From: a virus
Strand: one strand, 5' to 3'
IMG/VR virus record: IMGVR_UViG_3300031753_000298
Span: 1 to 60,988 of that record
DNA: 60,988 bases
Both the position numbers and the translations under genes were made by a program. Under the pieces are notes generated by a model. It did not search any database and was not told where the DNA came from. It was given only the letters and a program-made list of their open reading frames with translations. Shown one piece after another: positions 1-60,988 of this stretch. How positions within the stretch are numbered: the first letter of the stretch is position 1; each line of letters starts with the position of its first letter.

Positions 1-69
1 GCGTTCGACAAAGGGCAGAACCTTTGCCATTTCGGTTGCGAGTGTAGACTTGTTAACCGCGATATTCAT
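1..69 (-). CDS. Probable DNA polymerase III sliding clamp (DnaN) N-terminus, cut by window edge
   Basis: Only 23 codons are present. They follow a good ribosome binding site (GGGAGGA about 9 bases before the ATG). The peptide aligns without gaps to DnaN starts: a V-x-K-S-x-L-x-x-E core and a V-E-R near residue 23, where bacterial clamps read V-V-E-R/K before the TIPIL motif. A phage clamp would act with the family A polymerase encoded at 41157-43088. Alternative: if the contig is circular, the frame runs without a stop into the integrase at 60988, and this would be the integrase N-terminus instead. The fragment is too short to decide; I favour DnaN on the residue pattern. Confidence 0.5.
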   Translation of the reverse strand, partial: MNIAVNKSTLATEMAKVLPFVER

Positions 70-92
70 AATGAGCGTTCCTCCCTGGTTCG

Positions 93-134
93 CTCCTCAT
101 GCGCCAATGTAGGGACGCACGGACGCATGAGGAG
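93..134. other. 11-bp perfect inverted repeat upstream of the clamp-like gene
   Basis: CTCCTCATGCG (93-103) and CGCATGAGGAG (124-134) are exact reverse complements around a 20-base loop. On the leftward transcript the hairpin would sit in the 5' leader of the gene starting at 69, about 25 bases before its start. There is no T-run, so a regulatory leader hairpin or a protein site fits better than a terminator. Confidence 0.5.
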
Positions 135-142
135 GGGACTAG

Positions 143-217
143 TCAACCTATAAACAGGTGCGTGTAATACAGCGCGAGAATACAGAACGTAAGAATAGCT
201 ACGAGTGTATGTCTCAT
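143..217 (-). CDS. Tiny single-pass membrane peptide, 24 aa
   Basis: A GGGAGG ribosome binding site lies 6 bases before the ATG. The peptide is almost entirely one hydrophobic stretch (LVAILTFCILALYY) after a short basic start. It fills the gap between the DUF932 gene and the clamp-like gene. Function is unknown; many small phage membrane peptides look like this. It could be a chance ORF, but the strong binding site argues otherwise. Confidence 0.45.
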   Translation of the reverse strand: MRHTLVAILTFCILALYYTHLFIG

Positions 218-291
218 CTTGTTTCCCTCCCGTTTCTAGCTTCCAGCAAGACGCGCGGGGAGATCGTGCGCCTATGCTCGAAGCTAGACCA

Positions 292-1158
292 CTAGGCAGC
301 TTTCAGTTCTGCCATACGCTCCGCCAGGGTCCACAGTGCGCGGTTTAGCTTTACGTCTTGGTCAATTCCCTTTACTTGGCGAGTCGAAACCGCGCGGAGT
401 CTGCGGCCGGCGCCGTCGCGCTGGACACCGTGCAAGCCGCCCTTGATAACGTTTTCCTGGACGCGGTTGAATGTTTTCCAGAGATCAGTGCCGGTGTCCT
501 CAGAACGACGTGGGCGGAGGAGCTGGGCGGCCGTGATGGGAGTAGTAACTTTACCTTCTGAGTCGGCGAACCTGAGCGTGTGCGCAGCTTCGGCGAATGC
601 GGACTGTTCGCCATCGGTGAGCTGCAGACGTGACCATGTTCCGGCGGCTTGCAGCGCTTTCTGTGAGTTTTGAATGATCAGATTCGAGCCGTCGATTACT
701 TCGGCAACAATGTTTCCCTTGTGCATGACACTGAGACTTGCGGTTGTCGAATCGGCGACCATGAGACCGTTCGAGCAGACTAGACGGTACATTCCAGCGA
801 TCAGCTTGTAAGCGCTTGTGCCATCGTGCGAGTTAACCAGTACAACTTCGGGGATGACATCGCCGACAACTAAGTCAGCTCCGATGTCCTGATGTCGGAA
901 GCGAATCATATGCTTTGTGAACTCGGCCTTTCCTTCGATACGTGAGCGAGACTGCGACGCGCTGAACGGTTGAAAGCCAGCCTTAATCATTCCCTCAATT
1001 ACGTTGATTGTTGGAATGTAGGTGTAACGATCGGAGCGGGACTCATGCGCACGGGTTGCCAGCGCGGACGGCGCATATTGCGCTATCTGGTCAATGGTGA
1101 GCGGAGTCTGGCGACGGTTGGCAGGTGTTCCATAGGTGAAGCTGTGAAGGTAAGACAT
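292..1158 (-). CDS. DUF932 family phage/plasmid protein
   Basis: A 288-residue protein with the family layout: an N-terminal YIPT-x-x-V/I segment followed by GFQPF, a central RFRH...VVLVNSHDGTSAY block, then the conserved M-Y-R-LVCSNGL motif (about residues 125-135). DUF932 proteins are widespread on phages, plasmids and genomic islands; their biochemical role is not established. An AAAGGAG site precedes the ATG, so the start is secure. It runs leftward, away from the structural operon, and I see no clear promoter in the 170 bases upstream. Confidence 0.9.
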   Translation of the reverse strand: MSYLHSFTYGTPANRRQTPLTIDQIAQYAPSALATRAHESRSDRYTYIPTINVIEGMIKAGFQPFSASQSRSRIEGKAEFTKHMIRFRHQDIGADLVVGDVIPEVVLVNSHDGTSAYKLIAGMYRLVCSNGLMVADSTTASLSVMHKGNIVAEVIDGSNLIIQNSQKALQAAGTWSRLQLTDGEQSAFAEAAHTLRFADSEGKVTTPITAAQLLRPRRSEDTGTDLWKTFNRVQENVIKGGLHGVQRDGAGRRLRAVSTRQVKGIDQDVKLNRALWTLAERMAELKAA

Positions 1159-1286
1159 TGTTGGATTCTCCTTTGCGTGCCGCGTTTAGTTCGGTCACGT
1201 CTTATGACTCATATATCTTGCACGCTTAATTCCAAAGGATTTTCCAACGAGTTAGGGAGTAATTCAGTGAGTTAGAGGAATCAAGA

Positions 1287-1324
1287 GTGACAATAATTCG
1301 CATGAGAATGGAAATAATTGTCAC
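1287..1324 (-). terminator. Hairpin after the HNH-like gene, possible weak terminator
   Basis: GTGACAAT (1287-1294) pairs with ATTGTCAC (1317-1324). It starts 3 bases beyond the stop codon of the leftward gene 1327-1644. The following leftward sequence is only moderately T-rich, so termination efficiency is uncertain. Confidence 0.35.
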
Positions 1325-1326
1325 AC

Positions 1327-1644
1327 TTACTCGCAAGTCTGTGATAGCTCGGCAATTAACGCGCGTGAATAAGTGACACTTTTTCGCCTTAATTTGTCGG
1401 CGATTCTATGATGCTCATTACAAAGAAAATGCACGTTGTATGGTTCGGCATAGTTAGTGTGATGTCCGTCTGCATCTCCTGCGCCGCAGACCTCGCAACG
1501 TTGGCGTACAAGCCAGCCAAACCGCACAGCCCGTGCATATAGATACTGTGCGCGAGAGTATTGCGTGCGTCGCCACATCGCATTCTCTTTGAGGAATACC
1601 GGCCGTAATCTTCGGGTCATCTGTGAATTGCCAGCAATTAACAT
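1327..1644 (-). CDS. Small HNH-like zinc protein (possible homing-type nuclease)
   Basis: Up to 105 residues. The diagnostic part is CEVCG, then about 5 residues later DGHH-x2-Y-x2-P, then FLCNEHH. This is the compact Cys4/His2 HNH core seen in many phage genes of the type C-x2-C...DxHH...P...LC..HH, where the paired His residues bind the metal and the substrate phosphate. The start is uncertain: ATG codons at 1644, 1620 and about 1578 are in frame and none has a strong ribosome binding site. It contains no copy of the CTGTGCAG motif that is common elsewhere in the window. Confidence 0.6.
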   Translation of the reverse strand: MLIAGNSQMTRRLRPVFLKENAMWRRTQYSRAQYLYARAVRFGWLVRQRCEVCGAGDADGHHTNYAEPYNVHFLCNEHHRIADKLRRKSVTYSRALIAELSQTCE

Positions 1645-2201
1645 GCCAGGTTCTGCTTAGGTGCGCGTGTCTCGCGCGTGCCAGGTTCACAGCTCACGTG
1701 AGCACGCAACGTTTGCCAGAAGTTTGTCACGTTTTTCTTACAGAAAACTCGACAGCCCAGATCCGCCGCGCGTCCGTTGACTCTCGGATAACGAAACCGA
1801 TAGTCACAGAAACAAAGGAGTTAGACGCTGCAGCGTCCGGCCGGCCGCCAGGTACATCCGCCCCGCGCGCGCCCCTCCGCTGGCCCTCCTTCTTCCCCTC
1901 CTTCTGGTCCGCTCCGAACCCAGGGGAAGCCCGGTAGACCCCCGGCCTGATTTTGAGCCGAACTTACCTTTGCCCCCAAATTGGAAAAATCACCAGAATG
2001 AATCTAACTCGTGTGTATTCAGCGCGATATAGACCACTGGACCGGTATATTCACCCGGAAGACCATATTTACTCGCGCGGTAAATGTGGCCGTTTCAGTG
2101 AATATGAAAGAGAAGGTGTTCACCCGGCCAGCGTTCACGGTTCGCGAACAGCGAATTTTCCTGAACACGAAACCGGGCGTAACGGAAAGTTTTCCTGGGC
2201 G
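1645..2201. promoter_or_regulatory. Non-coding control region with repeats and palindromes
   Basis: No convincing gene lies here. The stretch holds a possible promoter (TTGACT 1777-1782, 16-base spacer, GATAGT 1799-1804), a 14-bp perfect palindrome (GACGCTGCAGCGTC, 1824-1837), a pyrimidine-rich tract (about 1861-1915), two direct repeats TTCACCCGG (2050-2058, 2119-2127) with a related TTCACGG (2134-2140), a dyad ATTTAC-N7-GTAAAT (2067-2085) and the palindrome GTTCGCGAAC (2140-2149). It ends at the main rightward promoter. Control of late transcription or a second origin are both possible. Confidence 0.6.
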
Positions 2202-2214
2202 TGTCAAATTGACA
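2202..2214. promoter_or_regulatory. Operator O1 (TGTCA-N3-TGACA dyad)
   Basis: TGTCAAATTGACA, an exact 5-bp inverted repeat with a 3-base centre. It lies 8 bases upstream of the -35 box of the promoter at 2223-2251. The same 13-bp element with CGTG/CATAT flanks recurs at 15355, 21369, 49005 and 55398. Placement upstream of -35 would suit an activator; the bound protein was not identified. Confidence 0.7.
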
Positions 2215-2222
2215 TATTGCGC

Positions 2223-2251
2223 TTGACTTTCTCGTTAAGTCGCGCGATAAT
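2223..2251 (+). promoter_or_regulatory. Rightward promoter P1 (sigma70-like)
   Basis: TTGACT (2223-2228), 17-base spacer, GATAAT (2246-2251). The expected transcription start is near 2258, only about 6 bases before the ATG at 2264, so the first gene would be almost leaderless. The spacer end TCGCGC resembles the other phage promoters at 48969, 50993 and 55391. Confidence 0.75.
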
Positions 2252-2263
2252 GTGTTCACTCAA

Positions 2264-2569
2264 ATGAAGCGGTCGAGACTCATTGGCTTGTTCGCGGGCG
2301 CCCTACTCGTCTCCTGTGTCTGTGCAGAAGGCCGCCAAGCGGCTCCTCCCCCGCCCTCCCCTCCTCCTCTTCAACACGTCGAGTACATCCTGGTCCCGAC
2401 CTGCGTGGACTCGATCGTGGTGAACACGAAGAAGTGGCATTGCGTGGTAGACAACCCTGACAACCCGACCCAGGTCGTGTGCGACCCGGACTCGATGACG
2501 GTCCTGTTCAAGAAGACGATTAAGATTCGGGATTGCGTTGAGGTCCATATCGTGATGGAGAAGAAATGA
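2264..2569 (+). CDS. Secreted or lipoprotein-like small protein
   Basis: About 101 residues. The N-terminus has a basic start, a hydrophobic core (LIGLFAGALLVS) and a Cys in a lipobox-like context (LVSC), followed by a proline-rich linker (APPPPSPPP) and a domain with four further Cys. This suggests export and anchoring in the envelope or periplasm. A GTG at 2252 is in frame but lies next to the -10 box, so the ATG at 2264 is preferred. It is the first gene of the rightward operon; its stop overlaps the next start. No family recognised; a spanin-like or exclusion role is speculation. Confidence 0.7.
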   Translation: MKRSRLIGLFAGALLVSCVCAEGRQAAPPPPSPPPLQHVEYILVPTCVDSIVVNTKKWHCVVDNPDNPTQVVCDPDSMTVLFKKTIKIRDCVEVHIVMEKK

Positions 2570-2769
2570 AGATCACCAAAGTGTCGAGCACTCGGGTGCA
2601 GTTGCTGCTGACTTTACAGCCAGAGAATGAGGCTGAAATTGCGTTGCTCACGCTCGCTTCAGGAGCGTACGGAAGTATTGCAGCACCAATCGAGACCATC
2701 ACTGACAGAGACAACCCCGAAAAAGAAGGAACGTCCGAGTCAGTCATTACGTTGGCGTTACGGAATTAA
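2566..2769 (+). CDS. Small hypothetical protein, 67 aa
   Basis: ATGA overlap with the preceding stop shows translational coupling. The sequence is soluble and mixed alpha/beta in character (VQLLLTLQPENEAEIALLTLA), with an acidic C-terminal half. Not recognised. Confidence 0.65.
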   Translation: MKITKVSSTRVQLLLTLQPENEAEIALLTLASGAYGSIAAPIETITDRDNPEKEGTSESVITLALRN

Positions 2770-2771
2770 AT

Positions 2772-3083
2772 ATGACCTCCCTCACCGGCCCAAACTGGGG
2801 AACCGATAAACGCCTCTGGCCCGGCCTGATAGCCCGCATCCAGAATTGGGGTAGCTTCCTCTCGAACTACCCGCCGCCCTCACTCACGCTAGAGTTCCTG
2901 GGCTTCCGCCTGAACATTCCGTGGACGCCGGTGTATGTACGTCCGGACTGGAAAGTTCCGTACTGGTCCCCGCGCTACCTCTGCATCCGTTGGCACCTGT
3001 TCCGTTACGACGCGTACGCGCGCGAGTACATCTTCATCAGCGCGATGGCGAAGCGGGTTCCGATCTTTGAGGTGATGCCGTGA
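2772..3083 (+). CDS. Hypothetical protein rich in Trp/Tyr/Pro, 103 aa
   Basis: Follows the previous stop by two bases. The protein is unusually rich in aromatic residues and proline (PWTPVYVRPDWKVPYWSPRY), suggesting a compact fold or surface-binding protein. Its stop overlaps a GTG start downstream. Not recognised. Confidence 0.65.
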   Translation: MTSLTGPNWGTDKRLWPGLIARIQNWGSFLSNYPPPSLTLEFLGFRLNIPWTPVYVRPDWKVPYWSPRYLCIRWHLFRYDAYAREYIFISAMAKRVPIFEVMP

Positions 3084-3205
3084 GCTGGCCAGAAGCAATT
3101 GTGAAGAGCATCGACACGCTCTGTTTAACCGTTATCTTTATCGGAGGCGGCATACTCGCCTGGTGCGTCTTCGTGTTTCTCGTCTCAGGCGGCCCGGAGG
3201 ACTGA
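3080..3205 (+). CDS. Small membrane protein, 41 aa
   Basis: GTG start overlaps the upstream stop (GTGA). After about 15 polar residues there is one clear membrane span (LTVIFIGGGILAWCVFVFLV) and a short GGPED tail. Part of a run of very small envelope-type genes at the head of the rightward operon. Function unknown. Confidence 0.6.
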   Translation: MSWPEAIVKSIDTLCLTVIFIGGGILAWCVFVFLVSGGPED

Positions 3206-3364
3206 ATGGAACTCTACCTCATGTCACTCTCCGAAAAACTCATCTTCTGGGGCTGGATCTCGTCCTCGCACGGTCGCTCCCTGGATTGGTATTACTGGCA
3301 GCAAGCCGCACACGAATCACGCAAGCCCGCGAGCCGTAGCTCTGCACAAGAGGAGAAGAAATGA
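3206..3364 (+). CDS. Small hypothetical protein, 52 aa
   Basis: Starts immediately after the previous stop and ends in an ATGA overlap with the next gene. N-terminal half hydrophobic and Trp-rich (EKLIFWGWISS), C-terminal half polar and basic, ending SSAQEEKK. Possibly peripheral membrane. Not recognised. Confidence 0.55.
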   Translation: MELYLMSLSEKLIFWGWISSSHGRSLDWYYWQQAAHESRKPASRSSAQEEKK

Positions 3365-3546
3365 AGATTTGGATAAATCATCGGTTTACTGATCAACCTC
3401 TAAAGCAGATATACAGTCGGGAGTTTCCTGCTCCTCCAGATTCCTTACTCCGAGCCGAGGAGTTGCTTCCTGGATCGATGTTGGACGACGTGCATGTCAC
3501 TGCGGAAGGGGTGCATTTCTATTTCAAGGAAAGAGAATCCGAATGA
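3361..3546 (+). CDS. Small hypothetical protein, 61 aa
   Basis: GAGGAGAAGAA directly before the ATG gives a good ribosome binding site. The sequence is soluble and ends in a charged tail; its stop overlaps the next ATG. Not recognised. Confidence 0.6.
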   Translation: MKIWINHRFTDQPLKQIYSREFPAPPDSLLRAEELLPGSMLDDVHVTAEGVHFYFKERESE

Positions 3547-3692
3547 AAGTCCGAGTGTTCCTGAGCGCTACTGAAGAAGTCGTAATTGACGGGGCCAACT
3601 CTCTCGCCGAAGCAGAAGAGGCCGCTCTACGTGAAGCCCGCAAGAGAGGTGTCGCGGTCTTTGTAGAGGGTTCCGAGATTGAGGAAGAATGA
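3543..3692 (+). CDS. Small acidic hypothetical protein, 49 aa
   Basis: ATGA overlap on both sides. A short beta/alpha/beta pattern (KVRVFLSA, then an acidic helix LAEAEEAALREARKRG, then VAVFVEG). Acidic C-terminus. No family recognised. Confidence 0.6.
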   Translation: MKVRVFLSATEEVVIDGANSLAEAEEAALREARKRGVAVFVEGSEIEEE

Positions 3693-3832
3693 TGAAAACG
3701 ATTCTGGAACGTATCGGTCTCGTAATTGTGCCCGCGGTCTTCTTGATCGCGGCCATCTATCTATTTCGCATGCACGCCCCGGTCGCCGGCGGATTTTGTA
3801 TTCTTGCTGCATTCCTTACGGGCAAAAATTGA
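3692..3832 (+). CDS. Small membrane protein, 46 aa, two hydrophobic segments
   Basis: Overlaps the previous gene by one base. Two hydrophobic stretches (IGLVIVPAVFLIAAIYLF and GGFCILAAFLTG) separated by RMHAP would form a hairpin. The topology is compatible with a small holin or pinholin, but nothing proves it; another holin candidate lies at 34496-34756. Confidence 0.55.
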   Translation: MKTILERIGLVIVPAVFLIAAIYLFRMHAPVAGGFCILAAFLTGKN

Positions 3833-3836
3833 GACC

Positions 3837-4289
3837 ATGAAAACATTCTCTCTACTCTTCATCCTCCTGTGCAGCCTGCCGGCTCTCGCGCAGACTGAGC
3901 CAACTCCGCCCGCGTTTATTTATGTGTGTCCTCCGCCATCAAAGAAGCCTTGCGTCACTTACTCCGTCTCTGTGCAGAGCACTCCAATCATGAATGGAGA
4001 GCCTCTGCTTGGCCAAACAAATCGGAACAACAGAACAATAAAACTTTACCGTCACCCCGACAACTTCATCTTCGCCGCGACTCTCCTGCATGAGTGCATG
4101 CACGCCGTGCTCTATGAGGGCCACATGATTCATCAGGATGGATGGGATAGCGAGCGGATGTACGCGCACGACTTCATCTACAGGATCGAGCCTGGTCTGA
4201 CCCGATTGATTCAGGATAATCCCGCGCTCATCTCGTTTATAAATGAGGCCCGGAACAAGAGTGGGGCGAGGGCGGACGACCGTGAGTAG
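3837..4289 (+). CDS. Exported putative zinc metallopeptidase (HExxH)
   Basis: 150 residues from the ATG at 3837, which begins a signal peptide (MKTFSLLFILLCSLPALAQ; cleavage expected after ALA). The mature part contains LLHECMHAVLYEGH, an H-E-x-x-H zinc site, in the second half, with several further His (HMIH, HDF) that could serve as the third ligand. A role in envelope remodelling is plausible but not shown. An in-frame upstream start at 3804 lies inside the preceding gene and is less likely. Its 3' end overlaps the next gene. Confidence 0.6.
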   Translation: MKTFSLLFILLCSLPALAQTEPTPPAFIYVCPPPSKKPCVTYSVSVQSTPIMNGEPLLGQTNRNNRTIKLYRHPDNFIFAATLLHECMHAVLYEGHMIHQDGWDSERMYAHDFIYRIEPGLTRLIQDNPALISFINEARNKSGARADDRE

Positions 4290-4791
4290 CAATCCAAAAT
4301 TACGCATTGGTCCTTTGACTATAAGGCAGGCAAATGCACTCATTACAGCTAAACATCGTCATCACAAGTCTGTCACAGGACATCGTTTTAGTCTTGGTTG
4401 TTTTGTTGCTGAGACTCTTGTAGGTGCTGCAGTAACTGGCCGCCCGGTAGCACGAAACGTAGATCCGTATCAAGTTGCAGAAGTGACCCGTTTAGTATCA
4501 GACGGCACTCCTCATGTTTGCTCTATGCTCTATGCAGCTAGTGCTAGGGCAGCGCAAGCGATGGGTTTTCACTGGATACAAACGTACATTTTAGAAAGTG
4601 AAACAGGAAAGTCTTTGGAGGCTGCAGGTTGGTTACCGATTTACTCGACAGGATGGAACTGTGGTTGCAAACAAGGGCAGAAATGCGCAGGCTGTCTAAC
4701 ATCCGGAGGCGATTGGAATCGAAAAACCAGAAAAGACCGTCGCACGGATCAGCCAATGTGCCAGAAACAAAGATGGGGCAAAAGATTGTAA
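4282..4791 (+). CDS. XF1762-like GNAT-fold protein (Mom-related acyltransferase candidate)
   Basis: About 169 residues from GTG 4282 (an ATG at 4243 is also in frame). The features match the phage XF1762-type family: an N-terminal LTIRQANALITAKHRHHK segment, a GAAVTGRPVAR strand, EVTRLVSDG and CSMLYAASARAAQAMGF, and a C-terminal SLEAAGW. These correspond to the acetyl-CoA binding region of GNAT folds. Related phage proteins have been compared with Mom, which modifies DNA adenine; the substrate here is unknown. The C-terminus has a Cys-rich CGCKQGQKCAGC cluster, possibly a metal site. The gene looks more AT-rich than its neighbours and has no CTGTGCAG copy, which suggests later acquisition. 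Confidence 0.7.
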   Translation: MSSNPKLRIGPLTIRQANALITAKHRHHKSVTGHRFSLGCFVAETLVGAAVTGRPVARNVDPYQVAEVTRLVSDGTPHVCSMLYAASARAAQAMGFHWIQTYILESETGKSLEAAGWLPIYSTGWNCGCKQGQKCAGCLTSGGDWNRKTRKDRRTDQPMCQKQRWGKRL

Positions 4792-4816
4792 TTGCAGGTG
4801 ATGTTATTCTCTCCTC

Positions 4817-5515
4817 ATGAAGACTCCTTCCCGTTCGCCCCAGGAAGCCATCCTACAGAACCCGCCCAAGCGAGATCGACCTAAACCGGTCATCTCGAAC
4901 CGCGATCCGGAGACGGGCCGAATCGTGCGCGCGGACGGCACGGTGCGGCGCCCGGTCCCAAAGGATCCCAACGTAGGGGCGTATCCGTTAAGTAAAGCCG
5001 TCTTCAACCAAGAGATCTCGAATCTCGAAAAACTCTTCCCTCTCGACGATCCTGCGGTCGCCCGGCACGTCGCCAAGATAGTGTTCGCGCAGTACCACAA
5101 CTACGAGAAGGCCGCCGCTATGATCCTGCCCAAAGGCTCGGCGCCCTCTCTCGTCGCGACCGCCGCTCACGAATTCCGCACGCACCCGAACGTTCTCGCC
5201 CAGCTCAGCGAGATGGACAAAGAGAACGGCCTGGACGACCGCGCGCGCAAGCATCTCATCGGCCTACTCTGGTCGAACGTGCGCGATCGGGATCCGCGCA
5301 AAGCCGTCGCCGCGCTCCGCATGCTCGCCGAGGCGACCGGGATCATCGGGAACAATCAGCGAGGGGCTGCGGCGCCCGCCGATCTCCCCCTACAGGATCT
5401 CGGGAAGGGTCTCGCGCAGATGGGGTTCGACAAGAAGACGCTCAAGCAGATTCAGGAAACTCCGGCGCAATCTTTCGATGCTACAATGGAGCTGGATGAC
5501 GAGGAGGATGAATGA
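4817..5515 (+). CDS. Putative terminase small subunit
   Basis: 232 residues, located upstream of the large terminase as is usual for small subunits. The N-terminal 55 residues are basic and proline-rich; the middle is helical (ARHVAKIVFAQYHNYEKAAAMIL); a helical repeat-like region follows (ARKHLIGLLWSNVRDRDPRKAVAALRMLAEATGI); the tail is very acidic (ELDDEEDE). Small subunits recognise packaging sites on DNA and load the large subunit. The family match is weak, so the call rests mainly on position, size and domain character. The stop overlaps the next start. Confidence 0.45.
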   Translation: MKTPSRSPQEAILQNPPKRDRPKPVISNRDPETGRIVRADGTVRRPVPKDPNVGAYPLSKAVFNQEISNLEKLFPLDDPAVARHVAKIVFAQYHNYEKAAAMILPKGSAPSLVATAAHEFRTHPNVLAQLSEMDKENGLDDRARKHLIGLLWSNVRDRDPRKAVAALRMLAEATGIIGNNQRGAAAPADLPLQDLGKGLAQMGFDKKTLKQIQETPAQSFDATMELDDEEDE

Positions 5516-5676
5516 ACACAGTGTTAGGTTACGTCCTTATCTGGATCAGCGGTCTCGCTTGCGGCTTTGGGTTCCGCGGTGTCATTGATCGTCTGATTCA
5601 CAGCGCTGAAGCCAAAGTTCAAGCTGAAAAAGCTGCGTTGATTCAGGCTGCACAGCAAGTGGAGAAGAAACTCTAA
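5512..5676 (+). CDS. Small membrane-anchored coiled-coil protein, 54 aa
   Basis: ATGA overlap with the upstream gene and a one-base overlap with the downstream gene. One membrane span (VLGYVLIWISGLACGFGF) followed by an amphipathic helix (HSAEAKVQAEKAALIQAAQQ). Function unknown. Confidence 0.6.
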   Translation: MNTVLGYVLIWISGLACGFGFRGVIDRLIHSAEAKVQAEKAALIQAAQQVEKKL

Positions 5677-6038
5677 TGGGAGGCTTCGCAGGTATCCTCG
5701 GCGGCGTCGGCAAGGCTCTCGCGAGTCCGATGGCGCAGAAGCTCGGCCAGGCCGCCGGCAAGGTAGGCACCCAACTCTCTCCGGGACTTCAGCCTGCACA
5801 GTCGAACGACATGGCGATGCAGGGACCGCAGAATACGATGGGTCCGACTCAATCTTCCTCTCCTGTGCAGGGCTTAGGCCAAGGTCTCGCGAATATCCGG
5901 CAGGCTCTCGCGCTACGCCAATCTCGTCTGAACCCGACCTCGATCGGAGCGCCCCAGAATTTAGGGATCGGGAGCGGTAACGGAATCCCTAACCCGTCTC
6001 AGGGTTACGGCCCGGAGTCAGTAAGAGTAGGACCGTGA
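5676..6038 (+). CDS. Hypothetical Gly/Gln-rich protein, probable virion component
   Basis: 120 residues of low complexity, rich in Gly, Gln, Pro and Ser, with a short N-terminal amphipathic segment (GILGGVGKALASPMAQKLGQ). The make-up resembles the other disordered late proteins of this phage (7022, 27713). Not recognised. Confidence 0.6.
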   Translation: MGGFAGILGGVGKALASPMAQKLGQAAGKVGTQLSPGLQPAQSNDMAMQGPQNTMGPTQSSSPVQGLGQGLANIRQALALRQSRLNPTSIGAPQNLGIGSGNGIPNPSQGYGPESVRVGP

Positions 6039-6274
6039 TGCCCGGAATTTCGCAGGGCGGAGGATCGAGCACGGATCAATTCCCCAAGCCTCTTCGCCGA
6101 ACCAAAACTGACGAGTTCGAAAACTGGCAAAACAGCTCACTGGGTTCTTACCCTCACTCCGGTCAGGGCGGACTGAGCGGAATCACGCCGGCCGTTCTGC
6201 AAGCCAAGCTCCGCGCTCAGCAAGCATCATCTCCTGTGCAGAAGACCGGCTTGAACGGAATTCGTGTACAATAA
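6038..6274 (+). CDS. Small disordered hypothetical protein, 78 aa
   Basis: TGATG overlap with the upstream stop; a GTG at 6035 is also possible. Ser/Gly/Gln-rich. Contains one CTGTGCAG copy (6234-6241) read as SPVQK. Not recognised. Confidence 0.55.
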   Translation: MPGISQGGGSSTDQFPKPLRRTKTDEFENWQNSSLGSYPHSGQGGLSGITPAVLQAKLRAQQASSPVQKTGLNGIRVQ

Positions 6275-6291
6275 TTCTTGCGAGGTAAAGT

Positions 6292-6495
6292 ATGGCGTTC
6301 AGTCCAGATGCAAGTCCGGCGTTCCAAGCGTATCTGAAGGGTCGCGCGAAGTTCGCGGACGGTGATCAGTTCGAATACGATCTGTTCTTTATCAAGTATT
6401 GTTGCCAGCAAGCGGATTTGGCCGCGGCCGTGACTGCCGCAACCGCTGTGACTAGCGCTCAGACCTCGACGACGAGCAAAAAGCATCAGTTTTAG
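6292..6495 (+). CDS. Paralog A of a tandem three-gene family, 67 aa
   Basis: Begins M-A-F-S-P-D and carries QAYLKGRAKFADGDQFEYDLFF, which aligns with the genes at 6522 and 6777 (QAYVFARNLI... and QAYLFARGKI...). All three share the start M-[AS]-F-[ST]-P-D, the QAY box and an Ala-rich middle. A purine-rich GAGGTAAAG site precedes the ATG. Likely a small virion or assembly protein; function unknown. Confidence 0.7.
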   Translation: MAFSPDASPAFQAYLKGRAKFADGDQFEYDLFFIKYCCQQADLAAAVTAATAVTSAQTSTTSKKHQF

Positions 6496-6521
6496 TGGTA
6501 GAATGAAATAGGAGATTCGTT

Positions 6522-6767
6522 ATGTCGTTCACGCCAGATACTGACAACGCTTGGCAGGCTTATGTGTTCGCGCGCAATTTGATTAAGGGCGCGGATCTGG
6601 CGGTTTGGGACGCGACGTTCTCGCAGTACTTCTGCTTCCAGGTGACCAGCGCCGCGACGCTCGTTGCGAACTCAGGGTCGCCGGCGGCTTCGAACCCGAA
6701 CGGATCGATTGCGACAGCGATCGCGGCCGCGAATCTAGCGGTGAAGCAGTTGAGCCGAAATTTCTAA
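6522..6767 (+). CDS. Paralog B of a tandem three-gene family, 81 aa
   Basis: Starts MSFTPDTD and shares a WD-x-x-F-x-Q motif with paralog C and an RNF-like C-terminus (LSRNF versus LQNRNF). A strong AGGAG site precedes the ATG. The 26-base gap before it contains a -10-like TAGAAT. Confidence 0.7.
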   Translation: MSFTPDTDNAWQAYVFARNLIKGADLAVWDATFSQYFCFQVTSAATLVANSGSPAASNPNGSIATAIAAANLAVKQLSRNF

Positions 6768-6776
6768 GGAGTCTTT

Positions 6777-7022
6777 ATGAGCTTTACACCCGACACGAAT
6801 CTGGATTATCAAGCGTATCTTTTCGCGCGCGGCAAGATCAGCGGCGAGAACCTGGCGAACTGGGATGCTGCGTTTGCTCAGGCTGTGGCGTTGTCTGCTT
6901 CGAGCGCGTCTACCTTGATCGCCACGACTGGATCCGCTAGCGCACCTACGGCCGGCAATCCGGGGATGGTGCTCTGGATCGGACAGGCTAACGCGTCGAT
7001 TCTGCAGAACAGGAACTTCTAA
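6777..7022 (+). CDS. Paralog C of a tandem three-gene family, 81 aa
   Basis: Starts MSFTPDTN, the closest match to paralog B: same length, same WDAAFAQ box, Ala/Ser-rich centre and NRNF end. The gene follows 9 bases after paralog B with an AGGAG site. Its last base overlaps the next ATG. Confidence 0.7.
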   Translation: MSFTPDTNLDYQAYLFARGKISGENLANWDAAFAQAVALSASSASTLIATTGSASAPTAGNPGMVLWIGQANASILQNRNF

Positions 7023-7318
7023 TGGCCGGCATGTTTGAACAGATGGCGCAGCCCGGTGCCCCGATGAAGAACTCGATGACGCCGAAGCCCCGCGGCCCAG
7101 TGATCGGCCCGCCCAAGGTGAAGATGCCGTCAACCAACACGGTCGGACAGCCGCAGGTTCGGGCGTCGAGCGATATGTTTCGGTCGAGTCTAGGTCCCAA
7201 GCTCAAGCCTCTTCCGACGAATCCTATGCAGCCGACCCAAGGGCACACTTCATTGCTTCAGTCGTCGGGCGGTAAAAATGGTTTTGATGGGTTAAGACCT
7301 AAAGGACCACGCGTTTAA
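7022..7318 (+). CDS. Disordered Pro-rich hypothetical protein, 98 aa
   Basis: Rich in Pro, Lys, Gln and Ser (MTPKPRGPVIGPPKVKMPS), overlapping the end of paralog C by one base. Compositionally like other late disordered proteins. Not recognised. It is the last gene before the homing-type endonuclease. Confidence 0.6.
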   Translation: MAGMFEQMAQPGAPMKNSMTPKPRGPVIGPPKVKMPSTNTVGQPQVRASSDMFRSSLGPKLKPLPTNPMQPTQGHTSLLQSSGGKNGFDGLRPKGPRV

Positions 7319-7356
7319 TTCGCTGTAAATACGTGGTATAATTGCCTTTCCACGTA
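7314..7356 (+). promoter_or_regulatory. Private promoter and dyad of the HNH gene
   Basis: TTTAAT (7314-7319), 17-base spacer, TATAAT (7337-7342). TACGTGG (7330-7336) and CCACGTA (7350-7356) form a perfect 7-bp inverted repeat that flanks the -10 box and ends on the A of the start codon. It could act as an operator or as an RNA hairpin hiding the start. No ribosome binding site is visible. Confidence 0.55.
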
Positions 7357-7907
7357 TGAAACAAACTCATTGCCTCCGTGGTCACTTACGTTCTCCAGAT
7401 AATCTTACTTCTGTAGGCCAATGCAAAATTTGCCATACAATACAGGGAAGACAACGGCATTTTGCGAAACGTGATCAGATCCTTGCAGCCGCACGTAAGC
7501 GATATTGGGACAATCCTCAAAAGCACCGGGAAGCCTCGCGACAATGGGCTAAGGATAATCCGAACAAAGCGACAGCCATTCATCGGACATGGCGCTGGTC
7601 GAACCGTTCACTGTGTCTTTTGTCAGCGACTCGTAGACGCGCTCGAAATACAAATACTCCTTTCAATTTAACTCTGGAGGACATTTTTATTCCAGATGTG
7701 TGCCCGATTCTTGGAATTCCTCTTTTCTTTACTCCTCGGAAAGTAACGAATAACACGCCATCTTTGGATAAGATTATTCCGAACCTTGGCTACGTCAAAG
7801 GCAACGTTGCCGTAATCAGCATGAAAGCGAATGGTCTCAAAAACAACGCGAGTCTGAAAGAGTTCAAATCCTTAATTCAATATTTGGAGACTCACGGTGT
7901 TCAGTAA
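7356..7907 (+). CDS. Homing-type endonuclease (HNH / endonuclease VII-like), free-standing
   Basis: 183 residues. An N-terminal Zn-like C-x2-GH...C-x2-C, basic repeats (ARKRYWDNPQKHREASRQWAKDNPNK), then the catalytic region: DVCPILGIPLFF, SLDKIIPNLGYVKGNV, IS-x-x-AN-x-LKNNAS. This pattern is typical of phage-encoded homing nucleases that cut unoccupied alleles next to their own gene. It overlaps the first codons of the large terminase, so it may protect or spread that locus. It is more AT-rich than its neighbours, has its own promoter, and has a paralog at 44285-44821. Confidence 0.8.
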   Translation: MKQTHCLRGHLRSPDNLTSVGQCKICHTIQGRQRHFAKRDQILAAARKRYWDNPQKHREASRQWAKDNPNKATAIHRTWRWSNRSLCLLSATRRRARNTNTPFNLTLEDIFIPDVCPILGIPLFFTPRKVTNNTPSLDKIIPNLGYVKGNVAVISMKANGLKNNASLKEFKSLIQYLETHGVQ

Positions 7908-10425
7908 TGCTCCAATCAATACACATGAACTCAAGGCCAAAACCGGCCAACTCCTGCCTTCGCAGCGTGAGTATGTGTTCTCGCCCGAGCGTTTCAGCAT
8001 GCTTGCGGGAGGGTTCGCTTCCGGCAAGACCCACGCAATGATTTTGAAGGGTCTCGTGTTGTCTGCTGTGATCCCTGGCAACGTCGGGATGGTCCTGCGT
8101 TACCACTACACAGATTTGGAAGAGTCTACGATGCGGACTTTCTTCGATATCTGCCCGCCGTCGTGGATCAAAGCGTTCAATAAGAAAGCACGCACGGTAC
8201 TACTGCGTAACGGGAGCCTGATTTTTTTTCGGCACTTACATGATGCCAAAGCTCTGACCAAAACTAGGCGTTTGGGCGCGAACCTCGGCTGGTTTGCGAT
8301 CGACCAAGCGGAAGAGATTCAGCTTGAACACTGGCAAGCGATGATGTCACGACTCAGGCTGCCGCGCGCGCCCAAGAAGTTTGGATTCGGAACGATGAAT
8401 CCCGCAGGTCACGACTGGCTGTGGGAGACCTTCTTTTCTCAATTCAAACCGTGGCCGCGCGACAAAGAGAAGAAGGCTTTGCCTATCGATGGAAAGTACT
8501 ACCAGGCGTTCCGCGGGCCGGACACGCTCGGGATCGCGGTGAACTCAGAAGAAAACAGAGAGAGTGCAGGCGGGTTCATCGAAGATTCATATTTCGACAG
8601 TAACCTGAAACAGTGGGGACGTGAGTGGGTCGAGCGTTACGTGTACTGCTCGTTTGACGATTTTACTGGCAAAATTTACAGGGAGTTTGAGGGAGGGTTG
8701 CGTAATGAAGACTATCGCTCCGTACATATTGTTGATCCTTTCCCGATTCCTAAACATTGGCCCCTCACGGTGGGAATTGACGTTGGCGGCGATAGTCCGT
8801 GGGCTGTTGTACCTGAATACACTGACGATGCCGGTAATCAAATTATCGTTCGAGGGTTTTCCAAACGAACCGGACGAACCGGAGAAGTAGCGCAGTGGAT
8901 CAAGAACAACCTTCCCTGGAACGAATCGCGCACCCAGTACGTGATGGACTGGGAGAACAAAGTCGCAATGGTCGAGCTGGGGCAAGATCACGGGATCCAC
9001 GCCCAGATCGCGCGCAAAGAGGTGATCCCCGGTATCCTTCAGACCAACGCATATTTTCATGTGCAGAAACATCGTGCGCTCCCTGAGTGGTATCAAGACA
9101 CGCAACCGAACGCTCGTTATCAAAAGTTCCGCAACGCCGGCTCGCCGCGCACGTTCGTGTTCAATACGTTCACGGAGTTTATTCAGGAGCACGACGCGTA
9201 TAAATGGGATCCCAACAAAGCAGACAAGCCTCTGAAGACTGCGACCGCTCGCTACGACACGTGTTTCGCGCAGGGAACAAATATTTTGATGGGAGACGGT
9301 ACGCAAAAACGAATAGAACGTATCTGTGCTGGGGATTTTGTCATGACACGCTTTGGCTCAAAACGTGTCCTTAGTACTGGGATGACTAATTCTTATGCTG
9401 AAGTGTTTCGGGCCGAGTTTTCTAATGGCACAGAAATCGTTGCTACTGCTGAGCATCCCTTTTGGTCAGTTAATGCCGGTCTTTTGACATTGAATACTCT
9501 TCGATATTCTGATATACTTCAAGAATGGAACCCAGAACAGTTATCTACGACGGCATTGAGTGGTACATCAACAAAAGGAATCCGTACTATCGAGCCTTCG
9601 TCAACGGCAAGACGATTAAACTCCATGTGTATATCTGGACGAAACACAATGGCGCAGTTCCTGCAGGATATGTGGTTCATCACAAAGATGAGAACAAACG
9701 AAATTGGGAATTGGGTAACTTGGAATGTATCCCGTCTGGGATCCATGCAAAGGAACGTCATCCCTCTAATCTCGATCTCGCACGGAGCGCCGCCGCTAGC
9801 TGGCACAAATCTGTGGTTGGTCGGAGATGGCATTCTTTGCACGGGAAGCGGGTATGGAAACAAAGAGTGCTCAAACATCGGGTTTGTAGACACTGCAAAA
9901 AACAGTTTTCCACCAAACACAACCGTAAAGAATTCTGTTCCAACAACTGCAAATCAGCATGGCGGCGAGTCGCTGGTTTGGACAACATTAAAAGAAGGTG
10001 CGTCGTCTGCAGCAAGTCGATTGTGGTCAACCGTTACTCAAAAATCCGCTCGTGCAAAGGTTCCTGTTCGGCTCGTCTCACTGTCGAAGGCCGTTCCAAG
10101 ACCCGTTTATAATCTCGCTGTTGAAGATGTTCATGAATATTTCGCAAACGGACTTCTTGTTCGTAATTGCGACGCGCACCGTTATGTCTGCATGACACGG
10201 CCGATCCCCGGTAAATGGGAGGAGCCTGAACGCGATTGGGACTCCATCGCGAAGAAGGATCCGTTGAGCTACCGCGCAATGCGCGATATGGACAAACGGA
10301 TCGCCGAGCGAGAGTGGCGGAGGAAGGGCGGGGCCGCGTTGAGGGAAGCGGACATGGAAGATGCGCCGGATGTGGATCTGCGAGGCGATGAAAAGTTTGA
10401 CTGGGCGGGACAAGGGGAAGTCTAA
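7897..10425 (+). CDS. Terminase large subunit, interrupted by an intein
   Basis: 842 codons; 540 residues after removal of the 302-residue intein. ATPase motifs: Walker A GGFASGKT (about residue 38), Walker B LGWFAIDQAEE, and coupling motif GTMNPAGH. The nuclease begins at VGIDVGGDSPW (first Asp), continues with YVMDWE, and the last metal-binding motif YDT/CDAHRY is split by the intein exactly before Cys +1. The protein packages DNA into the prohead through the portal. GTG start at 7897 with TTGGAG upstream; the first codons overlap the HNH gene. No CTGTGCAG copy lies in this 2.5-kb gene. Confidence 0.93.
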   Translation: MFSNAPINTHELKAKTGQLLPSQREYVFSPERFSMLAGGFASGKTHAMILKGLVLSAVIPGNVGMVLRYHYTDLEESTMRTFFDICPPSWIKAFNKKARTVLLRNGSLIFFRHLHDAKALTKTRRLGANLGWFAIDQAEEIQLEHWQAMMSRLRLPRAPKKFGFGTMNPAGHDWLWETFFSQFKPWPRDKEKKALPIDGKYYQAFRGPDTLGIAVNSEENRESAGGFIEDSYFDSNLKQWGREWVERYVYCSFDDFTGKIYREFEGGLRNEDYRSVHIVDPFPIPKHWPLTVGIDVGGDSPWAVVPEYTDDAGNQIIVRGFSKRTGRTGEVAQWIKNNLPWNESRTQYVMDWENKVAMVELGQDHGIHAQIARKEVIPGILQTNAYFHVQKHRALPEWYQDTQPNARYQKFRNAGSPRTFVFNTFTEFIQEHDAYKWDPNKADKPLKTATARYDTCFAQGTNILMGDGTQKRIERICAGDFVMTRFGSKRVLSTGMTNSYAEVFRAEFSNGTEIVATAEHPFWSVNAGLLTLNTLRYSDILQEWNPEQLSTTALSGTSTKGIRTIEPSSTARRLNSMCISGRNTMAQFLQDMWFITKMRTNEIGNWVTWNVSRLGSMQRNVIPLISISHGAPPLAGTNLWLVGDGILCTGSGYGNKECSNIGFVDTAKNSFPPNTTVKNSVPTTANQHGGESLVWTTLKEGASSAASRLWSTVTQKSARAKVPVRLVSLSKAVPRPVYNLAVEDVHEYFANGLLVRNCDAHRYVCMTRPIPGKWEEPERDWDSIAKKDPLSYRAMRDMDKRIAEREWRRKGGAALREADMEDAPDVDLRGDEKFDWAGQGEV
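9262..10167 (+). other. Intein in the terminase nuclease motif
   Basis: 302 residues, from Cys1 (CFAQGTNILMGDG, block A) through block B (GTEIVATAEHPFW, with the T-x2-H) to block F/G (VYNLAVEDVHEYFANGLL, then VRN followed by Cys +1). It sits in the D-x2-DAxRY catalytic motif of the terminase, a typical conserved-site insertion. The penultimate residue is Arg rather than the usual His. Between blocks B and F, about 180 residues in this frame show no endonuclease motif. Instead an HNH gene occupies the same DNA in another frame (9525-10112). Confidence 0.9.
9525..10112 (+). CDS. HNH homing endonuclease nested out of frame inside the intein
   Basis: 195 residues in a frame different from the terminase/intein. 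The N-terminal part matches HNH_3-type homing nucleases: YRAFVNGKTIKLHVYIW, NGAVPAGYVVHHKDENKRN, LGNLECIPSGIHAKERH. The C-terminal half holds two zinc-finger-like modules: CRHCKKQFS...FCSNNC and CVVCSK...CKGSC. Its stop TAA falls within the DNA encoding intein block F (VYNL). The intein frame has no stop over the whole 588 bases, so both frames appear maintained. The ATG has only a weak purine-rich site upstream; translation could be by reinitiation or frameshift. Confidence 0.8.
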   Translation: MEPRTVIYDGIEWYINKRNPYYRAFVNGKTIKLHVYIWTKHNGAVPAGYVVHHKDENKRNWELGNLECIPSGIHAKERHPSNLDLARSAAASWHKSVVGRRWHSLHGKRVWKQRVLKHRVCRHCKKQFSTKHNRKEFCSNNCKSAWRRVAGLDNIKRRCVVCSKSIVVNRYSKIRSCKGSCSARLTVEGRSKTRL

Positions 10426-10649
10426 TGGGCGGAACTGGAGTAGATCTCAGACCGGACGAAGATGAGCCGGCGAATCGACGCAAGCCGCGGATGTACTCGT
10501 CGTTTCAGCAACTGAGTCCAGCGAATCCGTACCCGCTCGATTTTTGTTTATGGTTACAGCGCAATTTCGATTTCTTGCTTGAGCAGTTTGAGTTAGAGAG
10601 GAAGGAACATGAAACGAATTCTTGGATTTCACGTTTACGGCAAGAGTGA
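10425..10649 (+). CDS. Hypothetical protein, 74 aa
   Basis: TAATG overlap with the terminase stop. A polar N-terminus (LRPDEDEPANRRKPR) and a helical C-terminus (FDFLLEQFELERKEHE). It overlaps the next gene by 41 bases. Not recognised. Confidence 0.6.
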   Translation: MGGTGVDLRPDEDEPANRRKPRMYSSFQQLSPANPYPLDFCLWLQRNFDFLLEQFELERKEHETNSWISRLRQE

Positions 10650-11040
10650 GGACGCGATAAGGGAGCAATTGTGGCGCTTCCGCGAGACCTCCTGGGTCGC
10701 TTCGTCTGCACAGTTGGATAAGCGAATTGCGCAGCTTGAGCGCGAGATCGAGTATTACCGGCGCCGGTTCGATGAGGCCCAGGAGCGCGCGGATCGCCAG
10801 CTCGATGAGTTCATGCAGGCGAACGGGATGGGCGAGGTGACGACGACGGCGCGCAGGGACGCGAGCGAGAAGTCTGCTTCTGTGCAGAAGGAGATGGATG
10901 CTCAGAAGAAGGAGATCGGGGAGATGTTCGCCGAGACCCTTGGAACCGAGCATGACGAATTTGGGTTAGAATTACCAGAGGATTTACATGATGCCGCTGC
11001 TGCGCTCATGAGTGTGCCGACCCAGAAGAAAGCGAGCTAA
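10609..11040 (+). CDS. Coiled-coil protein preceding the portal, 143 aa
   Basis: Residues about 30-75 form a long charged coiled coil (QLDKRIAQLEREIEYYRRRF). The start, with GAGAGGAAGG upstream, lies inside the previous gene in another frame. Position between terminase and portal suggests a packaging or assembly accessory; no family recognised. Confidence 0.65.
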   Translation: MKRILGFHVYGKSEDAIREQLWRFRETSWVASSAQLDKRIAQLEREIEYYRRRFDEAQERADRQLDEFMQANGMGEVTTTARRDASEKSASVQKEMDAQKKEIGEMFAETLGTEHDEFGLELPEDLHDAAAALMSVPTQKKAS

Positions 11041-11043
11041 CCC

Positions 11044-13407
11044 GTGGCGGAATTTAACGAAGAAGACGACAAAGAACTCGAAGGTGATGAGAAAGATGCG
11101 GCTGCGGGTAAAGATCCCTATCAAGACACGCAAGCTATCTCGGCGCGAATCGATCGCTGCCTCTCCATTGATCGTTTCCAGCGATCCCTCTTCGAGCGTG
11201 AATGGTTCCGTAACGTTCTCTTTATCGCCGGACAGCAATGGGTTATTTACGAACGTGGACGCTGGCGCCCGCGCTCGCTGCCCGCATGGTTTCCGCGCGC
11301 CCAGACGAACAAGTTCGCCGAGAAGTACAACGATGTAGTCGCGCAGCTCATTCAAGGTCACCGTGTTCCGATCACGTATCTGCCCGCGAAGGACGATCCC
11401 GAAGACATCGCGACCGCTGAAGTGGGTCAACGTCTGCGCGAAGTCTTCTACGCCGAAACTGAAGTTGACGAGAAAGAATCCGAGATTGCAGCTTGGCTCG
11501 TCGCGACAGGCAACGCCTTCCTCATTCCCTATTACGACATGGACAAGGAGTACGGCACGACGTTCGTGCAGCACCAAACGTGCGATCACTGCGGAGCCGT
11601 CCTGACTCCCGAGGATCTCGCGTCCGCGGACGGCGGCTGTCCTGAATGCGCGGAGAACGGCGACTTTCACAAAGAACTCACTCCTGCACAGGATCAAAAT
11701 GGAAACGCAATCGGTGATGAGTACCCGATCGGCGCGATGCAGGCTGATGTGTGCGGGCCGTTCGAGATCCGGCTGGATCACCGCATCACGTCGATAAAGG
11801 AGCAACGTCGCTTCATCCGCCAACGTCGGTACGATCTGGATTTTGCAAAAGAGAAGTGGGATCAATTCGCAGATGTGATTAAATCGGACTGGGGGAATGA
11901 TCTCTCTCAGTACTATCTCGATGTCATGGCGCACGTCACTTCGTCGTTCTCTGCTTCTGGCGGCTTTATCGGCGGTGGACCGGCTGCACCGAAGAATCCT
12001 AAAGTCACTGCTTACGAGTTTTTTGAACTCCCCACAAAGAAGTTCCCCAAAGGACTCCGCGCGGTCCGACTCGGAGCGAACGCCCAAGCCATAGTCGAAG
12101 CCGGGCCTCTCCCCACGAAATTCGGGGCCGGCGTGCGCAAGAATCAGTACTTCCTTCCGCTCGTCCACTTCGGATTCGACAAGATTCCGGGCCGATTCTG
12201 GCGCAAGACTCGTTTGGATGACTTAGTTCCGCTCCAGATCTTCCGCAACACGGTCGAGGCGAACCTCCGTCTGTCTGCACAGAGGATGGGGAACGCGATC
12301 TGGCTCAATCCGAAGGGTTCCGGAGTGGATTTGATCACCGGTGAGCCTGGCCAGCATATCACGTACAACCCGATCTCACTCGGCGGCAGTTCGATCGCTA
12401 AGCCCGAGCGTGTTCCGGCCGAACTGAATAACGTTCAGCCTCTCATCATGCTCATGAACAAGATCGATGACTCGATGGAGAGGGTCGCCGGCACTTTCTT
12501 CCTTCAGGGCGGCGATACTCCGCCCGGAGTGACCGCGGCGAGCGCTCTGGCCTACCTCGGCGAGCGGTCCCAGAAGGCTATCGCGCCGCTGATGGCTGAA
12601 TACGCAAAGGGCTGGCGCCAGTTTGAGTACATGGCGCTCGAAATCGCGCGTGACAACTGGGACGAGACCCGGATGCGCGTGATTACGGGCAAAAACAAGA
12701 AGTGGCAGACTATGAAGTTCACGAAGGCTGATCTGCAGGGCGCCGTGAACCTCGTGATTGACTACAACGGGATGTTCCCCAAGTCGAACGCGACCGAGCG
12801 AGCCACGATTCAGCAGCTTGTGCAGATGGGCGTGATCAATCCGCAGGATCCCGAGATCGGGATGGGTATCTTGAAAGTGTTCGGCGAGATGGCGATTACG
12901 GGTTCGGCTTCGATCGATGTGGAGGACGCGACGAAGGAGCAGGATGCGTTTATGACGGATCCTAACTTCATCCCGCAGATCCGCCCGATGGTGGACAACA
13001 GCAAGGTTCATCTCTTGCTCCACACGGATCTTGCCAAATCGGATGAGTTCCGTGAGTTACCTCCGGAGCGTCAGCAAGTCTGGATCGCTCACATCCAGAA
13101 TACGGTCACCGATATGGTTGCGCGGCAGCTCGCGCTCGAAAGCGCCGGTTTCAACGATCAAGCCAATGAGGAGATGCCGAGCGGCCAGGCTCAGGATGCG
13201 GCCCAAGCGGTTGCGGGCGCGCAGAACGGTGCGGCGGGTCTTCCGGGTAATCCCGAAGAGGCCGGCCAGCCTGTAGGTCCGCCCCAGACTCCCGATATCG
13301 CCGCGGGTTCGACTGGGCCAGGGACGAATCCGGACAAAATCGACGTAGGCACGAACCGCTCGATCAACCTCCCCAAAGGTCCGGGCGGCCCAACGATGGT
13401 TCAGTAG
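11044..13407 (+). CDS. Portal protein (podovirus/P22-like)
   Basis: 787 residues, the usual size of large short-tailed-phage portals. Recognisable features: an acidic start, RCLSIDRFQRSLFEREWFRN-like helix, FIAGQQW, TNKFAEKYNDVVAQLIQGHRVP, a long wing/stem region (LDDLVPLQIFRNTVEANLRL, NKIDDSMERVAGTF, TPPGVTAASALAYLGERSQ) and a disordered Gly/Pro/Gln-rich tail. A Cys-x2-Cys...Cys-x2-Cys insert (CDHCG...CPEC, about residues 178-197) looks like a zinc ribbon and is unusual. The portal forms the dodecameric ring through which DNA enters and leaves the head. GTG start, 3 bases after the previous stop. Confidence 0.88.
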   Translation: MAEFNEEDDKELEGDEKDAAAGKDPYQDTQAISARIDRCLSIDRFQRSLFEREWFRNVLFIAGQQWVIYERGRWRPRSLPAWFPRAQTNKFAEKYNDVVAQLIQGHRVPITYLPAKDDPEDIATAEVGQRLREVFYAETEVDEKESEIAAWLVATGNAFLIPYYDMDKEYGTTFVQHQTCDHCGAVLTPEDLASADGGCPECAENGDFHKELTPAQDQNGNAIGDEYPIGAMQADVCGPFEIRLDHRITSIKEQRRFIRQRRYDLDFAKEKWDQFADVIKSDWGNDLSQYYLDVMAHVTSSFSASGGFIGGGPAAPKNPKVTAYEFFELPTKKFPKGLRAVRLGANAQAIVEAGPLPTKFGAGVRKNQYFLPLVHFGFDKIPGRFWRKTRLDDLVPLQIFRNTVEANLRLSAQRMGNAIWLNPKGSGVDLITGEPGQHITYNPISLGGSSIAKPERVPAELNNVQPLIMLMNKIDDSMERVAGTFFLQGGDTPPGVTAASALAYLGERSQKAIAPLMAEYAKGWRQFEYMALEIARDNWDETRMRVITGKNKKWQTMKFTKADLQGAVNLVIDYNGMFPKSNATERATIQQLVQMGVINPQDPEIGMGILKVFGEMAITGSASIDVEDATKEQDAFMTDPNFIPQIRPMVDNSKVHLLLHTDLAKSDEFRELPPERQQVWIAHIQNTVTDMVARQLALESAGFNDQANEEMPSGQAQDAAQAVAGAQNGAAGLPGNPEEAGQPVGPPQTPDIAAGSTGPGTNPDKIDVGTNRSINLPKGPGGPTMVQ

Positions 13408-13465
13408 AGTGAACATTAAGTCGGTTATCGACCATTATTCTGAACGCTAGGTGTAGTGAAGAACA

Positions 13466-13612
13466 ATGAAGAAACTCCGATATTACTGGCAACTAGGTTC
13501 TTTGGTGTACGCATTGTCAAAGCTGCGTAGACACTTCGGTCCAGTGAACTTGTGGTGGATTCGTCTTGCATGGAAAACCCTAGACGGCGTATACCGCTCT
13601 GAGGTTCAGTGA
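13466..13612 (+). CDS. Small basic hypothetical protein, 48 aa
   Basis: Located between portal and the next gene with a TGATG overlap at its end. Aromatic and basic (LRYYWQLGSLVYALSKLRRHF...WWIRLAWK), possibly membrane-interacting. Its upstream site GTGAAGAAC is weak. Not recognised. Confidence 0.5.
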   Translation: MKKLRYYWQLGSLVYALSKLRRHFGPVNLWWIRLAWKTLDGVYRSEVQ

Positions 13613-13917
13613 TGTTCGAGAAAACCAAGTTTGACTCGAAGTACTCCGAAGCCGGCACGCTGGTCGCTGGATACATCGAGAATGGTAAACAGCACTGTGC
13701 AGACTGTATTCACACGAAGGAGAAGGGCGTCAACATCTGCGTTCATCCTGTTGTTTTGGTCGATCCGGAGTTGAAGGCTCGCCAGATCAAGAGCGCGGAT
13801 GGCTCAGTAAATGGTGTTACAATTAGTCTCGAACGCGGTTGCTGCCGTTTTGTCAAAAAGCCGTGGCGGAATCCGCACAAACTTTTGAACTACATCGCTT
13901 CGGCGACCAAGGAGTAA
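13612..13917 (+). CDS. Cys-rich hypothetical protein, 101 aa
   Basis: Begins MFEKTKFDSKYSEAG. Contains C-A-D-C, C-V-H-P and a C-C-R-F near the C-terminus, a possible metal site. One CTGTGCAG copy (13695-13702) encodes the CAD residues. Not recognised. Confidence 0.65.
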   Translation: MFEKTKFDSKYSEAGTLVAGYIENGKQHCADCIHTKEKGVNICVHPVVLVDPELKARQIKSADGSVNGVTISLERGCCRFVKKPWRNPHKLLNYIASATKE

Positions 13918-13920
13918 TTT

Positions 13921-14292
13921 ATGGGTAAGTACGATTCAGAACGTGGACCGAACGATTCCGGCGCTCCGTATCCTGGCGAGAGCCAGTATTACGGGCGTGA
14001 CGTGAAGCAGAAGCCTAGCGGCGATCGGAGCGATCACAAGAGCGGATTCGGCAATTCGAACTTCCGCGGTGGGGCCGAGAAATCGAGCGGTCTTTCGTCC
14101 TCGACACAGAAGCGTAACGTGAAGGGCAACCCAGGAAGCTCTCCGTGGGCTTACGGACGTTCCGTGGACGCTCGGCATACTCGCACAGCCTCTCAGAATG
14201 GCCCGCACTCCAAAGTTGGAGTAGGCAAGCCGTCGAATCCGGGCCGCGTGAGTCCGTTATACGCCGGCAATAAAGACAAGTCGGGGAACTGA
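13921..14292 (+). CDS. Disordered protein with PLYxGNKDxSG tail, 123 aa
   Basis: Almost entirely polar and Gly/Ser/Asn-rich. The last residues, SPLYAGNKDKSGN, match the end of the next gene (NPLYKGNKDRSGI), so the two genes share a C-terminal peptide. Likely a virion-associated or assembly factor; function unknown. Confidence 0.65.
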   Translation: MGKYDSERGPNDSGAPYPGESQYYGRDVKQKPSGDRSDHKSGFGNSNFRGGAEKSSGLSSSTQKRNVKGNPGSSPWAYGRSVDARHTRTASQNGPHSKVGVGKPSNPGRVSPLYAGNKDKSGN

Positions 14293-14294
14293 AC

Positions 14295-14492
14295 ATGGCG
14301 ATCAAGCAGAGCAGCGTGAAGAAGAGTGGACTGCGCACGCCGCAGGTTCCGCGCGATGATGTTTGGAAGTACGGGCGCCCGACCGGGCCGGAACACACCC
14401 GTGTGTCGGACAACAAGAAGCAAGATACTCCGTCAGACAAGCGTCCGGGCAACCCTCTCTACAAAGGGAACAAAGACAGGAGCGGAATATGA
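14295..14492 (+). CDS. Small basic protein sharing the PLYxGNKDxSG tail, 65 aa
   Basis: Starts 2 bases after the previous stop. Polar and basic; shares WxYGRP/S and the C-terminal GNKDxSG peptide with the upstream gene, suggesting duplication or a common docking signal. Ends in an ATGA overlap. Confidence 0.65.
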   Translation: MAIKQSSVKKSGLRTPQVPRDDVWKYGRPTGPEHTRVSDNKKQDTPSDKRPGNPLYKGNKDRSGI

Positions 14493-14722
14493 GTGTTGAA
14501 TCAAACAAGGATTTCCTCTATTGGGTTGCGAGTCAGTTTTCTCCTTCTCATGCTGGCCACATAGCCGATCGGCTAAAGCAGATCGCCGATGATTACTTTA
14601 GTGATCCATCTCCCGAACAAATCGAAGCCGAACCCTCAACTCCTGTGCAGCCTGCCCAGCAAGAAGCGCCTTCTGCACAGAGCGAAGAAGGGATCGAGGA
14701 AGCATCCGATCCACAGGAGTAA
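14489..14722 (+). CDS. Acidic hypothetical protein, 77 aa
   Basis: The ATG at 14489 overlaps the upstream stop. N-terminal helix (NKDFLYWVASQFSPSHAGHIADRLKQIADDYF) and a disordered acidic tail carrying two CTGTGCAG-type copies (14643, 14673). Not recognised. Confidence 0.6.
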   Translation: MSVESNKDFLYWVASQFSPSHAGHIADRLKQIADDYFSDPSPEQIEAEPSTPVQPAQQEAPSAQSEEGIEEASDPQE

Positions 14723-14724
14723 CA

Positions 14725-14874
14725 ATGCGGTCCTACAAAAAGTATCTCGACGCGGCGCTGCTCGTGCTTCTGGGCGGATGGCTCGGAATCCTGACCTACA
14801 CTCAGTTCTTGATCATCAAGACTCTCGCGATGCACGATATGTTGCTCCGCGTGATTGTAGGTGGAGGGAACTGA
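14725..14874 (+). CDS. Small membrane protein, 49 aa
   Basis: A CAGGAG site lies upstream of the ATG. A basic start (RSYKKY) is followed by one long hydrophobic span (AALLVLLGGWLGILTY) and a second weaker one. Function unknown. Confidence 0.6.
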   Translation: MRSYKKYLDAALLVLLGGWLGILTYTQFLIIKTLAMHDMLLRVIVGGGN

Positions 14875-14875
14875 G

Positions 14876-15043
14876 GTGCCGCTAAGTAAGTATAATGCGG
14901 AGTTCGGCGGGAAACCTGGGTCTGCACAGAAAGCACACTCTGCAATGATTCAGGAGTACGGAGACAAAAAGGGCGAGTCCGTGTTCTACGCCACGAAAAA
15001 CAAGAAACTCTCTGGCGGACTGAACGATGTAAGGAAGAAGTAA
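14876..15043 (+). CDS. Small conserved-looking phage protein, 55 aa
   Basis: GTG start one base after the previous stop, with GGTGGAGGG upstream. Sequence: AEFGGKPGSAQKAHSAMIQ...GESVFYATKNKK, a motif string common in small phage proteins. TAATG overlap with the next gene. Role unknown. Confidence 0.6.
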   Translation: MPLSKYNAEFGGKPGSAQKAHSAMIQEYGDKKGESVFYATKNKKLSGGLNDVRKK

Positions 15044-15156
15044 TGGCGCTCAAGGTCAAAGTGAAGCTAAAGGCGGACGGGGCCGACGCGAAGAAGATTC
15101 TGCCCAAGCTGCCCCAGATGAAGCTGGCTGGTCTGGATGGAGTGAAGAAGAAATGA
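15043..15156 (+). CDS. Small Lys-rich protein, 37 aa
   Basis: TAATG overlap upstream and ATGA overlap downstream. Highly basic (LKVKVKLKADGADAKK). Could bind DNA or be a small virion peptide. Not recognised. Confidence 0.5.
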   Translation: MALKVKVKLKADGADAKKILPKLPQMKLAGLDGVKKK

Positions 15157-15350
15157 CCCCTCCGATCACGCCTGGTCCGCAGGCCGGTCTCGCAGCAGTC
15201 AAGCCGAAGCCCAAAACGAAACTCGGGTTGCGCCCCAAGACTTCGATCTATCTCTCGGATCAGAAAGTATCCCCGTCTGCTGCACAGGACAAAGCAACGA
15301 TCCGACAATGGCGTGCTCAGCAGCAACCGATCCCAGAGAAGCAAATCTAA
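15153..15350 (+). CDS. Small basic Pro-rich protein, 65 aa
   Basis: Coupled by ATGA overlap. Proline- and lysine-rich (AAVKPKPKTKLGLRPK). Last gene before an operator and a new transcription unit. Not recognised. Confidence 0.55.
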   Translation: MTPPITPGPQAGLAAVKPKPKTKLGLRPKTSIYLSDQKVSPSAAQDKATIRQWRAQQQPIPEKQI

Positions 15351-15354
15351 CACG

Positions 15355-15367
15355 TGTCAATCTGACA
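15355..15367. promoter_or_regulatory. Operator O2 (TGTCA-N3-TGACA dyad)
   Basis: TGTCAATCTGACA with ACG before and TAT after, identical to the copy at 21369. A -10-like TAGTAT follows at 15403-15408 but no good -35 is visible. A 6-bp stem with a TGAA loop (15423-15438) lies in the leader of the next gene, which has an AAGGAG site. Confidence 0.65.
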
Positions 15368-15458
15368 TATTCCCTTCTGCGAAAACGCTCCTTTTAATTC
15401 TGTAGTATTCTTTATTCAGTATCAGACCTGAAGGTCTGGGCCAACTAAGGAGAAAGAT

Positions 15459-15911
15459 ATGATCAAGATTCGAAACGAAGGCGAGATTCTTATCAGCCTG
15501 CAGATCAACGGCACGCAAACTATTGCTGCCGGTGGCGTTGCCACTACAGATTCTGCTGTAATTCCCTTTGCAAGCCGCCTTAAGGCTATTCTTGCTCGTG
15601 AAGGCGTGGCTGGAACTGGAACCACAGCAACCGCTGATATCTTGAAGAACGGCGTGACAATGGTTAGCTCAGGCACTTTGCTGAGCTATGCTGGGGGGAC
15701 GAACGTCCCAACATACTCAGCGAACCTTTCGCCGAATCCCCCGACTTTTGCAAAAGGCGATGTTGTGCAGTTGAAGAACATTGCTGTCAATGGCACGACT
15801 GCAGCCGTGGATCAAACCGTGATTTTGGTGCTTGAGCGAGCGCGAGCAGGTTCGTGGAATGATCCTGTGCAGTTCGATACGCTTGGTGCGGACAGCGACG
15901 CTATTAGCTAA
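15459..15911 (+). CDS. Putative capsid decoration / head-associated protein, 150 aa
   Basis: Beta-rich and Thr/Ala/Gly-rich with no Cys (EILISLQINGTQTIAAGG..., DILKNGVTMVSSGTLLSY). It is placed just before the scaffold and major capsid genes, where head decoration proteins often lie, and has a strong ribosome binding site and a stabilising-type leader hairpin, all consistent with high expression. No family match; the call is positional. Confidence 0.4.
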   Translation: MIKIRNEGEILISLQINGTQTIAAGGVATTDSAVIPFASRLKAILAREGVAGTGTTATADILKNGVTMVSSGTLLSYAGGTNVPTYSANLSPNPPTFAKGDVVQLKNIAVNGTTAAVDQTVILVLERARAGSWNDPVQFDTLGADSDAIS

Positions 15912-15947
15912 TTTTTGGACCTCGGCTCTGATGTTGTGAGCCAATCC

Positions 15948-15966
15948 CGTCCGGGTACTCCGGACG
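15948..15966 (+). other. Hairpin between decoration-like gene and scaffold gene
   Basis: CGTCCGG, loop GTACT, CCGGACG: a 7-bp perfect stem. There is no T-run, so it is more likely an mRNA processing or stability hairpin than a terminator. Confidence 0.4.
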
Positions 15967-15986
15967 TAAATGCAAGGGTGGTAATT

Positions 15987-16949
15987 ATGGCAGTAAACGA
16001 CGACGCGCAAGGTACTCTTGAGCAAGTCGATGTCACCGGGCAAGAAAGTGCTGAATCCGGCTACTCCGGAGAAAGCAGCGAAAATGACGACTTCCTCGTC
16101 GTAAACGATCGGGTCAAGTACGCAACTCGCGAAGATGCGATTAAGGCGTACCAAGAATCCGGAAATCGGATCGAACAACTTTCTGTCTGGGAAAAAGAAC
16201 TGAAGGATTACGGAATAACGGATCCCAAAGTTGTCCGACAACTCCTCAACGAACTGGTTCAACGCCGGAACGATGCGGAGAAAGCGGAGAAGCAAGCTAA
16301 GGAAGCGGCTGGAGATGGGAAGGGCAAGCAGACTACCCGCTCCGATGATTCTGACGAACTGAGCAAGGAAGATCAGGCAGCTCTGAAGTGGTTGCAGAAG
16401 ATGGCTCCGAGACTCGGATACGTTCCGAAGGACGAGCTGCAGAAAACTGTAGAGGAGCTGAAAGGCCAAATCACCGAATTGCAGGCTGGCACTCAGGCTG
16501 CACAGGAGGAGAGACGGTCGAGTCTGATCGATTCAGGCCGGCAGAACGTGTCGCAGTGGCTCAGTGATGACAAGATCGCTGATCCGGACGGCAACAAACG
16601 TCACGTGATTGAGACGCTGGTAACAGCGTGGATCAACCAGGATGACGAGCGCGTGAACAAGTTCTATCAGGGCGGTTCGGTAACGAAGGAACTCCTGAAA
16701 GAAGGTTACGACTTGGCGAAGAAGTCGCTGGGTTGGACGGGCGCGCAGCCGGATGCGACAAGCCGAGCAGCAGATAAAGGGCGAGCGATACAGAGAAACA
16801 AGAGCTTGCCGAAACCGGGTACGAGCGGTAAAGCCGGTCAGCAGACTGATGGAGTGCGACGGGACGCGGCAGGGCGCAGGGATCACATTGGTTCGGCGCA
16901 CAACGCGGCTTGGGAGATAGCGAACAAGCACTTTCACAATGCTGAGTAG
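15987..16949 (+). CDS. Putative scaffolding protein
   Basis: 320 residues from the ATG at 15987 (GGGTGG upstream); an in-frame TTG at 15915 precedes the hairpin and is unlikely. Acidic N-terminus, long charged helices (IEQLSVWEKELKDYGITDPKVVRQLL, RRNDAEKAEKQAKEAAGDG), and a basic C-terminus. Composition and position directly upstream of the major capsid gene are typical of scaffolds, which guide prohead assembly and are then released. Confidence 0.65.
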   Translation: MAVNDDAQGTLEQVDVTGQESAESGYSGESSENDDFLVVNDRVKYATREDAIKAYQESGNRIEQLSVWEKELKDYGITDPKVVRQLLNELVQRRNDAEKAEKQAKEAAGDGKGKQTTRSDDSDELSKEDQAALKWLQKMAPRLGYVPKDELQKTVEELKGQITELQAGTQAAQEERRSSLIDSGRQNVSQWLSDDKIADPDGNKRHVIETLVTAWINQDDERVNKFYQGGSVTKELLKEGYDLAKKSLGWTGAQPDATSRAADKGRAIQRNKSLPKPGTSGKAGQQTDGVRRDAAGRRDHIGSAHNAAWEIANKHFHNAE

Positions 16950-17025
16950 CTGAGGCGGATCGGCCTGGTGTAGCAAACGACATCGATGATGAGTCGAGTC
17001 GAAATCAGAAACAGAGGAGAAATTT

Positions 17026-18333
17026 ATGGCGCAGGACACAACTGTTTCGGGTTTTGATGCGGCGTTGAAAGACGTTTACGCAGGCCCGATCCGAAATCAG
17101 CTCAACGAAAAGACGCGGTTGCTTGATCTGTTCACCAAGGGTGACATCGAGCAGTATGAATGGGAAGGCCGTCAGGTCGTCCTGTCTCTCCGCAAAGCGC
17201 GTAACTACGGCGTGAAGGCCACTGCTGAAGGTGGAGCGTTGCCCGTCGCCGGTAAGCAAGCGTACGCAAACCTGAAAATTCCAATGAGGTTCATCCAGGG
17301 CCGCATCGAATTGACCGCACAGGTCATGAAGGCGTCCCGGAGCGACAAAGGCAGCTTTGCTCGCGCGATGGACTCAGAACAAAAGGGCTTGGTTGATGAC
17401 CTGGCCCGGCAGCGCAACCGGATGCTGAATTATTTCGGCCAAGGTACGCTGGCTACCACTACTACGACTGGCGCGGTTGCGGCCGGTGCGAACATTGCGC
17501 TCGCGAACCCTGGTGGAGTAAGCGGGACCACGAACGCGACCCGGTTCATCAAGGTCGGGATGCAGGTCACGATCACTGATGTGACCGGTGTCACGGTGAA
17601 GGTGAACGGCAACGTCACGTCCGTGGCGGAACCGAACATCCAGCTCGACGCCGCTACCGTCAACAACCTCGCGTCTGGCGACCTCGTGTCGCTCGGCTCG
17701 AACTCATTGGCGACTGGTGCGTCCTCGGATTCTTCGTTCGGTTTGGAACCGATGGGAATTCTGGGCATCGTGGATTCGACCACGTACGTGTCCAGCATCT
17801 TCTCGTTGGATCGTTCGCAGGCTGTCAACGCGTTCTTCCGTTCGAATGTGTTGTCGAGCGTCGGGACCATCAGCCCCGACATTCTGCAGCGCGGAACGGA
17901 TAACGCCGAGGAAGTCAGCGGCGAAGTGATCGATCAGTATCTGTGTCACGTTTCGGTTCGGCGTGAGTTGATCAAGCTGACTGAAGCGGATCGTCGATAC
18001 ATGGGCAGCTCTCAGCCCAAGAACTTCGACGGCGGCACAGAGGCCGGCGCGTTCAAGTCCGAGTACTCCTTCAACGGAACTCCGGTGAAGGTGGACAAGG
18101 ATTTCGCGTACGGAACCCTGATCGGCGCGAACAAGAGTCACCTGTTCTGGATCCCAGAGGTCGAGGGAGAATGGGCGGATGACGACGGCACGGTGCTGTT
18201 CCGTGTTCAAAACAAAGATAACTATGAAGCAAGATACCGCGTTTACGAGAATTTTTTCTCAGACAAGGGCGACAGTCACGTAAGGTTCGACGGAATTACC
18301 GCGACAGTCGTTAGCGGCGTCTTTGCCGATTAG
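17026..18333 (+). CDS. Major capsid protein
   Basis: 435 residues. The order of features fits an HK97-fold capsid protein of short-tailed phages: an N-terminal arm (ALKDVYAGPIRNQLNEKTRLLDLF), the E-loop region (QVVLSLRKARNYGVKATAEGGALPVAG), the spine helix (FARAMDSEQKGLVDDLARQRNRMLNYFG), an inserted beta domain rich in Thr/Val (about residues 160-240), and a C-terminal A-domain ending in RFDGITATVVSGVFAD. AGAGGAG lies before the ATG and a terminator follows, so it can be expressed strongly. No CTGTGCAG copy is found in the gene. Confidence 0.88.
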   Translation: MAQDTTVSGFDAALKDVYAGPIRNQLNEKTRLLDLFTKGDIEQYEWEGRQVVLSLRKARNYGVKATAEGGALPVAGKQAYANLKIPMRFIQGRIELTAQVMKASRSDKGSFARAMDSEQKGLVDDLARQRNRMLNYFGQGTLATTTTTGAVAAGANIALANPGGVSGTTNATRFIKVGMQVTITDVTGVTVKVNGNVTSVAEPNIQLDAATVNNLASGDLVSLGSNSLATGASSDSSFGLEPMGILGIVDSTTYVSSIFSLDRSQAVNAFFRSNVLSSVGTISPDILQRGTDNAEEVSGEVIDQYLCHVSVRRELIKLTEADRRYMGSSQPKNFDGGTEAGAFKSEYSFNGTPVKVDKDFAYGTLIGANKSHLFWIPEVEGEWADDDGTVLFRVQNKDNYEARYRVYENFFSDKGDSHVRFDGITATVVSGVFAD

Positions 18334-18356
18334 TTTCAATAACTTAGCAGCATTTG

Positions 18357-18381
18357 GGCCATCCTAACCGATGGCCTTTTT
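18357..18381 (+). terminator. Rho-independent terminator after the capsid gene
   Basis: GGCCATC, loop CTAACC, GATGGCC, then TTTTT. The 7-bp stem begins 24 bases after the capsid stop. It would separate the capsid transcript from the downstream endonuclease gene. Confidence 0.85.
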
Positions 18382-18411
18382 GCTTTGTACGAGAACTTTA
18401 TTATAATTCAC

Positions 18412-18440
18412 TTGATTTTCCATGAGAATTAAACTATAAT
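18412..18440 (+). promoter_or_regulatory. Private promoter of the second HNH gene
   Basis: TTGATT (18412-18417), 17-base spacer, TATAAT (18435-18440). Transcription would start within about 3 bases of the ATG at 18450, so the mRNA would be leaderless. A further TATAAT at 18402 may mark a second start. Confidence 0.75.
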
Positions 18441-18449
18441 GATTTCATC

Positions 18450-19049
18450 ATGGAAACCAAACGCTGCTGGAAATGTACTCACACAAAGCCTCTGACCGAA
18501 TTTCACAAAAACCGCACGACATCTGATGGATATGAACAAGTCTGCAAACCGTGCAAAGCGAATGAATCAGCCCTTCGTCGGCAAAGACGGGCATCTGCTG
18601 GGCTTTGTCATTGCGGGCGTGAACGCAAAATAGGGTACAACACTTGCTCTATTTGTGTGGAGAAAAGTCTTCTTTGGGGCCGAAGTAATCCAAACAAAAA
18701 AGAAGATGGGATAGCTTGGCGGAAATCTGTTCGTGCCCGTATTTTCGCTCATTATGGTAAACAGTGCGCCTGCTGCGGTTTTTCATGTCAGGATTTTCTA
18801 ACAATCAATCACATCAATGGAGGAGGCAATCAGCATCGCAAAGAAGTCGGTGGAGGAACTATTTTCTATTCCTGGCTTATTCGACACAACTTCCCTTCCG
18901 GATTCAACACGCTCTGCTACAACTGCAACTGTGCCGCAGGACACAACGGAGGAATCTGCCCACACAAAACGAGCTGCGCGGATTCTGCTAAACTACCCGC
19001 AGGAAACGCCTATGCTATCCTTCCTGAAATCGTTGCTGAGCGAGCCTGA
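18450..19049 (+). CDS. HNH endonuclease, free-standing
   Basis: 199 residues. An N-terminal zinc finger (RCWKC...FHKNRTTSDGYEQVCKPC), a second Cys cluster (LCHCGRERK...CSIC), then the HNH core: QCACCGF, FLTINHINGGGNQHRKEVGGG, GFNTLCYNCNCAAGHNGGICPH. This is a well-defined phage HNH family. The final about 20 residues overlap the next gene in another frame, as if the endonuclease gene had inserted just before it. AT-rich, with no CTGTGCAG copy. Confidence 0.85.
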   Translation: METKRCWKCTHTKPLTEFHKNRTTSDGYEQVCKPCKANESALRRQRRASAGLCHCGRERKIGYNTCSICVEKSLLWGRSNPNKKEDGIAWRKSVRARIFAHYGKQCACCGFSCQDFLTINHINGGGNQHRKEVGGGTIFYSWLIRHNFPSGFNTLCYNCNCAAGHNGGICPHKTSCADSAKLPAGNAYAILPEIVAERA

Positions 19050-19236
19050 CGGTTCCTCCATCTCCTACGCTCGCGTCTCCGGATCGATCGCTCTCCTCGC
19101 CACAATCGGATGGGTTACCTACCTGGTCCTCAAGACTCATGCTCTCCCGCCCCTCGGCGAAGCCTCCGCGTTCGTCTCGGCCAGCTACGCCGTGAACAAG
19201 GTCGCGACGGCCGCCCAGTCTTATCTCCAAAAGTGA
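19012..19236 (+). CDS. Small membrane protein, possible holin, 74 aa
   Basis: ATG at 19012 with AGGAAA upstream; longer in-frame upstream starts overlap the HNH gene and are rejected. Layout: FLKSLLSEPDGSSISYARV, membrane span SGSIALLATIGWVTYLVL, then a second hydrophobic stretch ending AVNKVATAAQSY. This SEPDG...S-x-R-V arrangement with a TM hairpin is common in phage membrane proteins annotated as holins; the function is not proven. Confidence 0.55.
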   Translation: MLSFLKSLLSEPDGSSISYARVSGSIALLATIGWVTYLVLKTHALPPLGEASAFVSASYAVNKVATAAQSYLQK

Positions 19237-19360
19237 TACACTTAATTCGACGGCATTCTCGCTGTTCAACGGCCTCTTGCTGATCCGTCTCGGCAATCGC
19301 CCCTAACCCGCGCAACCGATCCTGTCCTCCGGAATCGGCCCTGTGTATAGGAGAAGCGTT

Positions 19361-19945
19361 ATGGCTTTAGCTCTCGAAACCCAGCAAGTCTCCCTCAAAA
19401 TTGTGGACGAAGCCGCAGTCGTTGGCACCGCGGACGGCGACGAAGTGTCCGGCAAGCAAATCTACCGCTCAATGGGCAACAACAAAGTGTGGCGCAACGA
19501 CGCCCGCGGCAAGTACGTTTCCCTGATGTTCGACGGCCAAGAAATTAAGTTCCGCCCCGGAGAAATCAAAACGTTCAGCATCTCGGTCGCGAACGCCCTG
19601 ATTCGCGCCTCTGCGATCATCGTGGGTGACAAACTCACCGGTGAGATCGCGCCGTTCCTTCAGCGCGTCGGCTACTCCGACCTCGCCACGAACGAATCGA
19701 AACCGTTCGCGAGTCCGACTACGTGCCCGGTCTGCGGTAACGATCAGCACACGCTCGCACGCCTCACACGCCACATCCTGAAGCACAAGAAGACTCACCC
19801 CGAACTCTTCGAAGACGCCCAGGACGCCCAAGAAGAGTTGCAACGCAACCTCTCCACCGAAGAGATCGTCGAGTCCGAGTTAGCGGAAGCCGATGGTGCT
19901 GACTCTGTGCAGAACGTAGTGGAACCAGAAACTGATGAACAATGA
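19361..19945 (+). CDS. Hypothetical protein with C-terminal zinc finger, 194 aa
   Basis: AGGAG precedes the ATG. An N-terminal beta-rich part (VWRNDARGKYVSLMFDGQEIKFRPGEIKTFSI) contacts or is part of the virion by composition. Around residues 124-150 lies CPVCG...LTRHILKHKKTH, a C2H2-type zinc finger. The tail is acidic. Its stop overlaps the next start. Likely an assembly or head-completion factor; not recognised. Confidence 0.65.
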   Translation: MALALETQQVSLKIVDEAAVVGTADGDEVSGKQIYRSMGNNKVWRNDARGKYVSLMFDGQEIKFRPGEIKTFSISVANALIRASAIIVGDKLTGEIAPFLQRVGYSDLATNESKPFASPTTCPVCGNDQHTLARLTRHILKHKKTHPELFEDAQDAQEELQRNLSTEEIVESELAEADGADSVQNVVEPETDEQ

Positions 19946-20535
19946 GTGATCGGACTCCACCGGCCGGCTTCGTGCGATCCTTGCAACTCATGGATTCGCT
20001 CCTCTCCGTCCGCTGGGGTCCAAAAGTAGGCAAGTGGGTGATTGAGCGCAAGGCTTTCGTCCCCGTGAGCGAGATTGAGTTTCTCCGCAAACGCAAGGCT
20101 CGCGCGAAAGCCTTCTTCAATCATCCGCCAGCAAACGCGACTTCTGCACAGAAGCAACAGCAGGGCGCGTTGTGGGAAGAACTGAGTGAGGAGTTGGCGA
20201 GCGCCCGGATGGGCAAACGTCCTATCATGTTCACCAAAGTTCTCTCGCCCGAAATCTACAACGCTCTCGCGGCCGCGGACATCCGGCGCTACGGAGGCTA
20301 CGCCCGCTACGCCGACGCCCTCGAAGCCGGCGAGGAGCGAGCAGAAGCCGAGGCCGAACGTATCCTCTCGAACAAGCGTAACGCGTACAACAAAGAAGTG
20401 TATGACATGCTCAACTTCATCTGGAAGAAACGAGAGGACTCTTTGATCAACGGCGAACGGGACATGCGCAAACTTCTTCACGACAAGAAGACGCAGCCAG
20501 ATGATGAGCCACTTCTAAGTTTGACCGATATGTAA
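19942..20535 (+). CDS. Hypothetical phage protein, 197 aa
   Basis: ATGA-coupled. Contains RWGPKVGKWVIERKAFVPVSEI and a long helical C-terminus (EEERAEAEAERIL-like segment). The stop codon sits in the loop of a 7-bp hairpin (ACCGATA 20524-20530, TATCGGT 20540-20546). Genes with this opening occur between capsid and adaptor genes in phages; the role is not assigned. Confidence 0.6.
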   Translation: MSDRTPPAGFVRSLQLMDSLLSVRWGPKVGKWVIERKAFVPVSEIEFLRKRKARAKAFFNHPPANATSAQKQQQGALWEELSEELASARMGKRPIMFTKVLSPEIYNALAAADIRRYGGYARYADALEAGEERAEAEAERILSNKRNAYNKEVYDMLNFIWKKREDSLINGERDMRKLLHDKKTQPDDEPLLSLTDM

Positions 20536-20546
20536 CAGCTATCGGT
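20524..20546 (+). other. Hairpin spanning a stop codon
   Basis: ACCGATA and TATCGGT flank a 9-base loop that contains the TAA of the preceding gene. No T-run follows, so it is probably a processing or attenuation hairpin. The rest of the 90-base gap to the next gene holds one CTGTGCAG copy (20599) and a -10-like TACAAT. Confidence 0.45.
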
Positions 20547-20626
20547 CGTTCTGCCCAGGCTGAAAGACTTTTCGTTGCTAACCTATCCGATCAGTCTCCT
20601 GTGCAGAACTAAGGTACAATATTCGC

Positions 20627-21355
20627 ATGGCGATCACGGGCCAATTTCTCATCGATCTCACGAACGATAATCTCGCCGGATACGCCAACAGCGTTTCGGA
20701 TCGCCAGCTCTTATCTCATCTGAATGAAGCAAAAGATGAGGTGTGGACACTCCTGAAGAGTTTGCAGGACGAGGATTTCCTCCAGACTAGCCAGAACACA
20801 GACTCCACACAGCTCAATTATTTCCCAAAAGACATCAACGGCAACCCTCTCGCGAACGGCGCGCTCTCCACGACACTCCGAGACTACACGTTGCCGGCGG
20901 ACTTCCGCGAGATCAAGTTCATCGAAGTGACGCTCAAGGGATACGAACAAACGGTGTTCGTGTTCAAAGAAGTGAATAGTGAGGACTGGAAGACCGCGCG
21001 CCGCTCGGCAAACGTGGATCCAACGCTCACGCCGACGATCGAGTACTTCTACACGATTCGGAACAAGAAGATTTTCTCTCTTGCACAGTTCCCCGAGGTT
21101 CCGTTTACGCTGACTCTCTGGTACACCCAGTCCCTTCCTGACTTTGAAGCCGGTGACGTGATCAGTTCTATTCTTGATCCGTACAATAAGAAAATGGCGA
21201 CCTACGCCGCGAAAAAGAGCATGATCGGAACGCAAGATCCTTCCCAATTCGCCCTCTGGACTTCCCAATGGAAAGAAGACATCATCAGCATCACGACCGG
21301 TTCAGCTCCAACCAATCAGAGCGATGCAAAATATGTAGAAGATTTCCTGGGCTGA
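20627..21355 (+). CDS. Head-tail adaptor protein candidate
   Basis: 242 residues. Helical start (DLTNDNLAGYANSVSDRQLLSHLNEAKDEVWTLLK) followed by DYTLPADFREIKFIEV and FTLTLWYTQSLPDF. This order is like adaptor (gp4/gp11-type) proteins that bind the portal in short-tailed phages, and the position between capsid and nozzle agrees. No ribosome binding site is obvious. Confidence 0.6.
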   Translation: MAITGQFLIDLTNDNLAGYANSVSDRQLLSHLNEAKDEVWTLLKSLQDEDFLQTSQNTDSTQLNYFPKDINGNPLANGALSTTLRDYTLPADFREIKFIEVTLKGYEQTVFVFKEVNSEDWKTARRSANVDPTLTPTIEYFYTIRNKKIFSLAQFPEVPFTLTLWYTQSLPDFEAGDVISSILDPYNKKMATYAAKKSMIGTQDPSQFALWTSQWKEDIISITTGSAPTNQSDAKYVEDFLG

Positions 21356-21368
21356 TTCTCTTCAAACG

Positions 21369-21381
21369 TGTCAATCTGACA
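21369..21381. promoter_or_regulatory. Operator O3 (TGTCA-N3-TGACA dyad)
   Basis: TGTCAATCTGACA, 14 bases after the adaptor stop and 74 before the nozzle-like gene. A -10-like TAGAAT follows at 21389-21394. The 17 bases around it (CGTG...CATAT flanks) are identical to O2. Confidence 0.65.
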
Positions 21382-21454
21382 TATCTGCTAGAATAATTCC
21401 TGAAGCAGCCTCTTTGAGCGCTCGTACGGTGGGCCGAAGAGTGAATGAGCGACT

Positions 21455-24295
21455 ATGCCGCGTAAGCCTACAGGAAGCAACCGGGTCGAAGACTCTCGTT
21501 GGGATTTGGTTCTCGGCGAAGATACCTACGCCGGACAAAACGCTCAGAATCCAGCTACTGCTCGCCAAGTTCAATCTTTCATTCCACAGGATGATGGCCA
21601 GCTCCATCGCGAACTAGTCGAGCCGACCTTCGCCTCAAACACGCTCACCGGCCCTGTCTGCGGTCTCTACTCCTTCAACCAAAACAACGGCATCGGCGGA
21701 GTCGTCCGCACTCAGTTCGCGGCGGCCCGCACGAACTTCACAGTCGGAACGAAGACTTGTAATTTCTATCAACTGGTCGCCGGCGCATGGTCCGCAGTCG
21801 CCGCAGTCGGAACGCTCGCTGACGCCCCGCAATGCGTCACACTCGAAAACAACTTCTTCCTCTCCGATGGCGTCACGAACTGGCTCTACAACGGAACTAT
21901 TTGGGTAAACGTCGGTTTCAAGATTCCGCTTGGTGCCCCAGCCATCAACGTCACTCAAGGAAGCAACCAGGTCGTCTTTATTGGCGGCGCCTCAGCAGTC
22001 ACCGCTACGTTCTACCGAGCGAGCTACTCTGGGCAGCATGGCGAGTGCGGTATTACGCGACAAGGCTTGCCTCCCGTTCTAGCCGGACCCGTAACGAACA
22101 ATAGTGTTCTGTTCAATCCGCCCCAGCTCACCGGCTCACGTGACCCGAACGTTCACCCGATGCAGTGGGCCACGATCGACGCAAACGGAAACATCACCGG
22201 GTACATCACGCCGAATCCTCTCGATACAGACACCGCGAACGGTCACCAAGCGATCGTCACGTTCAGCTTGTACTTTCCTGCTCCTGGACTCTACCAGATC
22301 TCTCTCCTCCACGATGACGGCGCGTTCTTCGGAATGGGTCCAGGTTCCGTAACCGGTGCGGCTCCCGTGAAAGTCTCTGGCCCGTACATCAACATGTTCA
22401 CGAACACGACTCCCACGAAGGCATATCCGAACTTCGGCGGCACGAACCAAGCCGCGAACAATGGGAGCTACAACGACATCTTCACTGTGCAGATCTTGCA
22501 GGCCGACACATACGGGGTCGAGATTGCGTATCGAAACTGGCAGAACAATCAAGATCTCATGTTCCTCGTGAACGGCGCCACGCCGGTCGCCGGCTCCGCC
22601 GCGTCGCAAGGGGTCACCGCTAACGTCGGCCGTTACTACTGGTACACCGACGCCGATCAAACTACGGGCGTAGTCACTGAGAGTTCGTCTTCAGCAATCG
22701 GAACCGTAAGCGGCGCTTCGATCAACGCCACGATCAATGTGTATCAGCAGCCTGGCCTCACATCATCCAACACAGCCAACGCGAACATAACTGGCTCAGC
22801 CTCCACCGACTCCCCCGGTCCAATCGCAACCGCGTTCGCTTCGTGGATGGTCGGAATGAATCTCTGGATCAACGGGACACTCATAGGCAAGATACAATCA
22901 GTTACTGACTCAAGCCATCTTGTCCTAACCGCGAACGCTCTCGCTACAATCACAAACGGGCGCCCAGTCATCGCCGACCCGCGCTCGACTCACTGGCACA
23001 TTTACGCGAGCGAAACGGACGGATCTAAAGTGGGCCAGTATCTCGCTACGGTGCCAGTCACGCAGAACTTGAGCACGACTCCGTATCAAGATACGTCTCC
23101 TTTCATCGACAACGTAGCGAACACGTTCTTGCCGATCTACAGGCCCGTGCGCAACGACATGCCGCCGCCGAGCAAGATCCTCGAAGTCCACAAATCCCGC
23201 ATGTTCCGGCGCCGCGAAGCCAAACCCAACTTCTTTAACTTCACCGCGAACGAAGAAGTCACGTCCGGAAACAACGGAGATCCTGCACAGTGCATGCCGG
23301 GCGCGGACGTAAACACGATCAGTGACATGGTGAATGAGACTTCGTATCCGGATCAATCCGCCCGGATCCGCTCGATCATCGCGCACATGGATGCGCTCTA
23401 CTTATTCTCGGAGAAGCAGACTTACCCTCTATACGGCCAGTCTGTAGATGATTTCTCGATCAGTCAGTACGTCACGTTTCAACGAGGGATCGCGGGCCGG
23501 TTCGCCGGCAAATCTACCTCGTACGGTCTCGCGTTCGTTACGTACGATCGCAAAGCTGTGCTATACCCGTCTTCCTACTACGCAAACTATCTCGCAGAGC
23601 AGATGGACACAACTTCTCAGCTCCTCGAAATCGGCAAGCCGATGCGTAACAAACTGCTCGGGATCGATCCGACCCGACTCGACGAAGTAGTAAGTGAGTT
23701 CTACCTCTACGGGATCCGCGCGTGGTGGATTGTCTCTTACCCACTCGCCGCTGGCGGCTACCAGTGTTACGTCTACGATTTCGGCACACACATTTGGTTT
23801 CAGCTCCAACGAGGGTTCGCGTCTCTCGCTGCAATGGAAGTGTCCGAGGGAATCATCGTGCTCGTCGGAGGCGACGGTGCAGGCAATACATACGTGATTG
23901 ACGATCAATCTGGAACGTACAACCAAACCGGAACCTACCCGCAAGCCACGTTCCGCACGGCTTTGATTGACTTCGGCAATCCGAACATCGCGCACGTGTT
24001 CCGCTATCTCGAACTGGAGTTCAACTCTGCACAGATGGCAAAAGATACGACGATCACTGTTTGGTACGATCCAGTCGATGTGGACAATCCAGGCGTAGGT
24101 AAACTTATCCCTCTTCGTCCCGCAAAGGGGGCGAATCGATATCGTGCATGGAGTGAAGGAGCCGCAACTTGTCAGCGCATGCTTTTACAGATTCAGACGC
24201 GCTCTAGCACGAATGCAGGCGTAATCCGCGGAATTAAATTGGCCGCCGATCCAGTCACAGGCGTGCTCCCGTCTGATCAGGCCGGAGGCGTGTAA
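21455..24295 (+). CDS. Large tail protein, nozzle / stabilisation-like, with a PA14-like insert
   Basis: 946 residues. The N-terminus and C-terminal two thirds read like the beta-propeller nozzle proteins of short-tailed phages: repeated short strands (GVTNWLYNGTIWVNVG, YDRKAVLYPSSYYANYL, VYDFGTHIWFQLQRGFASLA, AYRVI-like blocks) and the RPVRNDMPPPSKILEVHKSRMF segment. Around residues 230-375 an insert (YFPAPGLYQISLLHDDGAFF ... NQDLMFLVNG) resembles a PA14 carbohydrate-binding domain. Role: tail tube/nozzle with possible surface binding. GTP-independent assembly component; assignment by composition and order. Confidence 0.55.
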   Translation: MPRKPTGSNRVEDSRWDLVLGEDTYAGQNAQNPATARQVQSFIPQDDGQLHRELVEPTFASNTLTGPVCGLYSFNQNNGIGGVVRTQFAAARTNFTVGTKTCNFYQLVAGAWSAVAAVGTLADAPQCVTLENNFFLSDGVTNWLYNGTIWVNVGFKIPLGAPAINVTQGSNQVVFIGGASAVTATFYRASYSGQHGECGITRQGLPPVLAGPVTNNSVLFNPPQLTGSRDPNVHPMQWATIDANGNITGYITPNPLDTDTANGHQAIVTFSLYFPAPGLYQISLLHDDGAFFGMGPGSVTGAAPVKVSGPYINMFTNTTPTKAYPNFGGTNQAANNGSYNDIFTVQILQADTYGVEIAYRNWQNNQDLMFLVNGATPVAGSAASQGVTANVGRYYWYTDADQTTGVVTESSSSAIGTVSGASINATINVYQQPGLTSSNTANANITGSASTDSPGPIATAFASWMVGMNLWINGTLIGKIQSVTDSSHLVLTANALATITNGRPVIADPRSTHWHIYASETDGSKVGQYLATVPVTQNLSTTPYQDTSPFIDNVANTFLPIYRPVRNDMPPPSKILEVHKSRMFRRREAKPNFFNFTANEEVTSGNNGDPAQCMPGADVNTISDMVNETSYPDQSARIRSIIAHMDALYLFSEKQTYPLYGQSVDDFSISQYVTFQRGIAGRFAGKSTSYGLAFVTYDRKAVLYPSSYYANYLAEQMDTTSQLLEIGKPMRNKLLGIDPTRLDEVVSEFYLYGIRAWWIVSYPLAAGGYQCYVYDFGTHIWFQLQRGFASLAAMEVSEGIIVLVGGDGAGNTYVIDDQSGTYNQTGTYPQATFRTALIDFGNPNIAHVFRYLELEFNSAQMAKDTTITVWYDPVDVDNPGVGKLIPLRPAKGANRYRAWSEGAATCQRMLLQIQTRSSTNAGVIRGIKLAADPVTGVLPSDQAGGV

Positions 24296-26271
24296 TGGCC
24301 AAACAGTACAGCGCCCGAGTCCCTACCTCCCTGCCCAGTCTCACCGACGTGAAGTCGATGCCAGACGCGATCCAGACTTGGAAGCCGAAGCTCAACCAGG
24401 CGATCAAGTCAGCGCTCCCTCCGCCGACTCCGTACAACTTCAAAGCGACAAGCATGCGCGGCGGGATCATGCTCTCGTGGTCTCCGATACCGGCCGTCAC
24501 GAATCCGAAACTAACCGGCCCGGATGGATACGAACTTCTGCGTTCGCCCAGTGGCACATTCACGGACGACATCCAAATCATCCCGATTCCGGGCGTGCAT
24601 CAGACGAGCTATCTCGACAACATCGGCGGATCGGCGACTACGGTATCCTATCGAATCCGGACTACGGGAGGCTCAGCCGCAGCTCCGCAATCTCAACGCG
24701 GCCCCGAGTCTGGCACCGTGCGTCATCGCTCGATCGACGCGAGTGATACGAAGACTGCACAGACCACGATCTTCGATAACTTCACGACGGACAAGACTCG
24801 CTCGAACGCTCGGTTCGGTAACTACGGCTCGGAGAAGTACAAAACTGGACTCGGCAAAGTTGGAGGAGGAGCGGCCGGTTCCGGCGCCGGGTATGCCGGC
24901 GGCACGGGCGGCGGCGGTTCAGGAGTGCCTCCAGTAATTCCCGGTCCTCCTGGACCTCCTGGTCCTCCTGCGGGAGCCGTTTCGTTTGATCAGATTCAAA
25001 GCGGCGAGAATACTACCGCAGCCATGATTCTGGGAGCCGGGGCTGTGCTGGACGTTGATCCAAACAACCCTGGCGTAATCGACGCCACAAACATTCAAGG
25101 AATCCCAGTCAATCCGGCTGCCCCGACACACAACGGAGAACTTCTCATCTACGATGCGCCATCAGGCACCTACATCCCTGGCGATCCTCTTGTGCAGGGC
25201 GTAGAAGCAGCAGGCACCCAATCCACAACCAATCCTGTGCAGATTGGAGGAGTTGATCAAGCAGGAAGGGTTCAGAAGCTCCGTGTTGACGCGGATGGAG
25301 GCTTGCCGGACGTAAAGGAAACGAACCGATTGCTCCAGCTCGCGGCTCAGGCCGATACTTCTCCTCAGCACGTAATTGTCGAGACGATTTTGACCGAGGC
25401 TCATGTAATTGTAGATTCGTTGCCTCCAGGGGGAAGCTCCACCTCTCTTACAGATGGGACGAACGGAACAGTTGCAGTCAAGCCTGGCTCGACTCCAGCC
25501 GCTGCGTCCGACATTGCGCTAGTTGTTGCGGTCTCGCCAAACAACACGATTCCAGAGAATCAAACTCAGATTGCTGGCGCTGCAATCGCCACGGCCGCTG
25601 CTGGGGTCCAAAAGGTCGGAGTTGTCGGGAGTTCAGGCGGAGTTGTTGATGCGGTCATCGGGGCTGGAACCGCCCCGGCAAACATGGTTGTGACTGGCGG
25701 AGTGAGGAATACCACTCCTCCTGCGCCAACCAACGGACAGTCTACCGCGCTTCAACTGGATAGTTCATCCGGTCTTCGAGTGACGACTGAGGGAGGCAAA
25801 CCGACTTACGCATCTCAGTTTCAGGTTACCAGTCTTGCCAATTACACTGTAGTTTTAATCGGCTCTGGAACTAAAACAGTTAAGGTTACTCGCGTCCGTC
25901 TTTCAGTCAACATCGGAGCGGCGGCACTCGCCAGCGTATTTTTAACTTTATTTACCTCTGTCTCTGGGGGGACTTCCGCCTCGCCAGCAAAAATTGCTTA
26001 TGACAGTAATGATGTAGCGGCGACGGCTGTGTTGAATACTTATACAGTAACTCCTAGCACACAAATAGGAGTAAATATCGAGGCTTGGGAAGGAGTGGCA
26101 ACGCAAACGACCACTCCATCTACAACAGGCTCTCTCGTCCGTGTGGAATGGACATTCGGGGGAAACGGCGCGAAGCTCCCTACCCTCAGAGGAACCGCAC
26201 AAGGTCTAGGTATATTTTCATCGACCGCAGGATTGACTTTAAGTGGCTCTTTTGAATGGACTGAGGAATAA
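24295..26271 (+). CDS. Tail fibre-like protein with FnIII-like and collagen-like segments
   Basis: 658 residues. Residues about 40-130 look like a fibronectin type III domain (PTPYNFKATSMRGGIMLSWS...YELLRSPSG). Then a Gly-rich hinge (GGGAAGSGAGYAGG) and a collagen-like PGPPGPPGPP run. The C-terminal half is beta-rich, rich in Val/Thr/Gly, typical of a trimeric fibre. Start overlaps the previous stop. Probably a virion fibre or its adaptor used in host contact. Confidence 0.6.
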   Translation: MAKQYSARVPTSLPSLTDVKSMPDAIQTWKPKLNQAIKSALPPPTPYNFKATSMRGGIMLSWSPIPAVTNPKLTGPDGYELLRSPSGTFTDDIQIIPIPGVHQTSYLDNIGGSATTVSYRIRTTGGSAAAPQSQRGPESGTVRHRSIDASDTKTAQTTIFDNFTTDKTRSNARFGNYGSEKYKTGLGKVGGGAAGSGAGYAGGTGGGGSGVPPVIPGPPGPPGPPAGAVSFDQIQSGENTTAAMILGAGAVLDVDPNNPGVIDATNIQGIPVNPAAPTHNGELLIYDAPSGTYIPGDPLVQGVEAAGTQSTTNPVQIGGVDQAGRVQKLRVDADGGLPDVKETNRLLQLAAQADTSPQHVIVETILTEAHVIVDSLPPGGSSTSLTDGTNGTVAVKPGSTPAAASDIALVVAVSPNNTIPENQTQIAGAAIATAAAGVQKVGVVGSSGGVVDAVIGAGTAPANMVVTGGVRNTTPPAPTNGQSTALQLDSSSGLRVTTEGGKPTYASQFQVTSLANYTVVLIGSGTKTVKVTRVRLSVNIGAAALASVFLTLFTSVSGGTSASPAKIAYDSNDVAATAVLNTYTVTPSTQIGVNIEAWEGVATQTTTPSTTGSLVRVEWTFGGNGAKLPTLRGTAQGLGIFSSTAGLTLSGSFEWTEE

Positions 26272-26298
26272 TGTAGTAAAATTGAAAAGGAGTTCTAT

Positions 26299-27066
26299 AT
26301 GCCTGGAACAGATGTGAACCAACTCGTTAGGGTCGCGCGAACGCTTCCCGCAGCGACGCCGGATGGAACGGCTCCAGTCGGCAACCCTCGCGCCGGAAAA
26401 TACCTTGAGCAGTATGTGATGTCCATGATCGGCACGAAACATGTGTTGGCTGACGAAGGCTCATATTTTACCGCCTCTATGACTCCTGGCCAGACGGCAC
26501 TCGCTTACGGTATTCAGGCTTCTTTCTCGGACATCGCAGGATTCATTGCGATTCAAAACGGCGATGTTGCGAACGGAAAAAGAATCTATCTCGATTACGT
26601 CAAGTTCTCACTTTCTGTGGCCCCCGCCTCTTCAACATCTGCTTTGCTTGCCGTGAAAATTGACACGGCTAATCGGACGCCATCGGCCAACTTTTCGTTG
26701 CAGACACCGAACAACGTGAACATGGATTCAGCGGTCGCCTCGATCGCCAAAGTTTGGTTTCCTACAGGCGGAACGTTAACTCTTCCTACTGTCGGAGGCT
26801 CCGCTCGTGTCGTTACTGGAAACCTAAATCTTCGTGCAGTCCTTCCGACTGTTGCTGACGAATACGTTATCCAGTTTGGCGGAACAGATTTGAGTCAAAT
26901 GGAGAACGCGGCCGTTGCGACCGCTACGATTGTTAAGAAACAAGTCAATGCCCCTCCGGTCATTATAGGTGGCACGGATTTTGGTTTACTTCATCTCTGG
27001 TTCCCGTCGAACGCCACAACCGCCGCATCGTTTAGCAATATCGAAGTTGGTTGGTGGGAACGCTAA
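26299..27066 (+). CDS. Putative virion structural protein, 255 aa
   Basis: An AAGGAG site precedes the ATG, with a -10-like TAAAAT just upstream. Beta-rich and low in charge, with YVKFSLSVAPASSTSALLAV and a C-terminal FGLLHLWFPSNATT...VGWWER. Placed between fibre and internal proteins. Not recognised. Confidence 0.6.
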   Translation: MPGTDVNQLVRVARTLPAATPDGTAPVGNPRAGKYLEQYVMSMIGTKHVLADEGSYFTASMTPGQTALAYGIQASFSDIAGFIAIQNGDVANGKRIYLDYVKFSLSVAPASSTSALLAVKIDTANRTPSANFSLQTPNNVNMDSAVASIAKVWFPTGGTLTLPTVGGSARVVTGNLNLRAVLPTVADEYVIQFGGTDLSQMENAAVATATIVKKQVNAPPVIIGGTDFGLLHLWFPSNATTAASFSNIEVGWWER

Positions 27067-27112
27067 CCCCTTCCGCAATAAGTGATAGAATTAAATGCGG
27101 TAGGAGTGTGTT

Positions 27113-27700
27113 ATGGGGTTCTTTTCAAGCGGCGGACGCCAAGCTGTAGGCCAAGGAGTCGGTCTCGCGGGAGTGGCCGGACAAGCCGCTTCGAAACAAA
27201 TCGGTATTGATCAAGGGCTACAACAGGGATACCGTAAAACTGGCGACACGACCGCAAACTCTCTTTTCACTCTACCTGCAAACGGCGGCCTAAATCCCTA
27301 TCTCTCTCAGCAGTTCGCGCGCGAGAAAGAACAGATTGGCAAGACGTATGGAGATCAAGTTGCTGCTGCCCAGCGCGGTCTCACTCAGCGCGGGATGAGC
27401 GTCGCCCCGACCGGCTTGACCGCTTCGATTCAAAACACCGCAATCCGGAACGCCGGAGACACCGAGACCGGAGCGTACAACGATCAGCTCAAGAATCAAC
27501 TTGGGCTAGGTTTACAGGGCGTGAATTACGCGCAACAGCAGCAGCAACTCTACGATCCGTTGAAGGCTGTCGCCGCGACCGATCAAAGCGCCCAAACACT
27601 CGGTCAGCTTGGCGCACTGAAACAACAGATGGGTTCAGGATTTGGCGACGTATTGAAAGCCGCTGGAACCATTCTCCCGGCGTTCAGCGGCGGCGTATAA
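27113..27700 (+). CDS. Putative internal virion / DNA ejection protein, 195 aa
   Basis: Gln/Gly/Ala-rich and largely helical (SQQFAREKEQIGKTYGDQVA, NYAQQQQQLYDP), starting with a Gly-rich FFSSGGRQAVGQG segment. This composition and location directly before two larger disordered proteins resembles the ejection-protein block of podoviruses. Confidence 0.5.
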   Translation: MGFFSSGGRQAVGQGVGLAGVAGQAASKQIGIDQGLQQGYRKTGDTTANSLFTLPANGGLNPYLSQQFAREKEQIGKTYGDQVAAAQRGLTQRGMSVAPTGLTASIQNTAIRNAGDTETGAYNDQLKNQLGLGLQGVNYAQQQQQLYDPLKAVAATDQSAQTLGQLGALKQQMGSGFGDVLKAAGTILPAFSGGV

Positions 27701-27712
27701 GGACTCTCGTTT

Positions 27713-29458
27713 ATGGCTGTGAATCCATTTCTAGCTCGGCTCAACGCGATGCTGGGCCGGCAGAATAAAGGCCAGCCGGTTCCAGACGCAACAGGAAGCT
27801 CCACTCCCGACGCCTCCGCAGGCGCCGCGACAGACGGAGGAAGCTCCGGTTCGCAGGGCGTGAGCGGCCCTCCGCAGCCTCTCAAGATAGCCTCCGGCAG
27901 ATCCGCTCCCGACACCTCCGGCACTGACCAGCCTCCCGCGGCGATCGCTCCTTGGATCGGGCCTCCCGCAGTTGGACAGAAGTCTGCATCCGAGGCTTCG
28001 AAGGATACTCCGGCCGAGGGCGACGTTGCTCCTTCTGCACAGGAGATAGGGACGAGTTTCGATGACGCGGCTGGATCTGACAAAGGTCCGAATGTCGGAT
28101 CTGGCGCGAACGAACCTCTGCTCGCCTCGCAACTCCCCAAGAACCCTTTGATGCGCGCCCTCGCCAAAGTCACTGGGATGGCAAAGGAGTCGCCGGCGCC
28201 CGGCCAAGTCTACACAGGTCCGCAAGGGAAAGCCGCAGAAGGCACGTATGCTGGTCCGAATCAAAACTCAAAACTTGGTACCCTCGCCAAATTCGCTGGA
28301 GGTATCGTTCAGCGAGGAGCCGAGAACTACGGTTCGAATTTTGATCGTGAGATGTTACTCGAACGCGAGAAGATCGCATCTCAGCGTGCTCTCGCTCGCG
28401 CTCAGCTCGCAAGCCTAGATGCCTGGCGCCAAGGGCAGCTCCCGATCAAGCAACAGACTGCTGATGCTGCGACTCAACGCGCGGAGACGGGCGAGGCCGT
28501 TGGCGAAGCTCGGATTCCTCTTCTGTCTGCACAGACAGGATTAGCAGGCGCAAAGACTGGACTCGCTCAATCACAAGATGAGAAGACTCAGCTCGAAGTC
28601 GAGCAGATACGGCAAGGACTGTTTCCTGTGGATCCGATTACAGCGCAGCTTGTGAATCGTCCGGAGTTGGCTGGCAAAGCAGTCTCTCCGTTCATGTGGA
28701 AACAGATGCAAGGCGTGCTCACCGCGCGCGGCCTAAAGGCTATGGATCTTGGGCAAGACGGATATTGGATGGTTGACCGTGCAGGGAATAAAGTTCATCA
28801 GATCTCCGCAGTCGGCCCGAGCGTCGCTCGCGCGCAAGCCTACGGAGCTAATCGTCCTGTGCAGGCGTTAACGTCTGAAGGCAACCTTCAATGGATGCCT
28901 GCAGGCCAAGCCTACGCTCAAGGAGCGTCGCCGGCCGGCGAAGGCACGAAGACAATGCAGAAGGAAGCTCAGTTCCGAGACATTCAAACCGGCTCGGCAC
29001 GTGTTCGCTTGGCAATCAATAATTTGGATACGCCTCTATCGGCTGGAGCGATTTCTTCACTCACGATGGCTATGCGCGAGACTGATCCGAATGTGTTCCA
29101 TCAACTCATGGATAACTTCTTCGGAACTCAACAACTCACGCCTGCACAGAAGGATTTTGCTGTCGCAGTCGCTCAGATTAACGAGCGTGCTCTATCGCTT
29201 CGGAACATCGCCGGCATGGGATCCGGATCTGACTCGATGCGTGCCGCAATTCGCGCAACTCTACCTAACGCCAAGAGCGGCGACAAAGACCTCATGCTGA
29301 AGCAACTCAACGCGTTCGATCAGATGGTGGATGCGTTGCACACAGGTGTACCGGGCACCGCAGTAAATCCTCGCAAACCAGCCGCGTCCACGACTGGCGG
29401 CGCGACTCACATCTGGACTCCGCAAGGACTTAAACCCGCTACCTTCGGAGGACGCTGA
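27713..29458 (+). CDS. Large internal virion / ejection protein, 581 aa
   Basis: Disordered N-terminal 150 residues rich in Pro, Ser, Gly, Ala, then helical segments with Gln-rich heptads (REKIASQRALARAQLASLDAW..., LSAQTGLAGAKTGLAQSQDEK) and a C-terminal helical domain (LTMAMRETDPNVFHQL). Contains five CTGTGCAG-type copies, all read as SAQ or PVQ. Likely ejected into the host with DNA; assignment by context. Confidence 0.5.
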   Translation: MAVNPFLARLNAMLGRQNKGQPVPDATGSSTPDASAGAATDGGSSGSQGVSGPPQPLKIASGRSAPDTSGTDQPPAAIAPWIGPPAVGQKSASEASKDTPAEGDVAPSAQEIGTSFDDAAGSDKGPNVGSGANEPLLASQLPKNPLMRALAKVTGMAKESPAPGQVYTGPQGKAAEGTYAGPNQNSKLGTLAKFAGGIVQRGAENYGSNFDREMLLEREKIASQRALARAQLASLDAWRQGQLPIKQQTADAATQRAETGEAVGEARIPLLSAQTGLAGAKTGLAQSQDEKTQLEVEQIRQGLFPVDPITAQLVNRPELAGKAVSPFMWKQMQGVLTARGLKAMDLGQDGYWMVDRAGNKVHQISAVGPSVARAQAYGANRPVQALTSEGNLQWMPAGQAYAQGASPAGEGTKTMQKEAQFRDIQTGSARVRLAINNLDTPLSAGAISSLTMAMRETDPNVFHQLMDNFFGTQQLTPAQKDFAVAVAQINERALSLRNIAGMGSGSDSMRAAIRATLPNAKSGDKDLMLKQLNAFDQMVDALHTGVPGTAVNPRKPAASTTGGATHIWTPQGLKPATFGGR

Positions 29459-31440
29459 TGCCGGGCAAATGGAACGTGCAAGCTCCCGATGGCAAAGTCA
29501 TCCAGTTTCCCGACGAGTTCACTTCTGACGATGTGAACCGGGAAATGGGGAAGATATACGCTCCGTCTACTTCTCCCGAATCAGTCGGCGCACCGGGGGT
29601 TTCAGCGCCTTTTCCTCCTCTTCGTAAAGGTTCAAGTAGTCAACTTGAAGGAGGCCAATCTCCAATCATTTCGAGTGCTCCCGAAGAGAGCGGGTTGATG
29701 ACTGGCCCTCTATCCAAAGAGAAATCGACATTAACCGGCCGACTAACTGGGACTGATCCGTTGATGCAGCAATTCTATGCGAGGACAGCAGCGTCTGCCG
29801 CCGATATTCCATCTGCGATCTCTGGTGCATTAGAGTCCGTAACGGCTCCTCCGACTTCTGAAGAAAAAACTGAGTTTCCTAGCTTGAACTTGAATAGTCC
29901 GGTAAACCGCGTTCCTTTAGCTGCACAGAGGATGGTTGGTCAGCCAATCCAGCATGCAGTTGATTGGTACGAACAGGCCGCTCGCGGAAAAGTTCCGAAG
30001 CCTATCGAGCAAGCCCAATCCGTCGCGCCCGAAGCTCTAGGCCAAGGAATTCAAGCGGTTGGGACTGGAGCATTAACTGATGCTGTGATGAAAAAAGTTG
30101 TTCCGAGTGGGGTGTCAGGCGATGTACCTTCCGCAACTGACAAACTAAAAATGCGCCAGGCACTGCGCCCGCAAGACAAAGATTTACGGTTTGATCAGAG
30201 CGTTGGAGATGCTTGGTCCCGGATGAAAGACCAGATATCCCAGAACGGAATGCCCGCGACTCTTGGGGATTTCTATGATCTGCTCAAGAACGCAAAGAAA
30301 CAAGTGTGGTCTGAGATCACTTCGAAACTTCAGACTGCGCAGAACACAAAACCTCCTATCAAGGGATTACTCCCTTCTCCTACAGCCGAGATTGATACAG
30401 GTGTTCAGTCTGTGCAGGGCGAAGCTCCAGGCGGAGTTCTACGAGCGGAATCTCAGCCTGCCAATCGTTATGGTCATCCTCCTTTTCCGTCTGATCAAGG
30501 AACTTTTCCTTTGCGCTCGGAACAGCCTCCTCAATTTCTTTCTGGCGGAGCACATCCTGAGATGTCCGGCCAACTCACGAATCCAGCGACTTTACTCACG
30601 CGAGACACGTCCGCTATTTCGGCAACGCGGGATCGCTTGGCTTCTGTTGTTAACGACGAGAGTAAGTTTTCAAAATTGACTCCTGGAGAACAGAGTGCCT
30701 ATGAATCCCAACTCAGCCGCCTGAACAAACTCCTGGAACCGGGGCCGTCCGGAGTCGTGCATGGTCCCTCGATTGATGGAAACCAAATAGCGAACGCTAT
30801 CGAGAAAAGCATTCGTCCACGCGGCAAACTCTTTGCCGATTCTTCTGTGCAGGAATTAAAGGCACGAGCAGACGCGTATCGTGGTCGCACGCTTCCTTTA
30901 GATTACGCAGAGGAACTCCTGCAGGATGCGAACCGAGAAGCGTCTTCGTGGTATCAAGGTGCAAGCCGGGATCCTCACGGACCTCAATATCAAGTATCAG
31001 CGGCCGCAGAAGCTGACTCTCTTCGAAACCAGCTTTACACGAAGATCGACGAGCTAACAAAGTCTGACCCAGGCACTGCGCGACAACTCAAGAAGGAATA
31101 CGGTGCCCTGAACTCATTGCAGAAAGCAACAGGCAAACGGATTCCGGTTGTTTCACGCCAGGCTCCGATGAATCTATCCCAACAGATCATGTCAGGCGCT
31201 CTCCCTGTCGCTGCATTAGAACTTGCTATGCACGGCGGTTTAAGTAGTCCGGAAGCAATCGGCACAGCGGCACTAGGTTACGGAGGTACGAAGCTCGCAA
31301 AGTACATTAACGCGCCCGAGACCTTGCTGAAATCTGCCTTGCGCGAACCGACTAATGTTCCGGCCCCGATATCTCAGGCTCTGCGTAAAGGAGCCGCAGT
31401 AGGTGCCGGCTCGACGGCTCTGAAAGGAAAACGTCAATAA
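29458..31440 (+). CDS. Large internal virion / ejection protein, 660 aa
   Basis: TGATG overlap with the previous stop. The N-terminal WNVQAPDGKVIQFPDEFTSD is a short domain often found at the start of phage internal or ejection proteins. The rest is mostly polar and helical with a C-terminal hydrophobic Ala/Gly-rich part (GALPVAALELAMHGGLSSPE), which could insert into membrane. Function inferred from context. Confidence 0.55.
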   Translation: MPGKWNVQAPDGKVIQFPDEFTSDDVNREMGKIYAPSTSPESVGAPGVSAPFPPLRKGSSSQLEGGQSPIISSAPEESGLMTGPLSKEKSTLTGRLTGTDPLMQQFYARTAASAADIPSAISGALESVTAPPTSEEKTEFPSLNLNSPVNRVPLAAQRMVGQPIQHAVDWYEQAARGKVPKPIEQAQSVAPEALGQGIQAVGTGALTDAVMKKVVPSGVSGDVPSATDKLKMRQALRPQDKDLRFDQSVGDAWSRMKDQISQNGMPATLGDFYDLLKNAKKQVWSEITSKLQTAQNTKPPIKGLLPSPTAEIDTGVQSVQGEAPGGVLRAESQPANRYGHPPFPSDQGTFPLRSEQPPQFLSGGAHPEMSGQLTNPATLLTRDTSAISATRDRLASVVNDESKFSKLTPGEQSAYESQLSRLNKLLEPGPSGVVHGPSIDGNQIANAIEKSIRPRGKLFADSSVQELKARADAYRGRTLPLDYAEELLQDANREASSWYQGASRDPHGPQYQVSAAAEADSLRNQLYTKIDELTKSDPGTARQLKKEYGALNSLQKATGKRIPVVSRQAPMNLSQQIMSGALPVAALELAMHGGLSSPEAIGTAALGYGGTKLAKYINAPETLLKSALREPTNVPAPISQALRKGAAVGAGSTALKGKRQ

Positions 31441-31568
31441 TGTCTCAGACAAAATCAAAATGCAATCATGAATTCGTCATCACAAACCCGATACTCAAAC
31501 CACTACTTGAATGGTGCCCGAAATGTGGATGTATGAAAATCCCATTCACGAAAGGCGGTAACAATTAA
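31440..31568 (+). CDS. Small zinc-ribbon-like protein, 42 aa
   Basis: One-base overlap with the upstream gene. Contains C-N-H and C-P-K-C-G-C, a possible single zinc site. It sits between two large internal proteins. Not recognised. Confidence 0.55.
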   Translation: MSQTKSKCNHEFVITNPILKPLLEWCPKCGCMKIPFTKGGNN

Positions 31569-31569
31569 A

Positions 31570-33348
31570 ATGGCTCCTCCGGCACCCATCTCGAACGCTC
31601 TTAATCCTCCTCCTGTGCAGAAGCCGCCGGATCCGGTCCTCGCCGCGAGCGGTCACGAAGACTTGCTCGGCGATCCTGGCACCGGGTTCATGGCACGAAC
31701 GGGCGAGCGGATCAAGGATAACGTTCTTGCTTTGCCTCGTCTGGCTAAGCAAGCTCTCGAACCGTCTTCTGCACAGACATCGAACAAGCTGAACACGACT
31801 CAATCGGCTGTGGAGAGTATGCGGAGTCCTCTTGGACAGTACAAGGATCCCGCGAACATAGCAGGCGACATGATCAGTATGGGCCTGCCTCTCGAAATGG
31901 GCGGGATGCCTGAGCGCCAGCCTCTTGTTGGCGAGCACCCTGCATTTCATCAGCAGCTCATGTCCTCCACCGAACAACATGGCGCAGCCACAATGAACCC
32001 CCGGACCGGGATGCCCGTGACTGGCAACAAGTTCGCGGTCTCGATCGCTCCTGAACACTCGGTGTATTCAGAAACCCCTTTCTCTCATGAGCAAGTGTCG
32101 AGCTTTGTGCAGCAGCATCAAGATGTGCTTCAACGGAACCCGAACCTACACGTCAGCACAATGAAGGATCCGCATGGAGTCTACTCACTCGAACTCTCCG
32201 CCACGACTTCGAACAAACCCGCTGCTGTGCAGATGGGTCAGGAACTCAACCAGCAAGGCGTGTATCACGTTGGCCGAGGCGAACATGTTCCGACCGGAGG
32301 CACAGGCGAGGCGGCTCCTCATCAACTCTCCGTGGATGAACGCGCCCAGATGCTTCATGCGGCCTCTCCTCAAACGTGGGAGGCTCAGCCTTTCTCTGGA
32401 ACTCACTATTCGGATCAAAAGTTGGATTACATCGACGGGAATCGCCGCGGCATTAAGCCGAACGGGAAGAATGGGCAGCCTACTCCTCCAACCGGACAGG
32501 AAGCTGCACGCCTGAATCTTCAGTCTCAAACAGGAGTCGGTCAAGACGCTCCTCCTGGCTATTACGTGTACAAAAACGGCTCGCGGCCGGAACCCGGTGT
32601 TGGAACGCGTCCGTTCTCTCACTCCGTTCGTGACAACTTCGCGATCGCCAAGATTGGCGATCCGCAATGGGAGCAAGCGGCCCAGCAAGCTCATGATGAA
32701 GTCCTACAGCAGACCGGGAATCCCCAGGCTGCACAGTATGCGAAAGCGAACGCAAAGGAACACGCGATTCGCGATGCCGGGTATGACGGCTACACTTCGT
32801 CTGGGAATCACGGTGTTCATTTCTTGTTTGATGGACACGAAACCAGCCTGGTCGGGTCGCCACCTAAACCGTTCGAGCTACCGGCAAGCCGTCAGCCTGC
32901 ACAGGTGACGAATAATGCGTCAGGGCAGACGATGGCTTCACAGGAAGCGCTGAATCGTCAAGCCAGTGAGAAAGCTCTCGGCGAGCGCCGGGTCGCGGTC
33001 GATACCCGGAGCGGCACCGAGCGTCCGCTGATCGGACCCGAAGCTGTGGATTATCGAGCGCAGCCTCATGAGTCAGTGGAATTCCGAGGAGGCCAGCGAG
33101 AGGGCGAAGTGATCAACGCCGGCAACAAAGCTCGTCCTTACAAAAAGGCGGTATCGAGCGGGGCGGAGAAGGCGCCAAACACAGCCTTCTTCAAGCGTGC
33201 ACTAGCCGAACGTCCGAATGAACCGCTGAAGAATCAGATAGAATATTCACAGCAACTTAGGCAGAAAGCCGAGAAAGCTCCAGGCGGGGATCCAGCCGAA
33301 ATCAATCGGATCGCGAGCGAGTATTTGAAGAGTTTGGGTGCTAAATAA
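31570..33348 (+). CDS. Internal virion protein with ADP-ribosyltransferase-like region
   Basis: 592 residues. A Pro/Gln-rich N-terminal region precedes a domain beginning FSGTHYSDQKLDYIDGNRRG and ending AKANAKEHAIRDAGYDGYTS...GVHFLFDGHETSLV. The string GTHYS, a middle YYVYKNGSRPEPG, then the helix leading into AGYDGY and a terminal F-D-x-x-x-x-S-LVG resembles the ART-like domains found in phage polyvalent proteins. A polar C-terminal domain follows. If active, it could modify host proteins after ejection. The catalytic Glu was not identified with confidence. Confidence 0.45.
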   Translation: MAPPAPISNALNPPPVQKPPDPVLAASGHEDLLGDPGTGFMARTGERIKDNVLALPRLAKQALEPSSAQTSNKLNTTQSAVESMRSPLGQYKDPANIAGDMISMGLPLEMGGMPERQPLVGEHPAFHQQLMSSTEQHGAATMNPRTGMPVTGNKFAVSIAPEHSVYSETPFSHEQVSSFVQQHQDVLQRNPNLHVSTMKDPHGVYSLELSATTSNKPAAVQMGQELNQQGVYHVGRGEHVPTGGTGEAAPHQLSVDERAQMLHAASPQTWEAQPFSGTHYSDQKLDYIDGNRRGIKPNGKNGQPTPPTGQEAARLNLQSQTGVGQDAPPGYYVYKNGSRPEPGVGTRPFSHSVRDNFAIAKIGDPQWEQAAQQAHDEVLQQTGNPQAAQYAKANAKEHAIRDAGYDGYTSSGNHGVHFLFDGHETSLVGSPPKPFELPASRQPAQVTNNASGQTMASQEALNRQASEKALGERRVAVDTRSGTERPLIGPEAVDYRAQPHESVEFRGGQREGEVINAGNKARPYKKAVSSGAEKAPNTAFFKRALAERPNEPLKNQIEYSQQLRQKAEKAPGGDPAEINRIASEYLKSLGAK

Positions 33349-34499
33349 TGGCAACACCGTGCGTTGTTACGGCAAATTTTGAAGATTCGACAGGAGCTGC
33401 ACTACAGGGAAATAGTTTCCTGCGGTTCCGCTTGAGAAATTTTGCGGGCAACGTTCCTCTCGTAACAGGAACCGCGATCGTTGTCGAGACTCAGTTGGAT
33501 GTGTTTCCAAATGGATCAGGTCTGATCAGCACTAATCTTTGGGGCAACGATTCGATCTCTCCAACTGGAACTTTCTGGACGTGCGAATTCTGGAATAACG
33601 GAAGAATCACCAGCCAACAGAATTACCTCATCACTGGCGCATCCTTCAATCTCAACTCGGCTCCACCGATCAATCCTCCTCCGGCTGCATCCGGGCCGTG
33701 CGGAGGCTTACCGAGCGGAGGCTTAACAGGCCAAGTTCTCACGAAGAATAGCAATACATCATGCGATGCGAGTTGGCAGGCTGTTTCTGCTCCTTTTGGC
33801 GGGCCGCGGCCCTCTTTAGGCAACTGGCACGGCATTACGATGTCGCCGCACACGACAGTCATCACAAACAACAATGCGTACGGCACAAACCCCACGACGG
33901 GCGGAGGAACCGTAACAGCGATCCGGCCCACGGCGACAGAACCTGCGTATCTCATATTTCCGACCGCGGCCAATGTAGGCGGCGGAGACATCGCGTACCT
34001 GCAGGACAACGGCGGCATGAACGATGGCGTCAACAAAGGATCCATCACACTAGGGATTCTCGCAATCACAGAGTATCGTGTGATTGTCCCCATTCTTGCG
34101 AACGCTCGTGCGTATGTTGGTTTCGGTGATCAGCATAACAGCGAGAACGCTATGCGGACAGACTCGATTGGTTCCACTGGAGGACTAAACTTCTGCGGGT
34201 TCCGATACTCTACATCAGCAGGAGACACGACTTGGAAATGTGTCACGGCCAACGCAGTGTCGCAGACTATTGTGGATTCCGGAGTCACGGTATCGGCCAC
34301 GGTTGGCGCTGTGCTCGCAATCAAGTTTAATGGCACGAACGTCCTATTTTTCATCAACGGCGTTCAGGTTGCCAGCATCGCGACGACGGTTCCGACGACC
34401 AGCACGAAGATGGGGAACATTTGCTTCTGCGATAATATCAACCAAGCAAACTCGATCCAGATTGCTGTCGCATATTCTTATTGGTGTACAACGGTATGA
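33348..34499 (+). CDS. Tail fibre / receptor-binding protein candidate
   Basis: 383 residues, one-base overlap upstream. An N-terminal beta domain (CVVTANFEDSTGAALQGNSFLRFRLRNF, VFPNGSGLI) resembles fibre attachment domains; a Pro/Gly linker (PPINPPPAASGPCGGLPSGG) leads to a C-terminal jelly-roll-like region (VGFGDQHNSENAM...GAVLAIKFNGTNVLFFINGVQVA). Several Cys could form disulfides. Host binding is the likely role. Confidence 0.6.
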   Translation: MATPCVVTANFEDSTGAALQGNSFLRFRLRNFAGNVPLVTGTAIVVETQLDVFPNGSGLISTNLWGNDSISPTGTFWTCEFWNNGRITSQQNYLITGASFNLNSAPPINPPPAASGPCGGLPSGGLTGQVLTKNSNTSCDASWQAVSAPFGGPRPSLGNWHGITMSPHTTVITNNNAYGTNPTTGGGTVTAIRPTATEPAYLIFPTAANVGGGDIAYLQDNGGMNDGVNKGSITLGILAITEYRVIVPILANARAYVGFGDQHNSENAMRTDSIGSTGGLNFCGFRYSTSAGDTTWKCVTANAVSQTIVDSGVTVSATVGAVLAIKFNGTNVLFFINGVQVASIATTVPTTSTKMGNICFCDNINQANSIQIAVAYSYWCTTV

Positions 34500-34756
34500 G
34501 CGAACCCACGATCAACGAAATCATCCTCGGTGAGTTGCGCGGCCTTCGGACGGAAGTTACGCAAGGTTTCTCAGAAACCAAACAGCGGATTACCGCCATT
34601 GAGACGAACACTGAGCCGTTCTTCGAGAAAGACGGAGGTCGCCAGACGATGCAGGAAAGCATCGACGATTTGAAGAAGACCAAGTATGTAGTGCTCGGCG
34701 GGGCCGGCGTACTCACGACGCTCGGCCACTGGCTTCTGCACAAGCTGAATTTCTAA
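34496..34756 (+). CDS. XhlA-like / holin-type membrane protein, 86 aa
   Basis: ATGA overlap upstream. A long amphipathic coiled coil (EIILGELRGLRTEVTQGFSETKQRI ... ESIDDLKKTK) followed by a single membrane span (YVVLGGAGVLTTLGHWLL). This arrangement matches XhlA-type proteins that accompany holins. The endolysin lies nearby on the other strand. Confidence 0.6.
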   Translation: MSEPTINEIILGELRGLRTEVTQGFSETKQRITAIETNTEPFFEKDGGRQTMQESIDDLKKTKYVVLGGAGVLTTLGHWLLHKLNF

Positions 34757-34783
34757 GCGTGGTAAAATAAAGAAGGAGCATTT

Positions 34784-35215
34784 ATGCCCGGTGGACAAGG
34801 ACCAGGAGTAGCGTACGAGCGAGGGACACAGGCGTTCATTTATACCGCTTTGGCTGCGTCGAACGCCCAAGTAGGTCTCGCAGCTCCAGTCGGCGCCGGC
34901 ATCTTTGGGATCGTTCCAACAGTATCCCGCGGCCAGCTTCCTTTCAATGGAGTGTTCCAAATCCGGGCGATCGGCGGCTCCTTCACGTCGTTCTCAGTCA
35001 CGATTCTAGGGAGTCTGGACGGAGTGAACTTCTTCCCGATCAGCGCAGCCGTCACACAAGCGGCCCCGACCAACATGAGCGTGAACGGAGGAATCTTTAC
35101 GGCTGAGACTTCCGGAGCGGTCGGAATCGATTTCGGAGTACGTTACATCTCTGCAGTAGTCACCGCACTCGTGCTTGGCACCGCAACCGGACTAGAACTT
35201 AGCTTCGCAGTTTAG
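34784..35215 (+). CDS. Putative virion protein, 143 aa, last rightward gene
   Basis: AAGGAG site before the ATG with a -10-like TAAAAT upstream. Beta-rich, hydrophobic, no Cys (TALAASNAQVGLAAPVGAGIFG..., FSVTILGSLDGVNFFPIS). The pattern of a single 'mean plus error' beta sandwich occurs in phage decoration or fibre tip proteins. Its TAG stop overlaps the stop of the convergent gene. Confidence 0.55.
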   Translation: MPGGQGPGVAYERGTQAFIYTALAASNAQVGLAAPVGAGIFGIVPTVSRGQLPFNGVFQIRAIGGSFTSFSVTILGSLDGVNFFPISAAVTQAAPTNMSVNGGIFTAETSGAVGIDFGVRYISAVVTALVLGTATGLELSFAV

Positions 35216-35769
35216 AGTCCGTGTACGAGTAGTGCCCCGATCGCTACACCGATCCCGACCGTTTTTAGCGTCGTTCCTACTTTCTTCCAGAACGCAGGTT
35301 TCTTCTTGAGCGCAGCAATCTGGATGTCCTTCTGCTCCTCAATCTTCTCCTGTGCAGATAACTCAGTTTGGCAAGCCTGTAGGTTAACCTGCGCGACCTT
35401 GCACTCCCCTAGCGCCTGCACGAGAGGCATCACGTCCACGCTCACAGAACCGGGAGCCTGGGGGATCGGCCGGGCGTTCAGCGGGACATCGGTGAGCTGA
35501 GGGATCGCCGCGATTGCTTGCTCGGGAGTCTTCACATCATGCACGATGCGGGTGATCACCTGGGTCTGCTGCTTTGCGGCATTCTGCACAGAGATGATTT
35601 GATCCTGGAGAGACTTCACAATTTGTGAAGATTGCTTGACTTGGGCGTCGGCGAGGAGCCGAGCGTCATGCTCTTGAATCCACGAGTGGCCTAGTACGAG
35701 CGCTACGCTGAGCGCAGCGATCCAGACCAGATGAGAAAGTACGAAATGTTTCACGTCCCAATTAAACAT
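35212..35769 (-). CDS. Spanin-like membrane coiled-coil protein
   Basis: 185 residues. An N-terminal membrane anchor (FVLSHLVWIAALSVALVLGHSW), a long periplasmic helical region (ADAQVKQSSQIVKSLQDQIISVQNA, CQTELSAQEKIEEQKDIQIAALKKK), and a second hydrophobic C-terminal segment (VGIGVAIGALLVHGL). The Rz-type inner-membrane spanin has the same anchor plus coiled coil; the extra C-terminal span is atypical. It follows the endolysin, overlapping it by 8 bases, which supports a lysis role. Confidence 0.5.
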   Translation of the reverse strand: MFNWDVKHFVLSHLVWIAALSVALVLGHSWIQEHDARLLADAQVKQSSQIVKSLQDQIISVQNAAKQQTQVITRIVHDVKTPEQAIAAIPQLTDVPLNARPIPQAPGSVSVDVMPLVQALGECKVAQVNLQACQTELSAQEKIEEQKDIQIAALKKKPAFWKKVGTTLKTVGIGVAIGALLVHGL

Positions 35770-36184
35770 AAAACTCCTGTTTCCCGATCGTGGCGACGTG
35801 CGGGTGATGCTCCGGATCGCCGACGATGACTCGCGTGAACCATCCAGAAGTTACGGTTCGCGGGTTGTAGTAGTAGTGAGCACCGCAGGTTGGATCGGGA
35901 TCTTCACCTCTTAACACATACTCTACTAACATGGCGCAGTACGCATATTGAATATCGCCATCCTGCGGAGTTAGGTTGAACTCTGGATCGCTCGACACAC
36001 TCATCGACGTGAACTGATTCTTCGCGAACACTACACGATGCACGTCGGCCGGGAATCCAATCGCACCGACTCGGTTCGCGATCACGTGCATGACCGCGCG
36101 CATGGCTTCCTGCCCGTCTCCGCGGGCTTCCTTCCATGCGCAGAGCGCTACGTTCGCAGCGTCGTCTTGATCGTAGACGATCAT
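35762..36184 (-). CDS. Cell wall hydrolase / endolysin, SleB (Hydrolase_2) family
   Basis: 140 residues, a single catalytic domain. Motifs: NVALCAWKEARGDGQEAMRAVMHVIANRV, where the Glu in KEARG is the expected catalytic residue, then a Pro/Phe-rich part and CGAHYYYNP with HPHVATIGKQEFYV at the end. SleB-family enzymes cleave the glycan strand as lytic transglycosylases. No signal peptide, so a holin is needed for export. ATG overlaps the stop of the upstream gene. Confidence 0.85.
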   Translation of the reverse strand: MIVYDQDDAANVALCAWKEARGDGQEAMRAVMHVIANRVGAIGFPADVHRVVFAKNQFTSMSVSSDPEFNLTPQDGDIQYAYCAMLVEYVLRGEDPDPTCGAHYYYNPRTVTSGWFTRVIVGDPEHHPHVATIGKQEFYV

Positions 36185-36564
36185 TACTTCGCTCCTCTTG
36201 CGATCGGTGCGCCGGCCGCTTCCATCTCAAGCTGGAGAATAGCGAGAGCACGCCAACACATTTTTGCTGAGTGGCGTAGACCATCTGAATCGAACGTCCC
36301 GCGCTCAGCGAAGTGCCGCTGCATTGTGTCGGCATGATCGGCTGACTTCCCGCGAGACCAATGAAGAGGCTGGCCAGGATTGTGCTGCTGATTCCCAGCG
36401 AACGACACCTTCGCAACTTCGATGAGCGCCGAGGCGAAATAATCGAACACGCCGGAAGCGAGCGGGATGTTCTTACGCTCCGCTGAGTCAGTCGGGAGTA
36501 TTGGAGACGGAGTTGCCTGGGACAGATCTTTAGGGACTATCTTTTGGAACGGATTCGTGCTCAT
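36184..36564 (-). CDS. dATP/dGTP diphosphohydrolase N-terminal domain-like protein (DUF5664)
   Basis: 126 residues. Characteristic string: SGVFDYFASALIEVAKVSFAG, NQQHNPGQPLHWSRGKSADHADTMQRHF, HSAKMCWRALAILQLE. These match the phage family named dATP/dGTP diphosphohydrolase N-terminal domain. The H-x2-D and paired His could bind metal. It lies within a nucleotide-pool gene cluster with a MazG-like enzyme and a deoxyribosyltransferase-like protein. The reaction here is not proven, and the phage lacks PurZ. Confidence 0.75.
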   Translation of the reverse strand: MSTNPFQKIVPKDLSQATPSPILPTDSAERKNIPLASGVFDYFASALIEVAKVSFAGNQQHNPGQPLHWSRGKSADHADTMQRHFAERGTFDSDGLRHSAKMCWRALAILQLEMEAAGAPIARGAK

Positions 36565-36823
36565 CTTCTTGCTCTCTTTCCTGAAGTAGTTTTGCTAACT
36601 CTTGTTTCTCTTTCTCGATCAACTGTGCAGCCTGCGGCTTAGTGAGACCGGCCATATCGCACACGCGCATGAACTCGCGGGAGCCGGTTGTGAGCCAACG
36701 GGCAGCAAGATGCGCAATGTGCAGATCATCCTTCCGGCGCGAGCGCGCTTCTGTCTGTGCAGTCCGGATGACATGCAGCCATAGTTCACGTTCAAGATTT
36801 CTTCGAGGCGTATTCGAGGACAT
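36530..36823 (-). CDS. Hypothetical phage protein, 97 aa
   Basis: The ATG at 36823 (MSSNTPRRNLERELW) is preferred over longer in-frame starts that overlap the upstream gene extensively. Basic N-terminus, helix ARWLTTGSREFMRVCDMAGL and a charged C-terminal helix (IEKEKQELAKLLQEREQED). The middle resembles a small helix-turn-helix, so DNA binding is possible. Two CTGTGCAG copies. Confidence 0.6.
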   Translation of the reverse strand: MSSNTPRRNLERELWLHVIRTAQTEARSRRKDDLHIAHLAARWLTTGSREFMRVCDMAGLTKPQAAQLIEKEKQELAKLLQEREQEDEHESVPKDSP

Positions 36824-37223
36824 AGCATCCAAGTAGGAACTCTTTCGTTTCCTGCCACGTGTCGAACTGCTGGACGCCTGGCGTGTAATGAAACACGTTT
36901 TCTTTTGGGCCGCAGATGATGAGGGTTTTGCCTCGCCCTGCAGCGTAACCGGATTCAAAGTGCCGACCGCCGCGCCGGTGACACGGCCCGTTCTCTGGAT
37001 CCACGGTGAGCAGGACTAATGCGTCTGCCGCGTCGATGTCCTGGATATCGATCTGTGCAGTCTGAGTGAGATAGTCTTCAGTTACATCACTCATCAGAGT
37101 AGCGGGCGCGACCTTTTCGTCGAGCCATCGCGAAGTCACCTCGATCCCACACGCGCGCAACTCTTCGGCTTTAGCGAGTGTTTCGTTCTTACTCGAAAAC
37201 CAAGCGGCCAGATAAACTTTCAT
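36792..37223 (-). CDS. Nucleoside 2-deoxyribosyltransferase-like protein
   Basis: 143 residues. Begins with a strand MKVYLAAWFSSK (the Y-L-A motif), then CGIEVTSRWLDE, DIDAADALVLLTVD, and GGRHFESGYAAGRGKTLIICGPKENVFHYTP. The arrangement 'D..D..AD..V', then 'G...E.G.A...GK..' is typical of the deoxyribosyltransferase / DUF4406 superfamily, with the Glu in HFESG as the nucleophile candidate. A role in nucleotide salvage or base exchange fits the neighbouring genes. Confidence 0.7.
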   Translation of the reverse strand: MKVYLAAWFSSKNETLAKAEELRACGIEVTSRWLDEKVAPATLMSDVTEDYLTQTAQIDIQDIDAADALVLLTVDPENGPCHRRGGRHFESGYAAGRGKTLIICGPKENVFHYTPGVQQFDTWQETKEFLLGCYVLEYASKKS

Positions 37224-37540
37224 CGATCATCTCCGTTTCCGCGAAGCACGCCACGCCGCAAACGATCAGTCAGCTTGTCAACGTTGGCTTGCATGACTTC
37301 ATCTGGAGTGAATCCCATCTCTGTGCAGATTTTCGTCCAGTAGTACAACACGTCTCCGAGTTCTTTCTTCAGAGCCGCCTTATCGATATGATCATCCCGG
37401 AGCAGTTTCTTGATGTGCTCTTGCACTTCGCCCGCTTCCCCGCCGAGACCAAGAGACATAATCGCGAGAGCTTCTTTGAGAGGGCGCCCGTCACTAATCC
37501 ACACGGACTCCACAAATCGCGCGTAATCTTTGAATGTCAT
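37220..37540 (-). CDS. MazG-like nucleotide pyrophosphohydrolase
   Basis: 106 residues, one catalytic domain. The E-x2-E...E-x2-D signature is visible: GLGGEAGEVQEHIKK, then KKELGDVLYYWTKICTE. MazG-type enzymes hydrolyse (d)NTPs to monophosphates plus pyrophosphate with Mg2+. ATGA overlap on both sides. Context with DUF5664 suggests control of phage dNTP pools. Confidence 0.85.
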   Translation of the reverse strand: MTFKDYARFVESVWISDGRPLKEALAIMSLGLGGEAGEVQEHIKKLLRDDHIDKAALKKELGDVLYYWTKICTEMGFTPDEVMQANVDKLTDRLRRGVLRGNGDDR

Positions 37541-38220
37541 GGTTGTGGTCCTAAAGGTGCCTCTAACTTCGTGCTCCTTGCCTTCACTTCGGAAATCTGG
37601 TGCTGTCCGGTCGGCAAAAATTCAACCGCCCACACAGATCCGGTGCTCTCCGGGCCGGGCATTCCGGTCTCCTTCGACGGAGTTTCTTTGATCGGCGGCT
37701 CGACGTTCTCCCCGAGCATGGTCCGGAGAGGGTAGAGATTACGCGAGTGCGTAACGAGCACGAGAGCCTGGGTCGGATTCTGCTCGACGTATTGCCGTGC
37801 GGCCTGCACAGGTTTGGAATAGCGACCGATGAAGTCTGAGTAGGATTCACCTTTGGGCACCTTCATGTCCGGGTTGTCTTGGAAATGCTTGAGCGCCGCG
37901 AGGGAGTCATCGTTGATCGGCATCCCAGTGAACTCGCCATACTGCCAGGGCCGGAGCGTCGGCGTAGTGGTCACGGCCGCGCCGGTCTTCTGCGCGATAG
38001 CGTGCGCGGTTTGCTGAGTTCGGGTGAGGTCGCCGGCGTAGATGTGGGCGATCGGGAACTGCGCGACCTTATCGCCAGCCTCGTTCGCTTGCTTGATTCC
38101 GGTCGCATCGAGTTTGGGATCAAGCCAGCCGCGGAACTCCTTCTGAGCGCCCTTGTTCATTTCGGTTTGTCCGTGACGAACTAGAAAAATTGTAGGATTA
38201 GCCAAAACAGAAGTCTTCAT
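37537..38220 (-). CDS. Histidine phosphatase (phosphoglycerate mutase-like)
   Basis: 227 residues. RHG motif in FLVRHGQTEMNKG, the distal YAGDLTRTQQTA, WQYGEFTGMPI, and the second catalytic His in LVLVTHSRNLYPLR. The enzyme is a phosphomonoesterase of unknown substrate; in a nucleotide cluster, a nucleotide or sugar phosphate is likely. The C-terminal 50 residues are disordered. One CTGTGCAG copy encodes KPVQAAR. Confidence 0.88.
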   Translation of the reverse strand: MKTSVLANPTIFLVRHGQTEMNKGAQKEFRGWLDPKLDATGIKQANEAGDKVAQFPIAHIYAGDLTRTQQTAHAIAQKTGAAVTTTPTLRPWQYGEFTGMPINDDSLAALKHFQDNPDMKVPKGESYSDFIGRYSKPVQAARQYVEQNPTQALVLVTHSRNLYPLRTMLGENVEPPIKETPSKETGMPGPESTGSVWAVEFLPTGQHQISEVKARSTKLEAPLGPQP

Positions 38221-38259
38221 GCAGGGACTCCTAGCCGACCAAATTTCTGTCCTGAAATG

Positions 38260-38511
38260 TCAGCTCGCTGAGTCAACTTTCTTTCTCCTATTCCGTTTCC
38301 CGATATGAGCCATCGCTTCGTGCAGTCCGACATGTCCGAGCCGATACTTCCGATCGTGCTCAACCCATCCTCTACGCGGTTTCTTTCTCCCTAACCCGTG
38401 CCGCGTGAACCCCGTCACGAGAATCAGGCGCCCAGTGTGACGCTCAATCTTGCCTTCTTTATTCTTGAACGTGAAGTCCAGGACGCGTTGAGGGTGTTTA
38501 AGGGCGTTCAT
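38260..38511 (-). CDS. Small basic hypothetical protein, 83 aa
   Basis: ATG at 38511 overlaps the upstream stop (ATGA). Beta-rich N-terminus (VLDFTFKNKEGKIERHTGRLILVTGF) and a very basic, His-rich C-terminus ending KRNRRKK. Probably nucleic acid binding. Not recognised. Confidence 0.6.
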   Translation of the reverse strand: MNALKHPQRVLDFTFKNKEGKIERHTGRLILVTGFTRHGLGRKKPRRGWVEHDRKYRLGHVGLHEAMAHIGKRNRRKKVDSAS

Positions 38512-39371
38512 CGCAGCGTGATCTCCCACTTCCCAGACGGCTCAAGAATGCAGCGGGCCATCATGGTGTCAGAAGGAGCCATTCCTGCGGTCTCGGCGTA
38601 GGTTCCCCAGTACTCAAGGAAGCTCGAACTCATCACGCCAGCGAACTTCTCCAGACGGATCTTTTTGTTCTGCCGCTTCTCGCGCCAGTCAAAGAGGAGC
38701 ACGACATCGTGTAGATGGCCGACGAGATAGAGCTGACTATCGCCGCGCCCCATAAACCTATGCAGCATCTGGGCTTTGGCGCCTTTTGTGCGCGATCCTG
38801 TTCCTCCGTGCCAAAGAGAGACTTTGAACGGCTCGTGCTCTCCGTAATGGATGTCGATGTACTGCGTGCCAGAAGAGTACGGAATCTTCAGGAGGGTCGC
38901 GAGTAAGTGTCCGAGATCGCCGAACGTTTTCACGCCTCGGCGCTCATGATTTCCGCCAACAAAACCGATCACGCGATGACGCATCGGCATCATCAACTCA
39001 ACGAACCGATATACCTGGCCCTGCGGCTCTACGGTGTTTTCATACGGACTAGCGATTGAGATTACAGTCGCAGCATCTACAAGATCTCCGCCAAAGAACA
39101 CAAACCGGTTCGGCTTTGCTAGAACCCAGTCCCGAAACTCAATTACGCGCTCGACCTTGCAGGACATGTGACCGTACTGCACGTCTGTGATCATCAGGAG
39201 TTCAATGCCGTTGGGGAACTCTTCCGGGTCGAACTTGACACTGAGATACTTCAGTTCGTCGCCGTACTGCATCGTGCCGCGGACCTGGACGATATCTTCC
39301 GGGGCATTCTTCCAAAGACGCGTGAGGTAATCACCAGTCGTAGCGACGAGGGCTTTTGTGTGTGGAGGCAT
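38508..39371 (-). CDS. Calcineurin-like metallophosphoesterase
   Basis: 287 residues. Metal motifs in order: ITDVQYGH, FGGDLVDAA, VGGNHERRG, LWHGG, and GHLHDVV, the full set of the family. Substrates range from phosphoproteins to nucleic acids; here DNA or nucleotide repair is possible. The start GTG/ATG at 39371 directly abuts the upstream Zn-ribbon gene. Confidence 0.85.
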   Translation of the reverse strand: MPPHTKALVATTGDYLTRLWKNAPEDIVQVRGTMQYGDELKYLSVKFDPEEFPNGIELLMITDVQYGHMSCKVERVIEFRDWVLAKPNRFVFFGGDLVDAATVISIASPYENTVEPQGQVYRFVELMMPMRHRVIGFVGGNHERRGVKTFGDLGHLLATLLKIPYSSGTQYIDIHYGEHEPFKVSLWHGGTGSRTKGAKAQMLHRFMGRGDSQLYLVGHLHDVVLLFDWREKRQNKKIRLEKFAGVMSSSFLEYWGTYAETAGMAPSDTMMARCILEPSGKWEITLR

Positions 39372-39722
39372 TTAGAGTTTGTTCTCCTGAATTTTACGAT
39401 GAAGATAAGTACTACGCCTTTTCCAACGATTTTGCTCTGACGACCAAGACCGAATCTGACTTTGGCGGTAGGTTCCGTCAACCTGTTTTACCTGACAAGT
39501 TGAACATCGCAGTTGGCCTCGATCTATCCAAGTTCCTCGCTTAACCTGTCTATCTGGATGATATTTACATCGCGGTCTTTTTCCTTTATCCCACTGAGCT
39601 TTTCGTCTGACTATTGCAAGATCTCGAAGACACTTCGTGCAACGAGCTGAATGAGGGCTAGTTTTTGCCGTGCTAGGCGCAACAAATCTGACCTTACACT
39701 TGACACATTTCTGTCGGCGCAT
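39372..39722 (-). CDS. Cys-rich zinc protein with own promoter, 116 aa
   Basis: C-x2-C at the start (KCVKCKVRF), then ARCTKC, a CKYH and CSTCQ pair, separated by basic stretches. This resembles the zinc-binding N-terminal part of endonuclease VII/HNH-type homing proteins without a recognisable catalytic core. AT-rich, with a private promoter (39743-39771) and an AGAGGGAC site. No CTGTGCAG copy. It interrupts the leftward operon like the other endonuclease-type genes. Confidence 0.55.
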   Translation of the reverse strand: MRRQKCVKCKVRFVAPSTAKTSPHSARCTKCLRDLAIVRRKAQWDKGKRPRCKYHPDRQVKRGTWIDRGQLRCSTCQVKQVDGTYRQSQIRSWSSEQNRWKRRSTYLHRKIQENKL

Positions 39723-39742
39723 GTCCCTCTGTTATGTCGTCC

Positions 39743-39779
39743 ATTTTAGCAGAAATCCCGCAATAAATCAAGGGATTTC
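39743..39779 (-). promoter_or_regulatory. Promoter with dyad operator for the zinc-protein gene
   Basis: Leftward TTGATT (39766-39771), 17-base spacer, TAAAAT (39743-39748). GAAATCCC (39752-39759) and GGGATTTC (39772-39779) form an 8-bp inverted repeat that brackets the -35 box. The repeat suggests autoregulation or a repressor site. Confidence 0.7.
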
Positions 39780-39967
39780 CTCGGTCTCTTGTTCTGTGCA
39801 GGCCGTAGGCTCGCCATCTCTTCCGGAGCATCTGGGCCGTCTGCACAGGCGGAATGATAAAGATCGAGACATGGATCGAGGAGCTGGGCGTCGAGTTCGT
39901 GTGGATAGGTCGCGCTTTTCATGTCTCTATTATCTCGCATGTTTTCCGAGACTGCTAAGTTGCTCAA
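39746..39967 (-). CDS. Hypothetical small protein, 73 aa or shorter
   Basis: TTG start directly after the stop of the SprT-like gene; ATGs at 39940 and 39922 are also in frame. Acidic centre (LDAQLLDPCLDLYH) and basic C-terminus. It contains both orientations of the CTGTGCAG motif 40 bases apart (39793, 39841). Its end overlaps the promoter of the downstream gene. Weak call. Confidence 0.35.
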   Translation of the reverse strand: MSNLAVSENMRDNRDMKSATYPHELDAQLLDPCLDLYHSACADGPDAPEEMASLRPAQNKRPRKSLDLLRDFC

Positions 39968-40291
39968 TCACCAGAGATTATCGAACGCCCCCTGGCGAAC
40001 AAGTTTGCGCATCCGTCGCTTGAATCGAGACCCGTGAAAATGCTCCTGCGGTGTCTTGGGAAATTCTACGTGACACATTTCATGAAGCAGCGTGGTGCAT
40101 GCAATGCGTTCAAGAAATTGCAGTTCGTGTCGCAGGACGATGTACTGCGGAACCCAATTTGTAATGCGTGTTTCCGCAACATGATTAGGAGCAGTCTTCC
40201 CAAAATAAACCCGTAGGCGTTTCGGTAGCCGATTGCCGAAGTACGTTTTGTTGTAGGACTTATAGTAATCGCGTAGCTCAGCGCTCGTCAT
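39968..40291 (-). CDS. SprT-like zinc metalloprotease-fold protein
   Basis: 107 residues. Motifs: LRDYYKSYNKTYFGNRLPK, VLRHELQFLERIACTTLLHEMCHVEF, HGSRFKRRMRKL. The H-E-x2-H (HEMCH) and a downstream H-G in HGSRF give the zinc site of SprT/Spartan-type proteins, which in eukaryotes clear DNA-protein crosslinks. A compact phage version could act at replication forks. Position next to primase and polymerase fits. Confidence 0.8.
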   Translation of the reverse strand: MTSAELRDYYKSYNKTYFGNRLPKRLRVYFGKTAPNHVAETRITNWVPQYIVLRHELQFLERIACTTLLHEMCHVEFPKTPQEHFHGSRFKRRMRKLVRQGAFDNLW

Positions 40292-41160
40292 ATCTCACCC
40301 TCAAACGGATCTTTCCACCGAGTCCGATGGATGGAAACCGTCGAGCGGGCATTCTGCATAGTGCGGAGAACGTAGTCACGGCGCCGGAGCTTCGCGCGAG
40401 GTTTCGCCCTCTTCAAGAACTCCGCTATATTCTGCTCCACCGTGGCGTCGGCGCCCATGTCTCGAACGACGGCGCAAGCCAGGGAGAATTCCGCACCGCT
40501 CGCGGACTCGTCGGAGTCGCCGGGCGAGACGGGCGGGATATAGGAGGAGCGGATTTCGGCGTCCGTCAACTCTCCAAAATAGATCGTGAAGAACTCCGTC
40601 AAATCGCGAGTCTCAATCTGTGCAGACAAAGCCCCGGACGGCGTGTCTGTAATCCACGGTTCTTGCAGAGCACTGATTACTTGACCAGTCACCGTGAAGT
40701 ACCGCCCGCTCACGTACGCCTCAAGAGCCGGGTGCTTGTCTGGAGGATGCTGCACAGACAGATTGGTCATCTTTATTTTTCGTCCGCGGACCGGCATCGT
40801 GGCTTTGCACCAGATGTGGAAGCCTCGTCCGCTCGGCGAGAGTTCGGTGTAACTGTTCACGTGAGCGATAATCTGCCATGCCCAATGCTCAGTTTCTCCT
40901 GTCTTCGGATCTCTACACACATCCAGATCGAGCGCGCAGTAAGGCGGCGCGATCACGCATCCTGGTCCGTGGAAGTACTTGCCTCCTTTCAGTACCTGTT
41001 CGAACGTGCTCCATGTGGACGGGTCGGTGCTGCTCGCGAGTTCCAACGACTTCACATCAAAAAGAACTTTGGTGAATCTGCCGTCCCTCTCCTCATTACG
41101 ATACCCGACCCAGCGAGGGAGTTTGCGCAACTCCTCGGGAAATTTTGAGAAGTCACTCAT
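40288..41160 (-). CDS. Archaeo-eukaryotic primase-like protein (prim-pol domain)
   Basis: 290 residues from the ATG at 41160 that overlaps the polymerase stop. The typical string of bifunctional primase/polymerase domains is present: LPRWVGYRNE, DPSTWSTFEQVLKGG, GCVIAPPYCALDLDVCRDPKTGE (acidic metal-binding D-x-D), SYTELSPSGRGFHIWCKATMP and EAYVSGRYFTVTGQ. It would make primers for the family A polymerase. The C-terminus ends DPFEGEI, matching the end of the UDG-like protein. Confidence 0.8.
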   Translation of the reverse strand: MSDFSKFPEELRKLPRWVGYRNEERDGRFTKVLFDVKSLELASSTDPSTWSTFEQVLKGGKYFHGPGCVIAPPYCALDLDVCRDPKTGETEHWAWQIIAHVNSYTELSPSGRGFHIWCKATMPVRGRKIKMTNLSVQHPPDKHPALEAYVSGRYFTVTGQVISALQEPWITDTPSGALSAQIETRDLTEFFTIYFGELTDAEIRSSYIPPVSPGDSDESASGAEFSLACAVVRDMGADATVEQNIAEFLKRAKPRAKLRRRDYVLRTMQNARSTVSIHRTRWKDPFEGEI

Positions 41161-43088
41161 TTCTGCTGCTCTCCCCACGACCGGCCCCAGGACGGACCAG
41201 AATTGATCGTCACGATTGGAATAATGAAGCCCGGCATTTCTTCTGAGGGAGTCTCCATATCCTCCACAAGCCACTGCATCGCTGTCTTCGGATCGATCTC
41301 TTCTTTGACGTAGCAAAGGATCTCGTCGTGAATACTCAACACGAATCTCATCAAGCCCTCTCGCTTCCAGCGCCGATGGAGGTTGAGAGTCGCGAGCTTG
41401 ATGAAATGGGCCACGGGACTCTGTTGTTGCATCGCCTGTGCAGTCTTCATTCTGTCTGCCGGATCACCATAGGAAATAAGTAGATAGCCATGTGGAGTCC
41501 TCACCGCATGTTCCTTCTCGCATTGCAACGAGACACTCTTCTGAAAATCTCGCACGCCAGGAAAACGAGTGAAGTATTTGTTCGCAACTTCTAAGGCTTT
41601 CCGTCGATTTGAGTAGCTGGCATCGCCGAATACTCTCCGGGCCAAATTCACGCCCGTAAAACTTACTACCTTGCCGTCGAAGGTCCACTCAGGAAATACG
41701 ATTCGAGCGCCTGCGGCGATCTCTTGCTTGATCCGTGTGCCGCGCAGCTCTTGCGGAGTTTTAAGTTGGATCCCTTCCAGAATATTGCCGGCATGCTGGA
41801 TCGACTTTGCCGCCTCGCGTGCATTGCCGAGCGTTTTGGAAATTTCCATTTCTTCTGTCAGACCTGAAATCTCTTTCACGTAATCATGCAAATCAACGTC
41901 ACGATCTATCTGGTAGCCTGACCGAAACAGCACCACACGATTCTCTGCGTTCGAATAGTCCGCACGCAAAATGTACCAACCCGGCGGCGCGATGATCGCT
42001 TTGCGGTAAGCCTTCCCGATGGACTTGCGTCGTTTCCCTATGTTCTGCAGGTTGGGCGAGCTGCACATCAGACGAGACGAACTAGTGAAATAGGCAAGAT
42101 GCGGATGAATGAATCCATTCGGATCAGTGTAGCCCTCAATATATCCCGTCTTCGGATCCACGTACTGATCCTGAAACCAGCGATCCGGTCCGTTCCCGAG
42201 CTGCTTGAAGTCCAGCAGTTTCACAAGATCAGGCGGCGCGAGATCGTCTCCGCCTAACTCCTCAACCGCATCCTTGATCGTTTCTTCCTGATTATCGTCG
42301 AGCTTCAGGCCGTGCTTCGCTTTGAAGTACGCGATCACTTGTTGCGAACTCTTCGGATTGAACGGGAGTTCAGCCTCTAGTGCGGCGCGATCTTTCTCAT
42401 GAGCTAACCGCAGCTCTTGCACGTAAGGCTTATCGACAAACACGCCGTACTCACGCGCCTCGGCGAGAGCAACAGCTAACTCTCTGTGCAGAACGTAGAG
42501 TTTGTCTAGCCCACGCAGGGCCATACTCCGATTGAGATGAGGGAGCGACAGGATCGGGGCTGCAGCGTCTAGTCCGTTGTATCCCTGCTCATCGTGGACC
42601 GGACACGGGCCAGAACACACATCACCTCGACAATCTTTCCAGTGCGGCAGATCGGTATAGAGCGAACTCATAGTCCACAAATTGTTGAACCCGCGCCCCC
42701 GTTTCTCTCCTTGGTCTTCTTCGAGCGCAGCTTTGCCCGAAGACTTCGAGAGGTGCATGTTCACTAGCCAATGCTTGATGATCGTGTCTTCGATGTTTTC
42801 GAGATTCAGTTCAATCCCAACATTCTTGAGAACTCTTAGATCCGCTCCCACGAGATTGTGACCGGCGAACACCGTTTCTGGATGCGCCGCAAGAAGCGCT
42901 CGAAAGAGTTCGCGTCCTTCGCTGAACGGAACTGAAACGTGAAGTTCGCCGTCCGAGAGACCGAGGATCGTCGGGCGGCCTTCTTGGTTGAATTCGAGAT
43001 CGAAGCCGAGCGTGGTTTTGCCATAAAACCTCCTGATGTCGTTTGGATCGCGCGAGACCGCGGGCCAAGTTGGGAGGAACGTGTACAC
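41157..43088 (-). CDS. DNA polymerase, family A, with 3'-5' exonuclease
   Basis: 643 residues. Exonuclease motifs: FDLE (I), AGHNLVGADLRVL (II) and GYNGLDAAA (III). A Cys-rich insert (CRGDVCSGPCPVH) may bind zinc. Polymerase motifs: A in LRADYSNAENRVV, B near GVNLARRVFGDASYS, and C in LSIHDEILCY. This is the main replicative polymerase of the phage. GTG start directly after the previous stop; the end overlaps the primase. The YLLISYGDP...QQSPVAHFIKLA thumb/palm region is intact. Confidence 0.92.
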   Translation of the reverse strand: MYTFLPTWPAVSRDPNDIRRFYGKTTLGFDLEFNQEGRPTILGLSDGELHVSVPFSEGRELFRALLAAHPETVFAGHNLVGADLRVLKNVGIELNLENIEDTIIKHWLVNMHLSKSSGKAALEEDQGEKRGRGFNNLWTMSSLYTDLPHWKDCRGDVCSGPCPVHDEQGYNGLDAAAPILSLPHLNRSMALRGLDKLYVLHRELAVALAEAREYGVFVDKPYVQELRLAHEKDRAALEAELPFNPKSSQQVIAYFKAKHGLKLDDNQEETIKDAVEELGGDDLAPPDLVKLLDFKQLGNGPDRWFQDQYVDPKTGYIEGYTDPNGFIHPHLAYFTSSSRLMCSSPNLQNIGKRRKSIGKAYRKAIIAPPGWYILRADYSNAENRVVLFRSGYQIDRDVDLHDYVKEISGLTEEMEISKTLGNAREAAKSIQHAGNILEGIQLKTPQELRGTRIKQEIAAGARIVFPEWTFDGKVVSFTGVNLARRVFGDASYSNRRKALEVANKYFTRFPGVRDFQKSVSLQCEKEHAVRTPHGYLLISYGDPADRMKTAQAMQQQSPVAHFIKLATLNLHRRWKREGLMRFVLSIHDEILCYVKEEIDPKTAMQWLVEDMETPSEEMPGFIIPIVTINSGPSWGRSWGEQQK

Positions 43089-43349
43089 CTAATTCTCCAC
43101 ATCCGTCCGCTTCAGCAACTGCGCGCTCCCCTTCTGCTTATTCTCCCGGATCTGCTTCGCGAGCTTCTCGAAGATGACGGGCTGCTGCTGAATCGGCACG
43201 TTCGAGATGGACTGGAGGAGATCCGGTTCGCCCGCGAAAATGAAGATGCAGTAGAGACCAGCAGAGTCGGCCTTCTCCATTAAGTCTTCGGCGTAGCTCT
43301 GTAACGTTGTTCCATGAATGTCTTTATAGTCCACGAGCTTCTTTGGCAT
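43089..43349 (-). CDS. Small protein between UDG-like and polymerase genes, 86 aa
   Basis: ATG at 43349 with GAGGATTAAG upstream; longer in-frame starts overlap the upstream gene and are rejected. Contains YCIFIFAGEPDLLQSISNVP and a basic C-terminus (IRENKQKGSAQLLKR). Not recognised; a replication accessory by position. Confidence 0.65.
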   Translation of the reverse strand: MPKKLVDYKDIHGTTLQSYAEDLMEKADSAGLYCIFIFAGEPDLLQSISNVPIQQQPVIFEKLAKQIRENKQKGSAQLLKRTDVEN

Positions 43350-43372
43350 TTTCTTAATCCTCGTCTGACTCA

Positions 43373-44254
43373 CTAGATTTCTCCCTTGAACGGATCCACA
43401 AATTTCGTCTTCATCTTTTTGGGCTTCCGCGGCGCACCAGAGCCTGCCACTTTTCGCTTCTTCGCCTTGAACTCGAATCGCTCGCGATACGTTTCGATCC
43501 AGTCGGCAGCGAGAGCGGCATAATGCCCGCGCCAACGAGTGACATTACTCGCGTAGCGCAAGAACGCTTGCGCTGCCTTGCCTCCAAGTAGGCTAAGAAC
43601 CCGGCGACCTTGTTGAGTGAAGTCGCGAACTTTTTCTGCATCTTTGACGGCAAGTGGGAGAGGAGTGATTTCGCGAAGTATACCCGCTGGATGCAATCCC
43701 ACCACGACCGTATCTGGTCGGAACTTATCGAGTCGGTCCCACATCCGGCAGGCTTTCTCGGCTCCTTGCCGCGTAGTCCCGGTCGGGTACTTCGGGACTC
43801 CTTTGACGAACGAGACGCACCTAATCGTGTTGTCGAGGTAGACTTCTTCACGTTTTATCCCTGCCTTCGGCCATATCCAGAACTGTAAAGCGGCGCCACT
43901 CTGACCCACGACTGGCGCACCCTGCGATAAGAACTTGAGCGGGACATCAGGATAGTCACGCCGGCGAGTCCGGATCTCTGCCGAGACCGTTTCCGAATCG
44001 CTCCAAAAAGCGCGACCAGGAACGGGCGAGAGTTGAAACGAGACTTCTTCCCTTCCAGGGGCTTCGAGTACAAACGCGTAGCGCGCCGTAAGTGGATCTC
44101 CAGAGCCAGCAACAAACCCTCGTCCGACAGATTCGAAAGACTTTCCGTCTGCACAGTGCTCATTAACGTGTGTTTCAAGTTGTTCTCCACAGTGGCGGCA
44201 GGTACACGCGAGCGGGCAGCCCGCGGCGTAGCATTGTTCAGGTTTATCGCGCAT
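43373..44254 (-). CDS. Uracil-DNA glycosylase superfamily protein
   Basis: 293 residues. N-terminal Cys cluster (CYAAGCPLACTCRHCGEQ) likely binds a metal or Fe-S. The glycosylase-type motifs follow: ARYAFVLEAPGREE, GAPVVGQSGAALQFWIWPKAGIKREEVYLDNTIRC, and VVVGLHPAG. These match family 4/5-like UDG proteins (G-x-P-G/A...N). It may remove uracil from, or police, phage DNA. C-terminal basic tail (KAKKRKVAGSGAPRKPKKMK) ends in DPFKGEI. ATG at 44254 is preferred over an upstream TTG. Confidence 0.75.
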   Translation of the reverse strand: MRDKPEQCYAAGCPLACTCRHCGEQLETHVNEHCADGKSFESVGRGFVAGSGDPLTARYAFVLEAPGREEVSFQLSPVPGRAFWSDSETVSAEIRTRRRDYPDVPLKFLSQGAPVVGQSGAALQFWIWPKAGIKREEVYLDNTIRCVSFVKGVPKYPTGTTRQGAEKACRMWDRLDKFRPDTVVVGLHPAGILREITPLPLAVKDAEKVRDFTQQGRRVLSLLGGKAAQAFLRYASNVTRWRGHYAALAADWIETYRERFEFKAKKRKVAGSGAPRKPKKMKTKFVDPFKGEI

Positions 44255-44284
44255 CGTCCGTGCAGTCCTTAACAATTAAGTGTC

Positions 44285-44821
44285 TTATGGGGCAAACAAG
44301 AGAACGCCCCAAACAAGAAGCGCGATATTCCTTTTGACCAAAACAGACAACTCATGAAGGCTGGCGTCTCCTTTTAGTTTATTCGCACGCCAACTGATGA
44401 CCCAAACGTTTCCGGGAACATATCCCAACTCTGGAATGATTCGGTCAAGAGATGGTCCTTGAGGAGATTGTTTGCCTGTATTTTTCGTAAATACGAATGG
44501 TGTTCCGAACACAGGACACCGATCAGGAATCACAATATCAGCAAGCGTTAAGGAGTAAGGAACTTTTCTTTCCTTCGCATTTTTCCGCGCGTTTGAAAGC
44601 ATAATCAGTTCTGGATGTGATTCCCTCCATTTTAGGCAGACCATTTTGCTTCTCTCCGGATTGAGTACACGCCATTCTTTTGATTTTTCTTTTGCCTCAG
44701 CACGATGCCGAGATCGCCAAACAGCATGACAGGTTTTACATGCTCCAGTGGATTCTTCGACAGTGGACAAGGTTCGGGGATGTCCCCATTTACAAAATGA
44801 TTTGCGCGGTATTCTACTCAT
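44285..44821 (-). CDS. Homing-type endonuclease (HNH / endonuclease VII-like), free-standing
   Basis: 178 residues from the ATG at 44821, which overlaps the end of the helicase gene. C-x-K-W-G-H...CKTCHAVW finger at the N-terminus and the nuclease block CPVFGTPFVFT...PSLDRIIPELGYVPGNVWVISWRANKLK. It is clearly paralogous to the gene at 7356-7907. AT-rich, with no CTGTGCAG copy, sitting between helicase and UDG-like genes. Confidence 0.8.
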   Translation of the reverse strand: MSRIPRKSFCKWGHPRTLSTVEESTGACKTCHAVWRSRHRAEAKEKSKEWRVLNPERSKMVCLKWRESHPELIMLSNARKNAKERKVPYSLTLADIVIPDRCPVFGTPFVFTKNTGKQSPQGPSLDRIIPELGYVPGNVWVISWRANKLKGDASLHELSVLVKRNIALLVWGVLLFAP

Positions 44822-46367
44822 CGATGTAGTACAACTCCCTACGAGCACGTGTGGTGGCGACGTAGACAAGATTCGTCTCCTGCTCCCGCTGCGTGTCTAA
44901 CTTCATCGCCCAAGACGGAAAGAACAGATTCTGATTCAGGATGAACACTCGGTCCCACTCGCCGCCTTTCGCCTTGTGGACCGTGGACAGGATCACTTTG
45001 TCCTGTGCAGAACCCTCTCCATCCTGGAACATCCCCTCGATATCTCTCCGCAACTCCGCCAACGTGCGCGGTTCCTCGTTCAGAAACACCCTCAGAGTCT
45101 GGACCCGATCGCTCAATCGGTCCGCCTCATCCGGCTTCCTTTGCGCGTAGAGCTTCCCGATCTCGTTGCTCGACCACACACTCAGCTCATCCTTTATCGC
45201 CTGCACAGACGCGGATTCGGCCCAGTTGGATTTCTCGACCCGTTTCTGTATGCGTGTGAGCAACGCGAGGATCCCCGCCCCAATATCGCGCCCGATCACT
45301 TTGTTCGAAACCCGCGCCCGGATCAACGCGAACGCGCGCGCGATCAGCGGGGCGTTATTTCTGCACAGGATCACGTCGCCGGGCCGGAACGTCGAATCGT
45401 CCCAGTTGACTCCGAGCTGCGTAACCGATCCATCCGGGGCGTTCGGCGCCGGCTCAATATGGCTCACGTACATCCGCGCTCTCTCCACAACCTTGCGTGG
45501 GCACCGATAGCTCACAGTGAGCGGAAGCTCGATCGCTGCGAATTCCTGCTGAAGCTCCGCAATTGAGTTCGTCCCGGCGCCGCGGAAGCCGTAGATTGCC
45601 TGTCGAGGATCTCCAACCGCGATCAGCCGGCCGTCCGGAGCGAGCGATCGCCGAATGATGGCTTTCTGCATCTCGTTGATATCCTGAGCCTCATCTACGA
45701 AGACTAAATCGTATTTGCGGAACGGAGCGTTGAAGATGAGCGGCATATATATCTGATCGTTGAAATCAAATTTAGCCTGTGCAGCATCCTCGACGAGAGC
45801 GAGACGGATGGAGATCGAGAGAACTTCACGTGCGAACCGGATGAGTTCTTTCGAATCGACCCACTCGATTTCATAACGATCCATCAAGCCGAGCCAGTTC
45901 GTATCGTAATCACCAACGAGACCTTTTGCGTCTTCACCAACCTGCCGTGTCTCCGGCACAATCCCCGCGTTCTGCGCCATGCTCACGAGCTTCTTGGTCG
46001 CGCTCATGAAATCTTTGTTCCGGTTCGGCGTGCGGTCCCGGATGATGTTCGAGAGTTTGTACGCGTCCGGCGCGAGCGTGCGGCCCGTGAACTTCGCCCA
46101 GGCCCGCGACCCGAGGGCGTTCAGGGTCATCGCGGAGACGCTGGACGGGAGCCTCTTCTTGAGTTCATCCGCGATCCGCCTGTTGAACGCGATGAAGAGA
46201 GAGTCGGTCTCCATCGGGAGCCGATGTGCGGCCTCAACTATTGTGCTTGTCTTGCCCGAGCCTGCCACGGCCACGACGGTTGCTGATCCGGCTCCGTTCT
46301 GCACAAAGGCGAATATGGCTTCTTGCTGAGGGGACCACGCGAGTTTTGGAACGACGAGAGTGCTCAA
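44814..46367 (-). CDS. UvrD/PcrA-like superfamily 1 helicase
   Basis: 517 residues. Motifs: Q-motif LAWSPQQEAIF; Walker A VAVAGSGKTST; Ia FIAFNRRIADELKKR; Walker B YDLVFVDEAQDINEMQ; motif III RLIAVGDPRQAIYGFRGA; motif IV LTVSYRCPRKVVERAR; motif V/VI LSTVHKAKGGEWDRVFIL and NLVYVATTRARRELY. It translocates 3'-5' on single strands and may unwind forks or process recombination intermediates. TTG start with CTGGAG upstream, preceded by a perfect 8-bp hairpin. Confidence 0.9.
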   Translation of the reverse strand: MSTLVVPKLAWSPQQEAIFAFVQNGAGSATVVAVAGSGKTSTIVEAAHRLPMETDSLFIAFNRRIADELKKRLPSSVSAMTLNALGSRAWAKFTGRTLAPDAYKLSNIIRDRTPNRNKDFMSATKKLVSMAQNAGIVPETRQVGEDAKGLVGDYDTNWLGLMDRYEIEWVDSKELIRFAREVLSISIRLALVEDAAQAKFDFNDQIYMPLIFNAPFRKYDLVFVDEAQDINEMQKAIIRRSLAPDGRLIAVGDPRQAIYGFRGAGTNSIAELQQEFAAIELPLTVSYRCPRKVVERARMYVSHIEPAPNAPDGSVTQLGVNWDDSTFRPGDVILCRNNAPLIARAFALIRARVSNKVIGRDIGAGILALLTRIQKRVEKSNWAESASVQAIKDELSVWSSNEIGKLYAQRKPDEADRLSDRVQTLRVFLNEEPRTLAELRRDIEGMFQDGEGSAQDKVILSTVHKAKGGEWDRVFILNQNLFFPSWAMKLDTQREQETNLVYVATTRARRELYYIDE

Positions 46368-46388
46368 TTTTATCTCCAGAGAAAGCTC

Positions 46389-46583
46389 GGGCCGGACAGA
46401 AGGAGGAAACTATCCGGCCCTTCACTTCAGCGCGTGGGGGAAAAGTTAGTGGGACTGTGGTCTGCTAGGCTAATTAAAAGTCCCCAACCCGAAGGTTTAG
46501 CCTCTATTACACGGGACCACTCGCGGGAGGTTCGTATCAGCCTGTCCCCTCCATCCGATCACTTGCATGCAGTGGCTGATCGG
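46389..46583 (-). ncRNA. Structured non-coding leader between the ssDNA-binding-like gene and the helicase gene
   Basis: No ORF is credible here. Four stems are exact: GGGCCGGA/TCCGGCCC (46389-46396, 46413-46420); GTGGTC/GACCAC (46457-46462, 46515-46520) enclosing AGGCTAA/TTAGCCT (46467-46473, 46497-46503); GGGAC/GTCCC (46513-46517, 46544-46548); CCGATCA/TGATCGG (46555-46561, 46577-46583). They lie in the 228-base gap before the helicase. A cis-regulatory RNA or small RNA is likely; the class is unknown. Confidence 0.45.
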
Positions 46584-46595
46584 AGAATGTCCAGC

Positions 46596-47276
46596 CTACT
46601 GATTCTCCTGCTCCCACATCCGTTTGTAGCCCTTCGATCCCGCCCCGACCTTGCCGTTCCACGGCTTGATCTTCTTCGGGTCGAACGCAGTCTGGGCGTT
46701 CAGGATGTTGCGGACCTTCAACCGGTTCTTGTAGCGCGGATCGTCGCCACCATCGGGACGGCGCAGGAACACGACTTCGAGACCGGTGAGCAACTTGTTG
46801 TGGTTCTCGATCAGCTCGTCGAAGGTCTGCGCACGGGCCGTGATCCCGACTCCGGCGCTCGTCCGTCCGGCGTCCTTCGCAAGCGTACGCAACTCTTGCA
46901 ACGTAGCGGTCCCGTCGTTGTTCGCGACCGCGATGCGGAACTGAGTCTGCTGCTTGTTGCCTTCCTCATCGGGCAGAGTGCTTGCGTCCACGTTGATGTC
47001 ATCCACGAAGCCCTTCGGCATGAACACGTCGTAGGTCACTTCGAGCGATGGCACGTTGGTGGACTGCAGGCCCACGATGACCGCAACGGTCTCTTTCTCG
47101 TTGTCGTAACGCTTCACCGTGACACTCGTGATCACGCCCTGGTGAGCATCCGGAATGGCCGGCGGCACCGCGAGCGAACTGGTCGCAAAATAATCGATAT
47201 CGCCCGCGCCTTCAGGAGCGGACTCGAACGCTTCGGTTACGCTCCCTGCTGCAAACACATCTTGTTCGTCACTCAT
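46596..47276 (-). CDS. Putative single-stranded DNA-binding / replication accessory protein
   Basis: 226 residues. A beta-rich core (HQGVITSVTVKRYDNEKETVAVIVGLQST, LEVTYDVFMPKGF, QQTQFRIAVANND) resembles an OB-fold scaffold, followed by helical stretches and a basic C-terminus (YKRMWEQENQ). Its place between the Sak4-like ATPase and the helicase gene supports a single-strand-binding role. The acidic tail of classical SSB is absent. Confidence 0.5.
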   Translation of the reverse strand: MSDEQDVFAAGSVTEAFESAPEGAGDIDYFATSSLAVPPAIPDAHQGVITSVTVKRYDNEKETVAVIVGLQSTNVPSLEVTYDVFMPKGFVDDINVDASTLPDEEGNKQQTQFRIAVANNDGTATLQELRTLAKDAGRTSAGVGITARAQTFDELIENHNKLLTGLEVVFLRRPDGGDDPRYKNRLKVRNILNAQTAFDPKKIKPWNGKVGAGSKGYKRMWEQENQ

Positions 47277-47339
47277 GTGAAACTCCTCTGTAGCGCTGAA
47301 TTTTGATCGAGCCGCCGCGCCGAGAGCGGGCCGATAAAC

Positions 47340-47630
47340 TTAATTGATCGGATATGCTCCGAGCTGCTCCAGCCGCCCGATCGCCTCTCCGTAACGGAAG
47401 AACACAACGCCGAACGAGATCAGCCGCATCAGATCCTGCACAGTCTCAATAGGAAACCCGGCCGTCATCCCTGCGCCCACGATCCGTTCCTTGAACGCCG
47501 GGAGCTTGATAATCGCGCCGATCTCCTGCGAGTTCGGAGCGTCCGGGCCGTGGCCTTCTTGGATCGCGCGCTCAGACATCTCGCTGATGACCGCTTCGAG
47601 CATCTCGTTTGTGAATGAGATCGCGCTCAC
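47340..47630 (-). CDS. Hypothetical protein in the replication operon, 96 aa
   Basis: GTG start overlaps the preceding stop (GTGA). Helical, with an acidic N-terminus (NEMLEAVISEMSERAIQEGHG) and FPIETVQDLMRLISFGVVFFRYGE. One CTGTGCAG copy (47436). Not recognised. Confidence 0.6.
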   Translation of the reverse strand: MSAISFTNEMLEAVISEMSERAIQEGHGPDAPNSQEIGAIIKLPAFKERIVGAGMTAGFPIETVQDLMRLISFGVVFFRYGEAIGRLEQLGAYPIN

Positions 47631-48706
47631 TTGGTCTCCTGCTTCGCGGCCTGCACTTTAGCCCAGAGTTGCGCGAGATTCATGGGTTCCTTGGGCTGGA
47701 GCACGGGCGGCATCCGCATCGCGAGTTCTTTGGGGAGCTTGATCTTCGCGAAGAGTTCTCTCTTGTATATCTGTTCCTTCCCCTTATCGTCTTTCTTCTT
47801 GTACTGCAGATACTGCGGGGTCGTGATGAACTTGCCCTGGCCGCCGCCGTAGAAGCTCGACTTGTCCATGAACAGGACGTACTCAAGCTCGGCGGTGAGC
47901 AGGAGCCGCGCGCCGGTCGGAAGATCCGGACCCATCGCTTCTTCGTTCGCAACCGGGGTCTCGTACTTCTTCGCGAGCGCTGTGAATATCGTGTGCATGC
48001 GGCGATTCTTCAGGCTGATGAGCAGATCGCGTAGGTTATCATTTACGGCTTTGTAGACCTGGCGCCCATCTTTCCGTTCGCGCCCGTCATCTGTCGTCTC
48101 GTTCTCATCCACTAACTGATTCGCGCCCTCGGTCATGTCGTCGATCTGCAGGACGGCGTTTCCATCCGGAGACGCGAGCCGATCCGCCCACTCAGGGAAC
48201 CCGATGTGCCGCGCGAGCTGATCGGGAAACTGCAACGCCCACGAGAGCGCCGCGCCATCCGTAATCTGCGCGACCCGATAACCTTGATTCTTGAGCGGGA
48301 GCATCTGCTCCTGCGCGCGAGTCAGGATGATTAGGGTGCGCTCGGGTCCGCCGAACTCGGCGGCAGTGGTCGTTTTCCTGCTGTCGGTTTCCCCATACAG
48401 TAAGCAATGAAGGAACCCGGACTCTAGCCCCTTCGTGTTAAATCCGACGATCCCTTTGGGCACCGTCATCTTCGCGCCGACCGCGGCGTTCACGCCGGCC
48501 GCAATTGAGGAGGGCTGCTGCACAGACAAAGAAGGGTGAGCGGTAGCTCCAGAAGGCATAGTTACGCTGGATTGAACGGCGCGAATCGTGCCGACCGCGG
48601 TGGGGGCAACTGAAGGAGACACTTTAGGGACGGTTATCCCATTCGGCTGAGCCGGTGTTCCAGGTTGCCCCACAGTCGATGTAGGGGAATCAGGAGAAGG
48701 GGTCAT
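47627..48706 (-). CDS. Sak4-like RecA-type ATPase (AAA_24), degenerate P-loop
   Basis: 359 residues. A disordered Pro/Ser/Thr-rich N-terminal 90 residues precede the ATPase domain: LLYGETDSRKTTTAAEF as P-loop (canonical GxxxxGK-[ST] has RK here), TLIILTRAQEQM, VLQIDDMTEGA as Walker B, and LLISLKNRRMHTIFTALAKKYE. The domain order fits phage Sak4/AAA_24 recombinases, which anneal single strands. It sits between SSB-like and small genes in the operon led by promoter P4. Confidence 0.7.
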   Translation of the reverse strand: MTPSPDSPTSTVGQPGTPAQPNGITVPKVSPSVAPTAVGTIRAVQSSVTMPSGATAHPSLSVQQPSSIAAGVNAAVGAKMTVPKGIVGFNTKGLESGFLHCLLYGETDSRKTTTAAEFGGPERTLIILTRAQEQMLPLKNQGYRVAQITDGAALSWALQFPDQLARHIGFPEWADRLASPDGNAVLQIDDMTEGANQLVDENETTDDGRERKDGRQVYKAVNDNLRDLLISLKNRRMHTIFTALAKKYETPVANEEAMGPDLPTGARLLLTAELEYVLFMDKSSFYGGGQGKFITTPQYLQYKKKDDKGKEQIYKRELFAKIKLPKELAMRMPPVLQPKEPMNLAQLWAKVQAAKQETK

Positions 48707-48933
48707 TAGATTACAGGCTCCGTTTCAGTGGTCAGATCCAGTTGGAGGTCTGCCGTTTTGCGCTTGAACTCCTCGGACAACCGCTTGCGAAGGAACTCAA
48801 CCGGATTGACGTTCTCCGGCACAGATTCCGTCACCGAAGTGGAGACCTCTGTGGTTGAGGAGTACGAGGAAGGGCAAAGTTTGGTGATCGACAACGTAAA
48901 ATTTACGGTGTACTGGATACGCTTGTCCTGCAT
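48706..48933 (-). CDS. First gene of the P4 replication operon, 75 aa hypothetical
   Basis: ATG 29 bases after the expected transcription start of P4; weak binding site. Ser/Thr/Val-rich N-terminal half and an acidic C-terminal helix (EFLRKRLSEEFKRK). Ends in a TAATG overlap. Not recognised. Confidence 0.55.
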   Translation of the reverse strand: MQDKRIQYTVNFTLSITKLCPSSYSSTTEVSTSVTESVPENVNPVEFLRKRLSEEFKRKTADLQLDLTTETEPVI

Positions 48934-48968
48934 GATTCTGGCTCCGTGCTCACTGATTGAATGAGTGC

Positions 48969-48997
48969 ATTATATCGCGAGAATTACAGGAAGTCAA
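48969..48997 (-). promoter_or_regulatory. Leftward promoter P4 (sigma70-like)
   Basis: TTGACT (48992-48997), 17-base spacer, TATAAT (48969-48974), a near-perfect promoter. The -10 context CTCGCGA-TATAAT-GCACTCA is nearly identical to the promoter at 50993. Operator O4 lies 7 bases upstream of -35. It drives the leftward replication genes. Confidence 0.85.
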
Positions 48998-49004
48998 CTG
49001 AATA

Positions 49005-49017
49005 TGTCAATTTGACA
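49005..49017. promoter_or_regulatory. Operator O4 (TGTCA-N3-TGACA dyad)
   Basis: TGTCAATTTGACA, overlapping the stop codon of the nuclease gene and sitting upstream of promoter P4. The distance to -35 (7 bases) is close to that at O1 (8 bases), which is why an activator-type arrangement is considered. Confidence 0.7.
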
Positions 49018-49990
49018 CGTTCTGCTGTTCCTTCACTTGCTTGTAAAATTCCGCGACGCCCGCATGCAATGCGGTCCCGATCTGCAGTTCGATCTGCTCC
49101 TCTTTGTCGCTGAAGAGACCATTGATCAAGCGGTACTTTTCGAGACACTGGGACGCGAGTGAGTACTGACTCGCGCTGATGATCACTACGTCCGGATCCG
49201 CGAGCTTTTCCGGATCGATATGGATCAAGGAGAGCTGCGTCGCTGGGTCGGTCGGGTCGAACTTCGCGATGGCTTTGTCGTTATCCTCAAGCACAGTCGG
49301 ATGCACATGCTTCGAGCAATACTTCCCGAAGAACTGGCACTCCCGATTGAAGCTGTGACACTGCATGCCGGGAAGCTGCCACGGAACCAGCCCGGACCGG
49401 CGTGCGCATCGGATCTGCGCCGCCTTCGCGCGATATCCGGCCGCGATATCTTCCAACTGTGCAGAACTGAACTCATACAGCTCCGGCGTGTCCGGATCGC
49501 TTGGATCCTTCGGCCAGAACCGGACCGGATTACTCTTCACCGCCGCACGGACCCGAACTCGGGGATTCTGCACAGAGAAGGAGTAGGACTCGCCGGCTTT
49601 GTCGTAGTAGGTGCCGCGGTTGAGCGCGAGAGCGTAGAGGGAGATTTGGGAGCCAGTCGAGATCTCCCGAATCCACACGGTTTCGTTCCACCAGGAGGTC
49701 TCGCGCCCCTTCGCGTCGCGGCGCGGCTCCTTCGCAGATTTCCATTCGTTGCCACGGATGCCGATGGAGTCCTGATCGATCAAATCTTGGACGCCGATCG
49801 CGACCGTTAGCTCGTCGAGCCACAGGACGAATCCGGTCTCGACCGCGAGGATCCGGTTCTGGGAGTCTTTGGCGCCGTGCGTGGAGATCCAGGCGTCAAC
49901 GAGGCCGGCGCCAGTCTCGCGCGCGACCGGGGAGATGTCGAGGGAGGCGATGCTCTGCACAATACGATTGAAGTCAATTTTTAGCGACAC
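49007..49990 (-). CDS. Fe-S PD-(D/E)XK nuclease (Cas4/RecB-like), apparently circularly permuted
   Basis: 327 residues. Found in this order: R-E-T-G (25-27 region), VETGF (50-54), AIGVQDLID (64-72, Asp 69), EWKSAKEP (82-89; E82-x-K84 in place of D-x-K), QISLYAL (Q115...Y119), Cys211, Cys218 and Cys225 as a C-x6-C-x6-C cluster, then IISASQYSLASQCLEKYRL (Cys282) and IGTALHAGVAEFY (His309). In Cas4/AddB-type proteins the SASQ...C-x2-KY and LH block comes first. The start is well supported (GTG with AAGAAGG, overlapping the upstream gene), so the order is real. Confidence 0.8.
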   Translation of the reverse strand: MSLKIDFNRIVQSIASLDISPVARETGAGLVDAWISTHGAKDSQNRILAVETGFVLWLDELTVAIGVQDLIDQDSIGIRGNEWKSAKEPRRDAKGRETSWWNETVWIREISTGSQISLYALALNRGTYYDKAGESYSFSVQNPRVRVRAAVKSNPVRFWPKDPSDPDTPELYEFSSAQLEDIAAGYRAKAAQIRCARRSGLVPWQLPGMQCHSFNRECQFFGKYCSKHVHPTVLEDNDKAIAKFDPTDPATQLSLIHIDPEKLADPDVVIISASQYSLASQCLEKYRLINGLFSDKEEQIELQIGTALHAGVAEFYKQVKEQQNVSN

Positions 49991-50180
49991 GAGCTGCCTT
50001 CTTTGGGCGGAGGCAGCATGAGCCGATCCAGCCGCGTTCAGAGATATAGACCCCAGGAGTAGGTTTTCGACAGGATGCGCAAGTATACTTGCCGGGCTGC
50101 CCGAACGGATTCCTTCTCAGCGGTCCGCCAGGCCACGCAGAATACCCCGATTTGCCCTGCAGAACCCCATTTCTAGCCAC
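49974..50180 (-). CDS. Small zinc-ribbon-like protein, 68 aa
   Basis: Overlaps the nuclease start. C-A-S-C-R-K-P-T-P-G-V-Y-I-S around residues 34-47 and a distal GSCC pair. Basic at both ends. Could bind DNA. Not recognised. Confidence 0.6.
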   Translation of the reverse strand: MARNGVLQGKSGYSAWPGGPLRRNPFGQPGKYTCASCRKPTPGVYISERGWIGSCCLRPKKAARVAKN

Positions 50181-50358
50181 GTGAGTGCTCCATTTGAGTA
50201 GTTTTGAGTTCCTTCACAGGAATCGCTATTTTGTGAGGTGTGACGCCTTTATAGGCCGCGATAGGCTGCACAGAAGCTAAGCCGTTCTCATCAATGGATT
50301 TAAGATAACCCGTGCGCCATCCATCCGCGAAATATTGCACCAGATCTCCCGGCTTCAT
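50173..50358 (-). CDS. Small hypothetical protein, 61 aa
   Basis: Opens MKPGDLVQYFADGWRTGYLKSI, a beta-barrel-like fold similar to the small KOW-type protein at 60212. Overlaps both neighbours. One CTGTGCAG copy. Confidence 0.6.
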   Translation of the reverse strand: MKPGDLVQYFADGWRTGYLKSIDENGLASVQPIAAYKGVTPHKIAIPVKELKTTQMEHSRG

Positions 50359-50576
50359 CCCGCAAACCCGTCCGCTTGATCAGTCGGGTTCGTGGCGTCC
50401 ATCCGCTCGGCCGCAAGCCTGAGCAATGCCGCGGCGCCCTGGTTCCGAATGTGTCCGTTCACCGACCCGGACCAGATCCGAGTCTGATTGATCCAGAGCG
50501 TGCATTCGTAATCGGCGGTCCCGTCCTCGCGCGCTAGGCCGCTCGGGGTGACGTTGTGCGCGGTGAAGATTAGCAT
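50355..50576 (-). CDS. Small hypothetical protein, 73 aa
   Basis: ATGA overlap. Beta-rich N-terminus (MLIFTAHNVTPSG, YECTLWINQTRIWSGSV) and a helical C-terminus (AAALLRLAAERM). Not recognised. Confidence 0.6.
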   Translation of the reverse strand: MLIFTAHNVTPSGLAREDGTADYECTLWINQTRIWSGSVNGHIRNQGAAALLRLAAERMDATNPTDQADGFAG

Positions 50577-50782
50577 GAGGGGTCCGGCACCTTATCGTAG
50601 ACACCCTCTTCGAATTCTGCGCGGGCGAGATTATCGAGGGCTTTGTGCCGAGCGTACGCATCGAGCACATACGCGATCTTCTGCACAGGAGTGAAGACAA
50701 GCATTTGCGCGAGGAGCTGGCCGGCAGGCGTGCCCCAGTGGAGCTGAAAATCAATCCAATCTTTCGTGTTCTGTGCAGACAT
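50570..50782 (-). CDS. Small hypothetical protein, 70 aa
   Basis: ATG at 50782 chosen: an (AG)7 purine tract 9 bases upstream could serve as ribosome binding site, and the longer in-frame start lies beyond it. Helical (DWIDFQLHWGTPAGQLLAQML). Starts MSAQ, where one CTGTGCAG copy lies. Not recognised. Confidence 0.55.
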   Translation of the reverse strand: MSAQNTKDWIDFQLHWGTPAGQLLAQMLVFTPVQKIAYVLDAYARHKALDNLARAEFEEGVYDKVPDPSC

Positions 50783-50802
50783 GAAGGAAACTCTCTCTCT
50801 CT

Positions 50803-50904
50803 CTAGCCGCAAAAATGGAACAGCGCTGCGACTCCGCCCAATAGCACAATCCATGTAATAATTCGTACGAACTCAGTGAGGGCAGATTCTAGGTCGGGAC
50901 TCAT
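50803..50904 (-). CDS. Tiny membrane peptide, 33 aa
   Basis: Short polar start (MSPDLESALTEFVR) and one membrane span (IITWIVLLGGVAALFHF). Purine-rich GAGAG lies upstream. Its TAG stop is formed with the (CT)7 repeat. First gene after the promoter at 50993. Confidence 0.4.
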   Translation of the reverse strand: MSPDLESALTEFVRIITWIVLLGGVAALFHFCG

Positions 50905-50925
50905 TCACAACTCTCATTCAGAACC

Positions 50926-50968
50926 AAGGCTCAGGCGCAATGTGTTATCGGCAACGCGTCTGAGCCTT
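50926..50968 (-). other. Leader hairpin of the leftward operon
   Basis: AAGGCTCAG (50926-50934) and CTGAGCCTT (50960-50968) are exact complements with a 25-base loop. It lies between the promoter at 50993 and the first small gene. No T-run. Confidence 0.5.
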
Positions 50969-50992
50969 AATCGGAGGTCAACAATTGAGTGC

Positions 50993-51021
50993 ATTATAAC
51001 GCGAGATGAGTAATTCCGCAA
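50993..51021 (-). promoter_or_regulatory. Leftward promoter P5 (sigma70-like)
   Basis: TTGCGG (51016-51021), 17-base spacer, TATAAT (50993-50998). The -10 context (CTCGCGT before, GCACTCA after) is nearly identical to P4. It faces left, away from the RepA-like gene's promoter, so the two form a divergent control region of about 150 bases. Confidence 0.75.
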
Positions 51022-51177
51022 GTTAATTGAGCCGAGGACCGTCTGGCTGAAGATAGGGCAGCGGGGGCGGGATATGTGAGAGAGAACTGCAGACGGTCTC
51101 TCTGACTCAATGCGTAGAGGATAGCACAAACCCGAACGCTTAGTTCTGGACCTCGGGTATAATTCGACTTCTCGCCT

Positions 51178-52146
51178 ATGAAATCCGAACTCATTCGAGC
51201 CACAAGAGCACGGTTGGCCTCTATGAAGAACAGTCCTTTTGTTGTGCAGAACTTAATCGCGGTTGGCTCAGTAAACATGCTGGTTGGAGACAGCAACGCT
51301 GGCAAAACGCCGTTCGCGATGCAGCTCGCGTTATGCGTAGCGGCGGGGATCCCGTTCCTCGGGCTGAAAACGACGCCGGGCCTCGTGCTCTACTTTGACT
51401 TCGAGAACGGGGTCGAGAAGATGATGGAGCTGTACGATCGGGTGCGTGAGGGGCTAGGGATTGCAGAGGATCTCGACACGTTCCGTCTTCTCTACTCTGG
51501 CACACGCGACGAGATCGCGAGCGATGTGCGGGAAGGTAAGCCGAGCCTGATCATCATCGATACCATGCGGTCCTTCAATCCAGACACAGAGGAAAGCAAC
51601 ACAAAGGCCGCGAACGTCATGCGTTGGCTCAAGAATCTGTCTCATGTGAACAACGGAAACGGTACGTCGTCTCTATTCCTGCATCACCCCAAAAAGGATC
51701 AGGAGAAACATGAGCGTCCAAGTCTCGACTCGACCGGCCCGATGCAGCACTGGCTTAGTTTCGTGGCTGGTGCCTCGGCGATCGTGAATCAATCCGACAC
51801 TCGGATAGGATTCGAGGCTTACGAGTCCGGCCAGGCTGAAGCAATCGTGCGCGCCACGCGCCGCGGCGAAGGAGAGTTCGGGCCGCTCAAGCTCGGCCGG
51901 ATCCGCCAGGACCAGAGCGGAGACGAATTAGCATACGTACAGATCACCGGAAAGTCGCTCTTGGGCCAGAAGTATCGCGAGGCACTGGGTCATCTACCCG
52001 AGGAGTTTCATTTCACAGACGCAGTTAAGTTGTTGGGCTGGAACAAGAAAGCCGTGTCGAACCTGCTACGAACTCTCATCTCTTCAGGGCTGCTTGAGAA
52101 GCTAGGGAAGCTAAAAACAGCCACTAAATACAAGAAAACACAATAG
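51178..52146 (+). CDS. RepA-like hexameric helicase / AAA_25 ATPase
   Basis: 322 residues, the only rightward gene in this region. Walker A VGDSNAGKTPFAMQLAL, LVLYFDFENG, Walker B PSLIIIDTMRSFN, SSLFLHHPKKD (motif 3-type), then a C-terminal winged-helix-like end (FTDAVKLLGWNKKAVSNLLRTLI). RepA-type proteins unwind DNA at plasmid and phage origins. TATAAT (51158-51163) lies 15 bases before the ATG, so the transcript has a very short leader; -35 is weak. An iteron-rich stretch follows immediately. Confidence 0.8.
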   Translation: MKSELIRATRARLASMKNSPFVVQNLIAVGSVNMLVGDSNAGKTPFAMQLALCVAAGIPFLGLKTTPGLVLYFDFENGVEKMMELYDRVREGLGIAEDLDTFRLLYSGTRDEIASDVREGKPSLIIIDTMRSFNPDTEESNTKAANVMRWLKNLSHVNNGNGTSSLFLHHPKKDQEKHERPSLDSTGPMQHWLSFVAGASAIVNQSDTRIGFEAYESGQAEAIVRATRRGEGEFGPLKLGRIRQDQSGDELAYVQITGKSLLGQKYREALGHLPEEFHFTDAVKLLGWNKKAVSNLLRTLISSGLLEKLGKLKTATKYKKTQ

Positions 52147-52186
52147 ATAACTCTCTCCTATAGAAGAAGGTGGGTAGGGGGAAATA

Positions 52187-52912
<726 letters not shown>

Positions 52913-52916
<4 letters not shown>

Positions 52917-53245
52917 TTCTGCCTCCGAGCGTATTCCAGAGCGGCTTGCCATACTTGCTCACGGTTTGCCCAATATGGCAAAAGTTTGTTGTTCTTACAA
53001 AATACTAGGAACGCTTTCCGGTCTTCCTCGGGCGAAGGGGAATAAACAGTTAGCGGCTCGTCGGTAATCAGCACCGTACCCGGAGCCGCGCCTTTACTCA
53101 CTGTGATTACTGGAGTCAGGATGGGCTGTGGGTCAGCCAAAGAATAAGAATTGTCTGGGTGTCGGACATAGTAGCTTGGTTGCATGTGTACCGATGGCGG
53201 GGCTGAAGGCATATCGTAGATGCTGTGTGGCGGGACGGTGGTCAT
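52913..53245 (-). CDS. Hypothetical protein, 110 aa
   Basis: ATGA overlap with both neighbours. Pro/Ser-rich N-terminal half and helical C-terminal half (EEDRKAFLVFCKNNKLLPYWANREQVWQ). Not recognised. Confidence 0.6.
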
Positions 53246-53403
53246 TGATGCTCCCCTGTTTCTTTCTTCTGCACAGACAAAAGCAGCGCGATCTCCCAGA
53301 GACCTAACATGATCTGGGAAAGGATCCGATCCTGCGTAGAATACGATCCGTCCGCGAGAGCGTGCAGGTTATCAATCTTCCTCTCGATCTCAGTTGATTC
53401 CAT
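53242..53403 (-). CDS. Small hypothetical protein, 53 aa
   Basis: ATG at 53403, 14-base overlap with the gene upstream and ATGA overlap downstream. Helical (ESTEIERKIDNLHALADG, QIMLGLWEIALLLSVQKK). One CTGTGCAG copy. Not recognised. Confidence 0.6.
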   Translation of the reverse strand: MESTEIERKIDNLHALADGSYSTQDRILSQIMLGLWEIALLLSVQKKETGEHQ

Positions 53404-53647
53404 ATTTCGGCTCCTTGAACTCTATTCGTTCCCCTGTCTCCGTGTTCTCCATCCCCTGCACCACGTTGCTCGCGGTCCGCCGCGCATAGTCCGCAGCGTA
53501 CTCCGTAACCAATATGCGCGCGAGACAAAACTTCGTGATACCACTCATCTGCTGGGCAGACAACTCGGCCCCTAACTCGGTCGTCCCGCTCGCAATCCGG
53601 ATGAGGGTGCAGGTTAGCTTGTCATAATCAGGATCGACGTATTTCAT
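53390..53647 (-). CDS. Hypothetical protein, 85 aa
   Basis: Coupled to both neighbours by overlap. Helical with a central ITKFCLARILVTEYAADYARR. Acidic C-terminus. Not recognised. Confidence 0.65.
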   Translation of the reverse strand: MKYVDPDYDKLTCTLIRIASGTTELGAELSAQQMSGITKFCLARILVTEYAADYARRTASNVVQGMENTETGERIEFKEPKYGIN

Positions 53648-54132
53648 TGCACCCCTCCCGCCCCGAAACCCTGCACGTGCAGTTTTGCGTGCAGCTCCTG
53701 CTCCTTTCGGATCCGCTCAAACTCTTCCGTGCGCATCCGGGCCTCCTTTACCTGTAACGCCCCAAACTCCACATTGGTCTCGTCTACTTTAGCGAGCGTG
53801 CGGAGCCGCGCGAGATACGCCGTCGCGAGTTCGTACACCACGAGTTCCGCGTTCGCTATCCCCACGAGCGAGCCGAGCGTGACGGCCGCCCAGAGTTCGA
53901 GAGAGGATCCGGCCTGCACAAGAAGGAAGGGTTCGTAGCGGTAGAGGAAGAACGTGAGCCAGGCGGAAGTCCAGACGCTGAAGCAAAATGAGCAAGTCAG
54001 AAAGTAAGCGAGCTTGCGACTCCAGAAGTACGTGCGTGAGCGTGCCCAGTTGCGGACTTCCAGGGAGACCTCTTCTTTGGTTTGAATCCGCGTGATAACG
54101 GCGACGAGTGTGGCGAGAGCGAGTAGGTTCAT
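53644..54132 (-). CDS. DUF1360-like membrane protein, 162 aa
   Basis: ATG at 54132 with AGGACAACGAAC upstream. Short N-terminal span (LLALATLVAVITR), then LAYFLTCSFCFSVWTSAWLTFFL, a C-x2-C/F-x-x-W hallmark of the DUF1360 family, a second span (LWAAVTLGSLVGIANAELVVYEL) and a polar coiled C-terminal tail. Phage versions are small inner-membrane proteins of unknown role, sometimes suspected in exclusion. Confidence 0.7.
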   Translation of the reverse strand: MNLLALATLVAVITRIQTKEEVSLEVRNWARSRTYFWSRKLAYFLTCSFCFSVWTSAWLTFFLYRYEPFLLVQAGSSLELWAAVTLGSLVGIANAELVVYELATAYLARLRTLAKVDETNVEFGALQVKEARMRTEEFERIRKEQELHAKLHVQGFGAGGVQ

Positions 54133-54245
54133 TGTTCGTTGTCCTTCCGAGTCTTGGCTGCGAGAAACCCTGTGAAGATGCCTAGAAGCCAGCAAATAAG
54201 AGCGATCGCTGTGCATTCATTGTCACTGATCATCCGTTCAATCAT
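54129..54245 (-). CDS. Tiny membrane peptide, 38 aa
   Basis: ATGA overlap upstream and downstream. Acidic start (MIERMISDNECTA), one membrane span (IALICWLLGIFTGFLAA) and a basic tail. Function unknown. Confidence 0.55.
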   Translation of the reverse strand: MIERMISDNECTAIALICWLLGIFTGFLAAKTRKDNEQ

Positions 54246-54400
54246 TGTGTCAGCTCCAGAAGATCGCAAAGCGCAATCAGAATCTTGCACGCGCGGCGTT
54301 CAGGCGTTGTGTTGTAAACATCGTTGCGAACGAACGGATGCTGATCCGCAAGATATACGCTCGCATGTTTGAGAACAAGGAGCGCGTCGTATACGCTCAC
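54242..54400 (-). CDS. Small hypothetical protein, 52 aa
   Basis: GTG start overlaps the previous stop (GTGA); ends in an ATGA overlap. Mostly helical (VYDALLVLKHASVYLAD, CKILIALCDLLEL). Not recognised. Confidence 0.55.
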   Translation of the reverse strand: MSVYDALLVLKHASVYLADQHPFVRNDVYNTTPERRACKILIALCDLLELTQ

Positions 54401-54624
54401 AACATTCTCTCCTGTGCAGGCAGATCGTTCACGAACCGCATGAGGTTGTACATTTTGATGATTTGCCGGACCGTTAACTTGCGCCCGGTCGGAAGATCAA
54501 TCTTTGTGTCCCACACGCCCCGATCGGCGAGCTGCAGCACCATCTTGATGAGTTGCGCGCTCGTGTCGCACGTGCGGACCTGGCGCTCGGCTTGTTCGAT
54601 TTCGGAGGTAAGGTAGCGGCTCAC
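54397..54624 (-). CDS. Small hypothetical protein, 75 aa
   Basis: GTG start with AAGGAG upstream, coupled to the end of the gene before it. Helical (EIEQAERQVRTCDTSAQLIKMVLQLADRG) with a basic centre (PTGRKLTVRQIIKM). Not recognised. Confidence 0.6.
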   Translation of the reverse strand: MSRYLTSEIEQAERQVRTCDTSAQLIKMVLQLADRGVWDTKIDLPTGRKLTVRQIIKMYNLMRFVNDLPAQERML

Positions 54625-55031
54625 TTGTACTCCTTGAGTGTTCGATCTTCTGTGCAGAAGAGAACGTTTCCGTTAGATCGCGCCGCTATATCCCCATCCT
54701 TCTTCTTCGCTCGCCCTGCTCGTTCTCCCACTCTTTCTGGGCGCGTTGAAGGAACGGAGAGGTCAGGACGGCCCGATACAGACTTCTGCAAGCGTGACAA
54801 TACTGGAGAGCGGTCCGGGCGACCATGCTTAGGGTCACGCACTCTTCGCACCCGCACAGAAGATCCATTGGGGCGCGGCAACTCTTGCACTCGCGATCGC
54901 CGGGAAGAAGGGGCGGTTTCATGAGAGGATTTTACTCCTCCCACCGCACGCGAATATTCCTCATCCGTGATCGGCCGGCGCCAGGGTTTCGCGGATTCGT
55001 TTATTGAAGAGTTGTGACTATTTTGGCCCAT
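54621..55031 (-). CDS. Hypothetical polar protein, 136 aa, overlapping another frame
   Basis: ATG overlaps the gene before it by 14 bases and its stop makes a GTGA overlap with the next, exactly the packing seen throughout this operon. Opens MGQNSHNSSINESAKPWRRP and is Arg/Lys-rich later. A second reading frame (54686-54922) with a strong ribosome binding site and a Cys-rich product lies inside it; one or both may be used. Confidence 0.45.
   Translation of the reverse strand: MGQNSHNSSINESAKPWRRPITDEEYSRAVGGVKSSHETAPSSRRSRVQELPRPNGSSVRVRRVRDPKHGRPDRSPVLSRLQKSVSGRPDLSVPSTRPERVGERAGRAKKKDGDIAARSNGNVLFCTEDRTLKEYK
54686..54922 (-). CDS. Cys-rich zinc protein nested in another frame, 78 aa
   Basis: GGGAGGAG lies 11 bases before the ATG. 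The product has CKSC, CGCEEC and CHAC, a convincing zinc-binding set, and an Arg-rich end. It overlaps 54621-55031 completely in a different frame. The Cys pattern makes chance unlikely. Confidence 0.55.
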   Translation of the reverse strand: MKPPLLPGDRECKSCRAPMDLLCGCEECVTLSMVARTALQYCHACRSLYRAVLTSPFLQRAQKEWENEQGERRRRMGI

Positions 55032-55119
55032 GTTGATTCCACCAATCTCTCACGCACGCCCGCAACTCTCCGTAAAACACTCCGAAGAGAATGATCATAA
55101 TTGCGAAGCGCCAGTTCAT
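55018..55119 (-). CDS. Tiny membrane peptide, 33 aa
   Basis: ATGA overlap with the gene upstream and a 14-base overlap downstream. One short span (FAIMIILFGVFYG) followed by ELRACVRDWWNQ. Function unknown. Confidence 0.5.
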   Translation of the reverse strand: MNWRFAIMIILFGVFYGELRACVRDWWNQHGPK

Positions 55120-55301
55120 ATACGCCGCAACAGCCCCCGAAGCGCCCGGAACGGCCACGCTATTGTCCAGAGCATCAGGCCCATTCCGTCCGCGCGAGAC
55201 GCGACGAAATAGTCCGCAGTGCTCGGATGCGGGATGTACAAGGTGCCAATCCGTCGATACGGCGGTACCAAGGGCTTACGTTTGCGCTTACAAGTCTTCA
55301 T
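55116..55301 (-). CDS. First gene of the leftward small-gene operon, 61 aa
   Basis: ATG at 55301 with CAGGACAA upstream; longer in-frame starts pass through the promoter region and are rejected. Basic start (MKTCKRKRKPLVPPYRR) and a hydrophobic C-terminus (GLMLWTIAWPFRALRGLL). It is divergent from the RHS gene. Confidence 0.55.
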   Translation of the reverse strand: MKTCKRKRKPLVPPYRRIGTLYIPHPSTADYFVASRADGMGLMLWTIAWPFRALRGLLRRI

Positions 55302-55349
55302 TTGTCCTGTGCAGAGGGGAGGGCCGAACTTTATTCTCTCAACATGCGC

Positions 55350-55379
55350 ATTCTCGCTCAATTTAGGCTTGCGTGTCAA
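55350..55379 (-). promoter_or_regulatory. Leftward promoter P6b (divergent from RHS promoter)
   Basis: TTGACA (55374-55379 on the reverse strand), 18-base spacer, GAGAAT (55350-55355). It overlaps the rightward RHS promoter, so the two would compete or be co-regulated. Operator O5 lies 18 bases upstream of its -35. Confidence 0.55.
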
Positions 55380-55396
55380 GAAAAATCGCGTATAAT
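55369..55396 (+). promoter_or_regulatory. Rightward RHS promoter P6
   Basis: TTGCGT (55369-55374), 16-base spacer, TATAAT (55391-55396), with the phage-type TCGCG just before -10. Operator O5 begins one base after -10 and covers the transcription start, a typical repression geometry. Confidence 0.75.
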
Positions 55397-55397
55397 A

Positions 55398-55410
55398 TGT
55401 CAAATTGACA
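55398..55410. promoter_or_regulatory. Operator O5 (TGTCA-N3-TGACA dyad) at the RHS promoter
   Basis: TGTCAAATTGACA, inverted in flank orientation relative to O1 (ATAT before, CGTT after). A half-site TGTCAAG lies in the promoter spacer (55374-55380). This ties the RHS gene to the same regulator as the phage operons. Confidence 0.7.
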
Positions 55411-55484
55411 CGTTCGAATTACACGTGCTGGGCCGCCCAGCATTGAATCTCAAAGTGAGACACACAAACCAGAGGAATTTATCT

Positions 55485-58400
55485 ATGAAAACACTTAAGA
55501 TTTTAGGGCTGATGCTGATTTGCTTGATTGGAGCTCAGTTCGTCTCAGCTCAGGCCAACACCGGCTTCCCTCAGCACGGAACGTTCTCAAACGCTGGCGG
55601 CGGTATCGACACGATTGATTTGTCTAGTCTTAACGTTCACCTTTCTTTGCCTCTACGAAGTTTGAGCGCTGGCGATATGCCTGCGGTGGCAAAGCTAGTG
55701 GTGGACAATTCCGCTATACCCATCTCGTCTCCATTCCACTATCAATGGAACCCAGGTCTCCAGATAAATCCGAACACAATCGCATATCTCGGTAACAACA
55801 GTCCTTCCGGTTGGAAATGCGTGAACGGGCCGTTTACCGTATCCGGTGTCGTAGATTCAAACAACACGTTTCACAGCACCCCTCCTCTGACTGTGGCGTG
55901 CGGTAATTCAGGGACGACCACGCCAGGTACCGATGGATGGTCGTTAGAAGGAACGTTGAGTACTACTGGTGTGTGGACGACATTGACGGGCACCGATCCG
56001 GCAGGGAATGTATACAGCTTATTCCCCGGAACAAGTGTGACCGATCCGCATGGGAACAAAATTCAAGGATACTTTGATGTCAATTTTTGTCTCCAAGCCC
56101 GGTCATGTGGACCGCCGAACGGAGTAACATATTCCGGTTCTTTGACTGACGCCGCTAATGCCACAGTGCTGACTTCCTCGTCATCCATTGCATCGTTGAC
56201 GCCAACGGTGACTTACCCAGACGTGAACGGTGCTTCACAACCGATTACGTTGACCTATGGCCTATACAACGAGGACGCTTACTTTGGGTGCGCTGGAGAA
56301 ACGGACTATTGGGCTTCTGGCTTTGCAAATTATCTTCTAACCAGAGTAGCTTTTCCTGATGGTTCGTTCTACTCATTTGGGTATGAGCCAACGTTCAACC
56401 ATTCGACATTTACGACTGGACGTATCGCGTCTGTGACTCTTCCAACCGGCGGAATCATTCGATACGATTATTCAACCTATGGTACACACGGTCAGAATTG
56501 CAATCTCCAGCAGACTGCGGGATTCACGAAGACCACGCCGGACGGTGTGTGGAAGTTTGATAACTCCACGGGCACGAATGCGGCTCAGCACAACGTCACA
56601 GTGACCGCTCCTGATGGGACTTACACCGGATACAACTTCGATTACGAGTTTGAAACCTTGCGCCTGACCAAAACTGCTGTTGGCGGCACGACGCTCTCTA
56701 CAGTTACTACCTGCTACAACAATAATTTCACTGGATGCGCCACGTACAGCGGTCTGACAAATGGGCAAGCTATCACGCAAAAAAATGTCTACACCGACAT
56801 CGGTGCTTCGGCAGGCGCGGCCCAGGTCCAAACAAACTATGATTCCTATGGCCGGTTGACCGACGTTCGCAATTATGATTTTGGGCAGGGAGCAAATAAC
56901 TACGCCACGCATACCGCGCTTGTTTACGGTTCCTATAGCGGTGGCGTCTGCAATGCACTCACCGGCATCTTGAATCGTGTGTGCAGCACCACGGTTTTTG
57001 ATAGCTCTTCGCACATCCTGTCCTATGGTCTAGGTGTGTTCAATGCCTCGGGAGACCAAACACAACATCAGCAATTGGTCTCGGGTAACACCTATCTCAT
57101 TAGTTCCGCCTCGTACAACGCCAACGGAACCCTGCACACGACTACGGATGTTAACGGCACGATCACGAATTACACGCAGGGCGATTGTGGAGGGTTCTTT
57201 CCGACCGGCATCGCTGCTGGAGGAGTATCTCGATTCTTCGCTTGGGATTGCAATGGTGAAGTCATAAAGGCCGTAAATGACGGCAACGGTAATCCCGCGA
57301 CAGTGATCACCCATGCCGATCCTCTATGGCGACCTGATTCTGTGACTGATCCAACAGGAGCGCTAACCAGCTTCTCCTATACACCCACAAGCAGCACGTC
57401 ATCCATGTTGTTCGGGTTGAACTCACAAAACACGAGTGTGGTGACACTAGATTCGATGGGCCGTCCGTTCGACACGCAAGTTAAGAACGGGAGCACTTAC
57501 AAAACCTTCACGAGTGCGTATGATGTGAACGGGCGACCTTCTTCAACAACCCAACCGTGTTCTGTGGCTCTGGGTGCATCGTGCCCAACGGTCGAAACCA
57601 CACAGACGTATGACGGACTTAATCGACCCCTTGTGACCACAACCGCTGCGGGCGGAACCATAACGAACACGTACGCAGGGCGCGACGTATTGACTACACT
57701 CGGCCCGGCATCCACGGGAGAGAACGTCAAGAGTAAGCAGTACGAGTATGACGGGCTGGGTCGGTTGCTCTCCGTTTGCGAGATTAGCTCGATGACCGGC
57801 TCGGGTCCGTGCGGCCAGGATAGCGGCGGCACAGGGTTCCGAACAAGCTACACATATGATCCGCTGGGCCGGTTGCTGACTGTAACGCAAGGGGCGCAGA
57901 CTCGCACCTATGGCCCATACGACGGCCTGGGCCGGATGTCCCAAGAGATCAATCCAGAGAACGGAACGACCACCTACACCTACGATACAGCAGGCTGCTC
58001 AGGTACATCTAACGGCGATTTAGTTCGGCAAGCGGACGCCGTAGGCAACGTTACTTGCTACCACTACGACAATCTGCACAGAGTCACGTCTGTTACTTAT
58101 AGTGGCCCGTACCTCGCAAACACTCCCAGCAAAACGTTTGTGTATGACGCGGCGACTGTGAATGGACAGACTATGCAGAATGTCAACGGCCGTCTTGCCG
58201 AGGCTTACACAGGTGCTCGGGCTACGGACGAAGGCTTCAGCTACACAGCGCGAGGGGAGCTGGCCGACTACTACCAATCCAGCCCAACCTCGGGCGGTTT
58301 CTATCACACTGTGCAGAGCTACTGGCCGAACGGAACACTCGCGAGTATCTCCGGCGTCGGACTCCCGATCATTAACTACGGCGATATGGATGGGAGCGGC

Positions 58401-60215
58401 CTAGACGTGATGGGGAACGTTAAGACAGTGACCGCGAGTGCGGGAGTCAATCCTGTCTCGGCGGTTACGTACAGCAACTACAACTATGTTACGAGCGCGA
58501 CGTTCGGGTCTTCGGATGTTGCGACATTCAACTACGATGTTCACGGCCAGATGACGAAGTATCAAGAGGCCATCAACGGAACGATCGTGTCGGGTGTTCC
58601 GGCGTGGAACGCAAACGGGTCGCTCAAGAAACTCACAATTGTTGACCCGCTTAACTCCGGGGATGCTCAAACGTGCAACTACACACTAGAAGACTTAGCT
58701 CGTCTCTCGAAGGTGGATTGCGGAACAAAATGGGGCCAGACGTTTACGTATGACCCTTTTGGAAATATTGCGAAGCAAGTCATCTCCGGCGACGCGGGAC
58801 AGAACTTCCAGGCGACTTACAACACCAACAACCGAATTCATGATATAGGTGGACTTGTCCCGACCTACGACGCTAATGGAAACTTGTTGACAGATACATT
58901 CCACACCTACACATGGAACATCAACGGACGCCCGGCTACCGTGGATACCGCAACGCTGACTTACGATGCGTTCGATCACGTAATCGAGAAGACTGACGGC
59001 GGCGTGGATAACGAGTATGTCTACCTCGGCGGGCAGAAACTCGCCGTGATGGATGGGCAGGTTCAGAAGAACGCTTACGTTCCTTTACCGGGCGGAACAC
59101 AGGCCGTGTACGTCGCCGGAACTCTCTCGTTCTACCAAGTCCCTGATTGGCAAGGGAGCTACCGGATCGCTTCGACGCAGGGCCGAGCGCTCAAGTTTAG
59201 CCAAGCGTTCGCTCCGTTCGGGGAGTCTTATGCGTTGAGTGGGACCGGGAGCCGCCAGAGTTTCGCGGGCAACAATAGTGACACCGAAACGGACATGGCC
59301 GACGCCGGGATGCGCGAGGAACACACCACGCAGGGTCGGTGGATTTCTCCCGATCCGGCAGGGCTGGGCGCGGTGAGTTTGGCGGATCCGCAGAGTTGGA
59401 ACCGATACGCTTACGTGAGCAACAATCCGTTGATTAGTGTCGATCCTTCAGGACTAGAAGACCCCAATTTTGAAGAAAATCTTTATTTCAACAGCGGGGA
59501 ACATTTAGGCCAAGGCAATAGCTCCTTCTCCTCTTTGTGTTTTTGCACAAGCGGAGACAGCGAAAACACCGGAACTTTTTTAGATTTCGTTAACACTAGT
59601 CTCATGGGTGCCAACGGAAGCGGCAGCGACTCTCTTTTAGGGAACATGGAAGGAGTCTCAACGGAATCACAGCCGCTAGGCGGCGCGGGCGGTTCGTGGG
59701 ATGGGCCGCAGATGCTTAATTTCAGTGATCTGTGGAGTACAAGCGCAGGACAAAGTATAGAGTCAGCGTTTGCCCGTAACCCGGCTCACCCCGCCGTAGT
59801 GGGAGGTCCGGGGCTTTCCTCCTTCGAGATGAGTTCGATGTGGTTAACTGTGGGTAGCGCCCCAAGTTTCTTCAACATAAACAACACAGAAGCAGTATTC
59901 CATCCATCAGAGGCTCCCGCATTCCAACAGGAGGGGACAGCATTCAGGCAGTATTTAGTATCAAGGCCGGCGACCCGTAGAACAGGCGGACAGGCTTTGA
60001 TTTCTGTGTATCAGGAAGCTCTCGACGGCAGTGGCATGTGGCGCACTTCTAATCATTGGGGCACTATGACATCAACCAAATGGATGCTAGGCTCACCTGA
60101 GTATATGGAATCAATAGGCGGGTTGCGAGTAGAACCAGAGTTCTGGCTTTTCAACGAGCCAGTAACGGGATGGGTACGCTTTGCGGACATGACTCCCTAT
60201 GTGCCCGTGCCCTAG
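55485..60215 (+). CDS. Secreted RHS/YD-repeat protein with unique C-terminal tip
   Basis: 1576 residues from the ATG at 55485 (AGAGGAA upstream). N-terminal signal peptide (hydrophobic ILGLMLICLIGAQF, then SAQA). A beta-rich N-terminal region, then many YD repeats (YDSYGRLTDV, YDGLNRPLVT, YDGLGRLLSV, YDPLGRLLTV, YDNLHRVTSV), and the RHS core (GRWISPDPAGLGAVS, NRYAYVSNNPLISVDPSGL, about residue 1320). About 255 residues of non-RHS sequence follow, where polymorphic toxins carry their effector. Found on a phage, under a phage-type promoter. The tip has no motif I recognise, and no immunity gene is obvious. Confidence 0.93.
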   Translation: MKTLKILGLMLICLIGAQFVSAQANTGFPQHGTFSNAGGGIDTIDLSSLNVHLSLPLRSLSAGDMPAVAKLVVDNSAIPISSPFHYQWNPGLQINPNTIAYLGNNSPSGWKCVNGPFTVSGVVDSNNTFHSTPPLTVACGNSGTTTPGTDGWSLEGTLSTTGVWTTLTGTDPAGNVYSLFPGTSVTDPHGNKIQGYFDVNFCLQARSCGPPNGVTYSGSLTDAANATVLTSSSSIASLTPTVTYPDVNGASQPITLTYGLYNEDAYFGCAGETDYWASGFANYLLTRVAFPDGSFYSFGYEPTFNHSTFTTGRIASVTLPTGGIIRYDYSTYGTHGQNCNLQQTAGFTKTTPDGVWKFDNSTGTNAAQHNVTVTAPDGTYTGYNFDYEFETLRLTKTAVGGTTLSTVTTCYNNNFTGCATYSGLTNGQAITQKNVYTDIGASAGAAQVQTNYDSYGRLTDVRNYDFGQGANNYATHTALVYGSYSGGVCNALTGILNRVCSTTVFDSSSHILSYGLGVFNASGDQTQHQQLVSGNTYLISSASYNANGTLHTTTDVNGTITNYTQGDCGGFFPTGIAAGGVSRFFAWDCNGEVIKAVNDGNGNPATVITHADPLWRPDSVTDPTGALTSFSYTPTSSTSSMLFGLNSQNTSVVTLDSMGRPFDTQVKNGSTYKTFTSAYDVNGRPSSTTQPCSVALGASCPTVETTQTYDGLNRPLVTTTAAGGTITNTYAGRDVLTTLGPASTGENVKSKQYEYDGLGRLLSVCEISSMTGSGPCGQDSGGTGFRTSYTYDPLGRLLTVTQGAQTRTYGPYDGLGRMSQEINPENGTTTYTYDTAGCSGTSNGDLVRQADAVGNVTCYHYDNLHRVTSVTYSGPYLANTPSKTFVYDAATVNGQTMQNVNGRLAEAYTGARATDEGFSYTARGELADYYQSSPTSGGFYHTVQSYWPNGTLASISGVGLPIINYGDMDGSGLDVMGNVKTVTASAGVNPVSAVTYSNYNYVTSATFGSSDVATFNYDVHGQMTKYQEAINGTIVSGVPAWNANGSLKKLTIVDPLNSGDAQTCNYTLEDLARLSKVDCGTKWGQTFTYDPFGNIAKQVISGDAGQNFQATYNTNNRIHDIGGLVPTYDANGNLLTDTFHTYTWNINGRPATVDTATLTYDAFDHVIEKTDGGVDNEYVYLGGQKLAVMDGQVQKNAYVPLPGGTQAVYVAGTLSFYQVPDWQGSYRIASTQGRALKFSQAFAPFGESYALSGTGSRQSFAGNNSDTETDMADAGMREEHTTQGRWISPDPAGLGAVSLADPQSWNRYAYVSNNPLISVDPSGLEDPNFEENLYFNSGEHLGQGNSSFSSLCFCTSGDSENTGTFLDFVNTSLMGANGSGSDSLLGNMEGVSTESQPLGGAGGSWDGPQMLNFSDLWSTSAGQSIESAFARNPAHPAVVGGPGLSSFEMSSMWLTVGSAPSFFNINNTEAVFHPSEAPAFQQEGTAFRQYLVSRPATRRTGGQALISVYQEALDGSGMWRTSNHWGTMTSTKWMLGSPEYMESIGGLRVEPEFWLFNEPVTGWVRFADMTPYVPVP

Positions 60216-60445
60216 ATCGCAAGCTCCCAAGGACCGCACTCAATCGTGTCGTCGCTGGGGTCGCATGACTTGCCGTTGGTGTCGAAGCGCATACGTTCGT
60301 GAGCGTTCCATGTGCCATCGTTTTGCATCACGCCAGTTTGCACGTCCACGCCCGACGGCGTGACCTTGACCACTTTACCCTTGATGGAATAAACCCCGCT
60401 GACCACGTGAACGTCCTGACCAATCACCAATGTCTTCGTGTCCAT
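60212..60445 (-). CDS. Small beta-barrel-like protein, 77 aa
   Basis: Convergent with the RHS gene, overlapping its stop by 4 bases. Opens VIGQDVHVVSGVYSIKGKVVKVTPSGVDVQTG, a KOW-type small barrel, and ends in ECGPWELAI. A candidate RHS partner or immunity gene by position only; orientation argues against co-transcription. Function unknown. Confidence 0.6.
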   Translation of the reverse strand: MDTKTLVIGQDVHVVSGVYSIKGKVVKVTPSGVDVQTGVMQNDGTWNAHERMRFDTNGKSCDPSDDTIECGPWELAI

Positions 60446-60463
60446 AAGTCTCCCTCTTCTCCC

Positions 60464-60988
60464 TCAACTCAAAAATTTCTTGCTCAGATCTGAATCACAC
60501 TCTAACCGCGAATACATCATCGTGGCCTGGAGCGAACGGTGCCCCAACATCGCCTGCACCTCATTGATCGTCCCGAGCCGCGCCCACTTTCGTCCGCACG
60601 CGTGCCGGAATGCGTGGGGGTGACACTTGCGCAGGTCCACGTTCGCGCGCATCCCGGCATGCTGGATTTGCTGCCACAGATTCACGCGCGAGAACGGAAA
60701 GAGTCGGGCGTTCAGGAGCTTTGTTCTGCACAGAGCTTCGAGCTCGTCGCGCACTTGTGGCACGAGATACTGCCGGGTGAGCCGGCCGTTCTTCAGCCGC
60801 TGGATGACCAGCTCGCCATTCTTGATATTCTGCGGAGTCAGCATGAGCAGTTCACTTGCGCGTAAGCCGTAATGATACAGGATGCGGATGGGGAGTTTCC
60901 AGTACTCCGGCCGAACCTTCGCGATGAGCGCCTGGGCCTCAGCATCCGTGATGTAGATCCAATCGTGGGTCGGATCTTTGTATCTCAT
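60464..60988 (-). CDS. Tyrosine recombinase (integrase), N-terminus at window edge
   Basis: 174 residues visible, essentially a catalytic domain. Catalytic set: Arg in YHYGLRASELLML, His-x2-Arg in HPHAFRHACG, the LGHRS motif and Tyr in MMYSRLE. The frame is open to the last base of the window, so an N-terminal core-binding domain may lie beyond it. If the molecule is circular, the frame would continue into 69..1. Integrases recombine attP with attB for prophage insertion; no att site is recognisable here. Confidence 0.88.
   Translation of the reverse strand: MRYKDPTHDWIYITDAEAQALIAKVRPEYWKLPIRILYHYGLRASELLMLTPQNIKNGELVIQRLKNGRLTRQYLVPQVRDELEALCRTKLLNARLFPFSRVNLWQQIQHAGMRANVDLRKCHPHAFRHACGRKWARLGTINEVQAMLGHRSLQATMMYSRLECDSDLSKKFLS

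What the first reader, a model, noticed from the sequence alone, without database searches (positions are those of the whole stretch)
2320..60733. A genome-wide 8-mer, CTGTGCAG, about 35 times more frequent than chance
I count about 68 exact copies of CTGTGCAG or its complement CTGCACAG in 61 kb, against roughly 2 expected on two strands. Copies are in both orientations, on both gene strands, in several reading frames (mostly N-CT-GTG-CAG or N-CT-GCA-CAG), and some are intergenic (20599). Ala is always GCA and Val always GTG at these sites, so the signal is on DNA, not protein. Flanks prefer Y before and R after. Density is near one per kb, like uptake sequences (DUS/USS), HIP1 or stoperators. 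Copies avoid the 7.3-10.7 kb and 16.5-19.9 kb blocks and all homing-type genes. I know of no described element with this sequence.
Basis: partly seen in the sequence, partly recalled or inferred. Interest (0 to 1): 0.88.

Follow-up and report, generated by a model that had tools for sequence, protein, structure and literature searches.

The report
Primase start words across phage genomes
This soil-phage genome is studded with 70 copies of one exact 8-letter DNA word that is best explained as the landing sites where the phage's own DNA-primer-making enzyme starts copying, and other phages with related enzymes carry their own versions of the word, most of them built on TGTG.

Summary
In detail: CTGTGCAG occurs 70 times (35 per strand) against about 2 expected, and neither its mirror word nor its one-mismatch variants as a class are enriched. 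It does not look like a host signature. Of the nearest phage relatives, one (G001) has 65 copies while two (G002, G003) have 4 and 1. The only recognisable replication-enzyme gene shared by the two word-bearing phages and missing from the other two is a PrimPol-type primase (window 40288-41160, minus strand). It matches the NrS-1 phage PrimPol by sequence and, as a predicted structure, over catalytic and helix-bundle domains. The literature gives GTG as a template word of NrS-1 PrimPol and of the pRN1 primase. Across phages carrying this primase domain, the most enriched dispersed 8-mer contains TGTG in 16 of 18 primase clusters with a strong word, and in 0 of 29 control stretches. The word follows the primase tree. 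In three named phages the sites are evenly spaced. In both word-bearing phages an 8-nt pyrimidine tract lies where primer would be copied. Best explanation: CTGTGCAG is the template recognition word of the phage-encoded primase, kept at about one per 1.7 kb per strand. Biochemistry is not shown here.

The parts
40288..41160 (-). PrimPol-type primase (AEP catalytic domain plus helix-bundle domain), 290 aa; proposed reader of the word
   Evidence: phmmer to NrS-1 PrimPol 6a9w/7rr3 E about 3e-16; PHROG DNA primase E 1e-32; AlphaFold pLDDT 84, Foldseek 6a9w E 1.7e-17 over 303 columns, then pRN1 primase 9aam, 3m1m; present in G001, absent in G002 and G003
41157..43088 (-). family A DNA polymerase, gene overlapping the primase gene
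   Evidence: PF00476 E 8e-28
44814..46367 (-). UvrD-like helicase of the replication module
   Evidence: PF00580, phrog_1967
47627..48706 (-). Sak4-like AAA protein of the replication module
   Evidence: phrog_124
49007..49990 (-). PD-(D/E)XK (Cas4-like) exonuclease of the replication module
   Evidence: PF12705, phrog_69
51223..52146 (+). RepA/DnaB-like AAA ATPase with winged helix, possible separate helicase partner
   Evidence: PF13481; helicase-primase PHROGs
2320..2327 (+). CTGTGCAG
3867..3874 (+). CTGTGCAG
3970..3977 (+). CTGTGCAG
5648..5655 (-). CTGTGCAG
5794..5801 (-). CTGTGCAG
5863..5870 (+). CTGTGCAG
6234..6241 (+). CTGTGCAG
10706..10713 (-). CTGTGCAG
10880..10887 (+). CTGTGCAG
11684..11691 (-). 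CTGTGCAG
12275..12282 (-). CTGTGCAG
13695..13702 (+). CTGTGCAG
14643..14650 (+). CTGTGCAG
14673..14680 (-). CTGTGCAG
14922..14929 (-). CTGTGCAG
15280..15287 (-). CTGTGCAG
15865..15872 (+). CTGTGCAG
16498..16505 (-). CTGTGCAG
19905..19912 (+). CTGTGCAG
20144..20151 (-). CTGTGCAG
20599..20606 (+). CTGTGCAG (intergenic)
22485..22492 (+). CTGTGCAG
23283..23290 (-). CTGTGCAG
24027..24034 (-). CTGTGCAG
24755..24762 (-). CTGTGCAG
25235..25242 (+). CTGTGCAG
28035..28042 (-). CTGTGCAG
28527..28534 (-). CTGTGCAG
28857..28864 (+). CTGTGCAG
29142..29149 (-). CTGTGCAG
29921..29928 (-). CTGTGCAG
30410..30417 (+). CTGTGCAG
30845..30852 (+). CTGTGCAG
31613..31620 (+). CTGTGCAG
31769..31776 (-). CTGTGCAG
32225..32232 (+). 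CTGTGCAG
32729..32736 (-). CTGTGCAG
32897..32904 (-). CTGTGCAG
35350..35357 (+). CTGTGCAG
35584..35591 (-). CTGTGCAG
36623..36630 (+). CTGTGCAG
36755..36762 (+). CTGTGCAG
37053..37060 (+). CTGTGCAG
37321..37328 (+). CTGTGCAG
37804..37811 (-). CTGTGCAG
39794..39801 (+). CTGTGCAG
39841..39848 (-). CTGTGCAG
40618..40625 (+). CTGTGCAG, inside the primase gene
40750..40757 (-). CTGTGCAG, inside the primase gene
41436..41443 (+). CTGTGCAG
42484..42491 (+). CTGTGCAG
44149..44156 (-). CTGTGCAG
45003..45010 (+). CTGTGCAG
45201..45208 (-). CTGTGCAG
45361..45368 (-). CTGTGCAG
45777..45784 (+). CTGTGCAG
47436..47443 (-). CTGTGCAG
48518..48525 (-). CTGTGCAG
49457..49464 (+). CTGTGCAG
49568..49575 (-). CTGTGCAG
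50266..50273 (-). CTGTGCAG
50681..50688 (-). CTGTGCAG
50771..50778 (+). CTGTGCAG
53269..53276 (-). CTGTGCAG
54412..54419 (+). CTGTGCAG
54650..54657 (+). CTGTGCAG
55307..55314 (+). CTGTGCAG
58074..58081 (-). CTGTGCAG
58309..58316 (+). CTGTGCAG
60726..60733 (-). CTGTGCAG

Best explanation
CTGTGCAG, with an 8-nt pyrimidine tract on its 5' side, is the template recognition word of the phage's own PrimPol-type primase (40288-41160, minus). On single-stranded template the helix-bundle domain reads the GTG core; the enzyme starts a primer at the T just 5' of GTG and copies the CT and the pyrimidine tract into a purine-rich primer (5'-AG then mostly purines). The phage DNA polymerase extends it. Selection keeps enough sites (about 35 per strand, one per 1.7 kb) that either strand can be primed anywhere, without fixing where each site lies. 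Shown: enrichment, exactness, turnover, effect on coding, co-occurrence with the primase, family-wide TGTG words, primase fold (by prediction). Inferred: that the primase reads this word, the exact start, and use in discontinuous synthesis.
For: Word present in W (70) and G001 (65), not in G002 (4) or G003 (1); the primase is in W and G001 only, while polymerase, UDG-like, Sak4-like and exonuclease genes are in all four. Primase matches NrS-1 PrimPol N300 in sequence and predicted fold, including the helix-bundle domain, then pRN1 primase. NrS-1 PrimPol primes at GTGG/GTGA (PMC8718748) and the pRN1 helix bundle binds GTG in CTGTGCTCA (PMC11009956). Other phages with this primase: top word contains TGTG in 16 of 18 primase clusters with a strong word against 0 of 29 controls, Fisher p 1e-10; named hosts range over alpha-, beta- and gammaproteobacteria. 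Word type follows the primase tree: 4 changes against a shuffled minimum of 7, mean 10.6. Even spacing in Paracoccus R3, Halfdan and IMEAB3, p 0.003, 0.001, 0.0002. Pyrimidine tract at -8 to -1 in W and G001 regardless of coding sense. Only 6 of 31 alignable W sites are kept in G001 although totals are alike.
Against: No biochemistry. Published NrS-1 sites are shorter (GTG) or different (TTTGGTTA), and the NrS-1 genome has only two copies of TTTGGTTA (PMC7102993). Not every phage with this primase has a strong TGTG word (RHph_X3_2 has TTGTCGCC; many Bacillus-type loci have no strong word). The pyrimidine tract is not seen around TGTGGGCA. W sites are not evenly spaced. The close-relative contrast rests on only four genomes. 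Sites in both orientations are intermixed, with no lagging-strand polarity.
Confidence: 0.82

Rival explanations
1. Another phage replication or recombination protein that travels with the primase (helicase, single-strand binding protein, Sak4, Cas4-like exonuclease, polymerase) reads the word, for example as a helicase-loading site or a Chi-like recombination signal.
For: The TGTGGGCA phages share a whole replication module, and W carries UvrD-like, Sak4-like and exonuclease genes.
Against: G002 and G003 keep the polymerase, Sak4-like and exonuclease genes yet lack the word; [quoted passage not shown] GTG is the documented word of this primase fold.
Confidence: 0.1
2. Host-driven signature: a DNA uptake sequence, HIP1-like or Chi word of the host that the phage has acquired.
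For: Density near one per kb and effects on amino acids resemble uptake sequences; an RHS gene suggests an Acidobacteriota host.
Against: 46 copies in 1.57 Mb of eight Granulicella and Acidisarcina plasmids, about the chance number; TGTGGGCA recurs in phages of Paracoccus, Rhodobacter, E. coli, Achromobacter and Acinetobacter; near relatives lack the word; one-mismatch copies are not enriched. The true host genome could not be examined.
Confidence: 0.05
3. Regulatory operator or stoperator array, or a restriction/methylation site.
For: Near-palindromic, exact word in both orientations.
Against: 61 of 70 copies lie inside genes, in both orientations and mostly one codon phase; positions turn over between W and G001; no methylase or defence protein among the proteins scanned.
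Confidence: 0.02

Closest known systems
NrS-1 phage PrimPol and its template words (TTTGGTTA, GTGG/GTGA)
   Same: Same primase fold with helix-bundle domain; a word that includes GTG; priming starts mainly just 5' of the word (PMC8718748)
   Different: Here the word is a fixed 8-mer present 70 times; NrS-1 has two TTTGGTTA copies (PMC7102993). Here the primase is a separate short protein next to a family A polymerase, not fused to a helicase.
pRN1 plasmid primase (ORF904) GTG motif
   Same: GTG read by the helix bundle; the study template CTGTGCTCA shares CTGTGC with the phage word (PMC11009956)
   Different: Only the GTG triplet is described as the recognised element there; no genome-wide accumulation is reported in the papers read.
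T7 primase sites (general knowledge, not tested here)
   Same: Frequent template words that set primer starts
   Different: Unrelated primase fold and a trinucleotide GTC core.
DNA uptake sequences and HIP1 (general knowledge)
   Same: Dense dispersed words of 8-10 nt that shape codons and amino acids
   Different: Those are host chromosomal signatures; this one is tied to a phage gene and absent from near relatives.

Membership tests
PrimPol (AEP) primase of NrS-1 type | Sequence and fold match to the catalytic domain | tested here: met
PrimPol (AEP) primase of NrS-1 type | Catalytic residues: DxD and the SPSGxGxH motif | tested here: met
   D78, D80, S108, S110, H115, E147 invariant among 30 sequences
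PrimPol (AEP) primase of NrS-1 type | C-terminal helix-bundle domain that reads the template word | tested here: met
   predicted helices 188-279; Foldseek alignment to NrS-1 N300 spans 303 columns, with the two-domain pRN1 entry 3m1m also matched; relative domain orientation differs (rmsd 15)
PrimPol (AEP) primase of NrS-1 type | Primer synthesis activity | not testable with these tools
   needs purified enzyme
Primase recognition word | Contains the GTG core known for this fold | tested here: met
   CTGTGCAG contains GTG; literature
Primase recognition word | Present on both strands at spacing compatible with priming | tested here: met
   35 per strand, mean gap 1.6-1.65 kb
Primase recognition word | Primer starts map to the word | not testable with these tools
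   needs nascent-strand mapping
DNA uptake sequence | Enriched in the host chromosome | tested here: inconclusive
   not enriched in 1.57 Mb of likely-host-phylum plasmids; host itself unknown
DNA uptake sequence | Shared by DNA of the same host irrespective of phage replication genes | tested here: inconclusive
   word absent from relatives lacking the primase, whose hosts are unknown
Stoperator | Short intergenic sites, mostly oriented with transcription | tested here: not met
   61 of 70 inside genes, 29 sense and 32 antisense

The most novel reading that the evidence does not exclude
Phage-encoded PrimPol primases each use a lineage-specific 8-nt template code mostly built on TGTG, and selection has sown that word across the phage genome at priming intervals, even changing proteins to make room. 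Reading the over-represented word in a phage genome would then reveal its primase's specificity directly from sequence.
Probability: 0.72. Interest if true: 0.87.

Novelty: new variant of a known kind. Interest (0 to 1): 0.82.

Why it matters
Where a replisome starts its primers is usually worked out enzyme by enzyme. If the words seen here are primase sites, the specificity of a whole class of viral primases can be read from genome sequence, the code can be tied to helix-bundle residues by comparing lineages, and dense dispersed words in phage genomes gain a replication explanation besides uptake, recombination or regulation. It also shows a DNA-level constraint strong enough to reshape proteins, and points to sequence-specific primases that could be useful as tools.

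Tried and rejected
Host-signature idea: tested in eight Acidobacteriota plasmids, no enrichment. Two genome-contig scans (capsid profile, RHS protein) found nothing, so the host genome was not reached. A two-copy pattern scan of viral contigs found tandem repeats and chance pairs, no further strongly enriched virus. Direct relatives of the window primase by single-sequence scan: none; the profile scan then worked. First AlphaFold run with two sequences was poor, pLDDT 41, replaced by a 30-sequence run. Maximal-order Markov statistics were rejected as a test because the motif creates its own sub-words. First nucleotide mapping of G001 sites back to W was faulty for minus-strand alignments and was replaced by codon alignment. 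Avoidance of homing genes was rejected as not significant. Paper searches for the words found nothing relevant; only open-access papers were searchable.

Full report
WHAT WAS CLAIMED AND WHETHER IT IS THERE. The window (called W below) is a virus record of 60,988 bases. CTGTGCAG occurs 35 times on each strand, 70 in all, from 2320 to 60733. Markov models of order 1-3 expect 1.8-2.7 on both strands together; the mirror word occurs once. One-mismatch words sum to 58 against about 50 expected, so the signal is for the exact word; TTGTGCAG (10) is the neighbour that stands out most. Models of order 5 and 6 predict 35 and 66 copies only because the motif supplies its own sub-words, so they are no refutation.

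A DNA-LEVEL FORCE. In my gene of 70 copies are inside genes, 29 sense and 32 antisense. Nearly all use one codon phase (NCT GTG CAG or NCT GCA CAG), where the cost to the protein is least. In W, 25 of 26 [SPTA]VQ tripeptides are encoded as the word, and 29 of 53 [SPTA]AQ, against about 1.3 expected each; the tripeptides themselves are in excess (26 against 17 expected, 53 against 25), and G002 and G003 show neither effect. So the word has altered codons and also amino acids. Between W and its relative G001 (59% amino-acid identity over aligned genes) only 6 of 31 alignable W sites are conserved, above the 3.6% background for a random 8-mer but low, while totals stay alike (70 and 65). What is maintained is the number of sites, not their places.

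NOT A PROPERTY OF ALL RELATIVES. Capsid relatives in IMG/VR: G001 (capsid 83% identical) has 65 copies; G002 (81%) has 4 and G003 (76%) has 1; more distant relatives have 0-3. Comparing gene content, the four share polymerase, UDG-like, Sak4-like and exonuclease genes, but the gene at 40288-41160 (minus) is in W and G001 only. A profile of it finds nothing in G002 or G003 or in the other relatives checked, and the PHROG primase family matches its primase part in G001 alone (a more distant relative, G030, matches only the helicase part).

THE GENE IS A PRIMPOL. The 290-aa protein matches NrS-1 phage PrimPol chains at E about 3e-16 and PHROG DNA-primase families at 1e-32. It has the DxD and SPSGxGxH catalytic motifs. 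An AlphaFold model from 30 sequences has mean pLDDT 84. Its best solved matches are NrS-1 N300 (E 1.7e-17 over 303 columns, so catalytic and helix-bundle domains) and then the pRN1 primase; the high rmsd shows that the relative domain placement differs.

WHAT IS KNOWN OF ITS KIN. NrS-1 PrimPol primes at TTTGGTTA and, more efficiently, at GTGG or GTGA; the helix bundle is held responsible for reading the site, and synthesis starts mainly at the first base 5' of the word (PMC8718748). The pRN1 helix bundle reads GTG in the template CTGTGCTCA; the first primer base pairs with the T just 5' of GTG and the second with the C before it (PMC11009956). CTGTGCAG has the same CT-GTG-C arrangement.

INDEPENDENT TEST IN OTHER PHAGES. 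From named phages with homologous primases I read seven whole or nearly whole genomes without prior choice of a word. In Paracoccus R3, RcTitan, Halfdan and IMEAB3 the most over-represented 8-mer is TGTGGGCA (26, 17, 20 and 24 copies, about 20-100 fold), and in phiAxp-1 it is the overlapping CTGTGGGC with TGTGGGCA second (14 copies). Their hosts are alpha-, beta- and gammaproteobacteria, which argues against a host signature. The other two were Bacillus rho14 (no strong word by this measure) and RHph_X3_2 (a different word, TTGTCGCC). A profile scan of IMG/VR gave 80 primase-bearing loci. Taking primase clusters at 60% identity, 18 have a dispersed top word at P below 1e-6, and in 16 it contains TGTG (TGTGGGCA, TGTGGAAG, CTGTGGGC, CTGTGGAC, CTGTGCAG); of control stretches without the primase, 0 of 29 (three pieces of G001 removed; some controls are redundant, and many were fetched for carrying CTGTGCAG pairs, which biases against this result); Fisher p 1e-10. 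W and G001 themselves are two of the 18 clusters; without them it is 14 of 16. On a primase tree the word type (TGTGGG, TGTGGA, TGTGCA) needs 4 changes, and none of 300 shuffles needs fewer than 7.

GEOMETRY. TGTGGGCA sites are more evenly spaced than random in R3, Halfdan and IMEAB3 (p 0.003, 0.001, 0.0002); RcTitan and phiAxp-1 are not significant, G001 weakly so (0.03), W not. In W each strand carries a site every 1.6-1.65 kb on average, an Okazaki-like interval (inference). In W and G001 the eight bases 5' of the word are 69% pyrimidine, falling to about half at -9 and beyond, on sense, antisense and intergenic copies alike. This is the stretch a primase starting next to GTG would copy, giving a purine-rich primer of about ten bases. 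TGTGGGCA sites lack this tract, so it is lineage-specific.

MECHANISM AND CERTAINTY. I commit to the reading that CTGTGCAG is the primase's template word. Shown: the word, its exactness, coding effect and turnover; its co-occurrence with the primase; the primase family and predicted fold; the family-wide TGTG words that follow the primase tree. From literature: GTG recognition and start position for two related enzymes. Inferred: that this primase reads this 8-mer, and that the sites serve repeated priming on both strands. The main rival is another replication protein that travels with the primase; the W/G001 against G002/G003 contrast and the separate primase clade with TGTGGAAG speak against it, but only four close genomes carry that contrast.

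NOVELTY. Primase recognition words are a known kind. What I did not find described in the open-access papers searched is their growth to 8-nt, lineage-specific words sown through whole phage genomes. I therefore rate this a new variant of a known kind.

LIMITS. The host genome was not reached; the Acidobacteriota link rests on an RHS protein whose best plasmid hits are Acidisarcina. Locus-based tests mostly use stretches of 8-20 kb. Some phages with this primase lack a TGTG word (RHph_X3_2: TTGTCGCC; L141: GTGTATCC; several Bacillus-type loci), so the rule is strong but not universal.

Noticed in passing
7897-10425: Terminase large subunit interrupted by an intein-like insert (Hint-type splicing domain, residues about 456-757).
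   Followed up: no
7356-7907 and 18450-19049: Two HNH-like small proteins (judged by eye), one beside the intein-bearing terminase and one just after the capsid gene; no Pfam hit for the first.
   Followed up: no
55485-60215: Large RHS-repeat protein, absent from the related phages, with best plasmid hits in Acidisarcina polymorpha (Acidobacteriota); next to an integrase-like gene that reaches the window end (60464-60988).
   Followed up: partly
L138 (RHph_X3_2), L147 1-15144: Phages with the same primase type but with TTGTCGCC or TGTCGCCG as top word (37 dispersed copies in 50 kb of RHph_X3_2): possibly a different primase code with a GTC core.
   Followed up: no
L050, L076, L087, L122: Several viral contigs without this primase share a dispersed word CCAAAGTC (7-10 copies each, -log10P 10-13); meaning unknown.
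   Followed up: no
L013 1-12462; G003 whole: Other dispersed words in relatives without the primase: GCTGGCGC (21 copies in 12.5 kb, G005) and CGCCGGAG (26 dispersed copies in 64 kb, G003).
   Followed up: no
L127 12449-13378: The G001 primase has a four-cysteine, zinc-finger-like insertion between its two domains that the window's primase lacks, yet both phages carry the same word.
   Followed up: no

Follow-up and report, generated by a model that had tools for sequence, protein, structure and literature searches.

Introduction

In the usual description of an intein, splicing and cutting belong to fused domains of one protein. Canonical large inteins such as PI-SceI follow this design, with an endonuclease encoded in frame between blocks B and F of the Hint domain and the whole homing as a unit. 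In the gp41-1-type split inteins, or 'fractured genes', the intein is divided and the endonuclease is encoded separately between the halves, and I-HmuI, from a group I intron of phage SPO1, is an HNH endonuclease housed in an RNA intron. A further system is the ShiLan domain, a complete HNH endonuclease lying out of frame in a phage methylase whose own frame stays open through the insertion; its disjunct distribution suggests homing, it is thought to stay in the methylase, and a leaderless mRNA has been proposed as its route of expression (PMC11855218).

The locus described here lies in a window of 60,988 nucleotides, which is the whole stretch of viral DNA analysed (IMG/VR record IMGVR_UViG_3300031753_000298), and resembles each of these systems in part. 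Like PI-SceI, it has a Hint domain with an endonuclease between blocks B and F and would home as a unit, but the endonuclease lies in another frame and would be a separate protein. The Hint halves are closest in sequence and fold to those of the gp41-1 type, with the endonuclease encoded separately between them, yet the intein is continuous and not split, a single ORF reading straight through the HNH. With I-HmuI it shares the HNH core and a partial fold match, whereas it is situated in an intein rather than an RNA intron and adds C-terminal zinc modules. As in ShiLan, a complete out-of-frame HNH coincides with an open host frame; that system, however, has no splicing domain, whereas the window HNH sits between fixed codons of an intein that retains every splicing motif and interrupts an essential terminase. 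The ShiLan domain is the nearest precedent, and what would be new here is an endonuclease that forms the second, overprinted gene of a mobile intein. No endonuclease lying out of frame in an intein appeared in the literature searched; a 2025 preprint (bioRxiv 2025.01.02.630785), cited by PMC11855218, deals with actinobacteriophage inteins of 'non-canonical architecture' and could overlap.

An HNH gene nested in a terminase intein

The features of the locus, all on the + strand, are as follows:

7897-10425, +, terminase large subunit, 842 residues, a single unbroken ORF
7897-9261, +, N-extein
9262-10167, +, intein, 302 residues, from Cys1 (9262) to Asn302 (10165-10167), followed by Cys+1 (10168)
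9262-9531, +, N-terminal half of the Hint domain, residues 1-90 (AF2 pLDDT 96-98)
9490-9518, +, predicted sigma-70-type promoter for the HNH, TTGAAT - 17 nt - TATACT (consensus scan)
9525-10112, +, HNH endonuclease gene, 195 residues, ATG to TAA, in the -1 frame relative to the intein
9618-9746, +, HNH_3 nuclease core (Pfam span), HNH residues 32-74; H34, H52, H53, N65 and H74 invariant in 47 sequences
9885-9950, +, first zinc module of the HNH, C121/C124/C138/C142, invariant in family alignments
9999-10067, +, second zinc module of the HNH, C159/C162/C177/C181, read from the translation and absent in many family members
10048-10167, +, C-terminal half of the Hint domain with blocks F and G, residues 263-302 (AF2 pLDDT 91-98 from about residue 271)
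10168-10425, +, C-extein

The host gene is identified as a terminase by Pfam Terminase_3 (E=1.9e-9) and by the PHROG terminase large subunit (E=4e-28). All intein motifs are present, namely block A (CFAQGTNILM), block B (TAEH), block F (VYNLAVEDVHEYF) and block G (ANGLLVRN, then C), and the sequence has the Cys1 nucleophile, a TxxH block B and a terminal Asn followed by Cys; only the penultimate His is missing. That residue is Arg in the window (VRN/C, 10162-10167), His in most family members and Ser in TJE1 and others. The window intein matches the Intein_splicing and Hom_end_hint domains, and its C-terminal region exceeds the NCBIfam cut-off. A Hint fold is predicted with pLDDT 96-98 in both intein halves, the top Foldseek matches being the gp41-1, DnaB and RecA inteins, with gp41-1 first; the family profile likewise matches gp41-1 intein structures (E=1e-16). 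Between these confident halves, the centre read in the intein frame has pLDDT mostly below 50 and contains no nuclease.

The nuclease is found one base before the intein frame, in a frame that is open over 9513-10109, where the third frame has nine stops. The HNH gene starts with an ATG that overlaps the W89 codon of the intein and ends with a TAA that overlaps the Y283-N284 codons of block F. The product matches Pfam HNH_3 (E=1.1e-13), as do 14 of 14 family members scanned, and its fold is predicted with a mean pLDDT of 92.7; the alignments used for structure prediction excluded rows from annotated public records. The best structural match is I-HmuI, by Foldseek (E=7.9e-3, probability 0.99) and by profile search (E=1.5e-4).

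A preliminary description of this DNA had proposed a complete HNH gene in an alternative frame of a terminase intein whose centre has no nuclease in the intein frame, and both statements are borne out by the intact terminase ORF, the HNH ORF within it and the structure prediction. It was also right about the splicing blocks, the two zinc modules and the end of the gene in block F, with the correction that the centre comes to about 173 residues and not 180; the penultimate intein residue reads Arg, not His, in the translation. Immediately 5' of the terminase and overlapping its start is a further gene (7356-7907) that matches phage endonuclease VII / HNH families (phrog_3322, E=1.3e-33), a second nuclease adjoining the window terminase.

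Nested endonucleases in related phages

When phage records were searched by tblastn with the HNH and with the intein, the same nested arrangement came to light in Tetrasphaera phage TJE1 (HQ225832), Acinetobacter phage Highwayman (OZ038341), a human faecal phage and Rhodobacteraceae phage OP947163, the HNH lying one base before the intein frame in all four. TJE1, Highwayman and OP947163 are isolated phages that were sequenced separately; their public records annotate the region as terminase only and lack the nested HNH. A single-protein search of viral contigs with the window HNH gave no matches. Profile scans of viral contigs and bacterial genomes, using a closer six-row alignment given that a 14-row alignment had no sufficiently conserved stretch, yielded a first set in which 72 loci are nested and 50 HNH relatives are not, being free-standing or otherwise placed. 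In total, 119 distinct nested HNH sequences were gathered, gut phages and prophages among them, typically about one third identical to the window HNH; one frame relation holds throughout, and none of the 119 is in the intein frame. A second, independent scan, based on the intein frame, returned 80 inteins, all stop-free, with the HNH in the same -1 frame in 79, no HNH in one and an in-frame HNH in none, a ranking that may favour HNH-bearing inteins because the profile included the dual-coded centre.

Most family inteins occupy one terminase site (..NH/C...N/CxDAxRY, slashes marking the intein boundaries), and two loci use another (GFS/.../DP). Locus L003 has both: at 3179-6505, one terminase ORF of 1109 residues contains two inteins at the two sites, each with its own out-of-frame HNH, the second having a duplicated core. 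In L018 (Vibrio phage 1.238.A, 221-3949) the terminase is split within the intein, the order being an ORF for the N-half, an HNH gene of the same family and an ORF with the intein C-half and the end of the terminase, which makes it the fractured counterpart of the nested form. L011 (about 340-2420) has a terminase with two short inteins, neither with an HNH, one of which breaks the Walker A motif (SRG/../SGKS), the other lying at the usual DALDYY-type site.

Selection on two reading frames

Across the HNH, the intein frame has no stop in any nested copy. In the first set, the 72 nested loci have 0 stops against a mean of 7.4 in the 50 free-standing relatives, and in the enlarged set the 119 distinct nested sequences have 0 against a mean of 7.6 in 41. 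Synonymous shuffling accounts exactly for the shadow frame of the free-standing relatives (7.38 stops observed, 7.38 expected) and predicts 2.7 stops in the nested copies. A Met codon followed by A, which makes an intein-frame stop unavoidable, occurs at 0 of 207 Met codons in nested copies versus 37 of 113 in free-standing ones. When synonymous codons are shuffled in the window HNH by itself, the intein frame stays open in 3% of cases, so a single locus is only modest evidence and the strength comes from the family, for which a Poisson estimate that takes no account of shared ancestry puts the chance at about 10^-83. The open intein frame across the nested HNH is maintained by selection. Shadow stops of HNH genes average about 7 in the +1 and about 22 in the +2 shadow, a density that makes only one alternative frame practical to keep open and partly explains the fixed frame. 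The boundaries are similarly regular, with the HNH ATG over an intein Trp in 58 of 64 loci and over Cys in the other six, and the HNH stop often over Tyr-Asp or Tyr-Asn among these 64.

The position of substitutions reveals where each frame is under constraint. Among eight pairs of close relatives, the differences counted in the centre number 236, 192 and 378 at HNH positions 1, 2 and 3, the HNH third positions being intein second positions, and in the N-terminal splicing half they number 64, 69 and 165 at intein positions 1, 2 and 3; therefore selection switches frame at the HNH boundary. The catalytic and zinc positions of the HNH do not vary across 47 sequences. In the intein frame, the centre shows little protein-level conservation, and the structure predictions for the two frames agree with this picture. 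Four-fold sites of the HNH that are unable to create stops changed in 60 of 237 cases, versus 47 of 124 four-fold sites in the splicing half (stratified chi-square 6.4), and this slower change at HNH-synonymous sites hints weakly at additional constraint on the intein frame in the centre. Overall, the HNH frame holds nearly all of the constraint, and the intein frame is kept mainly stop-free with a mild added slow-down.

The proposals made from the window alone can be read in this light. A dual-coded, out-of-frame HNH in an intein that looks competent for splicing recurs in more than 100 sequences, and the check for codon-level selection in both frames among homologues shows substitutions gathering at HNH third positions in the centre and at intein third positions in the N-half. 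The suggested co-evolution of two proteins on one stretch stands insofar as both frames are maintained, and falls short in that the burden is lopsided.

Expression of the nested gene

No Shine-Dalgarno sequence precedes the window HNH ATG, nor is there an enrichment before the HNH start across the family, a Shine-Dalgarno-like 4-mer being present in 13 of 64 loci and not above synonymous recodings. The predicted promoter of the window has a -10 element that ends 6 nt before the HNH ATG. The consensus scan alone gives no more sites than are found in shuffles; when the intein is recoded synonymously, the score of the window promoter ranks in the top 0.6% (p=0.0056). The same null was applied to 68 loci without an early start motif, most of them starting after the LxxGDxL block and the window included. 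In this post hoc test, in which related sequences are non-independent and the controls are somewhat biased by AT-rich codons, sites with the -10 element at the exact position numbered 20 against 4.7 expected at scores of at least 8, and 13 against 1.7 at scores of at least 10, and the mean percentile was 0.82 (z 9.2), with control segments further upstream giving 0.63 (z 3.7) and 0.57 (z 2.1). The other subgroup of loci shows at most a weak promoter signal. The placement of the predicted promoter suggests that, in the subgroup containing the window, a leaderless mRNA may begin at the HNH ATG, and a separation of splicing from cutting would fit separate translation of the HNH and its own predicted promoter.

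Mobility of the element in relatives

Three pairs of closely related loci have nearly identical elements in diverged terminases. The intein plus HNH differs by 0.5-0.8% between L042 and L043, against 11.5-12.7% in the exteins, by 1.3% against 12.6% in the N-extein for L098/L099 and by 1% against 8.2% in the N-extein for L088/L089; more distant pairs present the same contrast, L057/L060 being one example (25% against 55%). These comparisons show that, in relatives, the intein plus HNH transfers as one unit between diverged terminase genes.

A further case is Highwayman, whose terminase is 98-99% identical to those of several phages of its group, two of which were examined and are both intein-free; its intein had no DNA relative in the collection searched. 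Against Acba_21, a 99.4% identical sister with an empty site, the insert is exactly 981 nt, precise and in frame between A and Cys+1, with Cys+1 replacing a Leu of the empty allele. To its left, all eight differences in 1609 nt fall within 163 nt of the insert, and to its right all seven in 697 nt fall within 13 nt. Such clustering is the co-conversion footprint that recent homing is expected to leave. The pairing of Highwayman with BP10 as an empty-site comparison was dropped, their terminases being unrelated, and Acba_21 was used instead. For the window's own terminase, neither a joined-extein search nor a search of viral contigs with the N-extein returned an empty allele, and terminase and element have no close relative in the collections, so that the mobility footprints derive from relatives.

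Proposed mechanism and alternative explanations

We consider it highly probable that the locus is a mobile intein with its homing endonuclease encoded by a gene of its own, which overprints the intein linker in another frame. The terminase would be translated straight through, after which the two Hint halves, given their intact motifs, would fold, excise the 302-residue intein and join the exteins, its centre being an unstructured shadow of the HNH gene. Translation of the HNH would begin independently at the ATG at 9525, and its template may be a leaderless mRNA with a promoter within intein codons. It would then cut intein-free terminase genes of co-infecting phages, and repair would copy the intein plus HNH, with some flank, into the cut allele, as the transfer footprints in relatives suggest.

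Given that the window is a metagenomic virus contig in which both frames could be open by chance 3% of the time, the HNH might really belong to the intein frame and be displaced by two compensating indel errors in assembly. The same frame relation, with its signatures of selection, in TJE1, Highwayman, OP947163 and more than 100 contigs leaves this reading a virtually negligible probability; with over 100 independent sequences sharing the relation, it is for practical purposes excluded. It is also very unlikely that the HNH ORF has no function and is a product of decay or chance in an ordinary mini-intein with a long linker. Such an ORF would have an HNH-frame dN/dS near 1 among close relatives, and the data point the other way. 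Such a relic would agree with the scant protein-level conservation of the centre in the intein frame, but not with the invariant catalytic and zinc residues or the concentration of substitutions at HNH third positions; moreover, no broken copy was seen among the scanned loci, the apparent stops in six HNH frames lying 5' of their ATG and the HNHs being intact.

The constant -1 relation could instead reflect programmed -1 ribosomal frameshifting that yields a fusion of the intein N-half with the HNH. This is decidedly unlikely, as 60 of 64 loci have a stop in the HNH frame at most 10 codons upstream of the start, directly before it in five, which leaves no common slip site, and the start is an ATG at a fixed place in 61 of 64. 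HNH genes of the I-HmuI family are typical of phage group I introns, and the gene could lie in a group I or other self-splicing intron that is removed from within the intein as RNA; an intron, however, would not require the host frame to be free of stops, the HNH has the Hint halves immediately on either side, and Rfam gave no match, either for the window region with the threshold relaxed to E<=1 or for six relatives at gathering cut-offs, all of which renders an intron extremely unlikely. HNH proteins next to terL serve packaging in some phages, and annotated free-standing homologues of the window HNH adjoin terS, terL or portal genes. That the HNH serves terminase-driven DNA packaging, its location being an adaptation to packaging and not to homing, is nonetheless unlikely given its patchy presence (Highwayman carries the element and near-identical relatives do not), the co-conversion tract, the transfer as a unit between diverged terminases and the similarity to the homing enzyme I-HmuI.

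If the overprinted endonuclease is accepted, its origin can be approached from a tree of 107 HNH sequences, on which nested and free-standing forms interleave. Parsimony gives nine changes of state, of which at least three are forced by well-supported branches, so that movement between the states probably happened more than once; many branches are long and the bootstrap is unsettled, which makes this conclusion tentative. The nearest sequence to the window HNH is a free-standing HNH with 46% identity. Among Acinetobacter phages (L015/L016), the nested HNH of Highwayman and a free-standing HNH beside terS in BP10 are sisters (support 96/83) in spite of unrelated terminases, which suggests recent switching of states. 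A bolder reading holds that three messages are superimposed, a splicing protein, an out-of-frame endonuclease and a promoter in splicing-block codons that drives a leaderless mRNA, and that free-standing endonuclease genes were captured repeatedly; we regard it as a genuine possibility, leaning slightly against it as a whole.

Implications

The double-coded element is real and probably of a mobile kind, and the public records that were checked carry no annotation of it. Genes of this type escape gene callers, as the terminase-only labels of TJE1, Highwayman and OP947163 attest. The more than 100 examples are a resource for the study of long overlapping genes. For tests of homing, there are cultured phages that carry the element (Highwayman) or lack it (Acba_21). 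The family keeps splicing and cutting at one place in a gene as two proteins in two frames, which can therefore be expressed and mutated separately while sharing the same DNA. The findings are relevant to the question of how endonucleases come to be part of inteins and to the expression of hidden ones such as ShiLan, and, if the repeated capture of free-standing genes is true, out-of-frame capture would be a route by which mini-inteins gain mobility.

Follow-up and report, generated by a model that had tools for sequence, protein, structure and literature searches.

A Cas4-like nuclease gene with its parts in swapped order

Can a nuclease of the Cas4/AddB type carry its N-terminal block at the end of the chain and still keep every part of the family? 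The question is raised by a gene on the minus strand of the window, by which we mean the whole stretch of 60,988 nucleotides of viral DNA analysed here (IMG/VR record IMGVR_UViG_3300031753_000298; Table 1). A sequence-only reading of this DNA had proposed that the encoded protein begins with the catalytic half, continues to a cluster of three cysteines and ends with the block (hereafter N-block) that usually opens the chain.

The order of the parts was assessed using PF12705, the family of Cas4/AddB-type PD-(D/E)XK nucleases that includes Cas4-like phage proteins. The window ORF matched the family at 46.8 bits (cut-off 22), with residues 25 to 194 corresponding to profile positions 91 to 225 and a second stretch completing the match. 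A six-frame search assigned nt 49409-49924 to profile 89-225 and nt 49007-49180 to profile 2-62; since the former is translated first on the minus strand, the PF12705 order is swapped. PHROGs matched residues 39 to 230 to phrog_69 (185-334) and residues 266 to 320 to phrog_1218 (5-61), while NCBIfam returned no match for the nuclease. Together with the three homologues described below, the two-stretch PF12705 match and the PHROGs matches bear out the proposed order. The six-frame search revealed no further PF12705 match in the window, and each family part is therefore present once, as the sequence-only reading had also held. No N-block sequence was found in the 42 in-frame open codons upstream of the GTG. 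As the parts run core, three cysteines, N-block, in place of the usual pfam12705 order of N-block, catalytic core, three cysteines, we file the window protein as a permuted variant.

Table 1 Features of the permuted nuclease and its gene neighbourhood (positions in the window)
Feature	Position	Strand	Evidence or remark
Permuted Cas4-like PD-(D/E)XK nuclease gene	49007..49990	(-)	327 aa, GTG start
Catalytic half, aa 20-200: helix, beta core, Q-x3-Y helix; mid-part of the canonical chain	49391..49933	(-)	PF12705 profile 89-225 and rotated alignment
E51, aligned with E of 'PAVEL' in canonical homologues	49838..49840	(-)	invariant 4/4
Catalytic D69 (GVQD), aligned with canonical GHxD	49784..49786	(-)	invariant 4/4
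E82-x-K84 catalytic motif	49739..49747	(-)	invariant 4/4
Q115-x3-Y119 motif	49634..49648	(-)	invariant 4/4
Three-Cys cluster C211, C218, C225, aligned with the canonical C-terminal Cys cluster	49316..49360	(-)	invariant 4/4
Linker from old C-terminus to old N-terminus, about aa 226-268, conserved FDxxDPA	49187..49315	(-)	alignment A1; best rotation cuts here
Displaced N-terminal block, aa 269-318: SASQY, fourth Cys C282, GT..H309 helix	49037..49186	(-)	PF12705 profile 2-62, phrog_1218 5-61, 4/4 homologues
Sak4-like (AAA_24, RecA-like) annealing protein gene, downstream	47627..48706	(-)	phrog_124 E 1.1e-6
226-aa conserved gene, function unassigned	46596..47276	(-)	homologue in 3/3 permuted relatives
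UvrD-like helicase	44814..46367	(-)	PF00580, phrog_1967 E 1.4e-95
Uracil-DNA-glycosylase-like (UDG-like) gene	43373..44275	(-)	PF03167 E 9.3e-7

The order is shared by three related phages

Full-length homologues with the same order, which the sequence-only reading had suggested seeking, were found in three further IMG/VR phage genomes at 62, 55 and 48% identity. Each is one open frame, and all three carry metagenome identifiers other than that of the window. A search using the major capsid protein revealed three close IMG/VR relatives (83, 81 and 76% capsid identity) and eight farther ones; a homologue of the permuted nuclease was present in 3/3 of the close relatives and 0/8 of the farther ones. 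Together with the window, the three relatives account for all four permuted proteins encountered in all scans. Three of the four score above the pfam12705 cut-off; the fourth (L087) gave no PF12705 match in either order and is tied to the group through homology only. In L088 the start of the permuted nuclease (L088:1504) is uncertain and may be an ATT behind gggagga. In L086, the ORF list contains a small HNH-like-looking ORF just upstream of the permuted nuclease (L086:1058-1402).

An assembly or sequencing artefact, or a gene in decay, might be suspected given that the window, a virus record, was put together from sequence data and does not come from an isolate. The presence of the same order in three homologous genomes excludes an assembly error in one contig; the four genomes share that order at 48-62% identity, the frames are open, and dN (0.28-0.82) lies well below dS (about 1 or more, or saturated beyond computing) in every segment of the nuclease, the displaced block included. 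We give this explanation next to no credence and regard it as refuted by the homologues. Judged by sequence, the arrangement is kept across four divergent phage genomes.

The routes to relatives that worked in viral contigs were the UvrD-like helicase and the capsid protein; direct scans of viral contigs with the nuclease, the Sak4-like protein and the terminase confirmed nothing. The window nuclease matched nothing in phages or plasmids by tblastn and nothing among PDB sequences by phmmer, and tblastn of two permuted homologues was likewise without a match in phages. Three alignment-based scans of viral contigs returned the same three genomes, one of them also returning the canonical nuclease of L098, and such scans of genome contigs with two pattern sets revealed no permuted relative. 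Since no more than two short peptide patterns went into each scan, absence from these scans is weak evidence.

Catalytic residues, cysteines and the new chain ends

Alignment A1 confirmed the key residues at the positions given by the sequence-only reading. E51, D69, E82-x-K84, Q115, Y119, C211, C218 and C225 are conserved in 4/4 permuted proteins, as are S272-A-S274, C282, G305-T306 and H309 within the displaced block. The H, D, (D/E)-x-K and Q-x3-Y of pfam12705 are hence complete and invariant in all four, and the same is true of the four cysteines expected of its Fe-S module (C282 in the N-block; C211, C218 and C225 past the core).

The rotated alignment places the new ends in a loop flanked by the 'GT..H' helix on one side and the helix preceding the first core strand on the other; added up, the residues ahead of the stop and those following the start approximate the length of the canonical segment. 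Past the third cysteine, the old C-terminal tail leads through a linker of ~46 residues, which contains FDxxDPA, into the old N-terminus. All four chains start at nearly the same place, and the residues flanking the new termini add up to the canonical loop length, in agreement with the earlier view that the protein is not a truncation. As aligned, the chain has been opened past the 'GT..H' helix and its old ends joined by this linker, with no part lost or doubled.

Canonical nucleases as controls

A PF12705 nuclease was present in 36 of the 38 viral records reached via the UvrD-like helicase, in all 36 as one collinear stretch; the remaining two records gave no PF12705 match. Over the 11 capsid relatives, PF12705 detected a canonical nuclease in two of the farther genomes and stretches of the permuted protein in 2/3 of the close ones. 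The other seven gave no match, among them G040, whose permuted protein was missed by PF12705 and recovered by the homologue search. The nucleases of G050 and of the GenBank phage MW202554.1 (capsid 40.6% identical) are canonical too. The tally is 40 canonical records and four permuted ones, the window being counted among the latter. In L098, the canonical nuclease, a Sak4-like gene and a third ORF lie in a row (L098:5001-7378), and in the rotated alignment this nuclease reads Q-H-K at the D-x-K position.

Rotation restores a single collinear match

For the Pfam rotation, each chain was cut 12 residues before SAS. Three of the four rotated chains gave a single PF12705 stretch, with scores rising from 46.8 to 52.4 bits for the window protein (profile 2-225), from 39.5 to 46.1 bits for L086 and from 38.7 to 43.7 bits for L088.

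The alignment of the four permuted sequences was then rotated at every eighth column and compared by hhalign with a profile of 28 canonical nucleases. In native order the score was 43.7 (161 columns). It rose to 62.7-64.3 (236-249 columns) when the cut lay at window residues 220-268, and for cuts within the displaced block, at residues 276-298, it dropped from 61 to 52. Cutting anywhere among the first 212 residues gave 36-53, and cutting past residue 303 gave 44-47. With the columns of the N-block shuffled, 40 rotated versions scored 43.7 ± 0.8 (maximum 48.7). This pattern is characteristic of a circular permutation: a single collinear match is regained on rotation, and both parts are homologous to the parent, occur once each and are swapped. 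Circular permutation, as the sequence-only reading had called it, is backed by the profile tests, the rotation scan and the three homologues, and at the level of sequence we hold it to be virtually certain.

The same tests bear on the possibility that the C-terminal block is a helical appendage resembling the N-block by chance, which would make the protein an N-terminally shortened nuclease. The block is indeed a short one, and by itself it reaches a modest 21 bits in Pfam (E 1.0e-5), which lies under the family cut-off. However, it has a PF12705 match of its own in two genomes as well as a match to phrog_1218, and its S, C and H are invariant in 4/4. Furthermore, the N-block alone scored 27.2 against the canonical profile, above all 40 column shuffles (12.7 ± 2.4, maximum 19.1), and a search with the N-block alone picked up the N-terminal end of the L098 nuclease, an independent canonical phage protein. 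A chance resemblance is thus disfavoured, and we consider it very improbable.

A profile of 26 nucleases from one canonical subfamily proved a poor yardstick, since permuted proteins score low against it and rotation adds almost nothing: the window protein gave 10.9 bits in native order and 10.7 in its best rotation (one domain), and L087 gave no domain hit. The 28-nuclease profile consists of this 26-member subfamily together with L081 and L082, and the rotation effect is visible with those two added; against L081 and L082 alone, scores were low in both orders (17.9 native, 27.5 rotated). Pairwise local scores against L098, L081 and L040 showed little or no gain from rotation. FastTree placed L098 beside the permuted group on the rotated alignment (support 0.842), with very long branches, and we draw no conclusion from this placement.

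Predicted structure

AlphaFold2 was run on the four permuted sequences (model 1; pLDDT 62.5, pTM 0.65) and with canonical N-block fragments added (model 2), the latter giving a poorer prediction (pLDDT 57.0, pTM 0.47). In both models, low confidence falls in the three-Cys and N-block regions; residues 201-244 and 275-295 are among the stretches of model 1 below a pLDDT of 50. Canonical fragments intended for a deeper alignment were dropped, MAFFT having put catalytic or three-Cys pieces on the N-block.

The best PDB match of model 1 by VIA-align was AdnA (9np6; Z 8.9, 177 residues, 5.2 Å). The Cas4-family protein ACE1 (Z 6.7-6.8), Cas4 (Z 6.6-6.7) and AddB (Z 5.9) also matched, at values under 8, which according to the tool's note may reflect merely a common arrangement. 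With Foldseek, no PDB chain reached E <= 0.001 and the top-ranking hit was human MGME1 (2.7e-3); families without a match in such fold searches are not thereby excluded. Residues 1-292 of model 1 matched residues 75-268 of ACE1 (9iac, 269 aa), leaving the first 74 ACE1 residues and the last 35 of the permuted protein unmatched. In the model, this coverage fits a permutation and is silent on where the block docks.

The gene occupies the nuclease slot beside a Sak4-like gene

The next sizeable gene downstream of the nuclease is the Sak4-like gene, followed by the 226-aa gene, the UvrD-like helicase, an HNH gene and the UDG-like gene. In the permuted relatives, a Sak4-like homologue adjoins the nuclease in 3/3 loci, all three of which also contain the 226-aa and UDG-like genes; the UvrD-like gene is found in 2/3 (within 13-kb loci). 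Sak4 proteins are described as phage single-strand annealing proteins in PMC8093625. The Sak4-like family was scanned in 28 of the records collected; in the canonical records where both genes were found, the Sak4-like gene shares the strand of the nuclease and follows it downstream within 1 kb (21/21). Given this position in 21/21 canonical records and the Sak4-like gene beside the permuted one, the permuted gene stands in the slot that a nuclease usually takes.

Elsewhere, the window contains a terminase large subunit ORF of 842 aa (7897-10425, plus strand) interrupted at roughly aa 456-757 by an intein/Hint-like insertion (PF05203 and PF14890, both below the Pfam cut-off), a histidine phosphatase family gene (37537-38220, minus strand; PF00300 E 2.7e-34), a 1704-aa ORF (55101-60215, plus strand) whose sole PHROG match, phrog_10385, covers a small part of it, and a phage integrase-like gene reaching the contig end (60464-60988, minus strand; PF00589 E 2.7e-17).

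Permutation could have upset the metal site, in which case the protein might no longer be a nuclease but bind DNA as a partner of Sak4, in a structural or regulatory role. Yet H309, D69, E82, K84, Q115, Y119 and all four cysteines are invariant in 4/4, and the gene sits in the nuclease slot beside Sak4. We judge the loss of nuclease function to be distinctly improbable.

Proposed mechanism and origin

In Cas4/AddB-type nucleases the Fe-S cluster joins both chain ends, which makes a permutation at this place feasible. We consider it probable that the gene encodes a natural, circularly permuted Cas4-like Fe-S nuclease of phages, whose block refolds in place and which resects ends for the Sak4-like protein. 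The displaced block would fold back into the position usual in the family, C282 would complete a four-Cys Fe-S site with C211, C218 and C225, and H309 would join the metal site of D69, E82 and K84; the permuted protein would bind an Fe-S cluster and be active as a nuclease. Its likely role, as predicted, is that of a DNA-end-resecting Fe-S exonuclease in a recombination module of the Sak4 type; its displaced block would occupy the family position, and single strands would pass to the adjacent Sak4-like protein. The UvrD-like helicase is encoded in the same gene block as these two.

The evidence of order and conservation fits a domain-swapped dimer or oligomer equally well, whereby the C-terminal block would complete the active site and cluster of the neighbouring chain. 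The linker of ~46 residues nevertheless seems to have the length needed for a chain to close on itself, and we regard a swapped assembly as rather unlikely. Returning to the permuted nuclease closed within its own chain, the finding that no family part is lost or doubled fits an in-frame tandem duplication of an ordinary gene with terminal loss; of the two copies made by the duplication, the first would then have lost its N-block and the second its catalytic half. A more far-reaching proposal, which we hold to be doubtful, is that this is the first natural permutation among Cas4/AddB Fe-S nucleases, with ends by the 'GT..H' helix and old termini tied at the cluster, and that DNA entry and its gating by the cluster are altered, possibly through domain swapping that is obligatory for assembly or through a contact newly made with the Sak4-like protein.

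A natural permuted case offers a direct test of the Fe-S cluster as a clamp between two separable modules and, if folded as proposed, would provide a ready-made nuclease with its ends on a different face. It also serves as a warning that collinear profile searches present such proteins as two weak or partial matches. In this phage recombination module, the nuclease chain has been rearranged and its genomic slot retained.

Comparison with known systems

A literature search by title and start of abstract, covering few subscription papers, revealed no paper on a permuted Cas4/AddB-type or PD-(D/E)XK nuclease. Words beginning 'permut' are absent from the accessible portions of PMC1913061 and PMC5704561. 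In PMC5567051, permutation refers to DNA ends, and PMC7824862 mentions permuted adenine methylases.

AddB and AdnA are Fe-S nucleases of the same superfamily, carried as canonical-order domains inside large helicase-nuclease chains. Their nuclease domains (PDB 4cej, 9np6) are among the best structural matches of the model to solved chains; compared with them, the window protein is a stand-alone, permuted nuclease. ACE1, an Argonaute-associated Cas4-family protein (PDB 9iac, 9iab), is likewise stand-alone and of similar size, and differs in the segments left unmatched at its N-terminus and at the C-terminus of the permuted protein, as a permutation predicts. The L098 nuclease (L098:5001-5867; IMGVR_UViG_3300045741_000124) has a similar N-block (tblastn E 3e-5) and is followed by a Sak4-like gene but, unlike the window protein, is canonical, with PF12705 positions 4-247 in one stretch.

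Cas4-like phage proteins of pfam12705 are described in PMC5704561, as is the Fe-S module with four cysteines that characterises the Cas4 family. The window protein resembles these phage nucleases in its family score above the cut-off, its catalytic residues and its four cysteines, and shares with the canonical phage nucleases examined here a place beside a Sak4-like gene. In contrast, its parts run catalytic half, three cysteines, N-block, whereas theirs run N-block, catalytic half, three cysteines, and it possesses a larger insert past E-x-K (about aa 87-112). A natural circular permutation of a nuclease domain is described in PMC3150331 for the HD domain fused to Cas10 in type III CRISPR-Cas; that domain has another fold and belongs to another system than the window nuclease.
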